Positions 1-51,374 of a DNA stretch of 51,374 nt are shown here, one piece after another. The notes under the pieces are model-generated. The model was given only the letters and a program-made list of their open reading frames with translations, was not told the origin of the DNA and ran no database searches. The DNA comes from Xenococcaceae cyanobacterium MO_167.B27. Lineage in GTDB: Bacteria; Cyanobacteriota; Cyanobacteriia; Cyanobacteriales; Xenococcaceae. The stretch is from assembly GCA_030065935.1 (NCBI GenBank), contig JASJCP010000012.1:1-51374 (forward strand), read 5' to 3'. Made by a program: the position numbers and the translations under genes. Position 1 is the first letter of the stretch. Every line of letters starts with the position of its first letter.

Positions 1-380
1 CTTTCTTCTGGATGAAGACCCTCAGTTTACTGACGGGATGAAATCCAGTCAAGATGAGCGCGGTAAGGGTTCAAAGCTTTGTAGTACAATACTAAAAGCG
101 GTAAAGCGCAGTAAATAATTGGGGATTAAATCCCTTACCTCAGATCGTCGGCACAAATATCGCCCTAGAAATTGTAATGGTGACGCGACTGGTATATTAG
201 GTAAGCCGGCAATGTAGAGCCAAAAAAAAATTAAATAGAATTTAGCTCCGTTTGCGGTCGGTGCGCCCGTGAACGTTAAACTAAAATGCTCGTGGAATCG
301 TTCTGACGGGGATATGGTTAAAGTCATATCTAGTTAAGAGGTTGAGAAGCGAGAATCCCTCGGTTTACCGACGGGAGGTT
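1..380 (+). mobile_element. Decayed IS200/IS605-like remnant with two right-end-type hairpins
   Basis: No intact gene is seen here. Two 19-nt hairpins of the same design lie at 19-37 and 357-375. Each has CC/GG outer pairs, a C-C mismatch, a five-pair stem and a TT loop. The stems differ by one compensatory pair (TCAGT/ACTGA against TCGGT/ACCGA). The flanks (gaatccct before, gaggttcaa after the second) resemble right ends of cyanobacterial TnpB elements and the right end of the intact tnpB element near 12.4 kb. The DNA between them has stops in the frames I read, so it may be a decayed tnpB 3' end. Element boundaries are uncertain. Confidence 0.4.
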
Positions 381-555
381 CAAATAGGATTTCTCATACT
401 CATGAGGTACAGAATTTGTCGGTTTTAGGGATTGGGGATTGGGAAATACAAGCGTCACCTTCTTACCAGTCACTAGTCACCATTCCCAGATGTACTTCAC
501 CCTTTCTGAGAAAGGCTATATACTCACTTTAAATACTGATCCTAAAAATCGAATT

Positions 556-774
556 ATGGCAGCAAAAATCAAAAAAGGCTCATTAGTCAAGGCAAACCCC
601 GAAAAATTAGCCAACAGCCTAGAAGCTACAGCCAGTGATACTCGCTTTCCTTCCTATCTTTTCGAGAGTAAAGGGGAAATCCTGGAACTTAATGGGGATT
701 ATGCCCTAGTTAAATTTTATGTTGCTACCCCCAACATTTGGTTAAATGTAGAGCTACTAGAGCCAGCAGATTAA
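556..774 (+). CDS. ndhO: NAD(P)H-quinone oxidoreductase subunit O
   Basis: This 72-residue protein is a small peripheral subunit of the cyanobacterial/plastid NDH-1 complex at the thylakoid membrane, which works in respiration and cyclic electron flow around photosystem I. The sequence begins MAAKIKKGSLVKAN and carries the typical FPSYLFESKGEILEL core and the VKFYVATPNIWLNVELLEP tail of NdhO. The frame is open upstream to 439, but the ATG at 556 matches the family length of about 70 residues, so I chose it. The gene stands alone, 153 nt before pgk on the same strand. Assignment rests on recognition of the family sequence. Confidence 0.9.
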   Translation: MAAKIKKGSLVKANPEKLANSLEATASDTRFPSYLFESKGEILELNGDYALVKFYVATPNIWLNVELLEPAD

Positions 775-856
775 GACTGTTTACGGATTACTGCCCCTCT
801 GGTAGATTAATCCTAACCCCCTATTTTTAATTTTATCTTTAGATTCGGGGTAGTGT

Positions 857-885
857 TTGACTTGCATATCGGCACTCTAATTTTA
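857..885 (+). promoter_or_regulatory. Possible promoter upstream of pgk
   Basis: A TTGACT box at 857-862 is followed after 17 nt by ATTTTA at 880-885. That gives a fair -35 and a weak -10 about 40 nt before the pgk start. The match is only partial. Confidence 0.3.
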
Positions 886-927
886 AAAATCTAGTAATTT
901 CACAAACTGCAATAGGAGGACATTGCT

Positions 928-2127
928 GTGTCAAAAAAAACCGTAGCTAGCTTAACTGAAACTGATGTAGCAGGAAAAAAAGTTTTAGTCAGAGCGGATT
1001 TTAATGTGCCTTTAGATGACAATGGAAACATTACCGATGATACTCGTATTCGGGCTGCTTTACCCACCATCAAAGATTTAACTGGTAAAGGTGCTAAAGT
1101 AATTCTCTGTAGTCACATGGGTCGTCCCAAAGGAGAAGTTAAAGAAGGACTCCGTTTGACTCCTGTGGCTAAACGTCTTTCAGAACTTTTAGGACAAGAA
1201 GTTACTAAGTGTGATGACTGTATAGGAGAAGAAGTTACTGCTACTGTTAATGGAATGAGCAATGGTCAAGTAATTTTACTAGAAAATCTCCGCTTCCACA
1301 GTGAAGAAACTAAAAACGACCCCGAATTTGCTCAAGCTTTAGCATCCAATGCTGACTTATACGTTAATGAAGCATTTGGTACAGCACACCGCGCCCATGC
1401 TTCTACAGAAGGAGTAACTAAATATCTGAGTCCTTGTGTTGCTGGTTACTTAATTGAGAAGGAATTACAATTCTTACAAAATGCAGTTGATAACCCCAAA
1501 CGTCCTCTAGCTGCTATCATTGGTGGCTCTAAAGTATCTAGTAAAATTGGTGTAATTGAAACCTTACTAGAAAAATGCGATAAGCTGCTCATTGGTGGTG
1601 GTATGATCTTCACCTTCTATAAAGCTCGCGGTCTAAGCGTTGGTAAATCTTTAGTAGAAGAAGACAAACTGGAATTAGCTAAAACTTTAGAAGCTAAAGC
1701 CAAAGAATTAGGAGTGGAACTACTGTTACCTACTGATGTTGTAGTAGCTGATAACTTTGCTCCTGATGCTAACTCCCAAACTGTTACTATTGATAGTATT
1801 CCTGATGACTGGATGGGTTTAGATATTGGTCCAGACTCCGTTAAAGTCTTCCAAGATGCTCTAGCTGATTGCAATGCAGTTATTTGGAATGGTCCTATGG
1901 GAGTATTTGAATTTGATAAATTTGCAGTGGGAACAGAGGCTATTGCTAATACCCTAGCAGGAAAATCTGAAGCTATTACCATCATTGGTGGTGGTGACTC
2001 TGTAGCTGCGGTAGAAAAAGTTGGTGTTGCAGACAAAATGAGCCATATTTCTACTGGTGGTGGCGCAAGTTTAGAACTTCTCGAAGGTAAAGAATTACCA
2101 GGAATTCTCGCCCTCGATGATGCCTAG
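928..2127 (+). CDS. pgk: Phosphoglycerate kinase
   Basis: Cytosolic phosphoglycerate kinase interconverts 1,3-bisphosphoglycerate/ADP and 3-phosphoglycerate/ATP in glycolysis and, in reverse, in the Calvin cycle. The 399 residues are full length for bacterial PGK. Visible signatures are [10 protein letters not shown] near residue 20, the SHMGRPKG substrate loop, NLRFHSEE, the [13 protein letters not shown] segment, the [11 protein letters not shown] hinge and the C-terminal [11 protein letters not shown] and [13 protein letters not shown] nucleotide-binding loops. The start is a GTG at 928 with a strong AGGAGGA ribosome-binding site at 914-920, eight bases upstream. A Rho-independent terminator follows at 2165-2200, so it is probably transcribed alone. 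Confidence 0.97.
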
Positions 2128-2164
2128 AAACTACAGCAATAGATAGCATATTGTGTTAATTCTT

Positions 2165-2200
2165 AAGAAGGTAAAATTATAGTTTGCCTTCTTTTTTTTT
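2165..2200 (+). terminator. Rho-independent terminator of pgk
   Basis: An 11-bp stem (2165-2175 with 2183-2193, one G-U pair) and a 7-nt loop are followed by a run of T residues to 2200. It lies 38 nt after the pgk stop. Confidence 0.8.
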
Positions 2201-2211
2201 AAATAAATTTA

Positions 2212-2267
2212 TACTAACTACTAACTACTAACTACTAACTACTAACTACTAACTACTAACTACTAAC
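2212..2267. repeat. Heptanucleotide tandem repeat (ACTAACT unit)
   Basis: About eight tandem copies of a 7-nt unit (actaact) lie between the converging pgk and CpcT-like genes. This is the short tandemly repeated repetitive class common in cyanobacteria. The stop codon of the CpcT-like gene (2263-2265) lies in the last unit. Confidence 0.9.
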
Positions 2268-2850
2268 AATTATTTGGTAATTTTCTAAATTGATAAGCTC
2301 TCATTAATGCACCCCAAATACCTTTTCCTGTACTCGGATCAATTCCCTTATCATAAGTTTTAAGTTCTGAGTTGGTCACTTCAAATCCGAGAAATACTTG
2401 ATAGTTATTTCCTTGGTAATTAAAACTACAAGGTGTTTCAGTAACGGGAGATGTAATAAAACGATAGTTATCAGGAGATATAATATCTGTTGCTACTTTA
2501 AGAGTACAGTTGGGCAAAAATTCAATATCTTCTAGAGTGATTTCCCTTAATTTTTCGGGATTTCTTCCTGCGCCTTGGACTTTAGTTATATTTTTGAACA
2601 TATAGTATTCAATTTCTATAGAATCTCTATCTCTAAGGCGTAAAATTCTGGGGCGATAAGGTTGAGCGATATTAACTACACTGGCTTGTTCTGCAAATAA
2701 AGTAATGCTATCTTCAGTAAATAATGATATTGGACGCTGCCAAAGGCGTAAATGAACATACCAAGCTGGTTGTTCTAGTGCTTGTTGTTGGTTATCAAAC
2801 TCTCCTACTAAATATTGTGCCAGGGTAGTAATTTCGGGGGAAAAATCCAT
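2263..2850 (-). CDS. cpcT: CpcT/CpeT-type phycobiliprotein lyase
   Basis: This 195-residue protein belongs to the CpcT/CpeT family, lyases that attach phycocyanobilin to cysteines of phycobiliprotein beta subunits (Cys-155-type sites) during phycobilisome assembly. The N-terminal LAQYLVGEFDNQQQAL and the following PAWYVHLRLWQRP stretch are typical, as is the central YRPRILRL element. The length matches the family (about 190-200). No phycobiliprotein genes are adjacent. The downstream end runs into the heptad repeat. CpcT and CpeT paralogs cannot be separated by eye, so the symbol is provisional. Confidence 0.85.
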   Translation of the reverse strand: MDFSPEITTLAQYLVGEFDNQQQALEQPAWYVHLRLWQRPISLFTEDSITLFAEQASVVNIAQPYRPRILRLRDRDSIEIEYYMFKNITKVQGAGRNPEKLREITLEDIEFLPNCTLKVATDIISPDNYRFITSPVTETPCSFNYQGNNYQVFLGFEVTNSELKTYDKGIDPSTGKGIWGALMRAYQFRKLPNNC

Positions 2851-3175
2851 ACTGTTAAAATTTAATCAGAAATCCATAATATTTTTAACATTTAAGAGCG
2901 AATCTTCCCTAATGGAATATGAATGCTCTTATGTTTACCATGATTGATAAATGATAACTACTTAGGCAAAATTATTTATACATTTTTATGAAGCTGTTAC
3001 CTATTACCTATAATAATTACGTTATGAACGCTCTTTCTTATTTTTATATGGGTAAGTCAAGATAGTACCTAGTAATTACTAATTTCGCTGTTCCCTATTC
3101 CCTCTTACCTATTCACTATTCCCTATTCCCTATCATCACTATATAATTTATCGATGCATTTGTTATTGGGATGAG

Positions 3176-3355
3176 TTAGTAGTTTACCCCTCTGTACTTA
3201 CATAAACCGAATTGATAACTAGCAATCAATTCATTATATCTGCGTATCAGATAAGTTCTTCCTAAGAATCTAGCAGTAATACGAGACTCAGGAGTTTTAA
3301 TCTCGTTATCAGTGCTTTGTCGATAAGGAATACCACGATATTTAAGTTCCATCAT
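3176..3355 (-). CDS. Small DUF4278-type protein
   Basis: This 59-residue reading frame begins MMELKYRGIPYRQ, the typical opening of the cyanobacterial DUF4278 family, in which a short YRG-containing beta motif leads the protein. It ends LCKYRGVNY, repeating the YRG motif at the C terminus, and has an Arg-rich middle (TARFLGRTYLIRRY). An AGGAG ribosome-binding site lies five bases before the first ATG on the minus strand, which supports a real gene. The family's function is not known; members are often found in multiple copies and associated with stress-related genes. No operon partner is seen. Confidence 0.7.
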   Translation of the reverse strand: MMELKYRGIPYRQSTDNEIKTPESRITARFLGRTYLIRRYNELIASYQFGLCKYRGVNY

Positions 3356-3495
3356 TGTTTGCTCCTGTTTTTTTCTTTATTCTTAATGTAAAAAGCGATC
3401 GAGAAGAAGTAGAGAAGCTTTTTTTTGCTCTTGGGATAAGTAATAACAATCAATCTCCATTCCCCAATTCCTAATCACTAACCACCTCAATTATT

Positions 3496-3933
3496 ATGAA
3501 ATTTCAATACAGATATGGTTCTACTTGTAGTTCCCAAGAAATTCAGCAACTAAACACAGTTCTTTGTCAGTGTTTCGGTAACTCTCTAGTTGACGGGGAA
3601 AATTATTTAAAGCGCGTCGGAGCAGAAAATTTCCGTTTTCTTACTTATCAAGATAGGGCGATCGCGCTCTTTAGCAATCTATCATATGGGACAATGGTTT
3701 GGGGGAAATAATATCCCGATGGCTGGTATTGCTTCTGTTGGTGTTGCTCTGTAGAACTCTTAAGCCAAACATTGCAAGAGTTGTATCGTCTGAAAATTCC
3801 CATTTCTACCTTATACCCTGCTACCCAAGTACTTTATCGCCAATTAGGATAGGAACAAGCTGGTATTTATGTAAAATTAACAGACATCACTTTAATGCCA
3901 AGTTATAGCCCCGATCTATGCCTGAATTGTTAA
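3496..3933 (+). pseudogene. Broken GNAT (Eis-like) acetyltransferase
   Basis: Pieces of a GNAT-family N-acetyltransferase are spread over different frames. The first 60 or so residues (MKFQYRYGSTCSSQEIQQLN...) are open from 3496. The frame then shifts to one reading MGQWFGGNNIPMAGIASVGV, which includes the acetyl-CoA-side core strand. A stop and a short deletion follow where the R/Q-x-x-G-x-G/A loop should be. The remainder reads LLSQTLQELYRLKIPISTLY and ATQVLYRQLG, then an in-frame stop at 3850-3852 replaces the usual aromatic residue before EQAG. Frameshift, loss of the cofactor loop and a nonsense codon make it non-functional. The likeness is to the Eis/DUF4111-type GNAT proteins; the exact substrate is unknown. 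Confidence 0.8.
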
Positions 3934-4002
3934 ATTTTCTGTGATCGGCTTCAAAGGGTGCTTAATGCCTGTACAAGTAAATCAACAAGAGTATTATAAA
4001 CA

Positions 4003-5088
4003 ATGTGGTTTCATATTATGAGAAAAGGATTTATAGTTTCGGGATGTATCTTGATGGGAATGATTGGTCTGATTAATGGTCAACATTACCAAGCTCAGGC
4101 AGCAACCATGATTGATACTCTAGTAGATGATATATCAGCAGCCAACATTGAAGCGCATATAGACGCACTTGCCAATGGTATAGGAGCGAGAGATACTCCT
4201 GAAACGCAGTCCAATGCTGCTGACTATATTGCTGACCAACTGATGGGATTTGGTTACGTGGTTACACGAGAACCCGTAGATGAGAGTGAAAATGTCATCG
4301 CACAACTCCCTGGTCAGTTGAATTCGGACAAAACATTCGTTATTGGAGCGCATTTCGATACGGTCCTAGGCAGCCCTGGAGCTGACGACAATGCTAGTGG
4401 AGTAGCAGGGTTTTTGGAAATCGCCCGTGTACTCAAGAATATGCAACCTGACTTTTCGATCGAGTTTGTTGGGTTTGCCCTAGAAGAGAGGTCTCCCCAA
4501 GGTAACGCTGTCCGTGGTAGCAGTCAATATGCCCAAGAAGCCGAGGCTCATCCGCGTGACTTGATTGGCATGATTGCATTGGAGATGATTGGCTACTTCA
4601 GCAATGAAGCCAACTCGCAAACTCCCTTCTTTAATATACCTTCATGTTTAGCTGTAAGTGAAGAAGGTCGGAGTGTAGGCGACTTTATTGCTTCTGTTGG
4701 GAACGATAATTCAGCAATGCTACTAAAGACGTTCCAACAAACGGCTGCTCGATATGTACCCTCACTGCACGTCTTAACAGCTCAAGTCGCTGAGAAAGGA
4801 GTTTGCTTCCCCGACACGAGGCGCAGCGATCATTCTCCCTTCTGGGATGAGGGCTATCAAGCCCTAATGCTCACCGATACGGCGAATTTTCGCAATCCCA
4901 ACTACCACCAACCAAGTGACACTCTCGACACAATCAACTTTGACTTGGCACGTCAAGTTACTCAGGCAACACTTGCCACTGCCCTCGTGTCGACCCAAAG
5001 TGTGCCTGAAGCTTCAACGTTTTTGCTGGTTGGTGGAGCAGGTGCGCTTCTCTTGGGGGGAGAACTTAATAAGAAGAGAAAAAGGTAA
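4003..5088 (+). CDS. Secreted M28-family metallopeptidase with PEP-CTERM tail
   Basis: This 361-residue protein is probably an exported zinc aminopeptidase of family M28. Residues 6-35 form a signal peptide (MRKGF, hydrophobic core, AQA). Co-catalytic metal ligands are visible: GAHFDT with H117 and D119, GADDNASG near 127-133, the EE pair at 161-162 and H302 in the NYHQPSDT motif. The C terminus has a PEP-CTERM-like sorting signal: VPEAS at 334-338, a hydrophobic stretch and KKRKR. Such tails are processed by exosortase-type enzymes, placing the protein at the envelope or outside. The ATG at 4018 is an alternative start. Base composition is higher in GC than the neighbours (about 54% over 4801-4920), hinting at transfer. 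Confidence 0.85.
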   Translation: MWFHIMRKGFIVSGCILMGMIGLINGQHYQAQAATMIDTLVDDISAANIEAHIDALANGIGARDTPETQSNAADYIADQLMGFGYVVTREPVDESENVIAQLPGQLNSDKTFVIGAHFDTVLGSPGADDNASGVAGFLEIARVLKNMQPDFSIEFVGFALEERSPQGNAVRGSSQYAQEAEAHPRDLIGMIALEMIGYFSNEANSQTPFFNIPSCLAVSEEGRSVGDFIASVGNDNSAMLLKTFQQTAARYVPSLHVLTAQVAEKGVCFPDTRRSDHSPFWDEGYQALMLTDTANFRNPNYHQPSDTLDTINFDLARQVTQATLATALVSTQSVPEASTFLLVGGAGALLLGGELNKKRKR

Positions 5089-5339
5089 GCAAGAACTAAC
5101 AGGCAGCACTGGCTAGAATAAGATTGATTGGTGGGTTTTTGATTGTCAATATGATTGTCAATATAGCGATCGCCATCCTAGAAAAACTGACCTTATCAGG
5201 ATTCTATTCTTAGGTAAATCAAAGACTACATCAGAATCTTTAAATACCGCTAGCATAATTTTTGCTCTTTGATCGCCCTTGGTTAGCAGAATGTTTCTAA
5301 AAACTATTTTTATCAAAAATATAGTTATAGTTCTAAATA

Positions 5340-6107
5340 TCAAGAGGTTTTATTCAAAATATAAGTCATTACCTCTTCTATACAGGAGGTTTGCTGAGGA
5401 TAAGCCACAGGAGGACGAGCGATCGCAATTAGAGTTATACCCAGTCTATTTGCTACTTGCTGTTTAATATCTTCTCCTCCTGGCTTACCAGAAGCTTTAG
5501 TTACTACTACAGAAATGTTCCACTGTTGCCATAAGGCTGTTTCTAATTCTGGGCTGATGGGGGGTCTTAAGGCAATAATGCGATCGCTGGTAAACCCTGC
5601 ATCTAAAGCAGTTTGCAAAGAGTCTAGCTTGGGTAAAACTCTAGTAAATAAAGTACATTTGTCATGAAAAGATTTAAACAGAGGTAATACTTTACAGCCT
5701 ACTGTCAGTAAGACTCTTTTTCCCAGTAAATAGTCTCCTTGCAGTAGTGTTTCAAAACTATCTAAAACAGTGATAGAATTTTGGGCTGATGAAGATCCCT
5801 TTGCCCTTTCGTAACGGAGATAGGGAATTTGGAGTTTAGTGGCAGTGGCGATCGCATTTTGAGAAATTTCTACAGCAAAAGGGTGGGAAGCGTCTATGAT
5901 AGCTGCAATTCTTTGTTCTTGACAAAACTGCTCTATTTCTTTCCCACCCATACACCCGACAAGTGTATTTACTGGAGAATTGTAAAGATTTCTCGCTTCT
6001 GCTGTTGTTACTGTAACAATCAGTGGAACTTTGAAACCAGATATCTTATGAGCTATTACAACACTCTCTTTTGTCCCTCCAATTAACCAAATTGGCTGAT
6101 TCATCAA
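5340..6107 (-). CDS. cobK: Precorrin-6A / cobalt-precorrin-6A reductase
   Basis: This 255-residue cytosolic enzyme reduces a double bond of the precorrin-6A (or cobalt-precorrin-6A) macrocycle with NADPH during cobalamin biosynthesis. The CobK/CbiJ signature is clear: the N-terminal IWLIGGTKES nucleotide-binding turn, VTVTTAEARNLY, the IIDASHPFA motif near residue 90 and the late TKASGKPGG segment. Length is normal. Met-1 and Met-2 are both possible starts. No other cob/cbi gene is beside it, and no cobalamin riboswitch is visible in the 26-nt gap to the next upstream gene, so it may be co-transcribed with the small membrane protein upstream. Confidence 0.92.
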   Translation of the reverse strand: MMNQPIWLIGGTKESVVIAHKISGFKVPLIVTVTTAEARNLYNSPVNTLVGCMGGKEIEQFCQEQRIAAIIDASHPFAVEISQNAIATATKLQIPYLRYERAKGSSSAQNSITVLDSFETLLQGDYLLGKRVLLTVGCKVLPLFKSFHDKCTLFTRVLPKLDSLQTALDAGFTSDRIIALRPPISPELETALWQQWNISVVVTKASGKPGGEDIKQQVANRLGITLIAIARPPVAYPQQTSCIEEVMTYILNKTS

Positions 6108-6133
6108 GCTAAGAGCAAAAATGAATAAATTTA

Positions 6134-6331
6134 CTATCTTCCCTCACGAAGAGCTTTTTGAAAATTTTTACGATAGGATTTGTTAAGAGCAAGTAAAGGA
6201 GGCCAAAATAGAGCCAAAATCAACTTGTTTGGCAAACTTCCGCTAAAGTTGGTACGGGAAAAGCCTTTCCAAAACTTCCAAACACCTCCACAATAGACAA
6301 CTAGTAAAACAATCAGTATCAACTTTGCCAT
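6134..6331 (-). CDS. Small single-pass membrane protein, unknown function
   Basis: This 65-residue protein has one N-terminal membrane segment (LILIVLLVVYCGGVW, residues 4-18) followed by a basic tail (KSYRKNFQKALREGR). A second moderately hydrophobic stretch (LILALFWPPLLAL) may lie along or in the membrane. Small proteins of this type occur in cyanobacteria, but I do not recognise a named family. It lies 26 nt upstream of cobK on the same strand and could share its transcript. No Shine-Dalgarno sequence is obvious. Coding status is likely rather than certain. Confidence 0.6.
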   Translation of the reverse strand: MAKLILIVLLVVYCGGVWKFWKGFSRTNFSGSLPNKLILALFWPPLLALNKSYRKNFQKALREGR

Positions 6332-6497
6332 AAATCTAGTGTTTTCACTTTGAGCAACGTACTTTTATTTAATACTTATTCTAAATCAACAAACCATTAA
6401 ATCTCTATCTGGGGACGATTTCTGGAAATATAGTAATAACAACAAAATAAAAAAATAAACATAGCAACCATCCGTAACTTTAATTAAAGGAGGAATT

Positions 6498-9026
6498 ATG
6501 CGTGCAGTACTAATGGCTGGGGGTTCAGGAACTAGGTTAAGACCCCTAACCTGTGATCTGCCAAAACCTATGGTGCCAATATTAAATCGCCCCATAGCAG
6601 AACACATTATCAATCTTCTCAAACGCAACAATATTAAAGAAGTGATTGCGACACTGTACTATCTTCCCGATGTAATGCGTAATTACTTCCAAGATGGTAA
6701 AGACTTTGGCATAGACATGACTTATGCAGTAGAAGAAGAGCAACCTTTAGGGACTGCTGGATGTGTCAAAAATATTCAACAATGGCTTGATGATACTTTT
6801 TTGGTAATTAGCGGTGATGGTATTACCGATTTCGATCTGCAAGCTGCGATCGCATATCATAAGGAAAAAAACTCTAAAGCTACTCTCATTCTAACTCGCG
6901 TACCCAATCCCGTAGAATTCGGTGTAGTGATTACCGATAAAGATGGTAGGATCAACCGCTTTTTAGAAAAGCCTTCTCTGAGTGAAATTTTCTCCGATAC
7001 GATTAATACAGGCACTTATATCTTAGAGCCAGAAGTTTTAGATTATCTGCCAGACAATGAAGAATCAGACTTTTCTAAAGACTTGTTTCCTCTGTTATTA
7101 GAAAAGCAAGAACCCATGTATGGTTACATCGCAGAAGGATATTGGTGTGATGTGGGTCATTTAGAGGCTTATAGAGATGCTCAATATGATGCTTTAGAAA
7201 AAAAAGTTAAAATTGACTTTGCCTACGAAGAAAAATCCCCTGGACTATGGGTTGGTAGCAATACTTATATTGATTCTTCAGCAGAAATTCAAACCCCTGT
7301 GTTAATTGGTAGTAATTGTCGCATTGGTGCTAGAGCCAAAATTGAAGCAGGGACAGTAATTGGAGATAATGTAACCATTGGTGCAGATGCAGATCTAAAA
7401 CGTCCTATTATTTGGAATGGAGTCACTGTAGGAGAAGAAGCTCATTTAATAGCTTGTACCATATCTCGTGGTACAAGAGTAGATCGTCGCTCTCAAGTTT
7501 TAGAAGGAGCAGTAGTAGGGCCATTGTGTACCGTGGGGGAAGAAGCTCAGATCGCTCCCAGTGTCAGAGTTTGGCCCAGCAAGAGAATTGAATCTGGAGC
7601 AATATTGAATATAAATCTTATTTGGGGTAACACAGCGCAACGTAATCTTTTTGGACAACGGGGAGTCTCGGGATTGGCAAATATTGATATTACTCCTGAA
7701 TTTGCCGTAAAATTGGGTGCTGCTTATGGCTCTACCATGAAATTAGGAGCTAATATTTTAGTTTCTCGGGATCAACGTAGTGTTTCTCGTATGGTCAGCC
7801 GTGCCTTGATTGCAGGTTTAATGTCGGCTGGAATCAACGTACAAAATCTGGAAGCAACAGCAATTCCGATTTCTCGTACTTTAATAGATCGCTTCAACGC
7901 TTCAGGAGGTATTCACGTTCGTTTAGAACCAAATCGCCCTGATTATATTCTGATCGAATTTTTCGATAAACATGGGATTAATATTTCTAAATCTAAAGAA
8001 AAGAAAATCGAAGGGGCTTATTTTAAAGAAGATCTCCGTCGGTCTTCAATTCCAGAAATCGGCAATGTGGCTTACCCAGATGGGGTGATTAATACCTACA
8101 GTCGTACCTTTGAAAAACACATCAATATCTCCGCAATTCGTCACAGTGGGGCAAAAATTGTAATTGACTATGTCTATTCTGTGTCTGGAGCGATTTTACC
8201 CTTACTTCTAGCTAAGTTTGACTGTGATGCGGTGGTACTAAATGCCAGCTTGAGACAAAATGCTATTTCTGCTGTGGAAAAAGAGATTTTACTCAATCAA
8301 TTGGGTCAAGTGGTAGAAGCTCTCAAAGCCAATCTGGGAGTACAGGTATCTGCTAATGGAGAACAATTTATTTTAGTTGATGAGTCGGGTTTACCCATTC
8401 GTGGTGAACTCTTGACGGCTCTGATGGTGAATACCATTTTTACTGCTAATCCCCGCAGTACTGTAGTTGTACCTGTTCATGCTTCTAGTGCAGTAGAACA
8501 GATTGCACGTCGTCATGATGGTAAGGTAATTCGCACAAAAGTTAATCCCACAGCTTTAATGGAAGCTTCCCAGGATAATCCTAGTGTTGTCTTAGGGGGT
8601 AGTGGTGATATTGGGTTTATTTTCCCTCAACTCCATCCAGGCTTTGATGCTATGTTTGGTATTGCCAAATTAATTGAAATGCTGACCATTCAAGAGCGAT
8701 CGCTGGTACAAATCCGTAGTGAATTACCAACAGTTTGTCACAAAAGTTATACACTGCGCTGTCCTTGGAAAGTTAAGGGAGCCTTGATGCGTCACCTAGT
8801 AGAAACCCACCCCACAGAAAATCTAGAATTAATTGACGGGGTAAAAATTGTTAATCCCCAAAATGATAATTGGATTTTGATCTTACCCGATGCAGGAGAA
8901 CCACAAGTTCACCTCTTTGCTAATAGTGAAGACCGAGACTGGGTGGATGAAACCTTAAGTGAATATCGTCAGCGAGTCCAAAAATTTATTGATCGCGAAC
9001 AAGGTTTAGTCCGAGGCAGTTTATAG
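6498..9026 (+). CDS. GDP-mannose pyrophosphorylase fused to a phosphomannomutase-like domain
   Basis: This 842-residue fusion probably makes GDP-mannose from mannose 1-phosphate and GTP, a precursor for polysaccharide and glycan synthesis. The nucleotidyltransferase domain (about 1-230) has MAGGSGTRLRPLT, LPKPMVPI with K23, D107 in ISGDG and EKP at 157-159. Left-handed beta-helix hexapeptide repeats follow (about 250-365). Residues 380-840 resemble alpha-D-phosphohexomutases, but the phosphoserine loop is replaced by GGIHVRLEP (470-478), the metal loop by SANGEQFILVDESG (618-631) and the sugar loop by GGSGDIGF (700-707). The mutase part therefore looks inactive and may be regulatory. The start has a good AGGAGGA site. 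It could feed the polysaccharide cluster 16 kb downstream. Confidence 0.85.
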   Translation: MRAVLMAGGSGTRLRPLTCDLPKPMVPILNRPIAEHIINLLKRNNIKEVIATLYYLPDVMRNYFQDGKDFGIDMTYAVEEEQPLGTAGCVKNIQQWLDDTFLVISGDGITDFDLQAAIAYHKEKNSKATLILTRVPNPVEFGVVITDKDGRINRFLEKPSLSEIFSDTINTGTYILEPEVLDYLPDNEESDFSKDLFPLLLEKQEPMYGYIAEGYWCDVGHLEAYRDAQYDALEKKVKIDFAYEEKSPGLWVGSNTYIDSSAEIQTPVLIGSNCRIGARAKIEAGTVIGDNVTIGADADLKRPIIWNGVTVGEEAHLIACTISRGTRVDRRSQVLEGAVVGPLCTVGEEAQIAPSVRVWPSKRIESGAILNINLIWGNTAQRNLFGQRGVSGLANIDITPEFAVKLGAAYGSTMKLGANILVSRDQRSVSRMVSRALIAGLMSAGINVQNLEATAIPISRTLIDRFNASGGIHVRLEPNRPDYILIEFFDKHGINISKSKEKKIEGAYFKEDLRRSSIPEIGNVAYPDGVINTYSRTFEKHINISAIRHSGAKIVIDYVYSVSGAILPLLLAKFDCDAVVLNASLRQNAISAVEKEILLNQLGQVVEALKANLGVQVSANGEQFILVDESGLPIRGELLTALMVNTIFTANPRSTVVVPVHASSAVEQIARRHDGKVIRTKVNPTALMEASQDNPSVVLGGSGDIGFIFPQLHPGFDAMFGIAKLIEMLTIQERSLVQIRSELPTVCHKSYTLRCPWKVKGALMRHLVETHPTENLELIDGVKIVNPQNDNWILILPDAGEPQVHLFANSEDRDWVDETLSEYRQRVQKFIDREQGLVRGSL

Positions 9027-9040
9027 TTATTGGGGTAATT

Positions 9041-9063
9041 GGGGTTTGGCGATGCCAAACCCC
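9041..9063 (+). terminator. Perfect 10-bp palindrome after the GDP-mannose gene
   Basis: GGGGTTTGGC at 9041-9050 pairs perfectly with 9054-9063 around a GAT loop, 15 nt after the stop codon. No long T-run follows, so it may be an mRNA-end stabiliser or a dispersed palindrome ending in CCCCTAC rather than a classical terminator. A related palindrome occurs at 36188-36206. Confidence 0.55.
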
Positions 9064-9159
9064 TACTACTTATTACAAATAGTGTATTTCAGACGAAGGG
9101 GAAAAATCCTAGAGGCTTTTTGGTACAATTGAACTTTGTTCAACAGGAGTTGGTAAATA

Positions 9160-9660
9160 ATGAATAGCTGTGTATTGATGGTAGAAGTTATTAGTCAGCC
9201 TGAACTACGCCAGACTACTGATAATTTAGAAGTAGCAAATATGATGGTAGAGTTCCCTGGATTGCGCTCAGAAGAACCAGCAGCCAGAATTAGAGCCGTA
9301 GGGTGGGGTTCTTTAGCTTCAGAAATCAGTGAAAAATATCATGCTGGCGATCGCGTTATTATCGAAGGGCGTTTGGCAATGAATGTTATCGAAATGAAAG
9401 AAGGCTATAAAGAAAAAAGAGCGGAATTAGTTATCTCTCGGATTTTTCCTGTAGGAAGCAGTAGTAGCACTAATAGTTATTCCCCAACACCATCAGCACC
9501 TTCTACACCATCAGCACCTTCTAATGTAGTTAATTTCCAACCTTCCACCCCCACCTACACACCAGAGCCAGCAGCACCAGTAGCTCCCACTCCTACTATT
9601 TCTGAAACTCCCGAACCAGGCAATTATTCTGATGAACAACTAGACGACATTCCCTTTTAG
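9160..9660 (+). CDS. ssb: Single-stranded DNA-binding protein (SSB family)
   Basis: This 166-residue protein has an N-terminal OB-fold (about 1-105) that binds single-stranded DNA, with a typical GDRVIIEGRL strand near 63-72 and a KRAELVISRIFP strand closing the fold. A Pro/Ser/Thr-rich linker follows. The acidic tip ends DDIPF, the SSB C-terminal motif that recruits replication and repair partners. Cyanobacteria often encode a canonical SSB plus a divergent one; the opening MNSCVLMVEVISQPELRQT suggests the divergent form. The start is supported by a CAGGAG site nine to ten bases upstream of 9160. It stands alone on the plus strand. Confidence 0.88.
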   Translation: MNSCVLMVEVISQPELRQTTDNLEVANMMVEFPGLRSEEPAARIRAVGWGSLASEISEKYHAGDRVIIEGRLAMNVIEMKEGYKEKRAELVISRIFPVGSSSSTNSYSPTPSAPSTPSAPSNVVNFQPSTPTYTPEPAAPVAPTPTISETPEPGNYSDEQLDDIPF

Positions 9661-9674
9661 CTTCGTGCCGAGAA

Positions 9675-9722
9675 CCCCCGCACTGTATGCTATCGCATCA
9701 GTGTCGGGATGAAAGGCGGGGC
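9675..9722 (+). other. Compact nested stem-loop, possible IS right end or structured RNA
   Basis: CCCCG (9676-9680) pairs with CGGGG (9717-9721) and encloses CACTG/CAGTG (9681-9685 with 9699-9703) and TGC/GCA (9688-9690 with 9695-9697) with a TATC loop. The motif cgggatgaaa at 9705-9714 also appears at 34-43 beside a transposon-end-like hairpin. This suggests an IS200/IS605-type end or a derived MITE. A small RNA is an alternative. Confidence 0.4.
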
Positions 9723-9830
9723 GACAAAAAACGTTTCCTCAGTTACCATGTATCCCTGACAGTAAGACCTTCAAGAACCTAGCTGAGTTTACAGTAATAT
9801 GGAATAAGGTGAGCAAAGAGAAAAATTAAG

Positions 9831-10217
9831 ATGGCTGGATTTGAAGATGTAGTTAAAAAAGCGTTTTACTTGGGAGTAGGTTTTGCTTCTTATGCTCAAG
9901 AAAAAGCTGGAGATACTCTTAAAGATTTTCGGACTCAGACACAAAAGTTGGCTGATGAAATGATTGCAAGGGGGGAAATGACCACAGAAGAAGCTCGTAA
10001 GTTTGTCGATGATATGGTCAGACAAGCTCAACAAGATATTGTACAACCTGGTCAAGACCAGAAGGAATCAGAAGCTAAAACACCCCGTCGCATTGAGATT
10101 ATTGCTGATGATGAGCCATCACAAGAGTCAAAAGAGTCTGTATCGGGAAATATTGATGATTTAAAGAAACAAGTGCAATCTTTACAAGAAGAATTACGCC
10201 AACTTAGGAAAGAATAG
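9831..10217 (+). CDS. Phasin-like helical protein, unknown function
   Basis: This 128-residue, highly charged protein begins MAGFEDVVKKAFYLGVGFASYAQEKAG, a pattern seen in cyanobacterial proteins annotated as phasin-like. It continues as amphipathic helix (LADEMIARGEMTTEEARKF), a Ser/Glu-rich linker (about 80-105) and a short C-terminal coiled coil (DDLKKQVQSLQEELRQL). There is no signal peptide or membrane segment, so it is likely cytosolic. Phasins coat polyhydroxyalkanoate granules, but no PHA synthase is in the window and granule binding is only a family-based guess. It stands alone on the plus strand. Confidence 0.65.
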   Translation: MAGFEDVVKKAFYLGVGFASYAQEKAGDTLKDFRTQTQKLADEMIARGEMTTEEARKFVDDMVRQAQQDIVQPGQDQKESEAKTPRRIEIIADDEPSQESKESVSGNIDDLKKQVQSLQEELRQLRKE

Positions 10218-10420
10218 ATTTCTGGTCTAAGTCGGATAAATCTTGGTTGCAAGTAGCAAGCTCTTTCATTGAAATGTACCATTTAACATAGGTCAGTTTT
10301 TGAATATTGTTAGCAGAGATGGGGATAGATTTTACCCTATCTGACTTTAAGAAAGAGGAAGCTGATAAATGCTAAATGATAAAAGATAAATGATTTCTAG
10401 CTTTTTAGCAAGTTACTAAT

Positions 10421-10849
10421 ATGGAAGATTGGTGGAAACAGTTAGAAAAAACAGCAGAAGAAATAGAAGGGTTTTTTCAAGAAATATCTTCTGCGATGGA
10501 AGAGTTGACGGAGGAAGTGGGTAAGACGATACAAACTTTTACCCAGGAAGTGGAAGAAATCTTTGTAGCTGAAATAGATCGCTGTATTGATGATCTGATT
10601 GATGTGATTAATGAATCAGATTTGGAGCAAGATACTGTTTTTTGGGAAGATTTTGATAATTTTGTCGAGTCTGATTTTATGGATGTTACAACCTCTAAAC
10701 CTAGTCCTGACAATCATCCTGCTTGTGTTGGCTGTCGTCACTATCATGGGAAAGCCTACAATGGTAATTTGCTAGTGTGCGCTATGCACCCTTACGGTAG
10801 TGAAGATAGTACTTGTCCTGACTGGGAAGGTTTTAAGGATGAGGGATGA
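10421..10849 (+). CDS. Conserved cyanobacterial protein with a C-terminal four-cysteine motif
   Basis: This 142-residue protein has two parts. The first 80 or so residues are very acidic and probably helical (MEDWWKQLEKTAEEIEGFF..., EVEEIFVAEIDRCIDDL). The C terminus is a compact Cys/His module: CVGCRHYHG, VCAMHPYG and CPDWEGF. The spacing C-x2-C ... C ... C with two or three histidines suggests a metal or iron-sulfur site, but that is inference. I recognise the CRHYHG/CAMHPYG pattern as recurrent in cyanobacterial hypothetical proteins; no function is known to me. It lies 203 nt after the phasin-like gene on the same strand. Confidence 0.75.
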   Translation: MEDWWKQLEKTAEEIEGFFQEISSAMEELTEEVGKTIQTFTQEVEEIFVAEIDRCIDDLIDVINESDLEQDTVFWEDFDNFVESDFMDVTTSKPSPDNHPACVGCRHYHGKAYNGNLLVCAMHPYGSEDSTCPDWEGFKDEG

Positions 10850-11162
10850 GGGCTGAATTATGAGGGATGAATTATGAGGGATGAGGATTCAAAGCCATGA
10901 GGTGTTACCTATTCCCTAAAGCATAAATCTTATGTACCTCACCAGTATGACAATTGCTATATATACGAATTAGTAATTAAAAAAAACTCATGGTTTCAAC
11001 AGGACGATTGGATATGCTGAATTTATTATCCTTGCGCCTCATTCCTCATCCCTGATATTGAATCCCCCACTCCTTAAAAATAAAAAATAGTTCATCTCTT
11101 GTATTGGCCCTTGTGGAGACTCTCACGTCCCGTGAAGATAGGAATTCGCGCTCCTTTAATTA

Positions 11163-11189
11163 TTGAATTTACATTTAATGTGATATAAT
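11163..11189 (+). promoter_or_regulatory. Candidate tnpB promoter giving a leaderless transcript
   Basis: TTGAAT at 11163-11168 and a perfect TATAAT at 11184-11189 are separated by 15 nt. The tnpB ATG at 11197 lies seven bases after the -10 box, so transcription would start at or next to the start codon. No Shine-Dalgarno sequence is present. Confidence 0.5.
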
Positions 11190-11196
11190 GTGAGAT

Positions 11197-12375
11197 ATGA
11201 CAGAAAGAGCATACCGCTATCGTTTTTACCCAACACAAGCGCAAGAAAATCTCTTGCGACGGACAATGGGGTGTGTCAGACTCGTTTACAACAAAGCTTT
11301 GGCAACGAGAACTGAAGCTTGGTACCAAAGACAAGAGAGAATTGATTACAAACAAACTTCTAGTTTGTTGACCAGTTGGAAAAAAACTGAAGAACTCGAT
11401 TTTCTGAATGAGGTTAGCTGTGTACCTTTGCAGCAATGTCTTAGACATCTGCAAAAAGCCTTTGCTAACTTCTGGGGAAAACGTGCCAAGTATCCTCGGT
11501 TCAAGAAAAAACGTAACGGCGGTTCTGCTGAGTTTACCAAGTCGGCTTTCAAGTTCCGAGATGGTAAGCTGTGGTTGGCAAAGTGCTTTGAACCATTGAA
11601 TATAGTTTGGTCTAGGCGAATTCCATCTGGATGTAACCCATCCACAGTCACGGTCAAACTCGATCCATCGGGTCGCTGGTTTGTCTCTTTGCTGGTCGAT
11701 GATTACACCGTTGAAACCTTGCCACCAACTAAGAAACAAGTTGGTATTGATGCTGGTGTTTCTAGTTTGATTAGTACCAGCGATGGTGAAAAGATAGCTA
11801 ACCCAAAGCATTTTAATCGGCTGTATCAAAAGCTGAAAGCAGCGCAAAAGGATTTGAGTCGGAAAACCAAAGGCTCTAACAACCGAAATAAGGCGCGACT
11901 TAAAGTAGCTAAGATACACGCTTCTATTAAAGATGCTCGTACCGACTTTCTCCATAAGTTGACGACTAAATTGATCAGAGAAAATAGCTTGATAGCTATT
12001 GAAGACTTGGCAATCAGAAATATGGTCAGAAACCATAAACTTGCCCGAAGCATCAGCGATGCTGCTTGGGGTGAAATGTTCCGTCAACTTGAGTATAAGT
12101 GTGAATGGTATGGGCGAAAACTGGTCACAATTGACCGATTTTTTCCGAGTAGTAAACGATGTAACCATTGTGGATTTGTAGTTGAAAAACTACCTCTTGA
12201 TATCCGTACTTGGGATTGTCCTAGTTGTGGAACTACAGACATTGATAGAGACATCAATGCGGGAAAAAATATCTTAGCTGCTGGGCAAGCAGTGATAGTC
12301 TGTGGAGCGACCGTAAGAGCAGAACAGAGTAAGTCTGTTAAGCCTGGTGCTATGAAACAGAAACCTAAATCGTGA
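11197..12375 (+). CDS. tnpB: TnpB RNA-guided nuclease of IS200/IS605 superfamily
   Basis: This 392-residue protein is an apparently intact TnpB, the transposon-encoded ancestor of Cas12 nucleases, which uses a right-end RNA (omegaRNA/reRNA) to direct DNA cleavage. The N-terminal helix-turn-helix-like part begins YRYRFYPTQAQENLL. The RuvC triad is complete: D185 in GIDAGV, E269 in IAIEDLAI and D352 in DRDINAGKNIL. A zinc finger is inserted before the last motif with C322, C325, C341 and C344. Length is normal for the family. The 3' part of the gene plus the hairpin at 12387-12405 would form the guide RNA scaffold. Activity is inferred from conserved residues only. Confidence 0.93.
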   Translation: MTERAYRYRFYPTQAQENLLRRTMGCVRLVYNKALATRTEAWYQRQERIDYKQTSSLLTSWKKTEELDFLNEVSCVPLQQCLRHLQKAFANFWGKRAKYPRFKKKRNGGSAEFTKSAFKFRDGKLWLAKCFEPLNIVWSRRIPSGCNPSTVTVKLDPSGRWFVSLLVDDYTVETLPPTKKQVGIDAGVSSLISTSDGEKIANPKHFNRLYQKLKAAQKDLSRKTKGSNNRNKARLKVAKIHASIKDARTDFLHKLTTKLIRENSLIAIEDLAIRNMVRNHKLARSISDAAWGEMFRQLEYKCEWYGRKLVTIDRFFPSSKRCNHCGFVVEKLPLDIRTWDCPSCGTTDIDRDINAGKNILAAGQAVIVCGATVRAEQSKSVKPGAMKQKPKS

Positions 12376-12386
12376 GGTTTAGGAAT

Positions 12387-12405
12387 CCCTCACTCTAAGT
12401 GAGGG
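12387..12405 (+). ncRNA. Right-end hairpin of the tnpB element, terminal stem of the predicted omegaRNA
   Basis: CCCTCACT (12387-12394) pairs perfectly with AGTGAGGG (12398-12405) around a CTA loop, 11 nt after the tnpB stop. In characterised TnpB systems the guide RNA overlaps the gene end and runs through the right end, with the guide just outside it. The RNA's 5' end cannot be fixed from sequence; only the hairpin is annotated. Confidence 0.6.
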
Positions 12406-12447
12406 AAGATGTCAACATATAATTATTGTCTCTAAAGATTTGAAAGA

Positions 12448-12789
12448 ATGAGCGATACTATTTTTGGTAAAATCATTCGTCGTGAAATACCTGCTGATAT
12501 AGTTTATGAAGATGATTTGGCTCTAGCTTTTAAAGATATTAATCCTCAAGCTCCAACTCATATTTTAGTAATTCCCAAAAAACCGCTTCCTCGGGTTTCT
12601 GAAGCAGCCTCAGAAGATAAGGCTTTACTAGGTCATTTACTCTGGACAGTTAAGCTGGTAGCAGAGAAAGTAGGATTATCTAATGGCTATCGTGTGGTGA
12701 TTAATAATGGTGCAGATGGTGGTCAAACTGTGGATCATTTGCACTTACACGTTTTAGGCGATCGCCAAATGCGCTGGCCTCCTGGTTGA
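12448..12789 (+). CDS. HIT-family (HINT-like) nucleotide hydrolase
   Basis: This 113-residue cytosolic protein belongs to the histidine-triad superfamily, HINT branch, which hydrolyses adenosine phosphoramidates and related nucleotide conjugates. It begins [22 protein letters not shown] and ends with the catalytic H-x-H-x-H-x-x motif HLHLHVLG followed by RQMRWPPG, the usual HINT ending. [19 protein letters not shown] is also typical. The full family length of about 113 is present. It stands 30 nt beyond the tnpB right end; the insertion probably separated it from its original upstream region. No strong ribosome-binding site is visible. Confidence 0.93.
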
Positions 12790-13147
12790 CTAAGCTTTAG
12801 GGAGTAAGGAATCAAGGATAAAGGATGAATGATGAGGAAGAACTTTCCTGTTTCCTGTTCAGACGCTACAGCAGTGGGTGAGAGCGGGGGTTAATCAACA
12901 GTGGCTCAAACACTAACTATTATTAATATCTATTAACTTTTGCCCTGGCTAGGCAAATCCAGGTTCTAACAGCACTTTTTGTTATCTACTTTGTTAGCAA
13001 ATGTTAGTAAAAAATGAACGGAACTTTACAGAGCAGACAGAGACAAAAAGAAATAATAATCTCAATCTTAGATCTTTAACCAGGGTAAGGGAAGATATTT
13101 TAAGTATCCGCAATTGATGAATTGTGGAAAAAAGATGAACTTATGAG
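12790..13147. other. Gene-free stretch after the HIT gene
   Basis: No convincing reading frame is visible. It begins with short direct repeats of the type aaggatgaatgatgagg, then contains mixed-composition DNA up to the MITE-like element at 13148. Confidence 0.5.
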
Positions 13148-13246
13148 AGTTATAGTCATTTCAATTAAGTTTGAGACAAAGCATTCTTCCTATCACAAGT
13201 CTTTGAAGAAAAAAGTGTTTCATTTTTATTTGAAATGACTATAACT
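13148..13246. mobile_element. MITE-like element with 17-bp perfect terminal inverted repeats
   Basis: AGTTATAGTCATTTCAA at 13148-13164 is exactly inverted at 13230-13246, bounding a 99-bp AT-rich element with no coding capacity. Size and perfect termini fit a miniature inverted-repeat element. A clear target duplication is not seen. It lies 77 bp before the MacB-like permease gene and could affect its expression. Confidence 0.65.
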
Positions 13247-13323
13247 AATAAGATAGCCCTACCCTTGGCGTAGATTTTAGCTGAGTTCACCAATTAATTA
13301 AAAGCTAGTTACCAGAATAATAA

Positions 13324-14541
13324 ATGAATATATTTGAAAGTTTGAAAATGGCAGCCTCAACCTTGACTGCTAATAAAACTCGTAGTACCTTGACCATGTT
13401 GGGTATTGTCATTGGGAATGCTTCTGTCATTGCTCTGGTGGGTATTGGACAAGGGGCGCAAAAGTTAGCCAAAGAGCAATTTGAAGCTTTAGGTCCTAAT
13501 CTACTCTTTATTATTCCTGGTTCGGAAGAATCTAGAAGAACCGCTTTTAATACACCAAAAACCCTAGTTCTAGAAGATGCTGAAGCTATCGCTAGACAAG
13601 TTCCGACTATTAAGGAAGTCGCCCCCCAGATTAACTCTAACGAACTGATTACTTATCGCTCACGCAATACTAATGACCTAGTAATTGGAACAAGTCCTGA
13701 GTTTCTAAGAGTGAGGAGTTTTGCTCTAGCTCAGGGAAGGTTTATTAATGATGTCGATCTTAAGCGCAATAATCGAGTAATTATTTTAGGACCGGAAATT
13801 GCCGACAAATTATTTCCTCAACAAAACCCTCTAGGAAACCAAATTAGGATTAAAAATATTAGCTTTGAAGTAGTGGGAGTTATGGAGGAGAAAGGCAGTT
13901 TCTTGGGGACAAACCAAGATACTAATGTCTATATTCCAATTACCACTATGGCAAATCAAATAGTGGGTAATACCTCTCCCTATGGGACTATGGTAAATTT
14001 TATTTCAGTGACAGCCCGTAGTGAAGCTGATATTAGAGCAGCTAAATTTCAAATTGAAAATCTCTTACGACTGCGTCATAAAATTGTGGGAGAAGATGAC
14101 TTTACTGTACGGACACAAAAAGATGTTCTTGATATTGTTAGTATAGTTAGTAGCGGTTTAACGGTTTTATTAGCTGCGATCGCTGGTATTTCCCTTTTCG
14201 TAGGGGGTATCGGTGTGATGAATATTATGCTAGTCTCCGTAACAGAGCGCACCCAAGAAATTGGCTTACGCAAAGCAGTGGGAGCAAAAGAAACAGATAT
14301 TCTTTTGCAGTTTCTCATTGAAGCTACTATCCTTTCCGCAATGGGTGGCATAATCGGTACAGGTATTGGTATTAGCACAATTTTAGGAGTGGGTTTAGTC
14401 TCGCCTCTAGCTCCTGGGGTATCTCCTGTAGCAATTGTGGTTGCAGTTGGAGTATCAGGGGGTATCGGCTTATTCTTTGGGGTTGTCCCTGCAAAAAGGG
14501 CTGCCAAACTCGATCCTATTGTGGCATTAAGAAGCATTTAA
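13324..14541 (+). CDS. MacB/FtsX-type ABC transporter permease
   Basis: This 405-residue inner-membrane protein has the MacB architecture. One N-terminal transmembrane helix (about 20-42, after NKTRSTLTMLGIVIG) is followed by a large periplasmic domain (about 45-270) and three C-terminal helices (FtsX domain, about 270-400) with the typical GIGVMNIMLVSVTERTQEIG segment. Such permeases work with an ATPase and a periplasmic adaptor in macrolide, lipoprotein or metabolite export. No ATPase or adaptor gene is next to it; an RND pump lies downstream after a small inserted gene. The partner and substrate are unknown. The gene runs into a short repeat array right after its stop. Confidence 0.88.
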   Translation: MNIFESLKMAASTLTANKTRSTLTMLGIVIGNASVIALVGIGQGAQKLAKEQFEALGPNLLFIIPGSEESRRTAFNTPKTLVLEDAEAIARQVPTIKEVAPQINSNELITYRSRNTNDLVIGTSPEFLRVRSFALAQGRFINDVDLKRNNRVIILGPEIADKLFPQQNPLGNQIRIKNISFEVVGVMEEKGSFLGTNQDTNVYIPITTMANQIVGNTSPYGTMVNFISVTARSEADIRAAKFQIENLLRLRHKIVGEDDFTVRTQKDVLDIVSIVSSGLTVLLAAIAGISLFVGGIGVMNIMLVSVTERTQEIGLRKAVGAKETDILLQFLIEATILSAMGGIIGTGIGISTILGVGLVSPLAPGVSPVAIVVAVGVSGGIGLFFGVVPAKRAAKLDPIVALRSI

Positions 14542-14582
14542 CAGTAAGCAGTAAGCAGTTATCAGTTATCAGTTATCAAATT
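14541..14582. repeat. Short tandem repeats (cagtaag / cagttat units)
   Basis: Two copies of cagtaag lead into three copies of cagttat, directly after the MacB-like stop codon. It forms the left flank of the small four-helix-bundle gene. Confidence 0.8.
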
Positions 14583-14590
14583 CTGAGTTC

Positions 14591-14950
14591 ATGGGGTTAA
14601 ATAATAGTATTGCCTACCAAAAAGCGTATCAGTTTGCCATTAGGATAGTAAATGCCTATAAACATTTAACAGTAGAAAAGAAAGAGTTTATTATTTCTAA
14701 ACAGTTACTTCGTTCTGGAACAAGTGTAGGAGCGAATTTAGCAGAAGCTAATGGGGCGATTTCAGAGGCAGATTTTTCCTCTCGTGTATCAATAGCTTAT
14801 AAAGAAATACAGGAAACAAAATACTGGTTGTCTCTATTAAAAGATACTGGATACATAACAGAAAAAAGTTATCTTAGTATCAATGATGAAGCGGAAGAAA
14901 TCAGCAAAATTCTCTATGCAATTCTTAAAAATACCCGACTTTTAAACTGA
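14591..14950 (+). CDS. Four-helix-bundle protein (S23/TIGR02436 family)
   Basis: This 119-residue protein belongs to the family first seen as open reading frames in 23S rRNA intervening sequences and later as free-standing genes. The helix 1 pattern AYQKAYQFAIRIVNAY, the LLRSGTSVGANLAEANGA turn and the helix 3 FSSRVSIAYKEIQETKYWL stretch are characteristic. The fold is a pentamerising four-helix bundle, related to the Avd accessory protein of diversity-generating retroelements. Molecular function is not established. Short repeats flank it on both sides (14541-14582, 14951-14994) and it separates two transporter genes, which suggests insertion. Confidence 0.9.
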   Translation: MGLNNSIAYQKAYQFAIRIVNAYKHLTVEKKEFIISKQLLRSGTSVGANLAEANGAISEADFSSRVSIAYKEIQETKYWLSLLKDTGYITEKSYLSINDEAEEISKILYAILKNTRLLN

Positions 14951-14994
14951 ATACTAATTACTGAATACTGATTACTGAATACTGATTACTGATA
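14951..14994. repeat. Short tandem repeats (actgaat / actgatt units)
   Basis: Alternating units close to actgaatactaatt and actgaatactgatt fill the gap between the four-helix-bundle gene and the RND gene and reach to within a few bases of the RND start codon, leaving no room for a clear ribosome-binding site. Confidence 0.8.
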
Positions 14995-14995
14995 A

Positions 14996-17900
14996 ATGAA
15001 TATAAGTGGAATTGCGATACGTCGTCATATTGGTACACTGATGCTGACTCTTGCTGTAATTGTTGTCGGCATTTTTTTTATCTTTCGGCTTCAGGTAGAT
15101 TTGTTACCTGCTATTACTTATCCTCGTATTGGTTTGAGGGTTAATATTCCTGGGGTTTCTCCTGAAGTAGCAGTGGAGGAAATTACGAAACCTCTGGAGG
15201 AAGCTTTAACGGCGACGGAAGGAGTGGTACAAGTTGTTTCTAATACTAGAGAGGGAAGAGTCAGGATCGATTTGTATTTTGAACCAGGAGGAAATATAGA
15301 TCGGGCGTTGAATGATGCGACAGCTACTTTTAACCGCAACCGTAATCGTCTTCCTGATTTAGTAACAGAAGCGCGGTTGTTTAAGTTCGATCCTTCTCAA
15401 TTACCTATATATGAGTTTGCTCTAGAATCAAACTCTCTAGATGATTTGGGGTTGAGGCTTTTTGCTGATGAAGAGTTGAGTCGGGAATTAAGTGTGATTC
15501 CTGGGATAGCTGCGGTAGATGTCTCGGGAGGAATTGGAGAAGAAGTTAGAGTTGAGATTGACTTGAAGCGATTACAAGCTTTGGGAATTGGGGTAAATCA
15601 GGTATTAAATGCTTTAACAGTAAGGAATCAGGATATTGCAGGAGGAAGACTGAGGGGAGAAGGAGGAGAGCCTTTAATTCGTACTGTTGGGAAGTTTGAC
15701 TCTGTTGAGGAGATTCGTAATTTAAGTTTGGATTTGGGGGAAGGTGATTTAGGACGTAATCGGGTTTATTTACGAGATATTGCTACTATTACTGATGGTC
15801 AAGCAGAACAGAGGGTTTTTGTTTCTCTTAATGGTGAACCTGCTGTAAAAATCACGATCCAAAAACAACCAGATGCTAATACCATAACTGTTATTGAATC
15901 TGTTAAGGAAAAACTGGCTTGGTTAAGGGAATCGGGGGTTATTCCTGAAGATATGCAGCTAGTTACTACTAGGGATGAGTCTAGCTTTATTATTAATTCT
16001 ATCTCTAATGTTGCGATCGCAGGTATTACAGGAACTATGTTAGCAGCAATAGCAGTCTTTGTGTTTTTGGGTTCTGTTCGTCAAACTTTTATTATCGTTT
16101 TAGCTATACCCCTAGCTACTCTCACGGCGATCATTTTGATGAAGTTGTTTGGTTTATCTATCAATATCTTCAGTCTTGGGGGTTTGGCTCTGGGAGTGGG
16201 GATTGTGGTGGATAATTCTATTGTGATGCTGGAAAATATAGCTTTAAAGATCCAGCAAAATCGGGATTCACTCGTTAATAAGGCATTTTCTGATTCTGAA
16301 AGCAGCTCAAAGTTTAATAAAAGCCAAAATTTAATAAAAACAGCAGAAACAGCAAGCCAGGAAGTAGAATCTGCCTTAATTGCCTCGACAGCAACTAATT
16401 TAGTGGCAGTTTTACCCTTTTTGCTAGTAGGTGGTTTATTTTCCCTACTGTTTCGAGAACTGATTTTAACTATTAGTTTTGCGATCGCAGCCTCTTTACT
16501 ATTGGCTGTAACTGTTGTTCCTATGTTGGCTTCTCGTCTTCTGAATATTCCCTACTCTAGTCAAATTAATCACTTTCCTTTGTTGGTTTGGTTTAATAGA
16601 AGTTTTGCAGGAATAACTAACAGTTACGGATATCTCTTAAAAGGAATCTTGCGCTATCGTTTATTAACTATTGTTCTAGTTGTTCTGCTTCTGGGTGGTA
16701 GTAGCATCAGTTTAGCCCAGAATCTTCCACAGGAAATCTTACCAAGTATTAATACAGGTCAAGCAGTAATGTTTGCAAGTTTCCCCCCAGGAACAAATCT
16801 AGAGACGAATCGAAAGGTAATGAAAGCAGTAGATGAGATACTATTGCGCCAACCAGAAACAGAATATGTCTTTTCTAGTACAGGGGGTTTTTTGTTTGGA
16901 AACTCTACTATCGAAAATCTCTTAAGAAGTTCTAGCACTATTACTCTTAAACCTAATACTAACCTAGAAGCTTTTATCGAAAGAGTTAACGCAGAGTTTA
17001 GAAAGCTAAATTTGGTAAATATTCGTCTGCGATTATTTCCCCAGAGTGTTAGGGGGTTAAACTTAAATAACTCTCCTGTTAGAGGAGATGTGGATCTGAT
17101 TTTACAAGGACAAGATACGGAGCTTTTGGAGCAAACAGGGAGAAAAATCCTCAAAAAATTGGATGAGCAGGCAACTTTAGCTCGTTTTCGCCCTGATACA
17201 GACCCAAGACAGCCCGAAATCCAAATTAAAACTAATAGAGAAAGATTAGCGGATTTGGGTTTAACCTTAGAAGAAGTGGGTAATACCGTGCAAACTGCGA
17301 TCGCTGGTTCTGTTCCCACTCAGCTACAACGAGATGATAGATTAATCGACATCCGAGTACAACTGGATAATGATTCTCGTCAGTCTTTTTCCCAACTGCA
17401 ACAGTTACCTCTATTCTCTGGTAATAATAGCCCTGTTAGATTGCAAGATGTAGCAACTCTCAACATCGGAAAAGCACCAGGAGAGGTACAAAGAATTAAT
17501 CAGCGTTCAGTATATATTATGGTGGGGAGTCTCACAAAAGGTGCGAACTTAAGTGATGCTATTGCCCAGACTCAAAGTATAGTTCAAGAAATAGAATTAC
17601 CCACTGGTGTTAGTCTGCTTCCTAGTTATGCTGCTGCTTCTAATGAACAGATACAAAGTTCATTAAGATTATTGGGAGGGTTAGCAGTGTTTCTCGTCTT
17701 TGTAGTAATGGCGGTACAATATAACTCTGTGATCGATCCTTTGGTGATTTTATTGACTGTACCTCTGGCTTTAGCAGGAGGAATTTTGGGTTTATATGTT
17801 ACCCAAACTGCGATCGGTGCTACTGTCTTAATTGGTGCAGTGTTATTAGTGGGTATTGTAGTTAATAATGCGATTGTGATGGTGGAGTTGGCTAATCAAC

Positions 17901-18190
17901 TTTATGTCACTGGAAAATATACTCGCACCACTGCTATTATTCAAGCTGCAACTTCTAGGCTTAGACCGATTTTAATGACTACAATTACTACAGTGTTAGG
18001 GATGTTTCCTTTGGCTTTGGGAATTGGTGAAGGTTCGGAGTTTTTGCAACCTTTGGGTGTGGTGGTGTTTTCTGGTTTGGCTTTGGCGACAGGTTTGACT
18101 TTGCTGATTATTCCTTGTTTTTATGTGTTGTTACATGATTTGTTTGGGAATATCTCACGCAGAGGCGCAGAGGCGCAGAGAGGGTTATAG
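14996..18190 (+). CDS. RND-family efflux permease
   Basis: This 1064-residue inner-membrane transporter has the AcrB-like RND plan: a first helix near residues 11-31, a large periplasmic loop, helices 2-6 (about 335-520), helix 7 near 555, a second periplasmic loop and helices 8-12 (about 865-1050). It drives drug or metal efflux with the proton gradient. VGIVVDNSIVMLEN carries the conserved transmembrane aspartate. A Ser/Asn-rich insert near 420-450 is unusual. The last 13 or so residues (NISRRGAEAQRGL) come from a dispersed repeat that also founded the tandem array downstream; the natural end was probably near FYVLLHDLFG. No adaptor protein gene is adjacent. Confidence 0.92.
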   Translation: MNISGIAIRRHIGTLMLTLAVIVVGIFFIFRLQVDLLPAITYPRIGLRVNIPGVSPEVAVEEITKPLEEALTATEGVVQVVSNTREGRVRIDLYFEPGGNIDRALNDATATFNRNRNRLPDLVTEARLFKFDPSQLPIYEFALESNSLDDLGLRLFADEELSRELSVIPGIAAVDVSGGIGEEVRVEIDLKRLQALGIGVNQVLNALTVRNQDIAGGRLRGEGGEPLIRTVGKFDSVEEIRNLSLDLGEGDLGRNRVYLRDIATITDGQAEQRVFVSLNGEPAVKITIQKQPDANTITVIESVKEKLAWLRESGVIPEDMQLVTTRDESSFIINSISNVAIAGITGTMLAAIAVFVFLGSVRQTFIIVLAIPLATLTAIILMKLFGLSINIFSLGGLALGVGIVVDNSIVMLENIALKIQQNRDSLVNKAFSDSESSSKFNKSQNLIKTAETASQEVESALIASTATNLVAVLPFLLVGGLFSLLFRELILTISFAIAASLLLAVTVVPMLASRLLNIPYSSQINHFPLLVWFNRSFAGITNSYGYLLKGILRYRLLTIVLVVLLLGGSSISLAQNLPQEILPSINTGQAVMFASFPPGTNLETNRKVMKAVDEILLRQPETEYVFSSTGGFLFGNSTIENLLRSSSTITLKPNTNLEAFIERVNAEFRKLNLVNIRLRLFPQSVRGLNLNNSPVRGDVDLILQGQDTELLEQTGRKILKKLDEQATLARFRPDTDPRQPEIQIKTNRERLADLGLTLEEVGNTVQTAIAGSVPTQLQRDDRLIDIRVQLDNDSRQSFSQLQQLPLFSGNNSPVRLQDVATLNIGKAPGEVQRINQRSVYIMVGSLTKGANLSDAIAQTQSIVQEIELPTGVSLLPSYAAASNEQIQSSLRLLGGLAVFLVFVVMAVQYNSVIDPLVILLTVPLALAGGILGLYVTQTAIGATVLIGAVLLVGIVVNNAIVMVELANQLYVTGKYTRTTAIIQAATSRLRPILMTTITTVLGMFPLALGIGEGSEFLQPLGVVVFSGLALATGLTLLIIPCFYVLLHDLFGNISRRGAEAQRGL

Positions 18191-18545
18191 GTTTTGTTAT
18201 ATGGTTTGTTTGTTAAATGTCTTAAGCAGAAAAGCATCCGCGCAAAGGGGTTTTTATGTGTTGTTACATGATTGGTTTGGGAGTTTCTCACGCAAAGACG
18301 CAAAGACGCAAAGAGGTTTGTAGGTGTTCTTATATAATTTGTTTGTTGGGGAATTTCTCACGCAAAGACGCAAAGGCGCAAAGGGGTTTTTATCTGTTGT
18401 TACATGATTGGTTTGGGAATTTCTCACGCAAAGACGCAAAGACGCAAAGAGGTTTGTAGGTGTTCTTATATAATTTGTTTGTTGGGGAATTTCTCGCGCA
18501 AAGACGCAAAGGCGCAGAGGGGTTTTTATCTGTTGTTACATGATT
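18118..18545. repeat. 136-bp tandem array derived from the 3' end of the RND gene
   Basis: Unit 1 (18118-18250) overlaps the last codons of the RND gene. Units 2 (18251-18386) and 3 (18387-18522) are 136 bp each and nearly identical. Unit 4 starts at 18523 and breaks off at about 18545. Each unit contains a copy of the RND end (tatgtgttgttacatgatt), then cgcaaagacgcaaagacg-type triplets. The missing part of unit 4 resumes at 19415, beyond the retron remnant. Confidence 0.9.
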
Positions 18546-18573
18546 AGCCATCTAATTTTTTTGCGATTATAAT
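18545..18573 (+). promoter_or_regulatory. Candidate promoter of the retron RNA
   Basis: TAGCCA (18545-18550, four of six matches to TTGACA) and a perfect TATAAT (18568-18573) are 17 nt apart. The expected start point, seven bases after the -10 box, is 18580, the first base of the a1 repeat. Confidence 0.6.
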
Positions 18574-18579
18574 AGCTAC

Positions 18580-18731
18580 AGCTAAATATTCTCACACAAG
18601 GTTGATTCCCGTTGTCGATCCTGCGACGGTAATATTTTAAGGGGTGCATAATGTACTCTCGCTCATAAACACTTTACTAAGTGCTGTCATGGTAATTGTA
18701 ATAGGTTAGAACAATTGGAGAATATTTAGCT
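18580..18731 (+). ncRNA. Retron msr-msd RNA with a1/a2 inverted repeats
   Basis: The sequence agctaaatattctc at 18580-18593 (a1) is perfectly inverted at 18718-18731 (a2), the 14-bp closing stem expected of a retron RNA, 22 nt upstream of a retron-type reverse transcriptase. Between them lie three smaller stems: 18609-18614 with 18624-18629, 18670-18674 with 18679-18683 (TACT loop), and 18694-18699 with 18711-18716. The first guanosines after a1 (18600-18601) are candidates for the branching G, by analogy with known retrons. The msr/msd boundary cannot be placed by eye. Confidence 0.75.
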
Positions 18732-18753
18732 TCCAGAATACTATTGACAAATT

Positions 18754-19407
18754 ATGAAAACAGTAGTTCTAAACCTTTCAGAAGCAGAACTAAAAGATAA
18801 GTTTAACAAGCTTAAAAATCGTTGCGATATAGCAAATTTACTTGATATAACTGATTATCAACTACGATATCATTTGTATATCCATTCGCTTAAATCTGCA
18901 TATACTGAGTTTAAAATACCTAAAAAATCTGGTGGATATAGACACATTCTTCAACCGATAACATCTCTGAAAATTATTCAACAAAAACTTAATCAAGTAT
19001 TAAAAGCTGTATATGAACCTAAACCATCTACTCATGGTTTTACAGTTGGTAGAAGCATTGTAACTAATGCACAGGCACATCTTAGACAACGCTACCTTTT
19101 AAATATTGATCTTAAGGATTTTTTCCCCTCTATTAACTTCGGCAGAGTTAGGGGACTTTTTATGGCAAAACCATATAACTGTACAGAGGAAGTAGCAACC
19201 ATCCTAGCCCAAATATGTTGTTATGATAATCAATTGCCACAGGGTTCTCCTACATCCCCAATCATATCTAATATGATTTGTTCAAAACTGGATTCTCAGT
19301 TACAACGTTTAGCAAAGAAACATCAATGTATTTACACTAGATATGCTGATGATATAACATTCTCAACATCTAGATGCCCACCAGATTTAAGTTCAGAGTT
19401 TACTTAA
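18754..19407 (+). pseudogene. Truncated retron reverse transcriptase
   Basis: This 217-residue product is the first two thirds of a retron-type reverse transcriptase. Visible landmarks are FKIPKKSGGYRHILQP (fingers), THGFTVGRSI, the retron NAxxH motif as NAQAH (105-109), LNIDLKDFFPSI with the first catalytic Asp (119), LPQGSPTSPIISN (161-173) and the YADD catalytic box (197-200). It ends 17 residues after YADD at SSEFT, eight bases before a dispersed repeat (19415). Retron enzymes usually exceed 300 residues; the thumb and the VTG motif that recognises the cognate RNA are missing. The matching RNA lies just upstream. No effector gene is evident. Confidence 0.88.
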
Positions 19408-19414
19408 AGAAATG

Positions 19415-19480
19415 TCTCGCGCAGAGGCGCAGAGGCGCAGAGGGTTTAATCGGTTTGATTACACGATTTGTTTGTAATTG
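19415..19480. repeat. Second half of the interrupted array unit
   Basis: tctcgcgcagaggcgcagag and the following bases to tttgtttgtaattg align with the middle of the 136-bp unit at 18118-18522 (best with unit 1). Together with the half unit ending near 18545, it brackets the retron remnant. Confidence 0.7.
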
Positions 19481-19536
19481 CTACACTATGAGTAGTACGG
19501 TAATGCGGTACAGTTAACCTTCAGAAAAGCATTCCT

Positions 19537-19809
19537 ATGGATAGCGTAAGTGTAAATAAGTTTAGAGATAATTTAAAAAGCTTTGTTGAAAAAGTTGTTG
19601 AGGAACATCAACCTCTTAAAGTGACTCGTCGTAATGGAGAAGATTTTGTAGTAGTTAGTGCGGAAGACTGGGAAAGAGAGCAAGAAACCTTGTATATCTT
19701 ACAAAATGATAGTTTAATGCAACAAATTGCTGAATCAATTGCTACTCATAATCAAAATCAAGGCTATTCTCCTACAGATGAGGAACTAGATGCGCTCTTT
19801 GGTATTTGA
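19537..19809 (+). CDS. Phd/YefM-family antitoxin
   Basis: This 90-residue protein is the antitoxin of a type II toxin-antitoxin pair. It begins MDSVSVNKFRDNLKSFVEKV and has the usual PLKVTRRNGEDFVVVSAEDWE core (about 26-46), the DNA-binding Phd/YefM fold. The C-terminal region (LMQQIAESIATHNQNQGYSP) would wrap the toxin. It overlaps the toxin gene by 20 nt, as expected for translational coupling. Family knowledge indicates that it neutralises the RNase and represses its own operon, weaker or stronger depending on toxin ratio. Confidence 0.93.
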   Translation: MDSVSVNKFRDNLKSFVEKVVEEHQPLKVTRRNGEDFVVVSAEDWEREQETLYILQNDSLMQQIAESIATHNQNQGYSPTDEELDALFGI

Positions 19810-20065
19810 AGGAAATACTTGGAGTAATTACGAAAAACTAAGAGAAAGTGATAAAAAGCTCCATAAAAATCTCTGCAAGATTCTCAAAGAAATGTTGAGA
19901 GGCGATCCTAGATATGGCATAGGAAAACCAGAACCTCTTAAGCATAATTTATCGGGTTTATGGTCTAGAAGACTATCACAGAAAGACCGTCTTGTTTATA
20001 AGTTTGATGATAAGTATATCTATATTTTTGCTATAGGTGGTCATTACGACACATTGAATAAATAA
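19790..20065 (+). CDS. Txe/YoeB-family mRNA interferase toxin
   Basis: This 91-residue toxin of the RelE superfamily cleaves mRNA at the ribosomal A site. The family's catalytic set is present: E48 in GKPEPLK, R67 in KDRLVY and the C-terminal H85-Y86 in GGHYDTLN; LSGLWSRRL is also typical of YoeB. These match E. coli YoeB positions with an offset of two residues. It overlaps the antitoxin gene at 19790-19809. The pair lies just beyond the repeat that truncates the retron reverse transcriptase, but nothing links the two systems functionally. Confidence 0.93.
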   Translation: MRSLVFEGNTWSNYEKLRESDKKLHKNLCKILKEMLRGDPRYGIGKPEPLKHNLSGLWSRRLSQKDRLVYKFDDKYIYIFAIGGHYDTLNK

Positions 20066-20149
20066 CTAATACCAATTTGAAAAAGTAATGAGAGACTTCC
20101 TTAGACAAAATTGGGGAAAAGGTTAAAGCTTAAAGGTTAAAGGAATATA

Positions 20150-20225
20150 GGGCGGGTGCAGATGATTGGTTAATTAGTAAAAGTGATCGCCTTCCTGATT
20201 CTTGGTTAACGGCTAAAGATTCTAT
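20150..20225. repeat. Duplicated 76-bp fragment of the downstream glycosidase gene
   Basis: This intergenic stretch matches 22781-22856 at 73 of 76 positions in the same orientation. The matching copy lies inside the minus-strand glycosidase gene. The duplicate has no open frame context and appears to be a stray gene fragment. The rest of 20066-20364 is AT-rich without recognisable features. Confidence 0.9.
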
Positions 20226-20364
20226 AGAACTTAATATGTAAAATTTTATTGCTAAATTCAAAATTTTTCATAATGTAGTAGAAATATTTTGAAGCTTGCG
20301 GGAAAATTCTAGCTAGATACCTGTCAATAATAAATTAAGCTAATTTAAAATATATCGGATAATT

Positions 20365-22542
20365 ATGAGTTATGACAAGGCTTCAAATTCATCTCGCCCT
20401 CAACCAAAAAAGACGTTAGATGAGTTGAGTTTAAATATCTCTCAAAATAAGAAAACATTAGTTGAACTTGATCCGAGTACCTCCTCTCGAACTCCTTTTA
20501 TCGCAAAAGACCCTAAGATAGGAAAAACTATCGGAGATAATAATCGCTATCTCTTACAAAGTTTACTGGGACAAGGAGGAATGGGTAAGGTTTATCGAGC
20601 TTTAGATAATAAATTTGAAAACCGCGTAGTAGCCATTAAATTGATGACTAATTATGCTGGTCAGCAACAAAAACATTTAATTAAAAGATTTATCAGAGAA
20701 ACTAAAGCTATTTCTGTTCTCAAGCATCCTAATATTGTCGAAATTTTTGACTGTGGTGTTACTCCTGATGAAGCTCCTTTTTGTGGCTCGCCATTTTATG
20801 TAATGGAGTATTTTGAAGGTAAAACTTTACAGAGTTTATTAAAGCAACATAAAAGATTACATTTACCTTATCTCTTGAAGATTATTCGTCAAGTGTGTGC
20901 CGGATTAAAAGAAGTTCATAAAAAAGATATGGTTCACCGAGATTTAAAGCCTGATAATATCTTTTTAGTTACTGGTGATACTTTTGCCGACGTGGTAAAA
21001 ATTATTGATTTTGGCATTGCTAAAAATCTGATTTCTGATGACACTAAATTGACCAAAGTTGGCTCTTTTCTTGGGACATATCGCTATGCTTCTCCTGAAC
21101 AATGTCGAGGATTACCAAATATAGATCAGAGAAGTGATATTTATAGTTTAGGTATTATCTTGTATGAAGCTATTTGTGGTCAAAATCCCTATGATTTGGA
21201 TGAGGATTTTAGGAGCTCTCAAGCAGATTGGATAGCGTGCCATATTAAAGTTCCTCCGAAACCTTTAAAAGAACAACCAGGGTGTGAAAATTTACCAGAT
21301 GAATTAGCAAATATTGTTATGCAATGTTTGGCGAAATTCCCTCAAGATAGATTCTCAGATATAGGAGCATTGCCGGACGCTCTGGCTAATAGTGTTTCAG
21401 TAAGGATGGGGCTAAATTATGATTCTGATATAGATAAAAAAGCTAGTAATAAGCTAGAAAAAAATATTCATCAATCTCAAAGAAAATCAGAAGTTAAACT
21501 AGCAACGCCTAAAACAATAATAGAAACAACAAATAATAATACCCCCCCCCATGTTACTTCTAGTAGTAGTAGGAAAAAACTTAATTTAGGGTTACTAATG
21601 GGGGTGGTTGCTATTTTAATAGGAATGGTAGGTACGGTAGGATATTTAGGTGCATATTTATTATTAAAGCGACCTCAAAACATATCTCAAAATGACTTGA
21701 AATCTAGACTTGAACTAGATAATAATAATCCAGAAACAACTAATGCAAATAATATTAGCCTTCTTGTAAAAACCTTGGAAGCGCAATATCAGCAAAGCAA
21801 CTATCAAAATTGTTATCAATTAGCTACGGAGAACCCTAATCAAGATAATTTTGTAATTAAAGGATGGATAGGTAAGTGTGGTTTAGCAGCAGCAAAAACC
21901 CAAGCAGAACTTGATAATTTTAGTGGCGCGATCGCGATTACCCAAAAGATACCCAATACAGTACCTAACTATCAGGAAGTACAAGATAATATTAACACTT
22001 GGTCAGGCAAAATTTTAGACTATGCTACTAAAATTTATCAAGAAGGAAATCTCGAACAAGCAGTTAAAATGACTGAAACTATTCCTGAAAGTAGTAATTT
22101 AAAAGCAACAGTTTCCCCTCTAATATCTCAATGGCAACAAGAAGAAGAAAATCATAAAACTCTTATTGATAATGCTCAAAATTTATTAAATAGAGGTCAA
22201 TGGTATGCTGCGAAGCTAGAAGTAGAAAAAATCCCTACTGAGTTTGTTTTTTGGAGACAAGAAGCTCAACCAATTTTAGACCGAGCTAATCAGAAAATAA
22301 ATGCGATCGCAGCAGCCCAAAGACGACGCAGAGCGCGAGAACAACAACGCAGAGCCCAGGAAGAACAACGACGCAGAGCCCAGGAAGAACAACGACGCAG
22401 AGCCCAAGAACAAGAGCAACTTCGTAGAGCGCAAACAAAGGAAACAACTCCTTTACCTTCTCTTCGAGAAAAGTTAAAAAATACCCCTCTACTAGATGAT
22501 GATACTCTTAGAGAAAGATTACAAAGAGAACCCAACCCTTAA
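20365..22542 (+). CDS. Membrane-anchored Ser/Thr protein kinase (Hanks type)
   Basis: This 725-residue signalling kinase has a cytoplasmic catalytic domain at about 60-345: the glycine loop GQGGMGKV (69-76), K92 in VAIK, the catalytic loop HRDLKPDN (191-198), D215 in DFG and ASPEQ (242-246). A Ser/Asn-rich linker is followed by one transmembrane helix (about 408-433). The C-terminal region has helical repeats (about 465-645), perhaps TPR-like, and an Arg/Gln/Glu coiled coil built from 24-bp tandem repeats (RRRAQEEQ, about 650-695). It lies upstream of, and opposite to, the polysaccharide cluster. Targets are unknown; control of the nearby cluster is possible but unproven. Confidence 0.92.
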   Translation: MSYDKASNSSRPQPKKTLDELSLNISQNKKTLVELDPSTSSRTPFIAKDPKIGKTIGDNNRYLLQSLLGQGGMGKVYRALDNKFENRVVAIKLMTNYAGQQQKHLIKRFIRETKAISVLKHPNIVEIFDCGVTPDEAPFCGSPFYVMEYFEGKTLQSLLKQHKRLHLPYLLKIIRQVCAGLKEVHKKDMVHRDLKPDNIFLVTGDTFADVVKIIDFGIAKNLISDDTKLTKVGSFLGTYRYASPEQCRGLPNIDQRSDIYSLGIILYEAICGQNPYDLDEDFRSSQADWIACHIKVPPKPLKEQPGCENLPDELANIVMQCLAKFPQDRFSDIGALPDALANSVSVRMGLNYDSDIDKKASNKLEKNIHQSQRKSEVKLATPKTIIETTNNNTPPHVTSSSSRKKLNLGLLMGVVAILIGMVGTVGYLGAYLLLKRPQNISQNDLKSRLELDNNNPETTNANNISLLVKTLEAQYQQSNYQNCYQLATENPNQDNFVIKGWIGKCGLAAAKTQAELDNFSGAIAITQKIPNTVPNYQEVQDNINTWSGKILDYATKIYQEGNLEQAVKMTETIPESSNLKATVSPLISQWQQEEENHKTLIDNAQNLLNRGQWYAAKLEVEKIPTEFVFWRQEAQPILDRANQKINAIAAAQRRRRAREQQRRAQEEQRRRAQEEQRRRAQEQEQLRRAQTKETTPLPSLREKLKNTPLLDDDTLRERLQREPNP

Positions 22543-22610
22543 AGATCAAAAAACTGGGCTTTGTTCCTGCACAGAGTAAAACTGCGACACAAAATCAGCT
22601 AGAACACATA

Positions 22611-24023
22611 CTAGATATTAGCAAATTTAAACAAGATAAGAGAGTAACCAGACATGGTTACGGATTGAAATTTGATGATCGCTAAAGGGTCAGCAATATC
22701 TGTAATGCCATTTTCAGTGAGGGAAACAGCTTCTACTTTTTGAGCAGAAAATTTGTTGGGAAACATTTGCAAGTTGACTTGGGCGGGTGCAGATGATTTG
22801 TTAATTAGTAAAAGCGATCGCCTTCCTGATTCTTGGTTAACGGCTAGAGATTCTATTTGAGGATTATCACTGTCTGTTTCAACTACTGTACCCGTTAAGT
22901 ATTTATTTCCCCAAGCAAATACAGTAGCAACAGGGCGCAGATTATTTTGGCGATCAATCATGCCATAAATGTTATTTTTTAGATGCCAAGATGTTGCCAT
23001 GTCAATATCAGATTCAGCAAGATGCTTTAATACTGAAGCAAACCACACTGCACCAATATGACTATTCTGACGCAGTTCTCCAGACCTCCAAGAATAGTTG
23101 ATATTATATTCACCAAGTAATAAAGGTATTTTTCGTTCGGGAATATATCTAGATGTTATGGAGCGTAATTTACGTACTTGTTTCTTATAGCCTGGGGTAA
23201 TAGCCATAAGTTCATCGGTAGATTTTTCTGGATTCCCAGTGCCATAGCGATGCCAAGAAATAAAATCGACATTTTCAGCACAATTTTCTAAGAAATTATC
23301 CAGTATCCTGGTATTATCGTAGTTCATTACAGGTCCCCCTATCTTAATACTAGGATCTTTAGCTTTCATGGCTTTTGCTGCTTTATTGTAAATTTGCCAA
23401 AGCTCGTCTAGTCTATTTGCTTTCTCATAGCGTTTCTCTAATTCATTCAAGGGTTCCCAATAGATAATTTGTCGCTTTTGCCTTTGGTTGAGAATGTTTA
23501 CCAGTTCAGCGCATAAGGTAACATAATTGTCATGCTCGGAGGGAGCAAGCAGATTTTTTCCCTCTGTTTTCATCCACTTTGGCCAACGGGGAATATTTTG
23601 AATAATAGTAGGTCTGTGTGGATAAGAGGCATCATAACAAGCTTTAATTGTAGCTTCGTTCCAACTTTTAGTTTCTGAATCTGTCCAGCGATCGCATAAT
23701 TGAGAATGATGAATGCGGATTAAAGGAATATTAAGTTCCGTTAACAAATTTTGAAAGATAGGGTCTTTGGCTCTCTCTAAGATAGTAATTTCATAGTCAT
23801 TAGAACCAAAGACAAAGGGTGTACTTTCGGCAACAGAGGTAGTCCAGTCTATCTTGAGCCGAGAGAAAAAAGATTTTTCAGTAGAAGCTAATGATGTTGA
23901 TAAATTCTGCTTGTCAATAACCAATTGTTGATGATTCAAGCCATCAAACTCATGGATTTTGTCACCAAAAAAAGCTAAAGTTGCACCCAATGCCGATAGT
24001 TTGAGAAGATTTCTACGTCTCAT
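22611..24023 (-). CDS. Exported GH-A clan glycoside hydrolase (GH39-like)
   Basis: This 470-residue protein begins MRRRNLLKLSALGATLAFFG, a Tat-like export signal. A TIM-barrel follows with the clan GH-A signature: N193-E194 in IIYWEPLNELEK as candidate acid/base and E305 in PLLLGEYN as candidate nucleophile. A beta-sandwich-like C terminus (about 390-470) resembles the GH39/GH51-type extra domain. It lies at the downstream end of the polysaccharide operon, 23 nt after the Wzc-like gene, so it probably trims or releases the exported polymer. Family number and substrate are uncertain. A fragment of the gene is duplicated at 20150-20225. Confidence 0.75.
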   Translation of the reverse strand: MRRRNLLKLSALGATLAFFGDKIHEFDGLNHQQLVIDKQNLSTSLASTEKSFFSRLKIDWTTSVAESTPFVFGSNDYEITILERAKDPIFQNLLTELNIPLIRIHHSQLCDRWTDSETKSWNEATIKACYDASYPHRPTIIQNIPRWPKWMKTEGKNLLAPSEHDNYVTLCAELVNILNQRQKRQIIYWEPLNELEKRYEKANRLDELWQIYNKAAKAMKAKDPSIKIGGPVMNYDNTRILDNFLENCAENVDFISWHRYGTGNPEKSTDELMAITPGYKKQVRKLRSITSRYIPERKIPLLLGEYNINYSWRSGELRQNSHIGAVWFASVLKHLAESDIDMATSWHLKNNIYGMIDRQNNLRPVATVFAWGNKYLTGTVVETDSDNPQIESLAVNQESGRRSLLLINKSSAPAQVNLQMFPNKFSAQKVEAVSLTENGITDIADPLAIIKFQSVTMSGYSLILFKFANI

Positions 24024-24046
24024 GATTATAGAGGTTGATTTAGGGG

Positions 24047-26128
24047 TTAATTATGAGATTTTTGGCTGAGAACTTCGGTCTTGACAGGTTCGAGATAACC
24101 CTTGGAATAGGGTCGAGAAGAATTTTCTACACCATTAATTACTAAACCCAAAATTTTGGCATTGTGTTGATGTAATTGTTCAAAACTGCTAAAGACAGAG
24201 TTCCGCTCGCTGATATTGGGACGAACTACATACAATAGGTTGGAAATAGTGGTAGCCATTAAAGCTGTTTCACTGGTGAGACTAACTGGAGGAGTATCTA
24301 TAACAATGTAGTCATATTCTTCATTTAGTTCTGCCATTCCTAAATGTTGGTCAAATTTTCCTTGTTTAACTAAAGCAGCATTCCCGACTTGTTTCTGCCA
24401 AGTAGTTTGCAGATAGAGATTTGATGCTAATTGGATTGGCTTTTCAGTGACTTCCTCTTCTGTGATGGGGGTTAAGCTGTTAGTCAATTCTGCCCTATAG
24501 AAATCCCCATCTACCATGAGAACTCGATATCCTAAATCTGCTAATGCCTTAGCTAATCCAATTGTGACAGTGGTTTTTCCTTCGCCTCTTATAGCACTAG
24601 TAACTAACAAACGGCGATTTTTTAGTGGTTGCAGACTTACTGCTGAAGCTAATCTTTGAAAATCTAATTCTATTTGGGTATTTGGTTGAGAGACTAGATT
24701 TAACCAGAAGTCACTAGTTTTTAAGGAACGTCCAAAGTATTGGAAATTATTGATACAGCCAAGAACAGGAAAATCATAGAACTCTAAATCTTTAGCACTT
24801 AATAAAGGATTGCGTTTTTCGAGTAATTTAACCAAAGCCATGCTACCTACCACCGCAGCAAAAAAAGCATTGAGTTGAATTAGCATAATTTTTGGTTCAA
24901 CTGGTTTGGGGTCAGCAAGGGGTGGCTCTAATACTTGTACATGAGCAAAAGTGTTAAAAGCGTCAATCTTGGCTTGCTGCAATTTAGCAATCAAACCTTG
25001 ATAAACTCCTTCTGCTACATCTTTTTCTTTTTGTAAATTTTGTAAGATGTTTTTATTTACTGGTATTGTTGTGAGAGTCCCTTGAAGTTTCTCAAGTTCA
25101 TTGCCTAATTTTTCGGCTTCTTTAGTTTGAGCTTGAGCTTCAGTTTCAGCTAGGATTAGCTCTTGAATCAAGTTGGTTCGACCTGCGTTATTTGCTACAG
25201 TGGTGTCTATTTTAGCTTCAGCTACTCCTTGTTGGACATACTGCTTAAGCTGATTTCGTAATTGATCTCGTTGGAGTCGCAATTCTTGAACCTGGGGGTC
25301 AGCATCGGTACGGATAGTTGTTAGTTGACCTAGCTCTATATCTACTTCGATCAACTTTTGTTTGATTGATTGATAATTTTGGTTTTCACTCAAACTGACC
25401 GAACTTATTGCTTGAGAAGGAGTAAGACCTAAGCGAGCGGATAAAGCTTGGACTTTTTTCCAGTTGGCTTCAGCGTTCACTTGCGCTTCATATTTAGCAG
25501 CAGACAACTGATGAATTAATTGAATGATTCCACTAGTTTGCTCGTCAGAATCAACTAATCCAGAAGCTTGCTCAAATTGTGCTAACTTTCTTTGAGCATC
25601 TTCTAATTCTTGCTTGGTTTGTTCTAATTCTTTTTGACTGAAGTTGATACGAGCTTCAGAGTCTTCTTTTCGCAGTTGGTTTAAACGCTGCTGATAAATT
25701 TCTATCCATTTCTCTGCTCGCTCTTGAGCTAATTCGGGACTAGAAGCACTGACAGTCAAGTCAATAGTTGTAGATTTGTCAGCAATTTCCACTTGAAATA
25801 AATTTTTGTAGCTTCTAAGACTAGGAAATTCCTCTTTTTCTGGGTCTGAAGCTAAAACTTGTTGCATTAATACGTCACTAGTCAGAATAGACTCCTGGGC
25901 TATGAGTGGGTTAACCTGAGATGAAAAAGTGTCCCCACTATTTAAAGAACCAAGAGTTCCTAAATTAGCATTTAGGTTTCCTGTTCTCTCTGGCATAATT
26001 AATTGTGCGTTAGCTTCCCAAATTTTTGAAGAAGATTTAATTTTTACTATCGTAAAGCTAATAACCAGTAAGTTAAAAGCTAATAAAGGTTTCCAATGTC
26101 TGGTAATAATTGAGGCTATTCTTTTCAT
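24047..26128 (-). CDS. Wzc-type polysaccharide co-polymerase with BY-kinase domain
   Basis: This 693-residue inner-membrane protein controls chain length and export in Wzx/Wzy-dependent polysaccharide synthesis. It has a first transmembrane helix (about 14-30), a periplasmic coiled-coil domain (about 160-385), a second helix after a Pro-rich EPPLADPKPVEPK stretch (about 415-435) and a cytoplasmic bacterial tyrosine-kinase domain. There Walker A is GEGKTT (515-520), Walker A' is VLMVDGD (536-542) and Walker B is YIVIDTPP near 610. The C-terminal tyrosine cluster is short, with only Y674 and Y678 visible. It sits between the glycosidase and acyltransferase genes in the cluster. Confidence 0.92.
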   Translation of the reverse strand: MKRIASIITRHWKPLLAFNLLVISFTIVKIKSSSKIWEANAQLIMPERTGNLNANLGTLGSLNSGDTFSSQVNPLIAQESILTSDVLMQQVLASDPEKEEFPSLRSYKNLFQVEIADKSTTIDLTVSASSPELAQERAEKWIEIYQQRLNQLRKEDSEARINFSQKELEQTKQELEDAQRKLAQFEQASGLVDSDEQTSGIIQLIHQLSAAKYEAQVNAEANWKKVQALSARLGLTPSQAISSVSLSENQNYQSIKQKLIEVDIELGQLTTIRTDADPQVQELRLQRDQLRNQLKQYVQQGVAEAKIDTTVANNAGRTNLIQELILAETEAQAQTKEAEKLGNELEKLQGTLTTIPVNKNILQNLQKEKDVAEGVYQGLIAKLQQAKIDAFNTFAHVQVLEPPLADPKPVEPKIMLIQLNAFFAAVVGSMALVKLLEKRNPLLSAKDLEFYDFPVLGCINNFQYFGRSLKTSDFWLNLVSQPNTQIELDFQRLASAVSLQPLKNRRLLVTSAIRGEGKTTVTIGLAKALADLGYRVLMVDGDFYRAELTNSLTPITEEEVTEKPIQLASNLYLQTTWQKQVGNAALVKQGKFDQHLGMAELNEEYDYIVIDTPPVSLTSETALMATTISNLLYVVRPNISERNSVFSSFEQLHQHNAKILGLVINGVENSSRPYSKGYLEPVKTEVLSQKSHN

Positions 26129-26193
26129 TGTTCAGTGTTAATTTAAGTAGAACGACAATAATTAATTTAATTTAATCTGTTTATATTGATTAA

Positions 26194-26805
26194 TTATGAA
26201 CAACTGATAATTGATTGGGATTCTGGAAGTAAAGATTTAACTATCTGTTGGGGATTACCAATAACCACTACATTAGGTGGTATAGATTTACGGACAACAC
26301 TACCTAGTCCAATAACGCTATTTTCTCCTACACACACTCCTTTCATGACGGTGGCATTTGCGCCAATCCATACATTACGCTCAATTACAATCGGTGCTGT
26401 AACTTTTGGTCCTGGGGGAGCATGACGAAGATGAGGTTCTAAGTTGTGATAATCTGTGTCCAGTAAATAACAGTTAGAAATTAGACAATCATCATTAATA
26501 GAAACCGCTTTTTGACAGCCAATCAAAGAACCGTTTAGAGATACGTTTTTACCTACTGTAACCTCTCCAGAACCAAAAATTTTGACTCTTTTTCTGATGC
26601 GACTGCCAGAATCTATCTTGACTTTAACGCTACCACTAATTTTTAAAGACCCCTTAAGCTTAACTCCTTTGACTAAGGTTAAATTGGGATATCTTAATTG
26701 ATACCATTTACGTTTGACTTCAAAATAGATATCGACAAGTATGTTGAATACTAAGTGATCTAGTCTTTGGGATAATTCAGATAAACTTTTTATTTCAGTG
26801 TGCAT
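26194..26805 (-). CDS. Hexapeptide-repeat acyltransferase (left-handed beta-helix)
   Basis: This 203-residue protein has an N-terminal helical segment and hexapeptide repeats from about 45 to 190 that form a left-handed beta-helix. The C-terminal part (NVWIGANATVMKGVCVGEN, VIGLGSVV, VVVIGNPQQIV) is typical of NodL/WcaF/maltose-O-acetyltransferase-like enzymes, and H residues near YHNLEPHLRH could be catalytic. It probably transfers an acetyl group from acetyl-CoA to a sugar of the polysaccharide repeat unit. Gene order between the Wzc-like and Wzy-like genes supports that. Acceptor sugar is unknown. Confidence 0.85.
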   Translation of the reverse strand: MHTEIKSLSELSQRLDHLVFNILVDIYFEVKRKWYQLRYPNLTLVKGVKLKGSLKISGSVKVKIDSGSRIRKRVKIFGSGEVTVGKNVSLNGSLIGCQKAVSINDDCLISNCYLLDTDYHNLEPHLRHAPPGPKVTAPIVIERNVWIGANATVMKGVCVGENSVIGLGSVVRKSIPPNVVVIGNPQQIVKSLLPESQSIISCS

Positions 26806-26870
26806 ATATTGACTCCTTTATTTAATTATTTGAGTGAGCAAGATGAGGCTATAAAAAATTTTTTTAATTG

Positions 26871-28205
26871 TTATGTTTTTCTCGATAGCTGTTGCCATTG
26901 AGAACTATAAGAAGGAGGTTTTTCTAGAATTTCTGCCAGAATTGCTCCTAACCACAAAAAGAAAAACCAGATATAAACGGTTATCCAAGAGAGAGGAAGC
27001 CCGTGGATAAATAGATATAAAGCAATTAAACTAGCAAATGCTTTTTTACAAAGGGCATTACCTTCAAGGGCTGGCTGCCAAAAATTGCTCAGGGTTAAAG
27101 CAAGAGCAGCAATAAAAACCATAAAACCGATAATTCCGTGTAAATACAAAACGCCAGCATAAGTGGAAAAAGAACCAAGAGTAACTTCATAGGTGTACCA
27201 GTTGGCTGTTCCTTGAGGAATTCCCCATCCTAACCAGGGAGATTGTTGCCAGGCTTCCATGGTTTTTTGGATGACAAATTCTCGATCTTTCGATGATGAG
27301 GGACGAGCATTATGAAAAATCTCTAGGGGTTTATTCATCAGAGCAGGTAAGGTTAGCTGCCATAAACTGGATAAGAAAGCAGTTAGGGAAAATAACCACA
27401 GAGAGAGTTGACGAGCAAAGAAACTGCGAAAACTAACATAGGCTAAGATTGCTAGAGGAAGGCAAACCCATGCCAAGCGACTGTGACTAATAAGCAAAGC
27501 AGCTAAACTACCAGCTAGAGAAAATTTACGCAGACGAGGATTGGATTCACCTAAACAAATAAAGAAGCAGAGAAGACCACAAATCCCAGGAATAGGAGGG
27601 TCTGGCATATAAAGCGTGGATCTAGGCAATGGAATACCAAATAAAGGATTCAAAAAAGCACTCAGCCATACTATTAGACTTTTATTGCCTGGGATTAAAT
27701 AAGCTATTGGAGGGAAAAAAGTCTGACGACCAACTCCTACTAACAGCATGATTAGTTGTAGCGCAATCGCAATTAAGTACCCTCCAGCCATCCACGCAAC
27801 TGCTCTGGTTATTACCTTTACTCTAATTTGATTTCCAAAGGGTAGAGCTAAACAGGCAAAGATTAAAAAGTAGCCTTTGAAAAAGGTAATAAAAGTAGCT
27901 GCTACTCTAGTCAATCCAAATCCAACGTTGCTAATACCTATCATCGCTGTCCAGAGCATAACTATAGCCATTGCTAGCCATGCCCAAGCACAGTTTGGTA
28001 ATGATATTCTAACGAGTTTGTCAAAATCGAAGGAAATCACTAGCAAACCGATTACTACTGCTGGATAGAATAGAGTTTGTATCCCTAGCAACCACCAAAG
28101 AGGTGTTAGTACAATCGTCCAGTAGATGACCCGTTCAGCAAAGGACAAATCACTCAGACTAAAGTGTTCTTTTTTAGAATTTAGTTTAGAGGTGGCATTG
28201 AACAT
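26871..28205 (-). CDS. Wzy/O-antigen-ligase-like polysaccharide polymerase
   Basis: This 444-residue protein has about ten to twelve hydrophobic helices and a large extracytoplasmic loop before the last helices (about 295-350), the layout of Wzy polymerases and WaaL ligases. The loop contains HNARPSSSKDREFVIQKTM and WLGWGIPQGTANW; the LGWG element is common in this superfamily. It would polymerise lipid-linked repeat units at the outer face of the inner membrane. As the only such gene in a cluster with Wzx and Wzc it is the likely polymerase. Polymerase and ligase roles cannot be separated by sequence alone. Confidence 0.85.
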   Translation of the reverse strand: MFNATSKLNSKKEHFSLSDLSFAERVIYWTIVLTPLWWLLGIQTLFYPAVVIGLLVISFDFDKLVRISLPNCAWAWLAMAIVMLWTAMIGISNVGFGLTRVAATFITFFKGYFLIFACLALPFGNQIRVKVITRAVAWMAGGYLIAIALQLIMLLVGVGRQTFFPPIAYLIPGNKSLIVWLSAFLNPLFGIPLPRSTLYMPDPPIPGICGLLCFFICLGESNPRLRKFSLAGSLAALLISHSRLAWVCLPLAILAYVSFRSFFARQLSLWLFSLTAFLSSLWQLTLPALMNKPLEIFHNARPSSSKDREFVIQKTMEAWQQSPWLGWGIPQGTANWYTYEVTLGSFSTYAGVLYLHGIIGFMVFIAALALTLSNFWQPALEGNALCKKAFASLIALYLFIHGLPLSWITVYIWFFFLWLGAILAEILEKPPSYSSQWQQLSRKT

Positions 28206-28324
28206 TGAAAGTTTGGAAAAATGGAAAATTTAATAACTTACTTTGGTTAATCAAAATCAATATAATGTATCTAAATCAAACTATTTTTAAGCTAGAAAGA
28301 AGATATTATTTAACCGTTCCTTAT

Positions 28325-28468
28325 AGGATGTCTGAGAAGAATAATTAATCACTTACAATAATAGCGATCGCACGAACTAATTTGGCGAAGAAGTGGCTTT
28401 TGGCTGGGTCGTTTCGAGTTAGTAGATGGCTTATTTGGTATCATCATTTCCGACTTTTCAGACATCCT
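28325..28468. mobile_element. MITE-like element between Wzy-like and GT4 genes
   Basis: AGGATGTCTGA at 28325-28335 is exactly inverted at 28458-28468, and pairing continues a few more bases with a mismatch. The 144-bp element has no intact gene. It fills most of the 288-bp gap between two cluster genes and may be a deletion derivative of an insertion sequence. Confidence 0.55.
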
Positions 28469-28493
28469 TTTAATGGTTTCACTTCATTCATAT

Positions 28494-29627
28494 CTATCTA
28501 CTTAGTTCTGAGTAAAGATTATCAAAGAAAATATTTGCTTTTTCAGAATCATGAATCCTAGCTTGAGAAATTGCTCCAGCACTTAACTGTTCATAATTTT
28601 CAGAACCATCAATGATTTTGATTATAGAATCCAATACTCGATCTGCTAAATTTTCATAGGTTTTATCGAGGATTTCCCAGTAATATTTTGTTGGTCTTTT
28701 GCCTAAATGAATCCAATGTTTATATTGGTTGAGTTCCAAGTCAATGACAAATCCATTGATGTTATTTTTAACAAATTCTGGTAAAGCACAAACATTAGTT
28801 GTTATTGCAGGCGTTCCCACTGAAAATCCCTCCAAAATACTAAATCCATAGGTATCATCAAGAGTACACATAACTTGAAAATGACTTCTCTCCAACAAGT
28901 TTATAACTTTTTCATTAGCTATATTTCTGTATAAAGATACATTTTCTAAGTTGATTAATTCTAAATCTTTTAGATATTTATTTCCATCGGGACAATCAGT
29001 ATATACTTTTGCTCCATAATTCATTCTAGATACCAAGTTTATTTTAATTGGTAATTTCATTGCTGTTGCCTTTTTTGCAATTCTTAATGCAACAATCCCC
29101 CCTTTTCTGGCAAAATGATTTCCTACAAAAGTCAACTCTAAAGTTTCTCCTTTTAAATATTTTTTCGCTTGGGATACTTTTAGAGGAAAATTAGGAGGAA
29201 CAACTATCAGTTTATCTTTTATTGAATTTATCCCCTTAAAGTTAGCTTTTTGCCTTAAAAATTTTTCCTTGGCATGCTCTGACATAGCTATAATTTTTCG
29301 ACAATTTTCTAGGCTTAATCTGTTAATAATTATTGAAGCTAATTTGTCGCCATATTTACCTCTTGTTCTTGGTAATACTGATTCAAAAGTAATAAGCCAA
29401 GGATTTCTTGTATAGGGAATTGCATTAAAAGAATGAATTAGATCAAACTTGGTCGTTAATGGTTTAAACAAACTTACTCCTTGTAAAGGAGACCACATTT
29501 TTTGGAGAATGCGCTCGCCAATATACCAGAGACGATAAGCTTTATAATGTGTAATTTCATCTCTATACTTACGAGGTGAATTAGGAGTTATCAGATTATT
29601 ACTTCCAGTTAAAAGAACTTTTGACAT
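28494..29627 (-). CDS. Family 4-like glycosyltransferase
   Basis: This 377-residue GT-B-fold enzyme probably adds a sugar to the lipid-linked repeat unit at the cytoplasmic face of the membrane. Residues near 160-180 (ELTFVGNHFARKGG) correspond to the start of the C-terminal Rossmann domain. The donor-binding EX7E-type region is visible as TYGFSILEGFSVGTPAITTN near 255-275. The N-terminal part contains DLIHSFNAIPYTRNPWLITFE. It is separated from the Wzy-like gene by a MITE-like element and from the upstream GT2 gene by 69 nt. Donor and acceptor cannot be predicted. Confidence 0.85.
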   Translation of the reverse strand: MSKVLLTGSNNLITPNSPRKYRDEITHYKAYRLWYIGERILQKMWSPLQGVSLFKPLTTKFDLIHSFNAIPYTRNPWLITFESVLPRTRGKYGDKLASIIINRLSLENCRKIIAMSEHAKEKFLRQKANFKGINSIKDKLIVVPPNFPLKVSQAKKYLKGETLELTFVGNHFARKGGIVALRIAKKATAMKLPIKINLVSRMNYGAKVYTDCPDGNKYLKDLELINLENVSLYRNIANEKVINLLERSHFQVMCTLDDTYGFSILEGFSVGTPAITTNVCALPEFVKNNINGFVIDLELNQYKHWIHLGKRPTKYYWEILDKTYENLADRVLDSIIKIIDGSENYEQLSAGAISQARIHDSEKANIFFDNLYSELSR

Positions 29628-29696
29628 AATTGCCTCTAGTAATTTTGCTAAACTTTCACGTTATCTTGTCATTAACTTGAGAGTTAAGGGTTGGCT

Positions 29697-30641
29697 CTAT
29701 GCACTGCTGAGACTCTGAGTGTTTTTACCCAATAACCCTCGCAATGAGCGTCTAGCATCTCTGGGAATTAACCACATTCCCAAATACAATAGGAAATCGA
29801 TCGCCTTTGGTTTACCATTCTTGATAGATTCCCAAAGAAGAGGTAAAAATTCTTCCCATTGTCTTTGATAAGCTGCTTGTGAGCCTACTTGTACCATCAC
29901 AAAAGCGGAATAGGCTCTCGGTGTTACCAGATGGCGATTTTCACGAATCCAAGTTAGGGAATTTTGCCAGTCACTAGTGCTACTGGTAGTTTGACGTTTT
30001 TCCCATCTATACCAAATAGCTAAAGATTCAGGGACAAACTCAATCCCTACATCTTCTATAGTGTTGGCGCGTAAGATCCAGTCCCAATCTTGATGTTTTG
30101 CCAACCCTTCTTGAAAAGGAACTTTCTGCAATAGCTCTTTTTTAGTGAAAATTGTTGAGGTTTGGATTAATCCTTCCCCAAAGGAAAAACTATTGCGAGC
30201 TAAAAGATACTCGCTTAAAGGCTCTGCTGGTTGGGGAAATCTTCTAGGATATTTAAACTCGCCTTTGGGGGTACGAGAAATCAGACAACAGCTAATAATT
30301 GGACAGGAATACTGAGAAGACATGGCTGCTTCTAATTGTAGTTCTAGTTTTTGGGGCAACCACTCATCATCATCATCTAGGAAAGCAATCCATTCTCCCC
30401 TACTTTGAGCAACTCCAGCATTCCTTGCTCCAGCACCACCCTTACTAACTGGTAGTTGGAGAGTGTGTAAACGAGAATCATCGATTTTGGCTAGCTCTAC
30501 ACAGGTTGCATCATCTTTCCCATCAATAACGATGATTACTTCAGTTTCTTTGAGAGTTTGTTGCAAAACGCTTTTAACTGCTCTTGTAACAAGTAACGGT
30601 CTGTCGCGAGTTGGTATGATAACACTGATTTTAGGTTGCAA
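29697..30641 (-). CDS. Family 2 glycosyltransferase
   Basis: This 314-residue GT-A-fold enzyme has the GT2 pattern: KISVIIPTRDRPLLVTRAV at the start, VIIVIDGKDD near residue 37-46, GGAGARNAGVAQSRGEW and the metal-binding AFLDDDDEW (about 90-98), and a later HQDWDW motif (about 183-188) in the acceptor half. It would use a nucleotide sugar to extend the repeat unit in the cytoplasm. It lies 16 nt downstream of the neighbouring GT4 gene, consistent with one operon. Specific sugar is unknown. Confidence 0.92.
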   Translation of the reverse strand: MQPKISVIIPTRDRPLLVTRAVKSVLQQTLKETEVIIVIDGKDDATCVELAKIDDSRLHTLQLPVSKGGAGARNAGVAQSRGEWIAFLDDDDEWLPQKLELQLEAAMSSQYSCPIISCCLISRTPKGEFKYPRRFPQPAEPLSEYLLARNSFSFGEGLIQTSTIFTKKELLQKVPFQEGLAKHQDWDWILRANTIEDVGIEFVPESLAIWYRWEKRQTTSSTSDWQNSLTWIRENRHLVTPRAYSAFVMVQVGSQAAYQRQWEEFLPLLWESIKNGKPKAIDFLLYLGMWLIPRDARRSLRGLLGKNTQSLSSA

Positions 30642-30657
30642 TTCCCTTACCTCCTGA

Positions 30658-31836
30658 CTAAATTAACTGCCCTAAAACAGCAGGGCTTCTATTGACTTCT
30701 TTATTTTCTTTGGCAATTAAACTGTCATAGATTTTCTCTAGAGCTTGAGTTTGAGTGTGGAGATTAAAATTAGTATTTACTCTTTCTTGTCCTTTATGGC
30801 TCAATTTTTGCCAAAAATCAGTATCTTTTATGAGATAGGTAATATTTTGAGCAAGAGTATTAAAGTCTCTTTCTTTTGCTAGTAAAGCTGTTTCACCTTC
30901 GGCTACTAATTCAGGAATTCCAGCGTGAATAGAGCCTACAACTGGTAAACCCATTGCTTGAGCTTCTAGTACCACCATTGGCGCACCTTCTGTATCCCCT
31001 GTAGCAGCAGTAACACTGGGTACAGCTAGTAACCGTGACTGATTCATCCAACTTCTAACTACTTCTGGTGGTTGCGCTCCCAAAAAACGATAGCGACATA
31101 GTAGCTGTGCTGCTAATTCTTCTAACTTAGGTTTGAGAATTCCATTACCGATGATTACCAATTCTACTTCTGGCATTACCGACTGGACTTGAGCCATAGC
31201 ACGAATCAGATATTCACAACCTTTCTTCTCGGTTAATCTGCCAACAAATAATACTACTGGTTTGCGGTTTACTGTTGGGTCTGGTTTAAATTTATCTGTA
31301 TCTATGCCAATGTAATGAACTACTATCTTTTCTTCTGGGCATCCTTTTTCAATTAGTTTAGAACGGATAAAATCAGATACCGCAATAAATAATTTTGCTT
31401 CTTTAAACAGGATGCGACGACCCCTCTCATAAGTCTGATAGTTCCAGCCAGGTACATACTTACTGCAATCGTTGGAGGTAATATCGTAACCGTGAAAAGT
31501 TACCATCAGGGGTAAGCCTGTTTTTTGAGCTATGGGCAGAGCTAACACTCCATCAATCCCAAAATGGGCGTGGATAAGTTGGGCTTTAATGTCTTTGATT
31601 CTGTTCAACCATCCTGACCAAAGGTATCCAGTCATGGTAAACAATTGACGATAAATTCGGGATTTACCCCCAAAAGGAACAATTACTTTGGCTTTCCCTA
31701 ACTGTTGGGTATCGATGAGCTTTGTACCAACGTAGTAAGGTTCGTATTTTGATAAGGAATTGATTTGAGCAGGAATGAAGGTTTCAGAGTAATGTAACAT
31801 CTCATTCCGAAAGATAATTATGGGCTTTTTGTTCAT
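30658..31836 (-). CDS. Family 4 glycosyltransferase (WcaL-like)
   Basis: This 392-residue GT-B enzyme resembles colanic-acid-type family 4 transferases. HAHFGIDGVLALPIA and TFHGYDITSND mark the N-terminal domain, VVLFVGRLTEKKGCEYLIRA the start of the C-terminal domain, and EGAPMVVLEAQAMGLPVVGS the donor-binding EX7E motif (E at both ends). It acts in the cytoplasm on the growing lipid-linked oligosaccharide. It is 16 nt upstream of the GT2 gene. A C-rich repeat array separates it from the beta-propeller gene. Confidence 0.92.
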   Translation of the reverse strand: MNKKPIIIFRNEMLHYSETFIPAQINSLSKYEPYYVGTKLIDTQQLGKAKVIVPFGGKSRIYRQLFTMTGYLWSGWLNRIKDIKAQLIHAHFGIDGVLALPIAQKTGLPLMVTFHGYDITSNDCSKYVPGWNYQTYERGRRILFKEAKLFIAVSDFIRSKLIEKGCPEEKIVVHYIGIDTDKFKPDPTVNRKPVVLFVGRLTEKKGCEYLIRAMAQVQSVMPEVELVIIGNGILKPKLEELAAQLLCRYRFLGAQPPEVVRSWMNQSRLLAVPSVTAATGDTEGAPMVVLEAQAMGLPVVGSIHAGIPELVAEGETALLAKERDFNTLAQNITYLIKDTDFWQKLSHKGQERVNTNFNLHTQTQALEKIYDSLIAKENKEVNRSPAVLGQLI

Positions 31837-31909
31837 AAGACCTCTTACAGAAATAAATTTTCAATCACTTTCTCTTGCTATCTTTTCTGCTCACCTCCCC
31901 TTGTCTTAC

Positions 31910-32038
31910 CCAATTCCCCAATTCCCTATCTCCCCAATTCCCTATCTCCCCAATTCCCCATCTCCCCAATTCCCCATCTCCCCAATCCCCCAATCCCCCA
32001 ATCCCCCAATCCCCCAATCCCCCAATCCCCCAATCCTC
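31910..32038. repeat. Heptad-like tandem repeats (cccaatt / cccaatc units)
   Basis: Tandem CCCAATTCCC..., CTATCTCC and CCCAATC units fill the gap between the GT4 and beta-propeller genes and touch the stop codon of the latter (32039-32041). The strand is strongly C-rich on the plus side. A small open frame across it is an artefact of the repeat. Confidence 0.9.
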
Positions 32039-34402
32039 CTAGCTGGATAACAAGATTAAAACTATAATAAATACTGCAAATGTAATACTACCCTTGATGG
32101 GTAATTTTTTAAAGGGTAATTGTTTCTCCAAGCGCAAAAATCCTACTACTAGGTAACTCCACAAAGCGGTGATTAAAGCAGCGATGAATGTTAAGAGGGG
32201 AGATGTCCTGATTCCCAAAGATACAAAAGTCAAGAAATTGCCGTCAGGTATGGGTATAGTCATAGCTAACCAAGTATTACCACCGTCTTGGGATTTATAT
32301 ACTTCTGTTTCCGAATAGCCGTAAATAGTTCGATCTTTCCCGTATGATGGTGAGAACTGAATCGGCATAGATGCACCTACTAGGGGAAAGCCGTACATAT
32401 TGGATAACAAATGGTTGTTATTTATTAAATCTTGACCAACTTCTGTAAAAGTGTTTCCAGCATCAAGACTTTTGAATAATCCTTTTCCTCGGACACTAAC
32501 TATTAGTGTTTGATCCTTGGGAAAATCTGGTGATAATGCCACACCTTCGATGTAACCATTGTCGTCATAGCCAGTATCAACTAATTGTTGCCAATTTTTA
32601 CCTCCATCTGTGGTTTTAAAAACTCCTCCTGCTGTACCTGCAAAAACGGTTTGATCTACTTTGTAGCCACGGGAGATAGCTAATTTGACAGTTCCTCCTT
32701 TTTTCGCGTCTAATCCCTCTAACCAGCTAATACCATTACTAGCAGCTTGCCAACTAGAGCCACCATCCACTGACTTATATACCCCATTGGAAATACCTGC
32801 GTACAATGTTTTGTCAGTAGCAAAGCCAGGGGAGGCTACTAGGGAAATAACAGCTTTATCTAATTGGCTGATCAGAGAAAAGTTTTTACCTCTGTCAGTA
32901 GATTTAAGAATGTGACCATCCATTGTTCCCAGATAAATAGTGCCATCTGATGCAAAATTAGGGGAAACTAATGTGGTAATTCCTTGGGATAATCTTGACC
33001 ACCAAGGTTGATTCTTGGGTTGAATTTCTTTCCAATACCGACTATCCCATTGTTTTCCTCTATTGGTAGATTTAAATAAGCCATACCAGGTAGTTGTTAA
33101 GATCGTATTATCTGAAGCATAGTTAGGAGAAAACACCATCTCGAATACACGGGATATACCAGTAAATTGCTTGATGCGCTCAAATTCCTCTAAACCTTTG
33201 TTAACTGGCTTCCAACTCGCTCCTTGATTGTTAGATAAGTAAGCACCCCATATATAAGTACCGATCGCCACTGTAGAATCATTAGTATAATCTGGGGATA
33301 CATCTAGCCCGACAATTGTTTTGGCTGACAAAGTCTTTAGCTCTTTCCATTTATGTCCGCCATTAGTTGACTTAAAGAGTCCGTTGTAACCAGCTAAGAA
33401 GATAGTTTGATCTTTGGCGAAAGCTGGAGAAATTTTTAATTCACTAAAATAAGGTCTATTTAATTCCCGTGCTTGAGAATTTACTGTTAAACCTTTAGAG
33501 TACTTTTGCCAGGAGTGTCCACTATCATCAGAATAGAAAACACCCTCATACTTTGTCACTGCCAAGAGATCATAATTTCCTTGATCTTGAGCCACTAAGT
33601 TTAAAGATGTAATCTCTGAGATAATGCTATTTATGTGAGCAAAAGATATTCCTCCATCAATAGATTTTAAAATACTGCCTTTTTCTGTGCCGATAAATAA
33701 GGTTTTGTCTTCTGTAAAATTCGGGGATATTGCGATCGCACTAATAGTTCCTTCATTATTAATACTAAATACAGACTGCCAAACTTTACCTTTATCTTCA
33801 GAAAAATAAATCTTGCCTTGTTTGTCACCAATAAAGAGTAAATTTTCTTGATTCGGAACATAGGCGATCGCAGTTATTTGGGCATCGTTTTCCACAACTG
33901 TACGCCAACTTTCCCCGCCATTTTCTGTCTGATAAAGTCCTTGATTTTTTCCAGCAGCTAAAACTAAATCAGGATTATTTGGAGAAATTGCTAGTAAGTT
34001 TATGTGTAAGTTTTCTAGTCCATTATTAACTTTTAACCAAGAAGAACCCCCATCTTGAGATTTATATATTCCATCTCCTAGGGATGATAAAAATAGAGTT
34101 TCTTTGGACTTGGAATAAATATCTAAGCCATATAGTCTATGTTTATGATCTATACCTTTTACTATTCTTTGCCAACTATAACCCCCATCTTCTGATTTTA
34201 GTAAGTTCCCTCTCACAATAATGAATAAAGTTTTGTCTTGCTCATAATTAGGAGATATATCTACTTGGAAAACATCATCGTGGGGAGTGTGAGCAAAAGC
34301 AGCAGGACTGTCAAATATTAAGACGGTAAATGTGAATAGTAAAAATACAATCAAGGCTCTTAATATGTGACTAATTTTCAAGTTTTCTAGTTTCATTGCC
34401 AA
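32039..34402 (-). CDS. Membrane-anchored BNR/sortilin-like beta-propeller protein
   Basis: This 787-residue protein has an N-terminal signal peptide (cleavage likely after AFA near residue 37) and then many blades of the pattern DxTLFxGTxxGxxKSxDGGxSW, as in YCF48/VPS10-type propellers (about 40-720). A C-terminal hydrophobic region (about 730-785, TFIAALITALWSYLVVGFL and ITFAVFIIVLILLSS) anchors it. The bulk is thus extracytoplasmic. Its start overlaps the end of the upstream sulfotransferase gene by 10 nt, implying coupled translation. It could bind the nascent polysaccharide or act as a glycosidase-like factor; neither is shown. Photosystem assembly (YCF48) is less likely given the context. 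Confidence 0.8.
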   Translation of the reverse strand: MAMKLENLKISHILRALIVFLLFTFTVLIFDSPAAFAHTPHDDVFQVDISPNYEQDKTLFIIVRGNLLKSEDGGYSWQRIVKGIDHKHRLYGLDIYSKSKETLFLSSLGDGIYKSQDGGSSWLKVNNGLENLHINLLAISPNNPDLVLAAGKNQGLYQTENGGESWRTVVENDAQITAIAYVPNQENLLFIGDKQGKIYFSEDKGKVWQSVFSINNEGTISAIAISPNFTEDKTLFIGTEKGSILKSIDGGISFAHINSIISEITSLNLVAQDQGNYDLLAVTKYEGVFYSDDSGHSWQKYSKGLTVNSQARELNRPYFSELKISPAFAKDQTIFLAGYNGLFKSTNGGHKWKELKTLSAKTIVGLDVSPDYTNDSTVAIGTYIWGAYLSNNQGASWKPVNKGLEEFERIKQFTGISRVFEMVFSPNYASDNTILTTTWYGLFKSTNRGKQWDSRYWKEIQPKNQPWWSRLSQGITTLVSPNFASDGTIYLGTMDGHILKSTDRGKNFSLISQLDKAVISLVASPGFATDKTLYAGISNGVYKSVDGGSSWQAASNGISWLEGLDAKKGGTVKLAISRGYKVDQTVFAGTAGGVFKTTDGGKNWQQLVDTGYDDNGYIEGVALSPDFPKDQTLIVSVRGKGLFKSLDAGNTFTEVGQDLINNNHLLSNMYGFPLVGASMPIQFSPSYGKDRTIYGYSETEVYKSQDGGNTWLAMTIPIPDGNFLTFVSLGIRTSPLLTFIAALITALWSYLVVGFLRLEKQLPFKKLPIKGSITFAVFIIVLILLSS

Positions 34403-35220
34403 CTTTCTATCCTCCTTTGCAATAGAGTAAATAGTTTTTCATTTTCTTCCTTATATATTTTTTGTAATTCAATTATAGTATAGGATTCAATGTAGGTATT
34501 AAAATTTAATCTTGGTAATAGTTTTGCTAACCAAGGATTAATTGGTTTCATAAAAGGTAAATAATAACTAAGTATTGCTTCTGTTAATAAAGCTTTATTT
34601 TTATTTACTTGTTTATTGATTTTGGGAAATTCATAAGAGGAGTCAACCTCTAGAAAATCGCATACTTTTTTAAGAGTCATAGCAGGTTGCTTTACTATAT
34701 CTTCTTCGAGAGTTAAAACTAAAATTTGCTCTTTAGAAAAGTAATCATAGTAAGTCTTAAGCTGAGAATAATACTTACCTCTAGCAATAAATTCATAACT
34801 CAACTCTTGTGTTAGATACTTATTTTCTCTAGACAAAATTCCTAGTAACAGAGTGTTGATATCTAACAGAGGAGGAATTCTACCTCTACGTCTATGATGA
34901 TTGATAGCTGAGATTGCTCGTTTGACAGGATTTCTCAGTATGGCAATTAGCTTAATATTGGGAAGAGTCTGATAAATTCTCAGACAAGCATCTGAGTTGC
35001 TAATGTAGCCAGGAGTTTTTTCCCCAACTAACTTTTCATCTTTTGCTTTGGTAAAATACTTTTCATACCATACAGTACCTTGACTAAAATTCTCTTCTTT
35101 ATTGAAAAAATAAATTTCAGAATTAGGCATAAAAATATCTGGATGCTGACGAAGATTATAAGCAAGCCAGCTAGAGCCAGCTTTCTGCGCTCCAATAATT
35201 AGAAAATTCGGTAAAGTCAT
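34393..35220 (-). CDS. Sulfotransferase (PAPS-dependent)
   Basis: This 275-residue protein transfers sulfate from PAPS to a hydroxyl, here probably on the polysaccharide. The 5'-phosphosulfate loop is FLIIGAQKAGSSWLAYNL (about 5-22) and the 3'-phosphate motif is LIAILRNPVKRAISAINH (about 92-109). HPDIFMPNSEIYFFN is also typical of heparan-type NDST/HS3ST-like sulfotransferases. It is the second of three sulfotransferase genes in a row and overlaps the beta-propeller gene at its 3' end. Acceptor unknown. Confidence 0.9.
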   Translation of the reverse strand: MTLPNFLIIGAQKAGSSWLAYNLRQHPDIFMPNSEIYFFNKEENFSQGTVWYEKYFTKAKDEKLVGEKTPGYISNSDACLRIYQTLPNIKLIAILRNPVKRAISAINHHRRRGRIPPLLDINTLLLGILSRENKYLTQELSYEFIARGKYYSQLKTYYDYFSKEQILVLTLEEDIVKQPAMTLKKVCDFLEVDSSYEFPKINKQVNKNKALLTEAILSYYLPFMKPINPWLAKLLPRLNFNTYIESYTIIELQKIYKEENEKLFTLLQRRIESWQ

Positions 35221-35237
35221 CTCTATATACTCCTGAT

Positions 35238-36059
35238 TTAATTAATCGCCAGACTATAACCAAAGCAATTCATTTTCTCCCTACAAATAGTTTCAATCTG
35301 ATTCAGGTTTTCTGTTTCAAAAAACTCCGACCAATTTACTTTGCGATCGCCTGATGGTTGATATTGTAAATTCACATATTCTGAAATATCATGACTGGGA
35401 ATCAAGCCAACTTTCTTGGCTAGATTGTGAATTGTACCAACTTTATCCATCACAAAATCTTCATAGCGAATTAAGATAAACGTTTCTGGATGATTGAGAT
35501 AAGTATCTGCTGCTAAATTCCAACGGTTAGCTAGTTTTTCAATATAGTTTTTCCCTGGTATAGGCGGTAGATTACCGATCCATTTCTTCTTGTCTTCTGG
35601 TAACTTATCTAGATTTCCTGGTATTCCTCGACGATTGAGAAAGCTACGAATATTATCTCTAGGATCTCGGATGACAAAAATGAACTTTGCTAAAGGGAAA
35701 CATTCACACAATTCATCATAAAAAAATGTCAGCTTCGGGTCTTTATTGATGGGAGTAGAAAAGTAGAATTGATGAGCTTGTACTAATTCCTCAAACTTAA
35801 TTTCTTGGCTTAAAAGTTGCTTTTGTGACTCCCCTTCAGGATCGATTCTAAACATAGGATCGATGGTAACAGGCTCACCAGTAACTTTACTTAAAAGAGA
35901 TGCGATCGCTGTAGTTCCCGATTTAGCATGACCTAAAATCAAAATTGGTGCAGGATGTACCTTAGCAGTCTTCATTTGATAGAAAGTTTTGAGATCAATT
36001 AACGGCTTCAGCGATCTCTTAATTGGTTGAGACAGACGCTTTTTAACTTGTAAATACAT
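35238..36059 (-). CDS. Sulfotransferase family protein
   Basis: This 273-residue protein has the sulfotransferase fold: ILILGHAKSGTTAIASLLSK (about 38-57) is the PAPS 5' loop and FIFVIRDPRDNIRSFLNR (about 128-145) the 3'-phosphate site. Spacing and sequence differ from the other two sulfotransferases, so it is not a recent duplicate and likely modifies a different position. The N-terminal MYLQVKKRLSQPIKRSL is basic. It lies 17 nt upstream of the next sulfotransferase gene. A long heptad repeat region separates it from the third. Confidence 0.87.
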   Translation of the reverse strand: MYLQVKKRLSQPIKRSLKPLIDLKTFYQMKTAKVHPAPILILGHAKSGTTAIASLLSKVTGEPVTIDPMFRIDPEGESQKQLLSQEIKFEELVQAHQFYFSTPINKDPKLTFFYDELCECFPLAKFIFVIRDPRDNIRSFLNRRGIPGNLDKLPEDKKKWIGNLPPIPGKNYIEKLANRWNLAADTYLNHPETFILIRYEDFVMDKVGTIHNLAKKVGLIPSHDISEYVNLQYQPSGDRKVNWSEFFETENLNQIETICREKMNCFGYSLAIN

Positions 36060-36078
36060 AATTTTACTCTATTCATTT

Positions 36079-36233
36079 TGTTAATTGTTAATTGTTAATT
36101 GTTAGTTGTTAGTTGTTAGTTGTTAATTGCTACTTGCTAATTGCTACTTGCTACTTGCTACTTGCTACTTGCTACTAACCACTAACAGGGCGCAAGCCTT
36201 GCGCCCCTACCCACTAACCACTAACCATTTAGA
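36079..36233. repeat. Mixed heptad repeats with an embedded palindrome
   Basis: Units change along the array from ttgttaa/ttgttag to ttgctac and then ccactaa. A palindrome (GGGCGCAA at 36188-36195 pairing with 36199-36206, GCC loop) sits near its end. The array extends into the 3' end of the sulfotransferase gene at 36207-37118 and encodes its last residues. Confidence 0.9.
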
Positions 36234-37118
36234 TAAATCCTTTTGGATTAGTTCTTGCAGTTTTAAAATATCTTCCCGATACTCCTGTTTAAATCGCTCC
36301 CGCACTTCTGGTTTTAAAGGAGGTTTTTGACGCAAATTTAATTCCATCAGTTTCTTTTCGAGTTGCTCGCGCAGTGTTTTGGATCGAACTAAACGAGTTA
36401 AGACCCTTTTAAGGCGAGTGTCTCTAATCAAAAATTGATCCAGAACATAGTTTTTAGGAATACCCGATACATTATGTTTGCTGGATAAGTCTGGAATAAA
36501 GGAATCATCTACCCCCAAAAAACGAAAAATATCTTGTAATAAACTGATGGGATTACTAATAAAGTCGTCGTAGAGATAAACTTTAATTTGTTCTCGGTCA
36601 AACAGGTCAAAATAGTGTTTTATCTGACCATAGTAAAATCCTTTTTGTTTATAATGCCAACGATATGACCAGTTCTGGCGAATTCTCTCTGATTCTGCTT
36701 CCATTGCTTCGGCAAAATCTTCCAGAGGTTCAAGTCCTTCCCGTAGTGCATGAATAAAATTAGAATAGGCTCTTGCTACTGGTTCGCGGAGAATCACAAT
36801 AAGCTTGACATCAGGTAAGTGCTTTTTGATTCGCTCGCCAGCTTGAGGAACATACAAATACCAAGGAGACGCTTCACCAATAGCTATTTCTTGAGAAACT
36901 CCCTCAAATAAAGCTCGATAGGATTCCATCTCGGTGACAAATCGAAACCTGGTCTTATCTCCAGGTCCCTGAAAATTTATTGATTCTCCCTCAAGAGCAA
37001 AAAATCGCGGTTCTTTGTGAGGACTCATATAGATTTGTGGATGCTGCTGAAGATAATGATATAGTGCAGTTGTTCCAGCTTTAGCTGCACCAATAATCAA
37101 AAAGTTAGGCATTGTCAT
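36207..37118 (-). CDS. Sulfotransferase (PAPS-dependent), repeat-encoded C terminus
   Basis: This 303-residue enzyme resembles the 34393-35220 protein: FLIIGAAKAGTTALYHYLQ (about 5-23) is the PAPS 5' loop and LIVILREPVARAYSNF (about 104-119) the 3'-phosphate motif; HPQIYMSPHKEPRFF is typical of this sulfotransferase class. It would sulfate the polysaccharide in the cytoplasm or at the membrane. The last five or six residues (LVVSG) are encoded by heptad repeats, with the TAG stop at 36207-36209 beside a palindrome, so the natural end has probably been replaced. A basic helical tail (about 240-295) precedes it. Confidence 0.9.
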   Translation of the reverse strand: MTMPNFLIIGAAKAGTTALYHYLQQHPQIYMSPHKEPRFFALEGESINFQGPGDKTRFRFVTEMESYRALFEGVSQEIAIGEASPWYLYVPQAGERIKKHLPDVKLIVILREPVARAYSNFIHALREGLEPLEDFAEAMEAESERIRQNWSYRWHYKQKGFYYGQIKHYFDLFDREQIKVYLYDDFISNPISLLQDIFRFLGVDDSFIPDLSSKHNVSGIPKNYVLDQFLIRDTRLKRVLTRLVRSKTLREQLEKKLMELNLRQKPPLKPEVRERFKQEYREDILKLQELIQKDLSKWLVVSG

Positions 37119-37229
37119 TTTTTTTCCTCTATCCCCTCCCTAGTAACTACCAAGCGCAAAATTATTTCTAAATTTTCTATTGCAAGAAAAGCCTATCTCA
37201 ACTACTAACTACTAACCACTAACCACTTA

Positions 37230-39086
37230 TTAGACTTTTTCAATCGTCAAATTCCATTCATTACCATTATCGAGGGGGAATAGAGCGTAGCCCAAGCCAA
37301 GCCAATCCTCCCACACATGAGCAGTCCTACGTTGAGTCATCATCCAATCACCCTTTTCCTTACCTAGATAAACCTTGGTAGGCGATGGTTCGAGCTTAAT
37401 CAACCAGCGATCGTCAATTAGCTGGTTAATTAGTAACCGTTGCCCATCCCAGTCCAGGGAACGGATTTCTCCTCTAGTCCCACCAACACTGCGGATCGCA
37501 ATCATCAGTTGAGAATCGCTATTAGGAGGAGTTTTCAGGTGTAGTTGCCATTTGCCTGGGTCTGCCACAGACCAAAATGCTTCATAATAGTTAGTTGAGG
37601 TCTCAATACCTGATAAATCTTCACTATCGCTCTTAACTAACTTCTGACGAATTTCGTCAGAAGCAATATTATCACTAGTAGTCTGGAGATTTCCTTCTTG
37701 ATCTCTAATCCAAAAAGAAATACCAAAACTACTTTCAGGGGGACTGAAACTACCACCAAGCCGATGATATCCTTGGTCTTGTTTGAGATTGCTTGGTGCT
37801 GGTAGTAATACTTGTTGGTGATCGCTAACCCGCATCGATTCTGTAGCTCGATTAAATTGTAAGCTGTTGTTGATACCTGCACTAAGTAGGAGCATACCTG
37901 CTAGTACTAATGCTAATGGGCGAGCGCGGGTCAGTGTACTCATTGCTGCCAAAATGACTAAAAATGGTGCAAAATGAAGGGAATAAACAAAGGTTTCTTC
38001 TCCGTAAAGCAGATGTAGTACTAGCTGACCCAGGATAATGAGAGCTAAAACAATACGTAGTTTGAGATGCTTTTTAATTGAGAATAGTCCCCATATACCC
38101 AAACCTAAAAGTGCAGTCCATAATAGAACAGCAACTTTACCCCACAAACTTCCTGATCCAGGTGCTGACAGTTGAGTCACCATTTGAATACCTGGTGTGG
38201 CAAATCCTGGGCGAGAGGTTTTGTCAATTATCTCAATAGCTGGCACAATCATAGTGTGAGAGATAAAAGACTGAATGACGTTTAATGCTCCAACCGATCC
38301 CTCATTGAAAACATAAGTTTTTTCGCTCTGAATTTTGAGCAAAAATTCCGCACTGGGAAAAATTAAGTACTGAACAAACGATAGAATCACAACTAAGGAG
38401 AAGGCATTGATGGTAATCTGTAGAGCCTGCTTCCAGCGATGGTTAACAAAGGTTGCCAGAATTCCAGCCATCCAATTGGTAGTAGTAATGCTCAAAGTTA
38501 AGGCACTAACGCCCAAATACCACCATGAAGATAACTGGCGATACTGCCCTAATCCCACAATTACTAACGCGGTAAGCATACTTACAGAGCCGAAGGAGTA
38601 AGTTACTGGCACACCAAACCAAAATATTGCTGCTCCGCTAATTGCTCCGAGGAGACTAAATACAATTGCGTCAAATCTGCGACAATTAATTAATCTGATT
38701 ACCCAGTACAGTAAGCTAATCCAAACAGAGGCAACGAAAGCAATGACAATTCTTACTGCGCTAATCGACTCAAAACCTAACTTGGTGAGTAAGTACGTCG
38801 GCGGAAATGCTATGAGGGAAAATAATGGATGTACATTGGTTCGATAATGATTACTCCATCGATCAATCATATTGGCAAATTCACGAGGAATATCTGACTC
38901 AAACCATAAGTCCCAGTATGAATTTTCAACAAGAACTGGACTAATGAACCAAGCCCATATACAAGATAGGCAACTAACCACTGTCATCAAGGCAATAACA
39001 ATTAAAATATCTCCCCAGTATTGAGCAATAAGTTGATAAATGTAATTTTTAATATACTTTTTATCAAGGAATAAACTTATATTCAT
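37230..39086 (-). CDS. GT-C-like polytopic membrane protein
   Basis: This 618-residue protein has about ten transmembrane helices in its first 415 residues and a soluble, probably periplasmic C-terminal domain (about 420-618, beta-rich). The first loop contains SYWDLWFESDIPREFANM and NHYRTNVHPLFSL, acidic and His-Pro features reminiscent of GT-C glycosyltransferases, which use lipid-linked sugars. Assignment to that fold is inference; I do not recognise a named family. It lies 2 nt downstream of the methyltransferase gene and 111 nt upstream of a sulfotransferase gene, so it belongs to the cluster. Confidence 0.65.
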   Translation of the reverse strand: MNISLFLDKKYIKNYIYQLIAQYWGDILIVIALMTVVSCLSCIWAWFISPVLVENSYWDLWFESDIPREFANMIDRWSNHYRTNVHPLFSLIAFPPTYLLTKLGFESISAVRIVIAFVASVWISLLYWVIRLINCRRFDAIVFSLLGAISGAAIFWFGVPVTYSFGSVSMLTALVIVGLGQYRQLSSWWYLGVSALTLSITTTNWMAGILATFVNHRWKQALQITINAFSLVVILSFVQYLIFPSAEFLLKIQSEKTYVFNEGSVGALNVIQSFISHTMIVPAIEIIDKTSRPGFATPGIQMVTQLSAPGSGSLWGKVAVLLWTALLGLGIWGLFSIKKHLKLRIVLALIILGQLVLHLLYGEETFVYSLHFAPFLVILAAMSTLTRARPLALVLAGMLLLSAGINNSLQFNRATESMRVSDHQQVLLPAPSNLKQDQGYHRLGGSFSPPESSFGISFWIRDQEGNLQTTSDNIASDEIRQKLVKSDSEDLSGIETSTNYYEAFWSVADPGKWQLHLKTPPNSDSQLMIAIRSVGGTRGEIRSLDWDGQRLLINQLIDDRWLIKLEPSPTKVYLGKEKGDWMMTQRRTAHVWEDWLGLGYALFPLDNGNEWNLTIEKV

Positions 39087-39088
39087 GG

Positions 39089-39763
39089 TTAGATTAAAGG
39101 CTTATTAAATACTAGTTTTTCATGACCATAGACATAGCTTAAGTAAAAGCTTTCTGTTTTCAGTTCAAGACCGAGGGATAATCCCCAATGCTTAATTGTG
39201 TCTAGGGGAACATAGTTAATCCATTGTCTGGCTACTATCAGATCGTGCAGACGATTTGCTGTAGCAAGCCAAAAGGGTCGGTGACACATATCTTTATAGA
39301 TAAGACGACCACCAGGAGCAACTCTTTTTACTGCTTCACAGAATAGCCAGTATTGTTGCTCAGGAGGGATATGGTGCATAACATCAATCAAGCTCACAAC
39401 TGAAAAATAGGTATCTTGTGGCCAATCTTCAGGACTACTCCCTGGGATAAAGTTAATATTTACTTTCTCACTTTGATTAGCTACCTTCGCCATTGCTTTC
39501 TTTGCTATGTGTAGAGCTTTGCCATCAGGATCGATGCCCATCGCACTAGACATCTGGTTGTTTGTCGCTAAAAGTAATAGGAATATTCCCTTACCGCAGC
39601 CAATGTCCAATAGGGTTGACCCCTTGGGAACTTCAGCCAAGAGCCGTTGCATAGGACAGATAAATGTACGTGCTAAAGCTAACAGACGAGTAAGTGTTGG
39701 GGCATCACAGTAAAGATGCCATACTAGCCTGGAAATATATTGGTTACTAAGGGATTGAAACAT
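39089..39763 (-). CDS. Class I SAM-dependent methyltransferase
   Basis: This 224-residue cytosolic protein has the Rossmann methyltransferase motifs: STLLDIGCGKGIFLLLLA (motif I, about 49-66), MGIDPDGKALHIAKKA (motif II acidic residue) and FSVVSLIDVMHHIPPEQ (motif III-IV). The MHHI/PPE pattern fits the methyltransferase 11/12 group. In this context it may methylate a sugar or lipid carrier of the polysaccharide pathway, but small-molecule targets cannot be excluded. It is separated from the GT-C-like gene by 2 nt. Confidence 0.85.
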   Translation of the reverse strand: MFQSLSNQYISRLVWHLYCDAPTLTRLLALARTFICPMQRLLAEVPKGSTLLDIGCGKGIFLLLLATNNQMSSAMGIDPDGKALHIAKKAMAKVANQSEKVNINFIPGSSPEDWPQDTYFSVVSLIDVMHHIPPEQQYWLFCEAVKRVAPGGRLIYKDMCHRPFWLATANRLHDLIVARQWINYVPLDTIKHWGLSLGLELKTESFYLSYVYGHEKLVFNKPLI

Positions 39764-39857
39764 ATTGCTATTGACTAAAATAGAAGAACTGTTATTTCGA
39801 CAAAATAATTACCAAGATTCAAGAGGAAAGGGACAAAAAGCGGAATTTAGTCCAGTT

Positions 39858-40388
39858 TCAGCAGCTATTTTCCAGAGAATTCCCCTCAAGTTGCCAAAGT
39901 TCACAATCTTGAGGGTAGGGAATTTGTACCCACTGCCTGAATAGCTTTTCCCACCACTTAGGTGGATGAGGAAGGCTGGCGACCTGAATGCTGGAACAAC
40001 CCCAGAGCCAAGCTCCGACAATATCAGTGTGCAGACTATCACCAATCACTACAATTTCTTGAGGTTTAAGCTCCATATACCTTAGAGCCTTATAAAAGCT
40101 AAATAGCAAAGGTTTTCGAGCAGGACTAATAGCTGGTATATCCATGCGCTCAGACCAGTATTCCACTCTGTACCGACGCTTACCATTAGACAAAATAAAG
40201 CATTTAAGTCCCTCTAATTTTGCTTGTTTAATCCAATTTTCTCCATTGGGAGAGATATAGCAGTCATCTTCCGACACAATGGTGTTGTCTAGGTCAATGA
40301 TGATACCTTTGATACCCGCATTCTTGAGAAAATGGAGATTGATCGCAGCTATAACGGTTGTTTTGTGATTAAACTTACGTCGGTGCAT
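39858..40388 (-). CDS. YqeG-type HAD phosphatase
   Basis: This 176-residue HAD-superfamily IIIA phosphatase has all four motifs: I, IIIDLDNTIV with D32 and D34; II, FILSNGK (65-71); III, the lysine in SPARKPLLF; IV, VIGDSLHTDIVGA. The DLDNT and SNGK forms and the length match the YqeG/GEP4 family, whose relatives dephosphorylate phosphatidylglycerophosphate. It could do this in the membrane-lipid pathway or act on a sugar phosphate in the cluster. The gene lies 94 nt downstream of the methyltransferase stop region on the same strand. Confidence 0.85.
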   Translation of the reverse strand: MHRRKFNHKTTVIAAINLHFLKNAGIKGIIIDLDNTIVSEDDCYISPNGENWIKQAKLEGLKCFILSNGKRRYRVEYWSERMDIPAISPARKPLLFSFYKALRYMELKPQEIVVIGDSLHTDIVGAWLWGCSSIQVASLPHPPKWWEKLFRQWVQIPYPQDCELWQLEGNSLENSC

Positions 40389-40454
40389 ATTCCTGATTGG
40401 TGGTTGGTTCGAGCTTCGGGGTAATTCATGAATTACCCGAGAGCATAATTATTT

Positions 40455-40522
40455 GTTAGTGGTTAGTGGTTAGTGGTTATTACTTGCTAAAAAGCTACTC
40501 GCTACTCGCTACTTGCTACTTG
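40455..40522. repeat. Heptad repeats (gttagtg, then ctactcg / ctacttg)
   Basis: Tandem gttagtg units, a short spacer and ctactcg/ctacttg units lie between the YqeG-like and UbiA-like genes. It is the same repeat class as at 36079-36233. Confidence 0.85.
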
Positions 40523-40553
40523 AACATACCGAGATTTGTTAGACTTATCTGAT

Positions 40554-41534
40554 TTACTCAATTACCCCCTGATGTTTCAACCCTAAAATTATCAAGATCG
40601 TCATAACCCAACCAACAACAGTAAGCAGTATTGGTATGTTGGTTAATAAAATGTCTTCTGGTCGCTCAGTTTGTTCTATTTGCTTACAACCGACCTTATC
40701 CTCCTCAATCTTCTCTTGAGACTCACTGAGCATTTGATAGCGGAAAATTCCATACAACACAAAAGGAAATGTCAGCATCATCCAAGGAGTGGAAGCACCT
40801 TTTACTATCGGACCAGAACTCCAAAGGGCATAGCTCATCAACGTTCCATTTGTTACCATACTCTCCATGCGAGTTAGTAAGTTTAAGGAGTAGTGTTTGA
40901 GAACAGAACGGGTTTTACCTCCTCTTACTTTTAATAACCTCAGTTCTGCTTTGCGCTTTTCTACTGCTAAAAACAGAGCTAGCATTGCTGTACAGAGGAT
41001 AAACCAGACAGATAAAACTATTCCTGATGCTCCAGCCCCCCCATAAGCTCTTAACACAAATCCTGTCGCGATCGCTATAATGTCCATAATAGGAGTACGC
41101 TTCAGTTTTACATTGTAAGCTACTTGTAGTAAAGCGTAGCCAGTCAGGGTAATCCCCAAGATTGGCGATCGCCAATACCCAAGAATCAAAGCACCTGTCA
41201 ACAGGACTAATGCCATAACTATTGCTATGGGAATACTGACCAGACCTGCTGCGATGGGTCGTTGACACTTAACAGGGTGCTGGCGGTCGGATTTAACATC
41301 AGCGATGTCATTGAGCAAATAAAAGCTACTAGAAGCAGCACAAAACAAGATAAATGCTAGTAAACTACCACTAAGCGATCGCCAATTCAGACTAAAAGCA
41401 AACAAAGGCGCAGCAAAAACAATCAGATTTTTGGTCCACTGGTGGGGTCTAAGAGCTACTAGATAAGGAAATTTGGTGGGACTAGCTACGGTCTTAACCC
41501 GAGGCTTTTTTGGAGATGAGAGCCGTTGCAGCAT
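40554..41534 (-). CDS. UbiA-family prenyltransferase (decaprenyl-phosphate phosphoribosyltransferase-like)
   Basis: This 326-residue membrane protein has about eight to nine helices and both Asp-rich UbiA motifs: NDIADVKSDRQHPVKCQRP (about 75-93) and YNVKLKRTPIMDIIAIATG (about 140-158). The ND-x2-D-x3-D-x2-HP-x-K form is typical of the DPPR-synthase subgroup, which couples polyprenyl phosphate and phosphoribosyl pyrophosphate. In this cluster it could supply a lipid-linked pentose to the polysaccharide. Its C-terminal half has a hydrophilic loop (about 265-295). It lies between the GT4 and YqeG-like genes. Confidence 0.85.
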   Translation of the reverse strand: MLQRLSSPKKPRVKTVASPTKFPYLVALRPHQWTKNLIVFAAPLFAFSLNWRSLSGSLLAFILFCAASSSFYLLNDIADVKSDRQHPVKCQRPIAAGLVSIPIAIVMALVLLTGALILGYWRSPILGITLTGYALLQVAYNVKLKRTPIMDIIAIATGFVLRAYGGAGASGIVLSVWFILCTAMLALFLAVEKRKAELRLLKVRGGKTRSVLKHYSLNLLTRMESMVTNGTLMSYALWSSGPIVKGASTPWMMLTFPFVLYGIFRYQMLSESQEKIEEDKVGCKQIEQTERPEDILLTNIPILLTVVGWVMTILIILGLKHQGVIE

Positions 41535-41668
41535 AATTACAGCAGTTTTTAATTAGTTGTCAGTTATTTGCCTTTTGGGGTGGTGGGATAGGAGGGATGA
41601 TGACTGAGGAGGAGTGAGGAAAATAGGTCAGCACTCCTTGATTATTTCCCGCTCCCTGAAGACTGTAC

Positions 41669-41688
41669 GGAGGTAGTATGCTACGTCC
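41669..41688. repeat. Short palindrome (ggaggtag...ctacgtcc)
   Basis: GGAGGTAG at 41669-41676 pairs with CTACGTCC at 41681-41688 with one mismatch and a TATG loop, followed by ctac. It is in the 187-bp gap between UbiA-like and GT4 genes. It resembles the palindromes at 9041 and 36188, which also end in CCCTAC or CCCCTAC. Confidence 0.65.
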
Positions 41689-41721
41689 CTACTGAATCCT
41701 TTATCCCTTATCCTTCATGCT

Positions 41722-42936
41722 TCATCCTTCATCCCTTCCATAATTAACCCCTGCTTTGGTACATAGCTCTTGGAATACCTCCAGAAAACGGGATTTATTA
41801 TGGGTTTTACTGACCCATTCCCGACCTTCTTTGCCTAATCTAGTCCGCAGTTCATGATCTTCTAGTAATCGAGTCAGACCGTCAATAAACTTAGGCATAC
41901 CTTCCATACCACTCCCATCCCAGCGTCCTACATAGACACCAAAACGAGAAACCACCCCTTCAGGATCTACGCTGCTGAGAATAGGAGTTTCACACTTGAG
42001 TGATTCTTGGAAACTAACGGCTAATCCTTCGTGAATTGATGTATTAACTAACATCCAAGCTGAGGAAAGAAGACGGATTTTTTCTTCTCCAACTATATGA
42101 CCCATCAAGCGCACATTCTCAGGAAGTCCCTCCGGTTTCCAAGCACCTTTACCTTCAAAATGAGCTTTGCCGAGGAAGATAAACTCAACATCAGGAAAAT
42201 GCTTTGCTAATTCCACAAATAACCAGGGTCGCTTATAAGGATCGAGACGAGCCAGAAAGACCACTGTGGGTTTCTCACTTTTGGTAATTTCTCCTGGCTC
42301 AATATCGATAATATTGGGTAACAAAGCGACTTCAGCATTTTTTACGCCATAAGTCCCCAAAACTTTTTCCCGAAGAAAAGAAGCAGGAGTCCCAAAGAGT
42401 ACTGGACGACCCAACCACTGAGAAGTTTGAAACACCTTTCCTAAAGAAGTACAGTCAGGAGTCCAGAGTCCTTGAGGTTTAATATCTTCTTCTCCAGGAA
42501 TACGAATGGTCGCAATCTTGGCTACATCTTCAGGAGTCCTGGGGTCGCGAACCCAGACAATAATAGGAGTTTGAAGCAAAATCCTAAATAGAGGACTATA
42601 ATTGGGTCGATAGTCAATAGATAGAAGTAGATCGAAATTTTCTGCCCATATGCGACGACAATATTCTAAGAAATTAGGATGACGAGGAATTAACCGACAA
42701 CCATGAATTAAGGTTTCTTCTGGGTCGGGTATTTCCATCGCTTCACGAGATAAAAATACTACTTCTACTCCCAGTGATTCATCTTGGAAGCATTTAGCCA
42801 CTTGACGAGTAGCCCAACCAAAACCGCCCATCCTGCCAATAGACAGGTCAAAAAATTCGTTGGCAACTACTCCTAATTTAATTGTTTTCGATGATTTAAC
42901 CTGAGCTTTTTCTAACTGACGCGATGATACTACCAT
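41722..42936 (-). CDS. Family 4 glycosyltransferase
   Basis: This 404-residue GT-B enzyme starts with a basic leader and KLGVVANEFFDLSIGRMGGFGWA, the glycine-rich N-terminal loop of GT4 enzymes. PTVVFLARLDPYKRPWLFVE (about 223-242) begins the C-terminal domain, and SIHEGLAVSFQESLKCETPI (about 300-319) carries the EX7E donor site. It would add a sugar to the lipid-linked unit in the cytoplasm. It lies 53 nt downstream of the Wzx-like gene. Donor is unknown. Confidence 0.88.
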   Translation of the reverse strand: MVVSSRQLEKAQVKSSKTIKLGVVANEFFDLSIGRMGGFGWATRQVAKCFQDESLGVEVVFLSREAMEIPDPEETLIHGCRLIPRHPNFLEYCRRIWAENFDLLLSIDYRPNYSPLFRILLQTPIIVWVRDPRTPEDVAKIATIRIPGEEDIKPQGLWTPDCTSLGKVFQTSQWLGRPVLFGTPASFLREKVLGTYGVKNAEVALLPNIIDIEPGEITKSEKPTVVFLARLDPYKRPWLFVELAKHFPDVEFIFLGKAHFEGKGAWKPEGLPENVRLMGHIVGEEKIRLLSSAWMLVNTSIHEGLAVSFQESLKCETPILSSVDPEGVVSRFGVYVGRWDGSGMEGMPKFIDGLTRLLEDHELRTRLGKEGREWVSKTHNKSRFLEVFQELCTKAGVNYGRDEG

Positions 42937-42989
42937 CTGATTATTTCTCCTATATTTGCTTGTTTGATTCCGTTAATTCTGACTCGTAA

Positions 42990-44531
42990 TCACTTTTTCT
43001 TTTTCCGAAACTCCTTAAGCATCCGTAACATTTCCCACAAGGTTTGTTTGCCATTGGGCAGAATCATCCATATTGTTAGGTAAAGCAGACCATATATTAG
43101 GCAATCTAGCCCAATAGCGATCGCCAAATTGCTTCCCGTTGACAAGAACTGGTTAATTACCATCAATAAGCCTGCTGCACCAATGGATGCTGAAACTGGA
43201 TGAAACAGAGTACTGGCTAACTCAGTGACTCTCAAAGGTGTTCCTCTGTAGCAATAGATTATTTTTGGCAGCCAAAGAATGGGTCGAGATAAGCCATAAG
43301 CAGCAGCTACACCAACAGCACCCCAACGAACACTTACTACAAAAATCAGGACATCAATAGTTGACATCACCAGTCCGAGCCGAAACTGACGGTCAGTACG
43401 CCCCAAAGATTGATATACCCAAGTTTCTGCCACATTTAACGTGCCAATAAAAGCTGCTGGCATCAACCACCGGAAAATGGGAACGACCCCTAACCATTGC
43501 TGTCCTAAAAACAGAAGAATCATCTTATCTGCTGAAGCAAAGGTAAAGGCAACTAGAGCCATCCCCAAGCTAGTTATTGACAACAGAGCTTTATAGTAAT
43601 AGCGAGAGTATTGTTGCTTCTGAGTCTGCAAACAACTCAGGGTAGGAAGAGCTACACTTGTCATGGGTGCGTTAATTTGTTGAATTGGCAACAGAATTAG
43701 CTGATAAGCTTTGGCGTAAAGACCTAATTCCTGAGAACCCCAAAATCGACCAATGAGAATATTATCTAAGTTACGGGAAACATAATTAACACAGTTAAAA
43801 GCGGTCAAATTTCCTCCAAAAGCCAGCATCGAACCAATGCCAGAGTTCCATACTGGTAATCCTGGTCGCCAACCACAAGCTATCCACACCCCTAGGGTAT
43901 AAACAATCACACTTGTCAGTTGCAGAAACACTAATGCCCAGTAACCTGCTTGATACCAAGCCAATATTACGGCAACGATTAAGCTAGTAAAGAGGGAAAT
44001 GACTGCAATCTTGGCAAGGCTAGTGAAACGCATCTGTCTTCTTAGTAGTGCTTGATGCTGAACACTCAACCCACTAAAAATAAAGACGCTGGCTAAGACA
44101 AGCATGATTGGTATTAATCGAGGTTCGCTGTAAAATCCAGCAATGACAGGTGCTAGAGCTATGAGTAATAAGGTAATAATCAAGCTGATACCCACATTGA
44201 TCCAGAAGAGAGTACTAACTTGCTGGTGATTGATTTCCTCTTTTTGGATAGTCGCTGTAGAAAGCCCCAGATTTTTGAACATCTGCACGAATTTAATCAC
44301 CACAGTGACCATAGCGATTAGACCATAATCTTCTGGGGTTAACAGCCTTCCTAACGCAATAGTGGAGGTCATCTGGATGGCAAATTTACCCGCTTGAGCA
44401 GCTACGGTAACTGCACCACCACGAATAGAGCGACCTCTGAGGTCAGCTTTTAGATGCTCAGTATTGAAAAAATCTTTGGGTTTTTTGGCATTTTGTTTCA
44501 GCACATCAGCCACTCTTCTCGCGAACAACAA
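42990..44531 (-). CDS. Wzx-type polysaccharide flippase
   Basis: This 513-residue membrane protein of the MOP superfamily has about fourteen hydrophobic helices, starting after a basic N-terminal region. The pattern GAVTVAAQAGKFAIQMTS, LGRLLTPEDYGLIAMV and LGLSTATIQKEEINHQQ is typical of Wzx/lipopolysaccharide-biosynthesis flippases. It moves undecaprenyl-pyrophosphate-linked repeat units across the inner membrane. It is 10 nt upstream-adjacent to the GT2 gene at 44542-45495 and completes the Wzx/Wzy/Wzc set of the cluster. Confidence 0.93.
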   Translation of the reverse strand: MLFARRVADVLKQNAKKPKDFFNTEHLKADLRGRSIRGGAVTVAAQAGKFAIQMTSTIALGRLLTPEDYGLIAMVTVVIKFVQMFKNLGLSTATIQKEEINHQQVSTLFWINVGISLIITLLLIALAPVIAGFYSEPRLIPIMLVLASVFIFSGLSVQHQALLRRQMRFTSLAKIAVISLFTSLIVAVILAWYQAGYWALVFLQLTSVIVYTLGVWIACGWRPGLPVWNSGIGSMLAFGGNLTAFNCVNYVSRNLDNILIGRFWGSQELGLYAKAYQLILLPIQQINAPMTSVALPTLSCLQTQKQQYSRYYYKALLSITSLGMALVAFTFASADKMILLFLGQQWLGVVPIFRWLMPAAFIGTLNVAETWVYQSLGRTDRQFRLGLVMSTIDVLIFVVSVRWGAVGVAAAYGLSRPILWLPKIIYCYRGTPLRVTELASTLFHPVSASIGAAGLLMVINQFLSTGSNLAIAIGLDCLIYGLLYLTIWMILPNGKQTLWEMLRMLKEFRKKKK

Positions 44532-44541
44532 CCGTTGATAA

Positions 44542-45495
44542 TTATCTGGAATGGGTTTTTACTGTACCTAAAGTTTGTTTAATCCCCAACTTAGCCAAGG
44601 GTGCAACTTTCACCGATATTAAAGTAAGGAGCGATCGCCAATCTCGATAAAAGATCGAACCATCACTACTCAAGGCTACGTCTATAAAATAGCGAGCTTG
44701 TCCTACATTTCCAGCAGTTAAGGATAGCCTTGCTAGATAGCGGTACATATAAGCATAGGCGGTGGGTAAAATAGATTGAACTAGCTCAGGAGAGCGTTTA
44801 TAAGCTGCGGAAATCACTTTTTCACGACTACGCTGCATCTGTTGAACGTTAAAAGAAAGTCCAGAAGGACAAACTCGATAACAACATAAAATATGTGGTA
44901 AGCGATAAAAGCTCCAGCGTCTAGTTTCAGCAACTCGCAGCCAAAAATCTATATCTTCACAACTTCGTAAAGTTTCATCGAATCCACCTACCTCGTCAAA
45001 AATGCAGCGACGAAATACAGCATTTGAGCCATGACCAATGAAATTTTTACACAGTAATGCCAACAGAGGATCGGACTTGACTGGTTTACCACTCAAAACC
45101 ATAAAAGTTGGCTTTCCGTCTTCGCGAATTGCTCTAGAAGCACTATAAACAACACCAATTCCCGTTGAGTGAGCCAATGGAATTACATGAGTGATTAACT
45201 TGTCTGGTTGATAAATATCATCACCGTCCAGCAGAGCGATATATTCCCCTTGAGCGTGACGAATACCATAATTTCTCGCTGATGCTAATCCACCATTTGG
45301 TTTTTGTAATAAGCGAAAACGAGAGTCTCGCTCACAAAAAGATTTGACTATCTCAGCCGTATTATCTGTAGAGCCATCATCCACAATCAGCACCTCAAAA
45401 TCTTTATAAGATTGTCTCTCTAAAGATTCAAGAGCATCTGCAATATAGGCACTAATGTTATAAGCAGGTACAATGACACTAACTTTTGCTAACAT
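44542..45495 (-). CDS. Family 2 glycosyltransferase
   Basis: This 317-residue GT-A enzyme has the classical GT2 signature: KVSVIVPAYNISAYIADALE, VLIVDDGSTDNTAEIVK (about 35-51), GGLASARNYGIRHAQGEY, LDGDDIYQPDK (the DxD site, about 90-100), and CEDIDFWLRVAE in the acceptor half. It works in the cytoplasm on the lipid-linked repeat unit. It is next to the Wzx-like gene (10 nt) and 85 nt from the WecG-like gene upstream. Sugar specificity is unknown. Confidence 0.93.
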   Translation of the reverse strand: MLAKVSVIVPAYNISAYIADALESLERQSYKDFEVLIVDDGSTDNTAEIVKSFCERDSRFRLLQKPNGGLASARNYGIRHAQGEYIALLDGDDIYQPDKLITHVIPLAHSTGIGVVYSASRAIREDGKPTFMVLSGKPVKSDPLLALLCKNFIGHGSNAVFRRCIFDEVGGFDETLRSCEDIDFWLRVAETRRWSFYRLPHILCCYRVCPSGLSFNVQQMQRSREKVISAAYKRSPELVQSILPTAYAYMYRYLARLSLTAGNVGQARYFIDVALSSDGSIFYRDWRSLLTLISVKVAPLAKLGIKQTLGTVKTHSR

Positions 45496-45580
45496 AGTCC
45501 TTGAAAAACGTTGTTTAAACTACAGAAGAGTGAGTTTTGTAGTTTTTTTGATTAAACTACTGTGTTTGCTCTTCTTTTCT

Positions 45581-46459
45581 TTACATTTTGCTGACACGCA
45601 AATCAGAAATTCCTAGAGATTTAGCTAGGGCAATCTGAAGCATGAAAGCTGGATTACCAATTAAATACCGTCCTCCTAAACGTCTAGGTTCAGAAATTAG
45701 ACGATAAAGCCACTCCAATCCACTATTGGAAATCCATGGTGGACATTCAGCAACAACACCAGCTAGTCGATCTATGATTGCCCCACAAGGCATAATTACA
45801 TTAACTTCAAGCTCCCGACGATATTCTTGAATCCATTTCTCTTGGGTGGGCATTCCCATACCAACCAGCAAGATATTAGGCTTGAATTGGTTAATTTGCT
45901 CGACTATAGCCTGGTTTTGTTCGGTATTTTTCTTGTCGAAATATCCATCATGTCCAGCTATTTTTAGTTCGGGATATTTCTGTTTCACTCGTTGCATAGC
46001 TTCTTCTAAATACTTTGGTGTTGAACCTAGCAAAAAGAAGGAGAAACTATTTTGGTTGCCATATTCCAGCAGTTTTGGCACAAAAGCTGTACCAGAAACT
46101 CGATACTGAAGGGGAAAGTCATTTCCCATCCACTGTAAAGCTTTTAATATACCAACCCCATCACAACGAGTAATATTAGCACTTTGTTGAAATTCATAAA
46201 ACCAGGGTAATTGCATAGACAAGTTAAAACTATGTACGTTATAAGACGCTATGGTTAGTTTTTTCTCTTCTACACAGGCTGAGTGAATAGCATTCATGAT
46301 AGCGGTTGCTGTCATTAAGGTAATTCGTCGTTCCAAGAGTTTTACACTCAAGTTAGGTAAATCATTTGACTGGTTTTTCTGCAACAAAGAAACATACTCA
46401 GTATCCTGATTCCAAGATGAGGTTTCCACCTTCGTAATCATTGATTTTACCTCATACAT
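45581..46459 (-). CDS. WecG/TagA/CpsF-family glycosyltransferase
   Basis: This 292-residue GT26 enzyme probably adds the second sugar to undecaprenyl-pyrophosphate-N-acetylsugar, an early step of repeat-unit assembly at the membrane. Visible motifs are ITRCDGVGI (about 96-104), FFLLGSTPKYLEEA, GHDGYFD, LVGMGMPTQEKWI and the C-terminal WLYRLISEPRRLGGRYL. It is the first minus-strand gene of the cluster, next to the 900-bp divergent region. Met-7 (46441) is another possible start because the first residues (MYEVKS) lack family likeness. The initiating phosphosugar transferase is not in the window. Confidence 0.9.
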   Translation of the reverse strand: MYEVKSMITKVETSSWNQDTEYVSLLQKNQSNDLPNLSVKLLERRITLMTATAIMNAIHSACVEEKKLTIASYNVHSFNLSMQLPWFYEFQQSANITRCDGVGILKALQWMGNDFPLQYRVSGTAFVPKLLEYGNQNSFSFFLLGSTPKYLEEAMQRVKQKYPELKIAGHDGYFDKKNTEQNQAIVEQINQFKPNILLVGMGMPTQEKWIQEYRRELEVNVIMPCGAIIDRLAGVVAECPPWISNSGLEWLYRLISEPRRLGGRYLIGNPAFMLQIALAKSLGISDLRVSKM

Positions 46460-47359
46460 TTTTCTTATTTATTGACCAAAGAGGCTGACAAATCAAGACA
46501 TTAGGCACTAATTATTCAACGCAGTAAAGTATAATCTTAACCCCAAATATTGCTAGCTAAATTTAACTATTTTTTTCTCTGTTACTCGGTTTTTTAGATT
46601 GTATTAGCTAAATTTCTATAACTTAATGCTCTACTAATTAATCTTTTACTCTGAGTGTTTTAAGTTAAAGATCAACCCTAAAAGCACTAGTTACTTCATT
46701 TGAGCCTTGTTAAACTCCACTAAAGCGACAGACTATCGTAAAATATTATCATAAAATGTATATCCAATTACAAAAGTTATACAATTACATTAAATAATTA
46801 AGTTACGATCAAATCACCACGATACCACAATAGTAATTAATACATTATTTCGTCGCTTAATAATAGCTCAATTTAATAAAAATATACAAACCCCAAAAAG
46901 TTAAATATAATTTATCGATAAATTTTTCAGATAAATAGCCAAAACACGATACAAATTCGACACATTCTTGAAATTACCAGAATAAAATCCACCACAAAAA
47001 TTAAAAAAAAAAAATTTTTTTTGGACTTAGTTATAGAGTTTAGTATATTTAATTATAAGAAAATTAGGCATATTTAAAATCAAGACATATTGAGGCATCC
47101 TTAATTGTCTATAGGTAGTAAATCCTAATCTTAGTCACTGCCCCAAAAAGCGACGCTCCAGTTAAATTACCACGATTTCTCGTTTCTCTTAACCTCCGTT
47201 TAATCTCCCCATACATTAATCAACATCACCTACTAAAAACCTCTACAAACTGGATAATATCTAAGTTTGTATCTCGTAGTAGGTTATAGTTGTTCAGCAT
47301 CATTCAAATAAAGCAGCAGTTTAGAAGCAACTGCTGGAAAATAGAGGAGTAGATAGTCC
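46460..47359. promoter_or_regulatory. 900-bp AT-rich divergent intergenic region
   Basis: No gene is seen here. The region probably holds the promoters for the minus-strand polysaccharide operon and the plus-strand GT2 operon, although no strong pair of boxes stands out. It contains an A12/T8 tract (47003-47022) and three copies of aagcgac: 46723-46729 and 47148-47154 on plus, 46852-46858 on minus. Confidence 0.5.
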
Positions 47360-48175
47360 GTGAAATTATCAGTTGTCATACCTGTCTATAATGAGATTCA
47401 CACTTTAGACACTTTATTAGCCAAAGTAATCTTGGCTTGTCCAGAAATTCCCAAAGAAATAGTCATGGTAGATGATTGTTCTACCGATGGCACTAGGGAG
47501 TGGCTAGTAGATAAGTTTGGACACACAGATAGCAACTCTGTTCATTTAGATCTGAGCCATGAGCGTCAATTAGTGACGATAAATGGCAATGAGCCAGAAT
47601 TACAAGAGTCTGCTTTAAGTATTGCCTTGCCTCAAAAGCCTCCTGTCAGGGTAAAAGTTATCTTTCACAAGAAAAACCAAGGTAAAGGTGCTGCCTTACG
47701 AACTGGATTCCAAGCTACTACTGGAGATGTCATAGTTATCCAAGATGCTGACTTAGAGTACAACCCCCAAGACTGGGGTCGGATGTGGGATTTAATCGCA
47801 GAAGGATGGGCAGATGTAGTCTATGGCTCTCGCTTTTATGGCAATCCTCACCGTGTCCTTTACTTCCATCATTTACTAGCTAATAAATTTATTTCCAATC
47901 TCATCGACTTATTCTGTAATACCACTTTGAGTGACATCGAAGTGTGCTATAAAATGTTTCGTCGTGAAGTATTAGAAGGAATGAAACTCACCTCCAATGA
48001 CTTCGGATTCGAGGTGGAATTTACCGTAAAAGTGACTAGATCCCGCCGTCGCTGGCGTATCTATGAAACAGGAATATCTTATTACGGGCGAACTTATGCT
48101 GAGGGTAAGAAAATTAACTGGAAAGATGGATTAAAGGCATTGTGGTACATTCTCAAGTTTAGATTCCTGAGTTAA
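47360..48175 (+). CDS. Family 2 glycosyltransferase, dolichyl/polyprenyl-phosphate-mannose synthase-like
   Basis: This 271-residue GT-A enzyme resembles DPM1-type synthases, which make polyprenyl-phosphate sugars used by GT-C transferases. It shows LSVVIPVYNEIHTLDTLL, VMVDDCSTDGTREWL (about 35-49), HKKNQGKGAALRTGF, VIQDADLEYNPQDW (about 130-143), and the late EVCYKMFRREV and YYGRTYAEGKKI motifs. A stretch of about 45 residues (55-97) between the first two motifs is longer than usual. The frame stays intact there. It lies 13 nt before the next gene, and a GT-C-like protein follows further down, which fits a lipid-phosphate-sugar donor role. Confidence 0.9.
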   Translation: MKLSVVIPVYNEIHTLDTLLAKVILACPEIPKEIVMVDDCSTDGTREWLVDKFGHTDSNSVHLDLSHERQLVTINGNEPELQESALSIALPQKPPVRVKVIFHKKNQGKGAALRTGFQATTGDVIVIQDADLEYNPQDWGRMWDLIAEGWADVVYGSRFYGNPHRVLYFHHLLANKFISNLIDLFCNTTLSDIEVCYKMFRREVLEGMKLTSNDFGFEVEFTVKVTRSRRRWRIYETGISYYGRTYAEGKKINWKDGLKALWYILKFRFLS

Positions 48176-48188
48176 TTTTTTACAGCTA

Positions 48189-49163
48189 ATGGCAAAATTT
48201 TCTAGAATTCTGATTTGTGGGCGGACTTGGCTGCGGGGATTAATTGGTGTAGCACTAGGAGTCTTATTTTTCTGGCTGGCTTTACGCCAAACCAGTTGGG
48301 CGCAAGTACAAGCCATACTCTCTCAAGCGGACAATCAATGGTTGGTTATAGCCATAGGTTTTTACACTGCCAATATGATTGTTAGAGTAGTGCGCTGGCG
48401 TAGTTTGCTTTGGGACATAAAACATCTCTCTTTTCAGTCTGTGGGGATAGTTCTTGTAGTGGGTTACGCTATGAACAATATTTTACCCGCTCGTCTGGGA
48501 GAATTATTCCGCGCCAATTTTGCTGGAAGACGTTATCGACTTTCTCGTATGGCGATCGCAGGCTCAATTGTGGTAGAACGAGTCTTAGATGGACTCATAG
48601 TAGTTTTATGTCTAGTCCTAGGAAGACTATTCATCAGTGAACAAACAGTTTTGCTCAGTAGCTTGACCACAGTGGCAGGCACATTATTTTCGGTAATTTT
48701 TATCGTTTTGTTGATTTCAAGTCGAAATTCCCCACAAAATTGGACTATTCCCTTACCTGCTGCCGTTAATCAAAAAATTCAGGGCTTTTGCAAGGGTTTA
48801 TCTAGTCTGCGTGGCAGTAGGTTAGCTCAGACTGTATCTCTTTCTCTCATAGTGTGGTTGTTAGAGGGAATAGCTCAGTGGTCAGTCTTAAAAGCAATAG
48901 ACTTATCTTTAAATTGGCAGCAGATGCTATCTGTTATGGGTTTAGTGAATTTAAGTACTCTTGTTCCTTCTGCCCCTGGCTTTGTTGGCACTTACCAGTA
49001 CGCCTATGCCTTAGCAGTCAGCTTATTTAGTTATGATTCAGCCCAGGGAGTAGCAGCAGCTACAGCAACTCAAATCTTTCTCCTAGGAAGCTTGACTTTA
49101 ATAGGGATGGGATTTTATTTCTATATAAGTCTGCAACAAAGGGGTGGGGAATATAAGGCATAA
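48189..49163 (+). CDS. LPG-synthase-like (flippase-like domain) membrane protein
   Basis: This 324-residue protein has about eight transmembrane helices and belongs to the lysylphosphatidylglycerol-synthase transmembrane (UPF0104, AglD/MprF N-domain-like) family. YAMNNILPARLGELFRA (about 95-111) and VVERVLDGLIVVL (about 128-140) are typical, as is the late PSAPGFVGTYQYAY (about 255-268). Members are linked to lipid or glycolipid translocation in membrane-glycan pathways. It follows the GT2 gene by 13 nt, so they likely form one operon. There is no MprF synthase domain. Confidence 0.88.
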   Translation: MAKFSRILICGRTWLRGLIGVALGVLFFWLALRQTSWAQVQAILSQADNQWLVIAIGFYTANMIVRVVRWRSLLWDIKHLSFQSVGIVLVVGYAMNNILPARLGELFRANFAGRRYRLSRMAIAGSIVVERVLDGLIVVLCLVLGRLFISEQTVLLSSLTTVAGTLFSVIFIVLLISSRNSPQNWTIPLPAAVNQKIQGFCKGLSSLRGSRLAQTVSLSLIVWLLEGIAQWSVLKAIDLSLNWQQMLSVMGLVNLSTLVPSAPGFVGTYQYAYALAVSLFSYDSAQGVAAATATQIFLLGSLTLIGMGFYFYISLQQRGGEYKA

Positions 49164-49189
49164 GGGATGAGGGATGGTGGGATACGAGG

Positions 49190-49446
49190 AAATACCAACC
49201 AACTCTAATATCTAGTCCCTTATTTTCTCATACCGAGTTGTACTCAAATCGATCATTTTATTCTTTGCGTGAGTCTCCCCCCTTATTAAGGGGTAGGGCT
49301 GTTTCAAAATGCGAGCTTGTTAAAGATTTTGGATGATAGGGAGATCATATTATCTTATGACAACGCAACGCCAGTATCACGACTGATTCAGATCGAGATT
49401 GCGGATAAGAAAATACCAGCCAAATCTAATATCTAGCGGATTATTT
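49190..49446. repeat. Gene-free gap with two related direct repeats
   Basis: The gap 49164-49507 has no gene. Two similar stretches, near 49190-49227 and 49411-49446, share ctaatatctag and a ttattt continuation. A palindrome-like ccccttattaagggg and gggctgtttcaaaat stretch between them (about 49280-49310) may be an insertion-sequence remnant. Confidence 0.5.
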
Positions 49447-49507
49447 CCTCCTCAATCCTCATCCCTCATCATTCATCCTTTCAATATATTAAATCTCAAT
49501 TAATTTA

Positions 49508-51130
49508 ATGAATTATAATTGTCATTTCTTCAAAAGCCACGTACCAAAATTGTTGCAAACTTCCACTAAAACATTATACTGGTCTGCCTTAATTGCTTTG
49601 GTTTTAGCACTTGCAATCTTTCCCATCTGGTATCAAATTTTTAATTCTCAACTTAGTTATGTGGTTTTTTCAACGTTAATTAGCTATGTGTGGATGACCG
49701 TTCTATTTATTAGTACAGTCCATATTTGGCAAGAAAAACTAAAAACCAGATTGGGGACAACCAGCTATATAATTTTTCTTTCCACAACCTTAAGTGGATT
49801 CTGGATGCTAGTGTTTTACCCTGCTGTCCTGTCTATTGATGCCTTGTATCATTGGCAAGATGCTTTAAATAACCAATACAATACATGGCACCCTCCTATT
49901 CTCGCCATGCTTATGCACCTGACACAGTATTTTGTGAATAATCCTAGTTTGTTTAGTTTTATTCAAGGTACATTATTTTGGGGTTCTATCTTCTACCTAA
50001 TTAGACAAGTTGTTAGAAACAATAGGTTATTTCTCATCAACTGTAGCTTGATTATTTTACTACCATCCCTATGGCTTTATTCTAATGCTACTGTGTCTAA
50101 CAATTGGATGACTAGCTTTACACTATTAACCATAGCTTTCTTAATTAAATCAATTCATCAAAACAGCAAGACTTTATTTACTTTATCGATTATTACTCTG
50201 TCTATGGGAGTAACGTTTAGGCGAGAAACTATTTTTTTCGTCTTGATAGTTATGCCAATTTATATATTATTTTTTGGTCGTAATAGTAGTCTTTTGAAAA
50301 AAAGTAGAGAGCTAATTCTAATTCTTTTAATAATCTTATTACCAGGTAAAATTATCGAACTTAGTCCGAATGTAGACAGGAATAATAACCCAACATCTCA
50401 TGGATTACTCAATCAATACGTAGGGACAGTTTATTATTCTCGCAATATTATGGATGAATCAGAAATTAATCGGGAAAAACAGTCGATAAATCAGGAATTT
50501 GGTTCAGGTACTTTTCAAAAACTTCTTGACGGTTATATGTGTGCTTCAGCAGGTTATATTGTGTGGGATAAAGATGTTCCTGCTGCTATTGGTAAAATTC
50601 CTAAAGAACAAAACAGCTTTATTGTTAGCAAAATAATTCAGACTGCAATTAGACATCCTCTTGGATACCTCACACATCAGGCTTGTTATACTGCTTATCT
50701 TTTACAAGTTCCCAATAATCCATCCTATCAGACTTGGGGAATTCTCAAGGAACAACCAATCGTCACCCAAGAGCGCGCCCAAATGGGTATCGAATTTGAC
50801 AGCAAACTACCAACAATAAAAGCTTGGTATGTCAATCTGCTTAATACTCTTCTAGATAATAAAATATTTTCACTCATCTTTAGACACTATATTTTTCTAA
50901 CTCTTTCGGCAATTTTTCTGGTAGTTGGTCTTTTAAATCGTAAAATTGAGTTAATAATTCCGTCACTCTTTAGTGTGATATATCCTGTGGGCTATTTGAT
51001 TGTCGCACCAGCTAATCTTTGGCGATATTTATTACCTTCCTATTTGTGTTCTTGGATTTGTTTGCTAGTTATTTTCAATGGGTTTGTTACCAAAAAAATT
51101 AACAAAAAGAAAAAATTGGCAACTAACTAA
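49508..51130 (+). CDS. GT-C-like polytopic membrane protein
   Basis: This 540-residue protein has about twelve hydrophobic helices. The first loop region after helix 3 (LSIDALYHWQDALNNQYNTW, about 114-133, then HPPILAML) has acidic and His-Pro residues as in GT-C enzymes that use polyprenyl-phosphate sugars. A long soluble stretch (about 295-425, with NNNPTSHGLLNQY) lies between helix groups. I do not recognise a named family. It lies downstream of the polyprenyl-phosphate-sugar synthase-like GT2, which suits a donor-acceptor pair. A related architecture is seen in the protein at 37230-39086. Confidence 0.7.
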   Translation: MNYNCHFFKSHVPKLLQTSTKTLYWSALIALVLALAIFPIWYQIFNSQLSYVVFSTLISYVWMTVLFISTVHIWQEKLKTRLGTTSYIIFLSTTLSGFWMLVFYPAVLSIDALYHWQDALNNQYNTWHPPILAMLMHLTQYFVNNPSLFSFIQGTLFWGSIFYLIRQVVRNNRLFLINCSLIILLPSLWLYSNATVSNNWMTSFTLLTIAFLIKSIHQNSKTLFTLSIITLSMGVTFRRETIFFVLIVMPIYILFFGRNSSLLKKSRELILILLIILLPGKIIELSPNVDRNNNPTSHGLLNQYVGTVYYSRNIMDESEINREKQSINQEFGSGTFQKLLDGYMCASAGYIVWDKDVPAAIGKIPKEQNSFIVSKIIQTAIRHPLGYLTHQACYTAYLLQVPNNPSYQTWGILKEQPIVTQERAQMGIEFDSKLPTIKAWYVNLLNTLLDNKIFSLIFRHYIFLTLSAIFLVVGLLNRKIELIIPSLFSVIYPVGYLIVAPANLWRYLLPSYLCSWICLLVIFNGFVTKKINKKKKLATN

Positions 51131-51311
51131 TGTTTACAAAATGTTGATTTAGCTTGAATTAGGTATTAAATTAATCTCATAATAGATTAAACCAAACCCA
51201 ATATTCATGGAAAAAGCTATTAGCCGTTAGCTACAGTTGTCTGCAACTTTGATCCAAGCCACTCAGCTAGCCAAACAATATTTACTAATAACGGAAAAAA
51301 ATAACTAAACT

Positions 51312-51374
51312 ATGAAACAAATTTTAGTCACAGGCGCAGCAGGATTTATTGGCTTTCATCTCACTCAACAACTC
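51312..51374 (+). CDS. NAD-dependent epimerase/dehydratase, 5' end only
   Basis: The first 21 residues begin MKQILVTGAAGFIGFHLTQQ, the Rossmann GxxGxxG nucleotide-binding start of sugar-nucleotide epimerases. UDP-glucuronate 4-epimerases often begin almost exactly like this, but the family cannot be fixed from so little. The gene continues beyond the window. Such an enzyme fits the polysaccharide context. Confidence 0.8.
   Translation, partial: MKQILVTGAAGFIGFHLTQQL

Follow-up and report, generated by a model that had tools for sequence, protein, structure and literature searches.

Ribose and sulfate are described as peculiar constituents of cyanobacterial exopolymers (reviews PMC4500136 and PMC4390846), and calcium spirulan is a sulfated Arthrospira polymer that contains ribose (PMC5741684). 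Among open-licence papers we found none that assigns genes to the addition of ribose in cyanobacteria. The closest described locus for a sulfated polymer is that for synechan (xss), on plasmid pSYSM of Synechocystis PCC 6803, and ribose is given as N.D. for synechan in Table 1 of that report (PMC8205485). Lipid-linked pentofuranose is the substrate of a three-component system of Citrobacter youngae O1/O2, which consists of a PPPRS-PRP, a MATE flippase and a GT136 GT-C enzyme (PMC11127046, the main text of which makes no mention of ‘cyanobacteri’ or ‘YqeG’), and of the mycobacterial DPPR/DPA arabinan pathway (Rv3806c, Rv3807c, DprE1/E2, Rv3789 and Emb/Aft).

Here we analyse a window, the whole stretch of 51,374 nucleotides presented above, from Xenococcaceae cyanobacterium MO_167.B27. 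We propose, with a probability of roughly two in three, that it holds a locus of the Wzx/Wzy type, the product of which would be an extracellular polysaccharide with ribofuranose and probably sulfate. Two known kinds of system, a sulfated-polymer cluster and a pentofuranose system, would be joined here in one cluster, and this is what is new.

Organization of the cluster

Pfam and NCBIfam profile scans place 22 genes at positions 22611-51130 of a contig that ends at 51374 (Table 1). Their products include Wzx, Wzy-like, Wzc-like and WecG proteins, six other GT2/GT4 enzymes, three sulfotransferases, a glycosidase (GH39), an acyltransferase, a methyltransferase, a UbiA-family enzyme and YqeG; a preliminary description of this DNA had named these gene types here, and the profile matches bear them out. 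A genome from another genus of the same family (G391) shares 21 of these 22 genes, in conserved order and orientation, which argues that the cluster is a real unit and no chance assembly. The proteins are 70-87% identical to those of G391 over aligned residues, pairwise dN/dS lies between 0.12 and 0.27 in 21/21 shared genes, and the only gene added in the G391 cluster encodes an SMR protein.

Left without names in the preliminary description were the 618-residue GT-C protein, the BNR propeller protein and the divergent trio at 47360-51130 (a GT2 enzyme, an LPG_synthase_TM protein and a 540-residue membrane protein). The predicted model of the 540-residue protein, built on a two-sequence alignment, has a pLDDT of 38, and its family is found in the window genome only among 386 genomes, and also in G391.

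Table 1. Genes of the cluster, with positions in the window and the evidence for each assignment
Product	Position	Strand	Evidence
GH39-type glycosidase, probably periplasmic; N-terminal RRRNLLKLS, Tat-like by eye	22611..24023	-	PF01229 above cut-off; 72% identity in G391
Wzc-like polysaccharide co-polymerase, P-loop NTPase domain	24047..26128	-	GNVR and CbiA/ParA above cut-off, Wzz just below
Hexapeptide acyltransferase	26194..26805	-	PF00132 above cut-off
Wzy-like polymerase	26871..28205	-	PF04932 (Wzy_C) above cut-off; 8 hydrophobic segments
GT4 glycosyltransferase a	28494..29627	-	PF00534
GT2 glycosyltransferase a	29697..30641	-	PF00535
GT4 glycosyltransferase b	30658..31836	-	PF00534/PF13692
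BNR beta-propeller protein (Ycf48/sortilin-like), terminal hydrophobic segments	32039..34402	-	PF15902, PF14870, NF045728 above cut-off
Sulfotransferase 1 (ST1); PSB loop GAQKAGSS, EKTP, RNP	34393..35220	-	PF00685 E 9.4e-20
Sulfotransferase 2 (ST2); GHAKSGTT, RDP	35238..36059	-	PF13469 E 9.1e-17
Sulfotransferase 3 (ST3); GAAKAGTT, EASP, REP	36207..37118	-	PF13469; 3rnl E 1.1e-71
618-aa GT-C fold protein, proposed lipid-P-ribofuranose-dependent transferase	37230..39086	-	AlphaFold model, fold match, UbiA linkage
Class I methyltransferase, in slot of G391's SMR gene	39089..39763	-	PF13489
YqeG-type HAD phosphatase, proposed 5-phosphoribosyl-lipid phosphatase; DLDNT, GDSLHTD	39858..40388	-	TIGR01668 E 3.3e-48, above cut-off
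UbiA-family enzyme, assigned as polyprenyl-phosphate phosphoribosyltransferase (PPPRS/DPPRS)	40554..41534	-	NF008978 above cut-off; 8j8j E 2.4e-37
GT4 glycosyltransferase c	41722..42936	-	PF00534
Wzx flippase	42990..44531	-	PF13440 E 6.7e-91
GT2 glycosyltransferase b	44542..45495	-	PF00535
WecG/TagA/CpsF glycosyltransferase	45581..46459	-	PF03808 E 4.1e-57
GT2 enzyme (AglJ-like), similar to synthases of polyprenyl-phosphate sugars	47360..48175	+	PF00535; TIGR04182 E 1.2e-24, below cut-off
Membrane protein of the LPG_synthase_TM type (AglD/YbhN-like), candidate replacement for the flippase	48189..49163	+	PF03706 E 1.1e-46
Membrane protein of 540 aa with multiple spans; may be a second GT-C (weak)	49508..51130	+	PMT_2 E 0.013 in G391 ortholog, below cut-off

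Export and sulfotransferase genes

By Pfam, Wzx, Wzy and PCP/Wzc lie within one locus, the Wzz domain of the last falling just below cut-off and its GNVR and NTPase domains above it. The OPX/Wza outer-membrane exporter is placed outside the cluster, PF02563 being matched twice on other contigs of the genome (C103 and C82), and no initiating sugar-phosphate transferase was found among the cluster genes scanned.

In PDB sequence searches heparan sulfate 3-O-sulfotransferases came up for ST1 (E 7e-20) and, less strongly, for ST3 (E 1.5e-10), which has a strong match to the sulfotransferase structure 3rnl; ST2 gives only a weak match, to tyrosine sulfotransferase (E 0.0044). PSB-loop and R[DEN]P motifs are present in all three, which are encoded beside the Wzx/Wzy genes, and a simple hydropathy scan found no membrane segment in any of them. 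The earlier suggestion of a sulfated polymer is strengthened by these PAPS-type motifs and by the homology of ST1 and ST3 to XssA and of ST2 to XssE, and the polymer made by the cluster is probably sulfated. Plasmid searches returned distant sulfotransferases, one weak match to the GT-C protein and, in Kovacikia minuta, a UbiA relative of 63% identity (89 records).

UbiA and YqeG

UbiA scores 242.4 against NF008978 (cut-off 207) and stays below the cut-offs of NF008977 and NF008976, and its nearest solved structure is that of M. tuberculosis DPPRS. Ten of the 12 PRPP/Mg-site residues named for M. tuberculosis Rv3806c in PMC10994848 are identical in UbiA (R22, K28, Y70, N73, D77, K87, R90, Q135, Y138 and K143); Y157 is replaced by F, and K208 is aligned with S. 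As stated in PMC10994848, the Y157F change occurs in some mycobacteria, and N73 and D77 are common to other UbiA enzymes. By profile, nearest structure and site residues, UbiA is a polyprenyl-phosphate phosphoribosyltransferase of the PPPRS/DPPRS type.

YqeG carries HAD motifs (Table 1) and also scores above the cut-off for PF09419, as would be expected if it were a phosphatidylglycerophosphate phosphatase and its neighbor UbiA an ordinary prenyltransferase. We consider that pair of assignments very improbable: the genome has a second YqeG, on contig C182, to which the cluster copy is 24% identical, identity to the YqeG proteins of 18 related module loci in other genomes reaches 52-59%, and the retained PRPP-site residues speak against an ordinary prenyltransferase. 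The cluster YqeG is by these identities a member of a UbiA-linked subfamily, and a housekeeping role was rejected on account of the second copy and of this grouping. Our literature search found no paper joining YqeG with PGP phosphatase. We propose that YqeG is the phosphatase that would remove the 5-phosphate from the phosphoribosyl-lipid.

A GT-C fold protein linked to UbiA

A PDB sequence search with the alignment profile of the 618-residue protein gave only weak, unrelated matches (best E 0.2), and its assignment therefore needed a fold search. The AlphaFold model (pLDDT 84) consists of a transmembrane bundle at about residues 1-423 and a beta-sandwich at residues 425-618, and its fold matches those of AftB (Z 20.7), ArnT (Z 20.2) and AftD (Z 18.4), where the Z values are taken from the VIA-align rows, Foldseek's first rows being poor global fits. 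D65, the Asp after the first membrane helix by which a GT-C transferase is recognized, is invariant in 26/26 aligned rows of the family, as are R82 and H86. The C-terminal domain resembles the beta-sandwich found in GH15/GH92 enzymes; for the GH15-like region of a relative (L069) the best PDB sequence match, at E 0.86, was not a meaningful one.

At E 1e-8 the family was detected in nine genomes out of 386, every one of which belongs to the 48 that have UbiA. Since four of the nine supplied the query, a p value for this count is biased, and we use instead the genomes outside the query set, 5/5 of which carry UbiA (p 1.6e-5, which is not a strict probability as the genomes are related). In the genome scan UbiA lies within the examined flank of 18 of the 34 GT-C loci, or 17 of 33 without L069, a duplicate of the query member L050 (same stretch, identical GT-C); all nine Variovorax loci are included, and 13 of the 34 have no UbiA, YqeG or DprE1 in the examined flank. 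For L053 both UbiA and YqeG were located by tblastn and by hand, and so was UbiA for several of the Variovorax loci. GT-C relatives adjoin UbiA in cyanobacteria, Variovorax and others, and we propose, from the modeled fold and the linkage to UbiA, that the 618-residue protein is a lipid-P-ribofuranose-dependent transferase.

Ribose or arabinose

We examined 24 of 26 class-level cyanobacterial UbiA neighborhoods, our own excluded; the two left out (G179 and G247) share the genus of G089. UbiA, YqeG and SMR occur together in 10 of the 24, DprE1/DprE2 stand near UbiA instead of YqeG/SMR in another 11, and YqeG and DprE1 are both present in none (Fisher p 1.5e-4). The ALO domain of DprE1 had no match in the window genome, in a search whose control matched C. 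glutamicum among others and which could miss a divergent DprE1, and because of this result ribofuranose and not arabinose is predicted. Were the lipid-linked pentose epimerized before use, the polymer would contain arabinofuranose or xylofuranose; DprE1/E2 or an ORF13-type epimerase are known from some pentofuranose systems (PMC11127046), the 11 loci above are of the DprE1/E2 kind, and DprE1/E2 also flank a GT-C relative in L071. Against this stand the ALO result, the scan of the cluster genes, in which no epimerase family turned up, and the G391 cluster, where SMR is the sole extra gene; we regard epimerization as quite unlikely, and the arabinose route was not preferred.

The hint of a pentose in the preliminary description holds up, the UbiA/YqeG pair being a recurrent module for which matching biochemistry is published in Citrobacter with another HAD phosphatase domain (PMC11127046). 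A lipid-linked ribose mechanism with a periplasmic GT-C, the GT-C as third member and the choice of ribose over arabinose go beyond that description.

The flippase slot and the target of the module

The slot of the usual SMR gene holds SMR in G391 and the methyltransferase gene in the window genome, where no SMR flippase gene was found, and one step of the pathway is thus left without an assigned gene. The LPG_synthase_TM protein or Wzx might serve as flippase for lipid-P-pentose; a GtrA search of the genome gave one match (contig C64). The missing SMR gene would also fit a module that is decaying in the window genome, its flippase gene lost and no ribose added, with G391 still adding ribose. 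This is slightly less likely than epimerization: UbiA, YqeG and the GT-C protein have intact frames and motif residues, and their dN/dS values fall inside the range of the shared genes (0.13, 0.175 and 0.18, respectively), a weak test in that a recent loss would not yet show.

A sulfotransferase match beside the module (E 1e-6) was found in 0/65 other stretches, a number that counts in L068, a further flank from G008, as well as the duplicate L069/L050. The 12 queries comprised 10 recognized sulfotransferases and STc2 and STc7 (contig C86), which do not coincide with a sulfotransferase match. Among the loci examined the two sets of genes are neighbors only in the window genome and G391, so that the case for their acting on one polymer is one of synteny in two genomes. 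The module could instead glycosylate another target, be it a protein (a pilin, for example), lipopolysaccharide or another glycan, and lie in the cluster by chance, in keeping with its occurrence elsewhere apart from sulfotransferases and with the proposal of a PPPRS for pilin O-arabinosylation in Pseudomonas (PMC11127046). We judge this unlikely, as the module has the same position in the same 21-gene order in two genera and lies between the GT4c/Wzx and sulfotransferase genes on one strand.

Discussion

We infer all of the reactions, the product, the linkage and the presence of ribose and sulfate on one polymer. In the pathway that we favor, WecG and the GT2/GT4 enzymes would assemble a lipid-bound repeat unit in the cytoplasm, where the three sulfotransferases, having no predicted membrane segments, would use PAPS. 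Wzx would flip the unit and Wzy polymerize it, and Wzc together with the outer-membrane exporter encoded elsewhere would export the polymer. Lipid-linked ribose would be made by the module of UbiA, YqeG and GT-C and then attached outside the membrane by the periplasmic GT-C. More specifically, and here we see the odds as even, cyanobacteria would have an extracytoplasmic ribofuranosylation system of UbiA, a free YqeG-type phosphatase, an SMR flippase and a GT-C family distinct from those described (GT136 compared by description only), often fused to a GH15-like region, which in this lineage, within a three-sulfotransferase Wzx/Wzy cluster, would yield a ribosylated sulfated polymer.

If true, this would explain genetically where the ribose of cyanobacterial polysaccharides comes from, make these genes a marker for ribosylated glycans, allow ribose and arabinose loci to be told apart by YqeG versus DprE1/E2, add a possible new GT-C family (with the same proviso on GT136) and offer a candidate tool with which to glycoengineer sulfated polymers.

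The synechan locus is alike in its Wzx/Wzy/PCP proteins, TagA-family GT, other GTs, sulfotransferases and OPX encoded elsewhere (PMC8205485), with identities of 26% for ST1 and ST3 to XssA, 22% for ST2 to XssE, 23% for Wzx, 21% for Wzc and 37% for WecG. It differs in having two sulfotransferases rather than three and an annotated sugar transferase in the xss region, 40 kb of which gave no match to UbiA, YqeG or the 618-residue GT-C (tblastn E 1e-3). The mycobacterial arabinan pathway shares the first enzyme type with most of its PRPP site, GT-C enzymes acting on lipid-P-pentofuranose and, in G391 and other cyanobacteria, an SMR-family transporter as proposed for Rv3789, whereas the cluster has a YqeG-type HAD instead of the Rv3807c type, no DprE1 domain was found here, and the proposed target is an exported polysaccharide rather than arabinogalactan. 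The module pathway matches that shown in Citrobacter (Kelly 2024, PMC11127046), with an Rv3806c-type PPPRS, a HAD phosphatase for the 5-phosphate and a GT-C with a C-terminal beta domain, all inside a polysaccharide locus. Here, however, a separate protein of the YqeG type serves as the proposed phosphatase, the usual cyanobacterial partner, not found in the window genome, is of the SMR type, a GH15/GH92-like beta-sandwich stands in place of the Ig-like CBM, and the locus is one for a probably sulfated polymer in a cyanobacterium.

Organization and conservation of the cluster

The window, 51,374 bases, is one whole contig of a draft genome with a size of 7.02 Mb and a completeness of 98.55%; related sequences in the surveyed genomes, together with the named matches, assign it to the cyanobacteria. 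Region 22611-51130 comprises 22 genes: 19 on the minus strand, from WecG through a GH39-type glycosidase, and three in the opposite orientation, starting at 47360. Pfam and NCBIfam scans bore out every gene type named in the preliminary description, namely Wzx, Wzy, Wzc, WecG, GT2/GT4 enzymes, three sulfotransferases, a glycosidase, an acyltransferase, a methyltransferase, UbiA and YqeG.

Features of the cluster and its flank
Feature	Coordinates	Strand	Basis or remark
GH39-type glycosidase	22611-24023	minus	Pfam/NCBIfam scans
Sulfotransferase ST1	34393-35220	minus	
Sulfotransferase ST2	35238-36059	minus	
Sulfotransferase ST3	36207-37118	minus	
618-aa protein	37230-39086	minus	no Pfam family above cut-off (Pfam scan)
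Methyltransferase	39089-39763		
YqeG	39858-40388	minus	
UbiA	40554-41534	minus	
WecG	45581-46459	minus	Pfam/NCBIfam scans
LPG_synthase_TM protein	48189-49163		
540-aa membrane protein	49508-51130	plus	no Pfam family above cut-off (Pfam scan)
BNR propeller protein	32039-34402		
Reverse transcriptase (RVT_1) match	18754-19407		217 aa
Ser/Thr kinase	20365-22542		

The cluster is a real unit, since its order is kept in another genus of the same family: on contig C311 (L106, L107) of that relative, G391, 21 of the 22 genes are found in the same order and orientation, with protein identities of 70-87% across aligned residues and pairwise dN/dS values of 0.12 to 0.27. Its distribution within the family is patchy. 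Relatives of the 618-aa protein occur in 3 of 27 family genomes, the window's own, G391 (72%) and G396 (47%); in another three members of the window's genus, whose genomes are 76-81% complete, none was found. The G396 relative is a 1098-aa fusion in another gene setting, with a UbiA fragment ~7 kb away at the stretch edge.

Within the cluster sits a Ycf48/sortilin-like BNR propeller protein with hydrophobic segments at its N- and C-terminal ends, which is kept in G391 at 71%. The reverse transcriptase match lies upstream of the Ser/Thr kinase gene. Short segments at 14957-14991, 20170-20224 and 41662-41695 match G391 at unrelated positions and are perhaps a dispersed small repeat.

UbiA as a predicted phosphoribosyltransferase

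By sequence, the UbiA protein is assigned as a phosphoribosyltransferase. It exceeds the cut-off of NCBIfam NF008978 (decaprenyl-phosphate phosphoribosyltransferase) and passes none of the sister models, and among solved structures it comes closest to Rv3806c of M. tuberculosis (8j8j, E 2.4e-37). Of 12 residues named around PRPP and magnesium in that structure (PMC10994848), 10 are identical here; Y157 is replaced by F, a change also present in some mycobacteria (PMC10994848), and K208 aligns with S. N73 and D77 are common to other UbiA enzymes, but the sites that bind phosphoribose are described as not conserved between Rv3806c and the rest of its superfamily (PMC10994848).

UbiA proteins of this polyprenyl-phosphate phosphoribosyltransferase (PPPRS) type were found in 48 of 386 phylum genomes at E 1e-30, 21 of them above the curated cut-off. 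We examined 24 of the 26 class-level neighborhoods outside the window. UbiA, YqeG and a small multidrug resistance (SMR) type protein occur together in 10 of these loci, 11 have DprE1 and DprE2 near UbiA instead, and 3 have neither YqeG nor DprE1; YqeG and DprE1 never share a locus (0/24; Fisher p 1.5e-4), which suggests one ribose type and one arabinose type. Because the ALO domain of DprE1 was not found in the window genome, ribose is the expected sugar of the window's module, where the preliminary description had proposed perhaps a pentose.

By sequence, the cluster's YqeG belongs to a separate subfamily: it is 72% identical to that of G391 and 52-59% identical to those of 18 other module loci (two of these, L076 and L079, are cut off by the contig end short of the expected UbiA position), versus 24% for the second YqeG of its own genome, on contig C182.

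The 618-aa GT-C protein

The 618-aa protein is likely the ribose-adding transferase of the module. Its AlphaFold model, built from a 26-row alignment, has a pLDDT of 84. In fold searches residues 1-423 match the GT-C enzymes ALG12 (Z 23.8), AftB (20.7), ArnT (20.2), AftD (18.4), EmbB (16.1) and AftA (15.4), and residues ~425-618 match the beta-sandwich found in GH15 and GH92 enzymes (glucodextranase, Z 15.9). Invariant across the alignment are F62, D65, R82, H86, P87, T203, W323, H358, Y361, G362, F366 and N407. D65 directly follows membrane helix 1, the position at which a catalytic Asp has been proposed for several GT-C enzymes (PMC11127046).

At E 1e-8 the family is present in 9 of 386 genomes, all of which also carry UbiA. 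The query was drawn from four of these genomes; in the remaining five, co-occurrence (5/5) has a chance figure of 1.6e-5, which is not a strict probability because the genomes are related. The two genes are 0.8-1.2 kb apart in three of the five, 12.8 kb apart in one and on different contigs in the fifth. Across named genomes, 34 GT-C loci were detected, 18 with UbiA within the examined flank: 7 cyanobacterial, 9/9 Variovorax, one Nitrospiraceae and one alphaproteobacterial contig. UbiA directly precedes GT-C in Variovorax and is a HAD-UbiA fusion in the one scanned, L096. Among the cyanobacterial loci, L069 belongs to cyanobacterium PCC 7702, which carries the module alone. In two more loci YqeG and SMR lie at the edge of a contig, and another carries DprE1/DprE2; the flanks of the other 13 hold no UbiA, YqeG or DprE1, and one of these, L084, has an SMR-like match.

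GT-C relatives of 1039-1122 aa with an extra C-terminal region were seen in 16 of 17 cyanobacterial scan loci and in the proteobacterial MAG locus L084 (loci concerned: L044, L050, L069-L081, L083-L085, L087). In L050 this region has a PF00723 GH15 match below cut-off. Such a fusion of GT-C with a GH15-like region is odd, and the extra part is missing from the window and G391.

Sulfotransferases and the proposed order of steps

ST1 resembles heparan sulfate 3-O-sulfotransferases, ST3 mainly the unnamed sulfotransferase structure 3rnl and less so the heparan sulfate enzymes, and ST2, weakly, tyrosine sulfotransferase. The genome has 38 Sulfotransfer_3 matches, some genes counted twice. A second sulfotransferase-dense locus lies on its contig C86 at ~21.7-35.7 kb (L114, L115), with nine matches in about six genes, glycosyltransferases and a Wzc-like match. 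Twelve sulfotransferase queries, 10 of them recognised sulfotransferases, gave no match at E 1e-6 in 65 stretches of other genomes that surround a UbiA or GT-C gene (0/65), so among the loci examined the pairing with the ribose module was observed only in the window and G391.

Sulfotransferases require cytoplasmic PAPS, and no membrane segments are predicted in those of the window; sulfation would therefore probably precede the Wzx step. Ribose would probably be added after it.

The weak link of this scheme is the flippase. Between YqeG and the 618-aa gene G391 has a 112-aa SMR-type protein, where the window has the methyltransferase and no SMR gene. Searching the whole window genome with two separate SMR queries likewise gave none, the second query having matched in 8 of 14 control genomes, and no ORF on C311 matches the methyltransferase (E 1e-4). 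The LPG_synthase_TM protein is one candidate flippase by analogy with L039, where UbiA is followed by a HAD-LPG_synthase_TM fusion; Wzx and a GtrA-type gene on contig C64 are further candidates. The L039 fusion (10404-12014), directly 3' of UbiA with DprE2/DprE1 downstream, perhaps combines phosphatase and flippase within one protein. The trio at 47360-51130 (GT2, LPG_synthase_TM, 540-aa membrane protein) resembles a second lipid-P-sugar module, and its 540-aa protein belongs to a family found only in this cluster (its own genome alone among 386, plus G391).

Comparison with known systems

In the open-licence literature searched, no description was found of a union of sulfated and pentofuranose clusters, of a YqeG-type phosphatase or a cyanobacterial SMR partner in such modules, or of this GT-C family with its GH15-type sandwich.

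Set against xss (pSYSM, L113), a characterised sulfated-polysaccharide cluster, the window shares homologous sulfotransferases (ST1 and ST3 related to XssA, ST2 to XssE), Wzx, Wzc, WecG and some glycosyltransferases, all at 21-37%, in keeping with its earlier description as probably sulfated. However, the 40 kb examined around xss contain no match to UbiA, YqeG or GT-C, all three of which the window has, and the synechan composition table gives ribose as N.D. (PMC8205485).

In Citrobacter, Kelly and colleagues showed that polyprenyl-P-ribofuranose is made by a PPPRS carrying a HAD phosphatase domain and that the sugar is attached by a GT-C enzyme, with a flippase inferred from sequence and context (PMC11127046). 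Whereas phosphatase domain and PPPRS are joined there, the window has this set as individual proteins but lacks a known flippase. Sulfated Wzx/Wzy clusters are already known, as are three-component pentofuranose systems.
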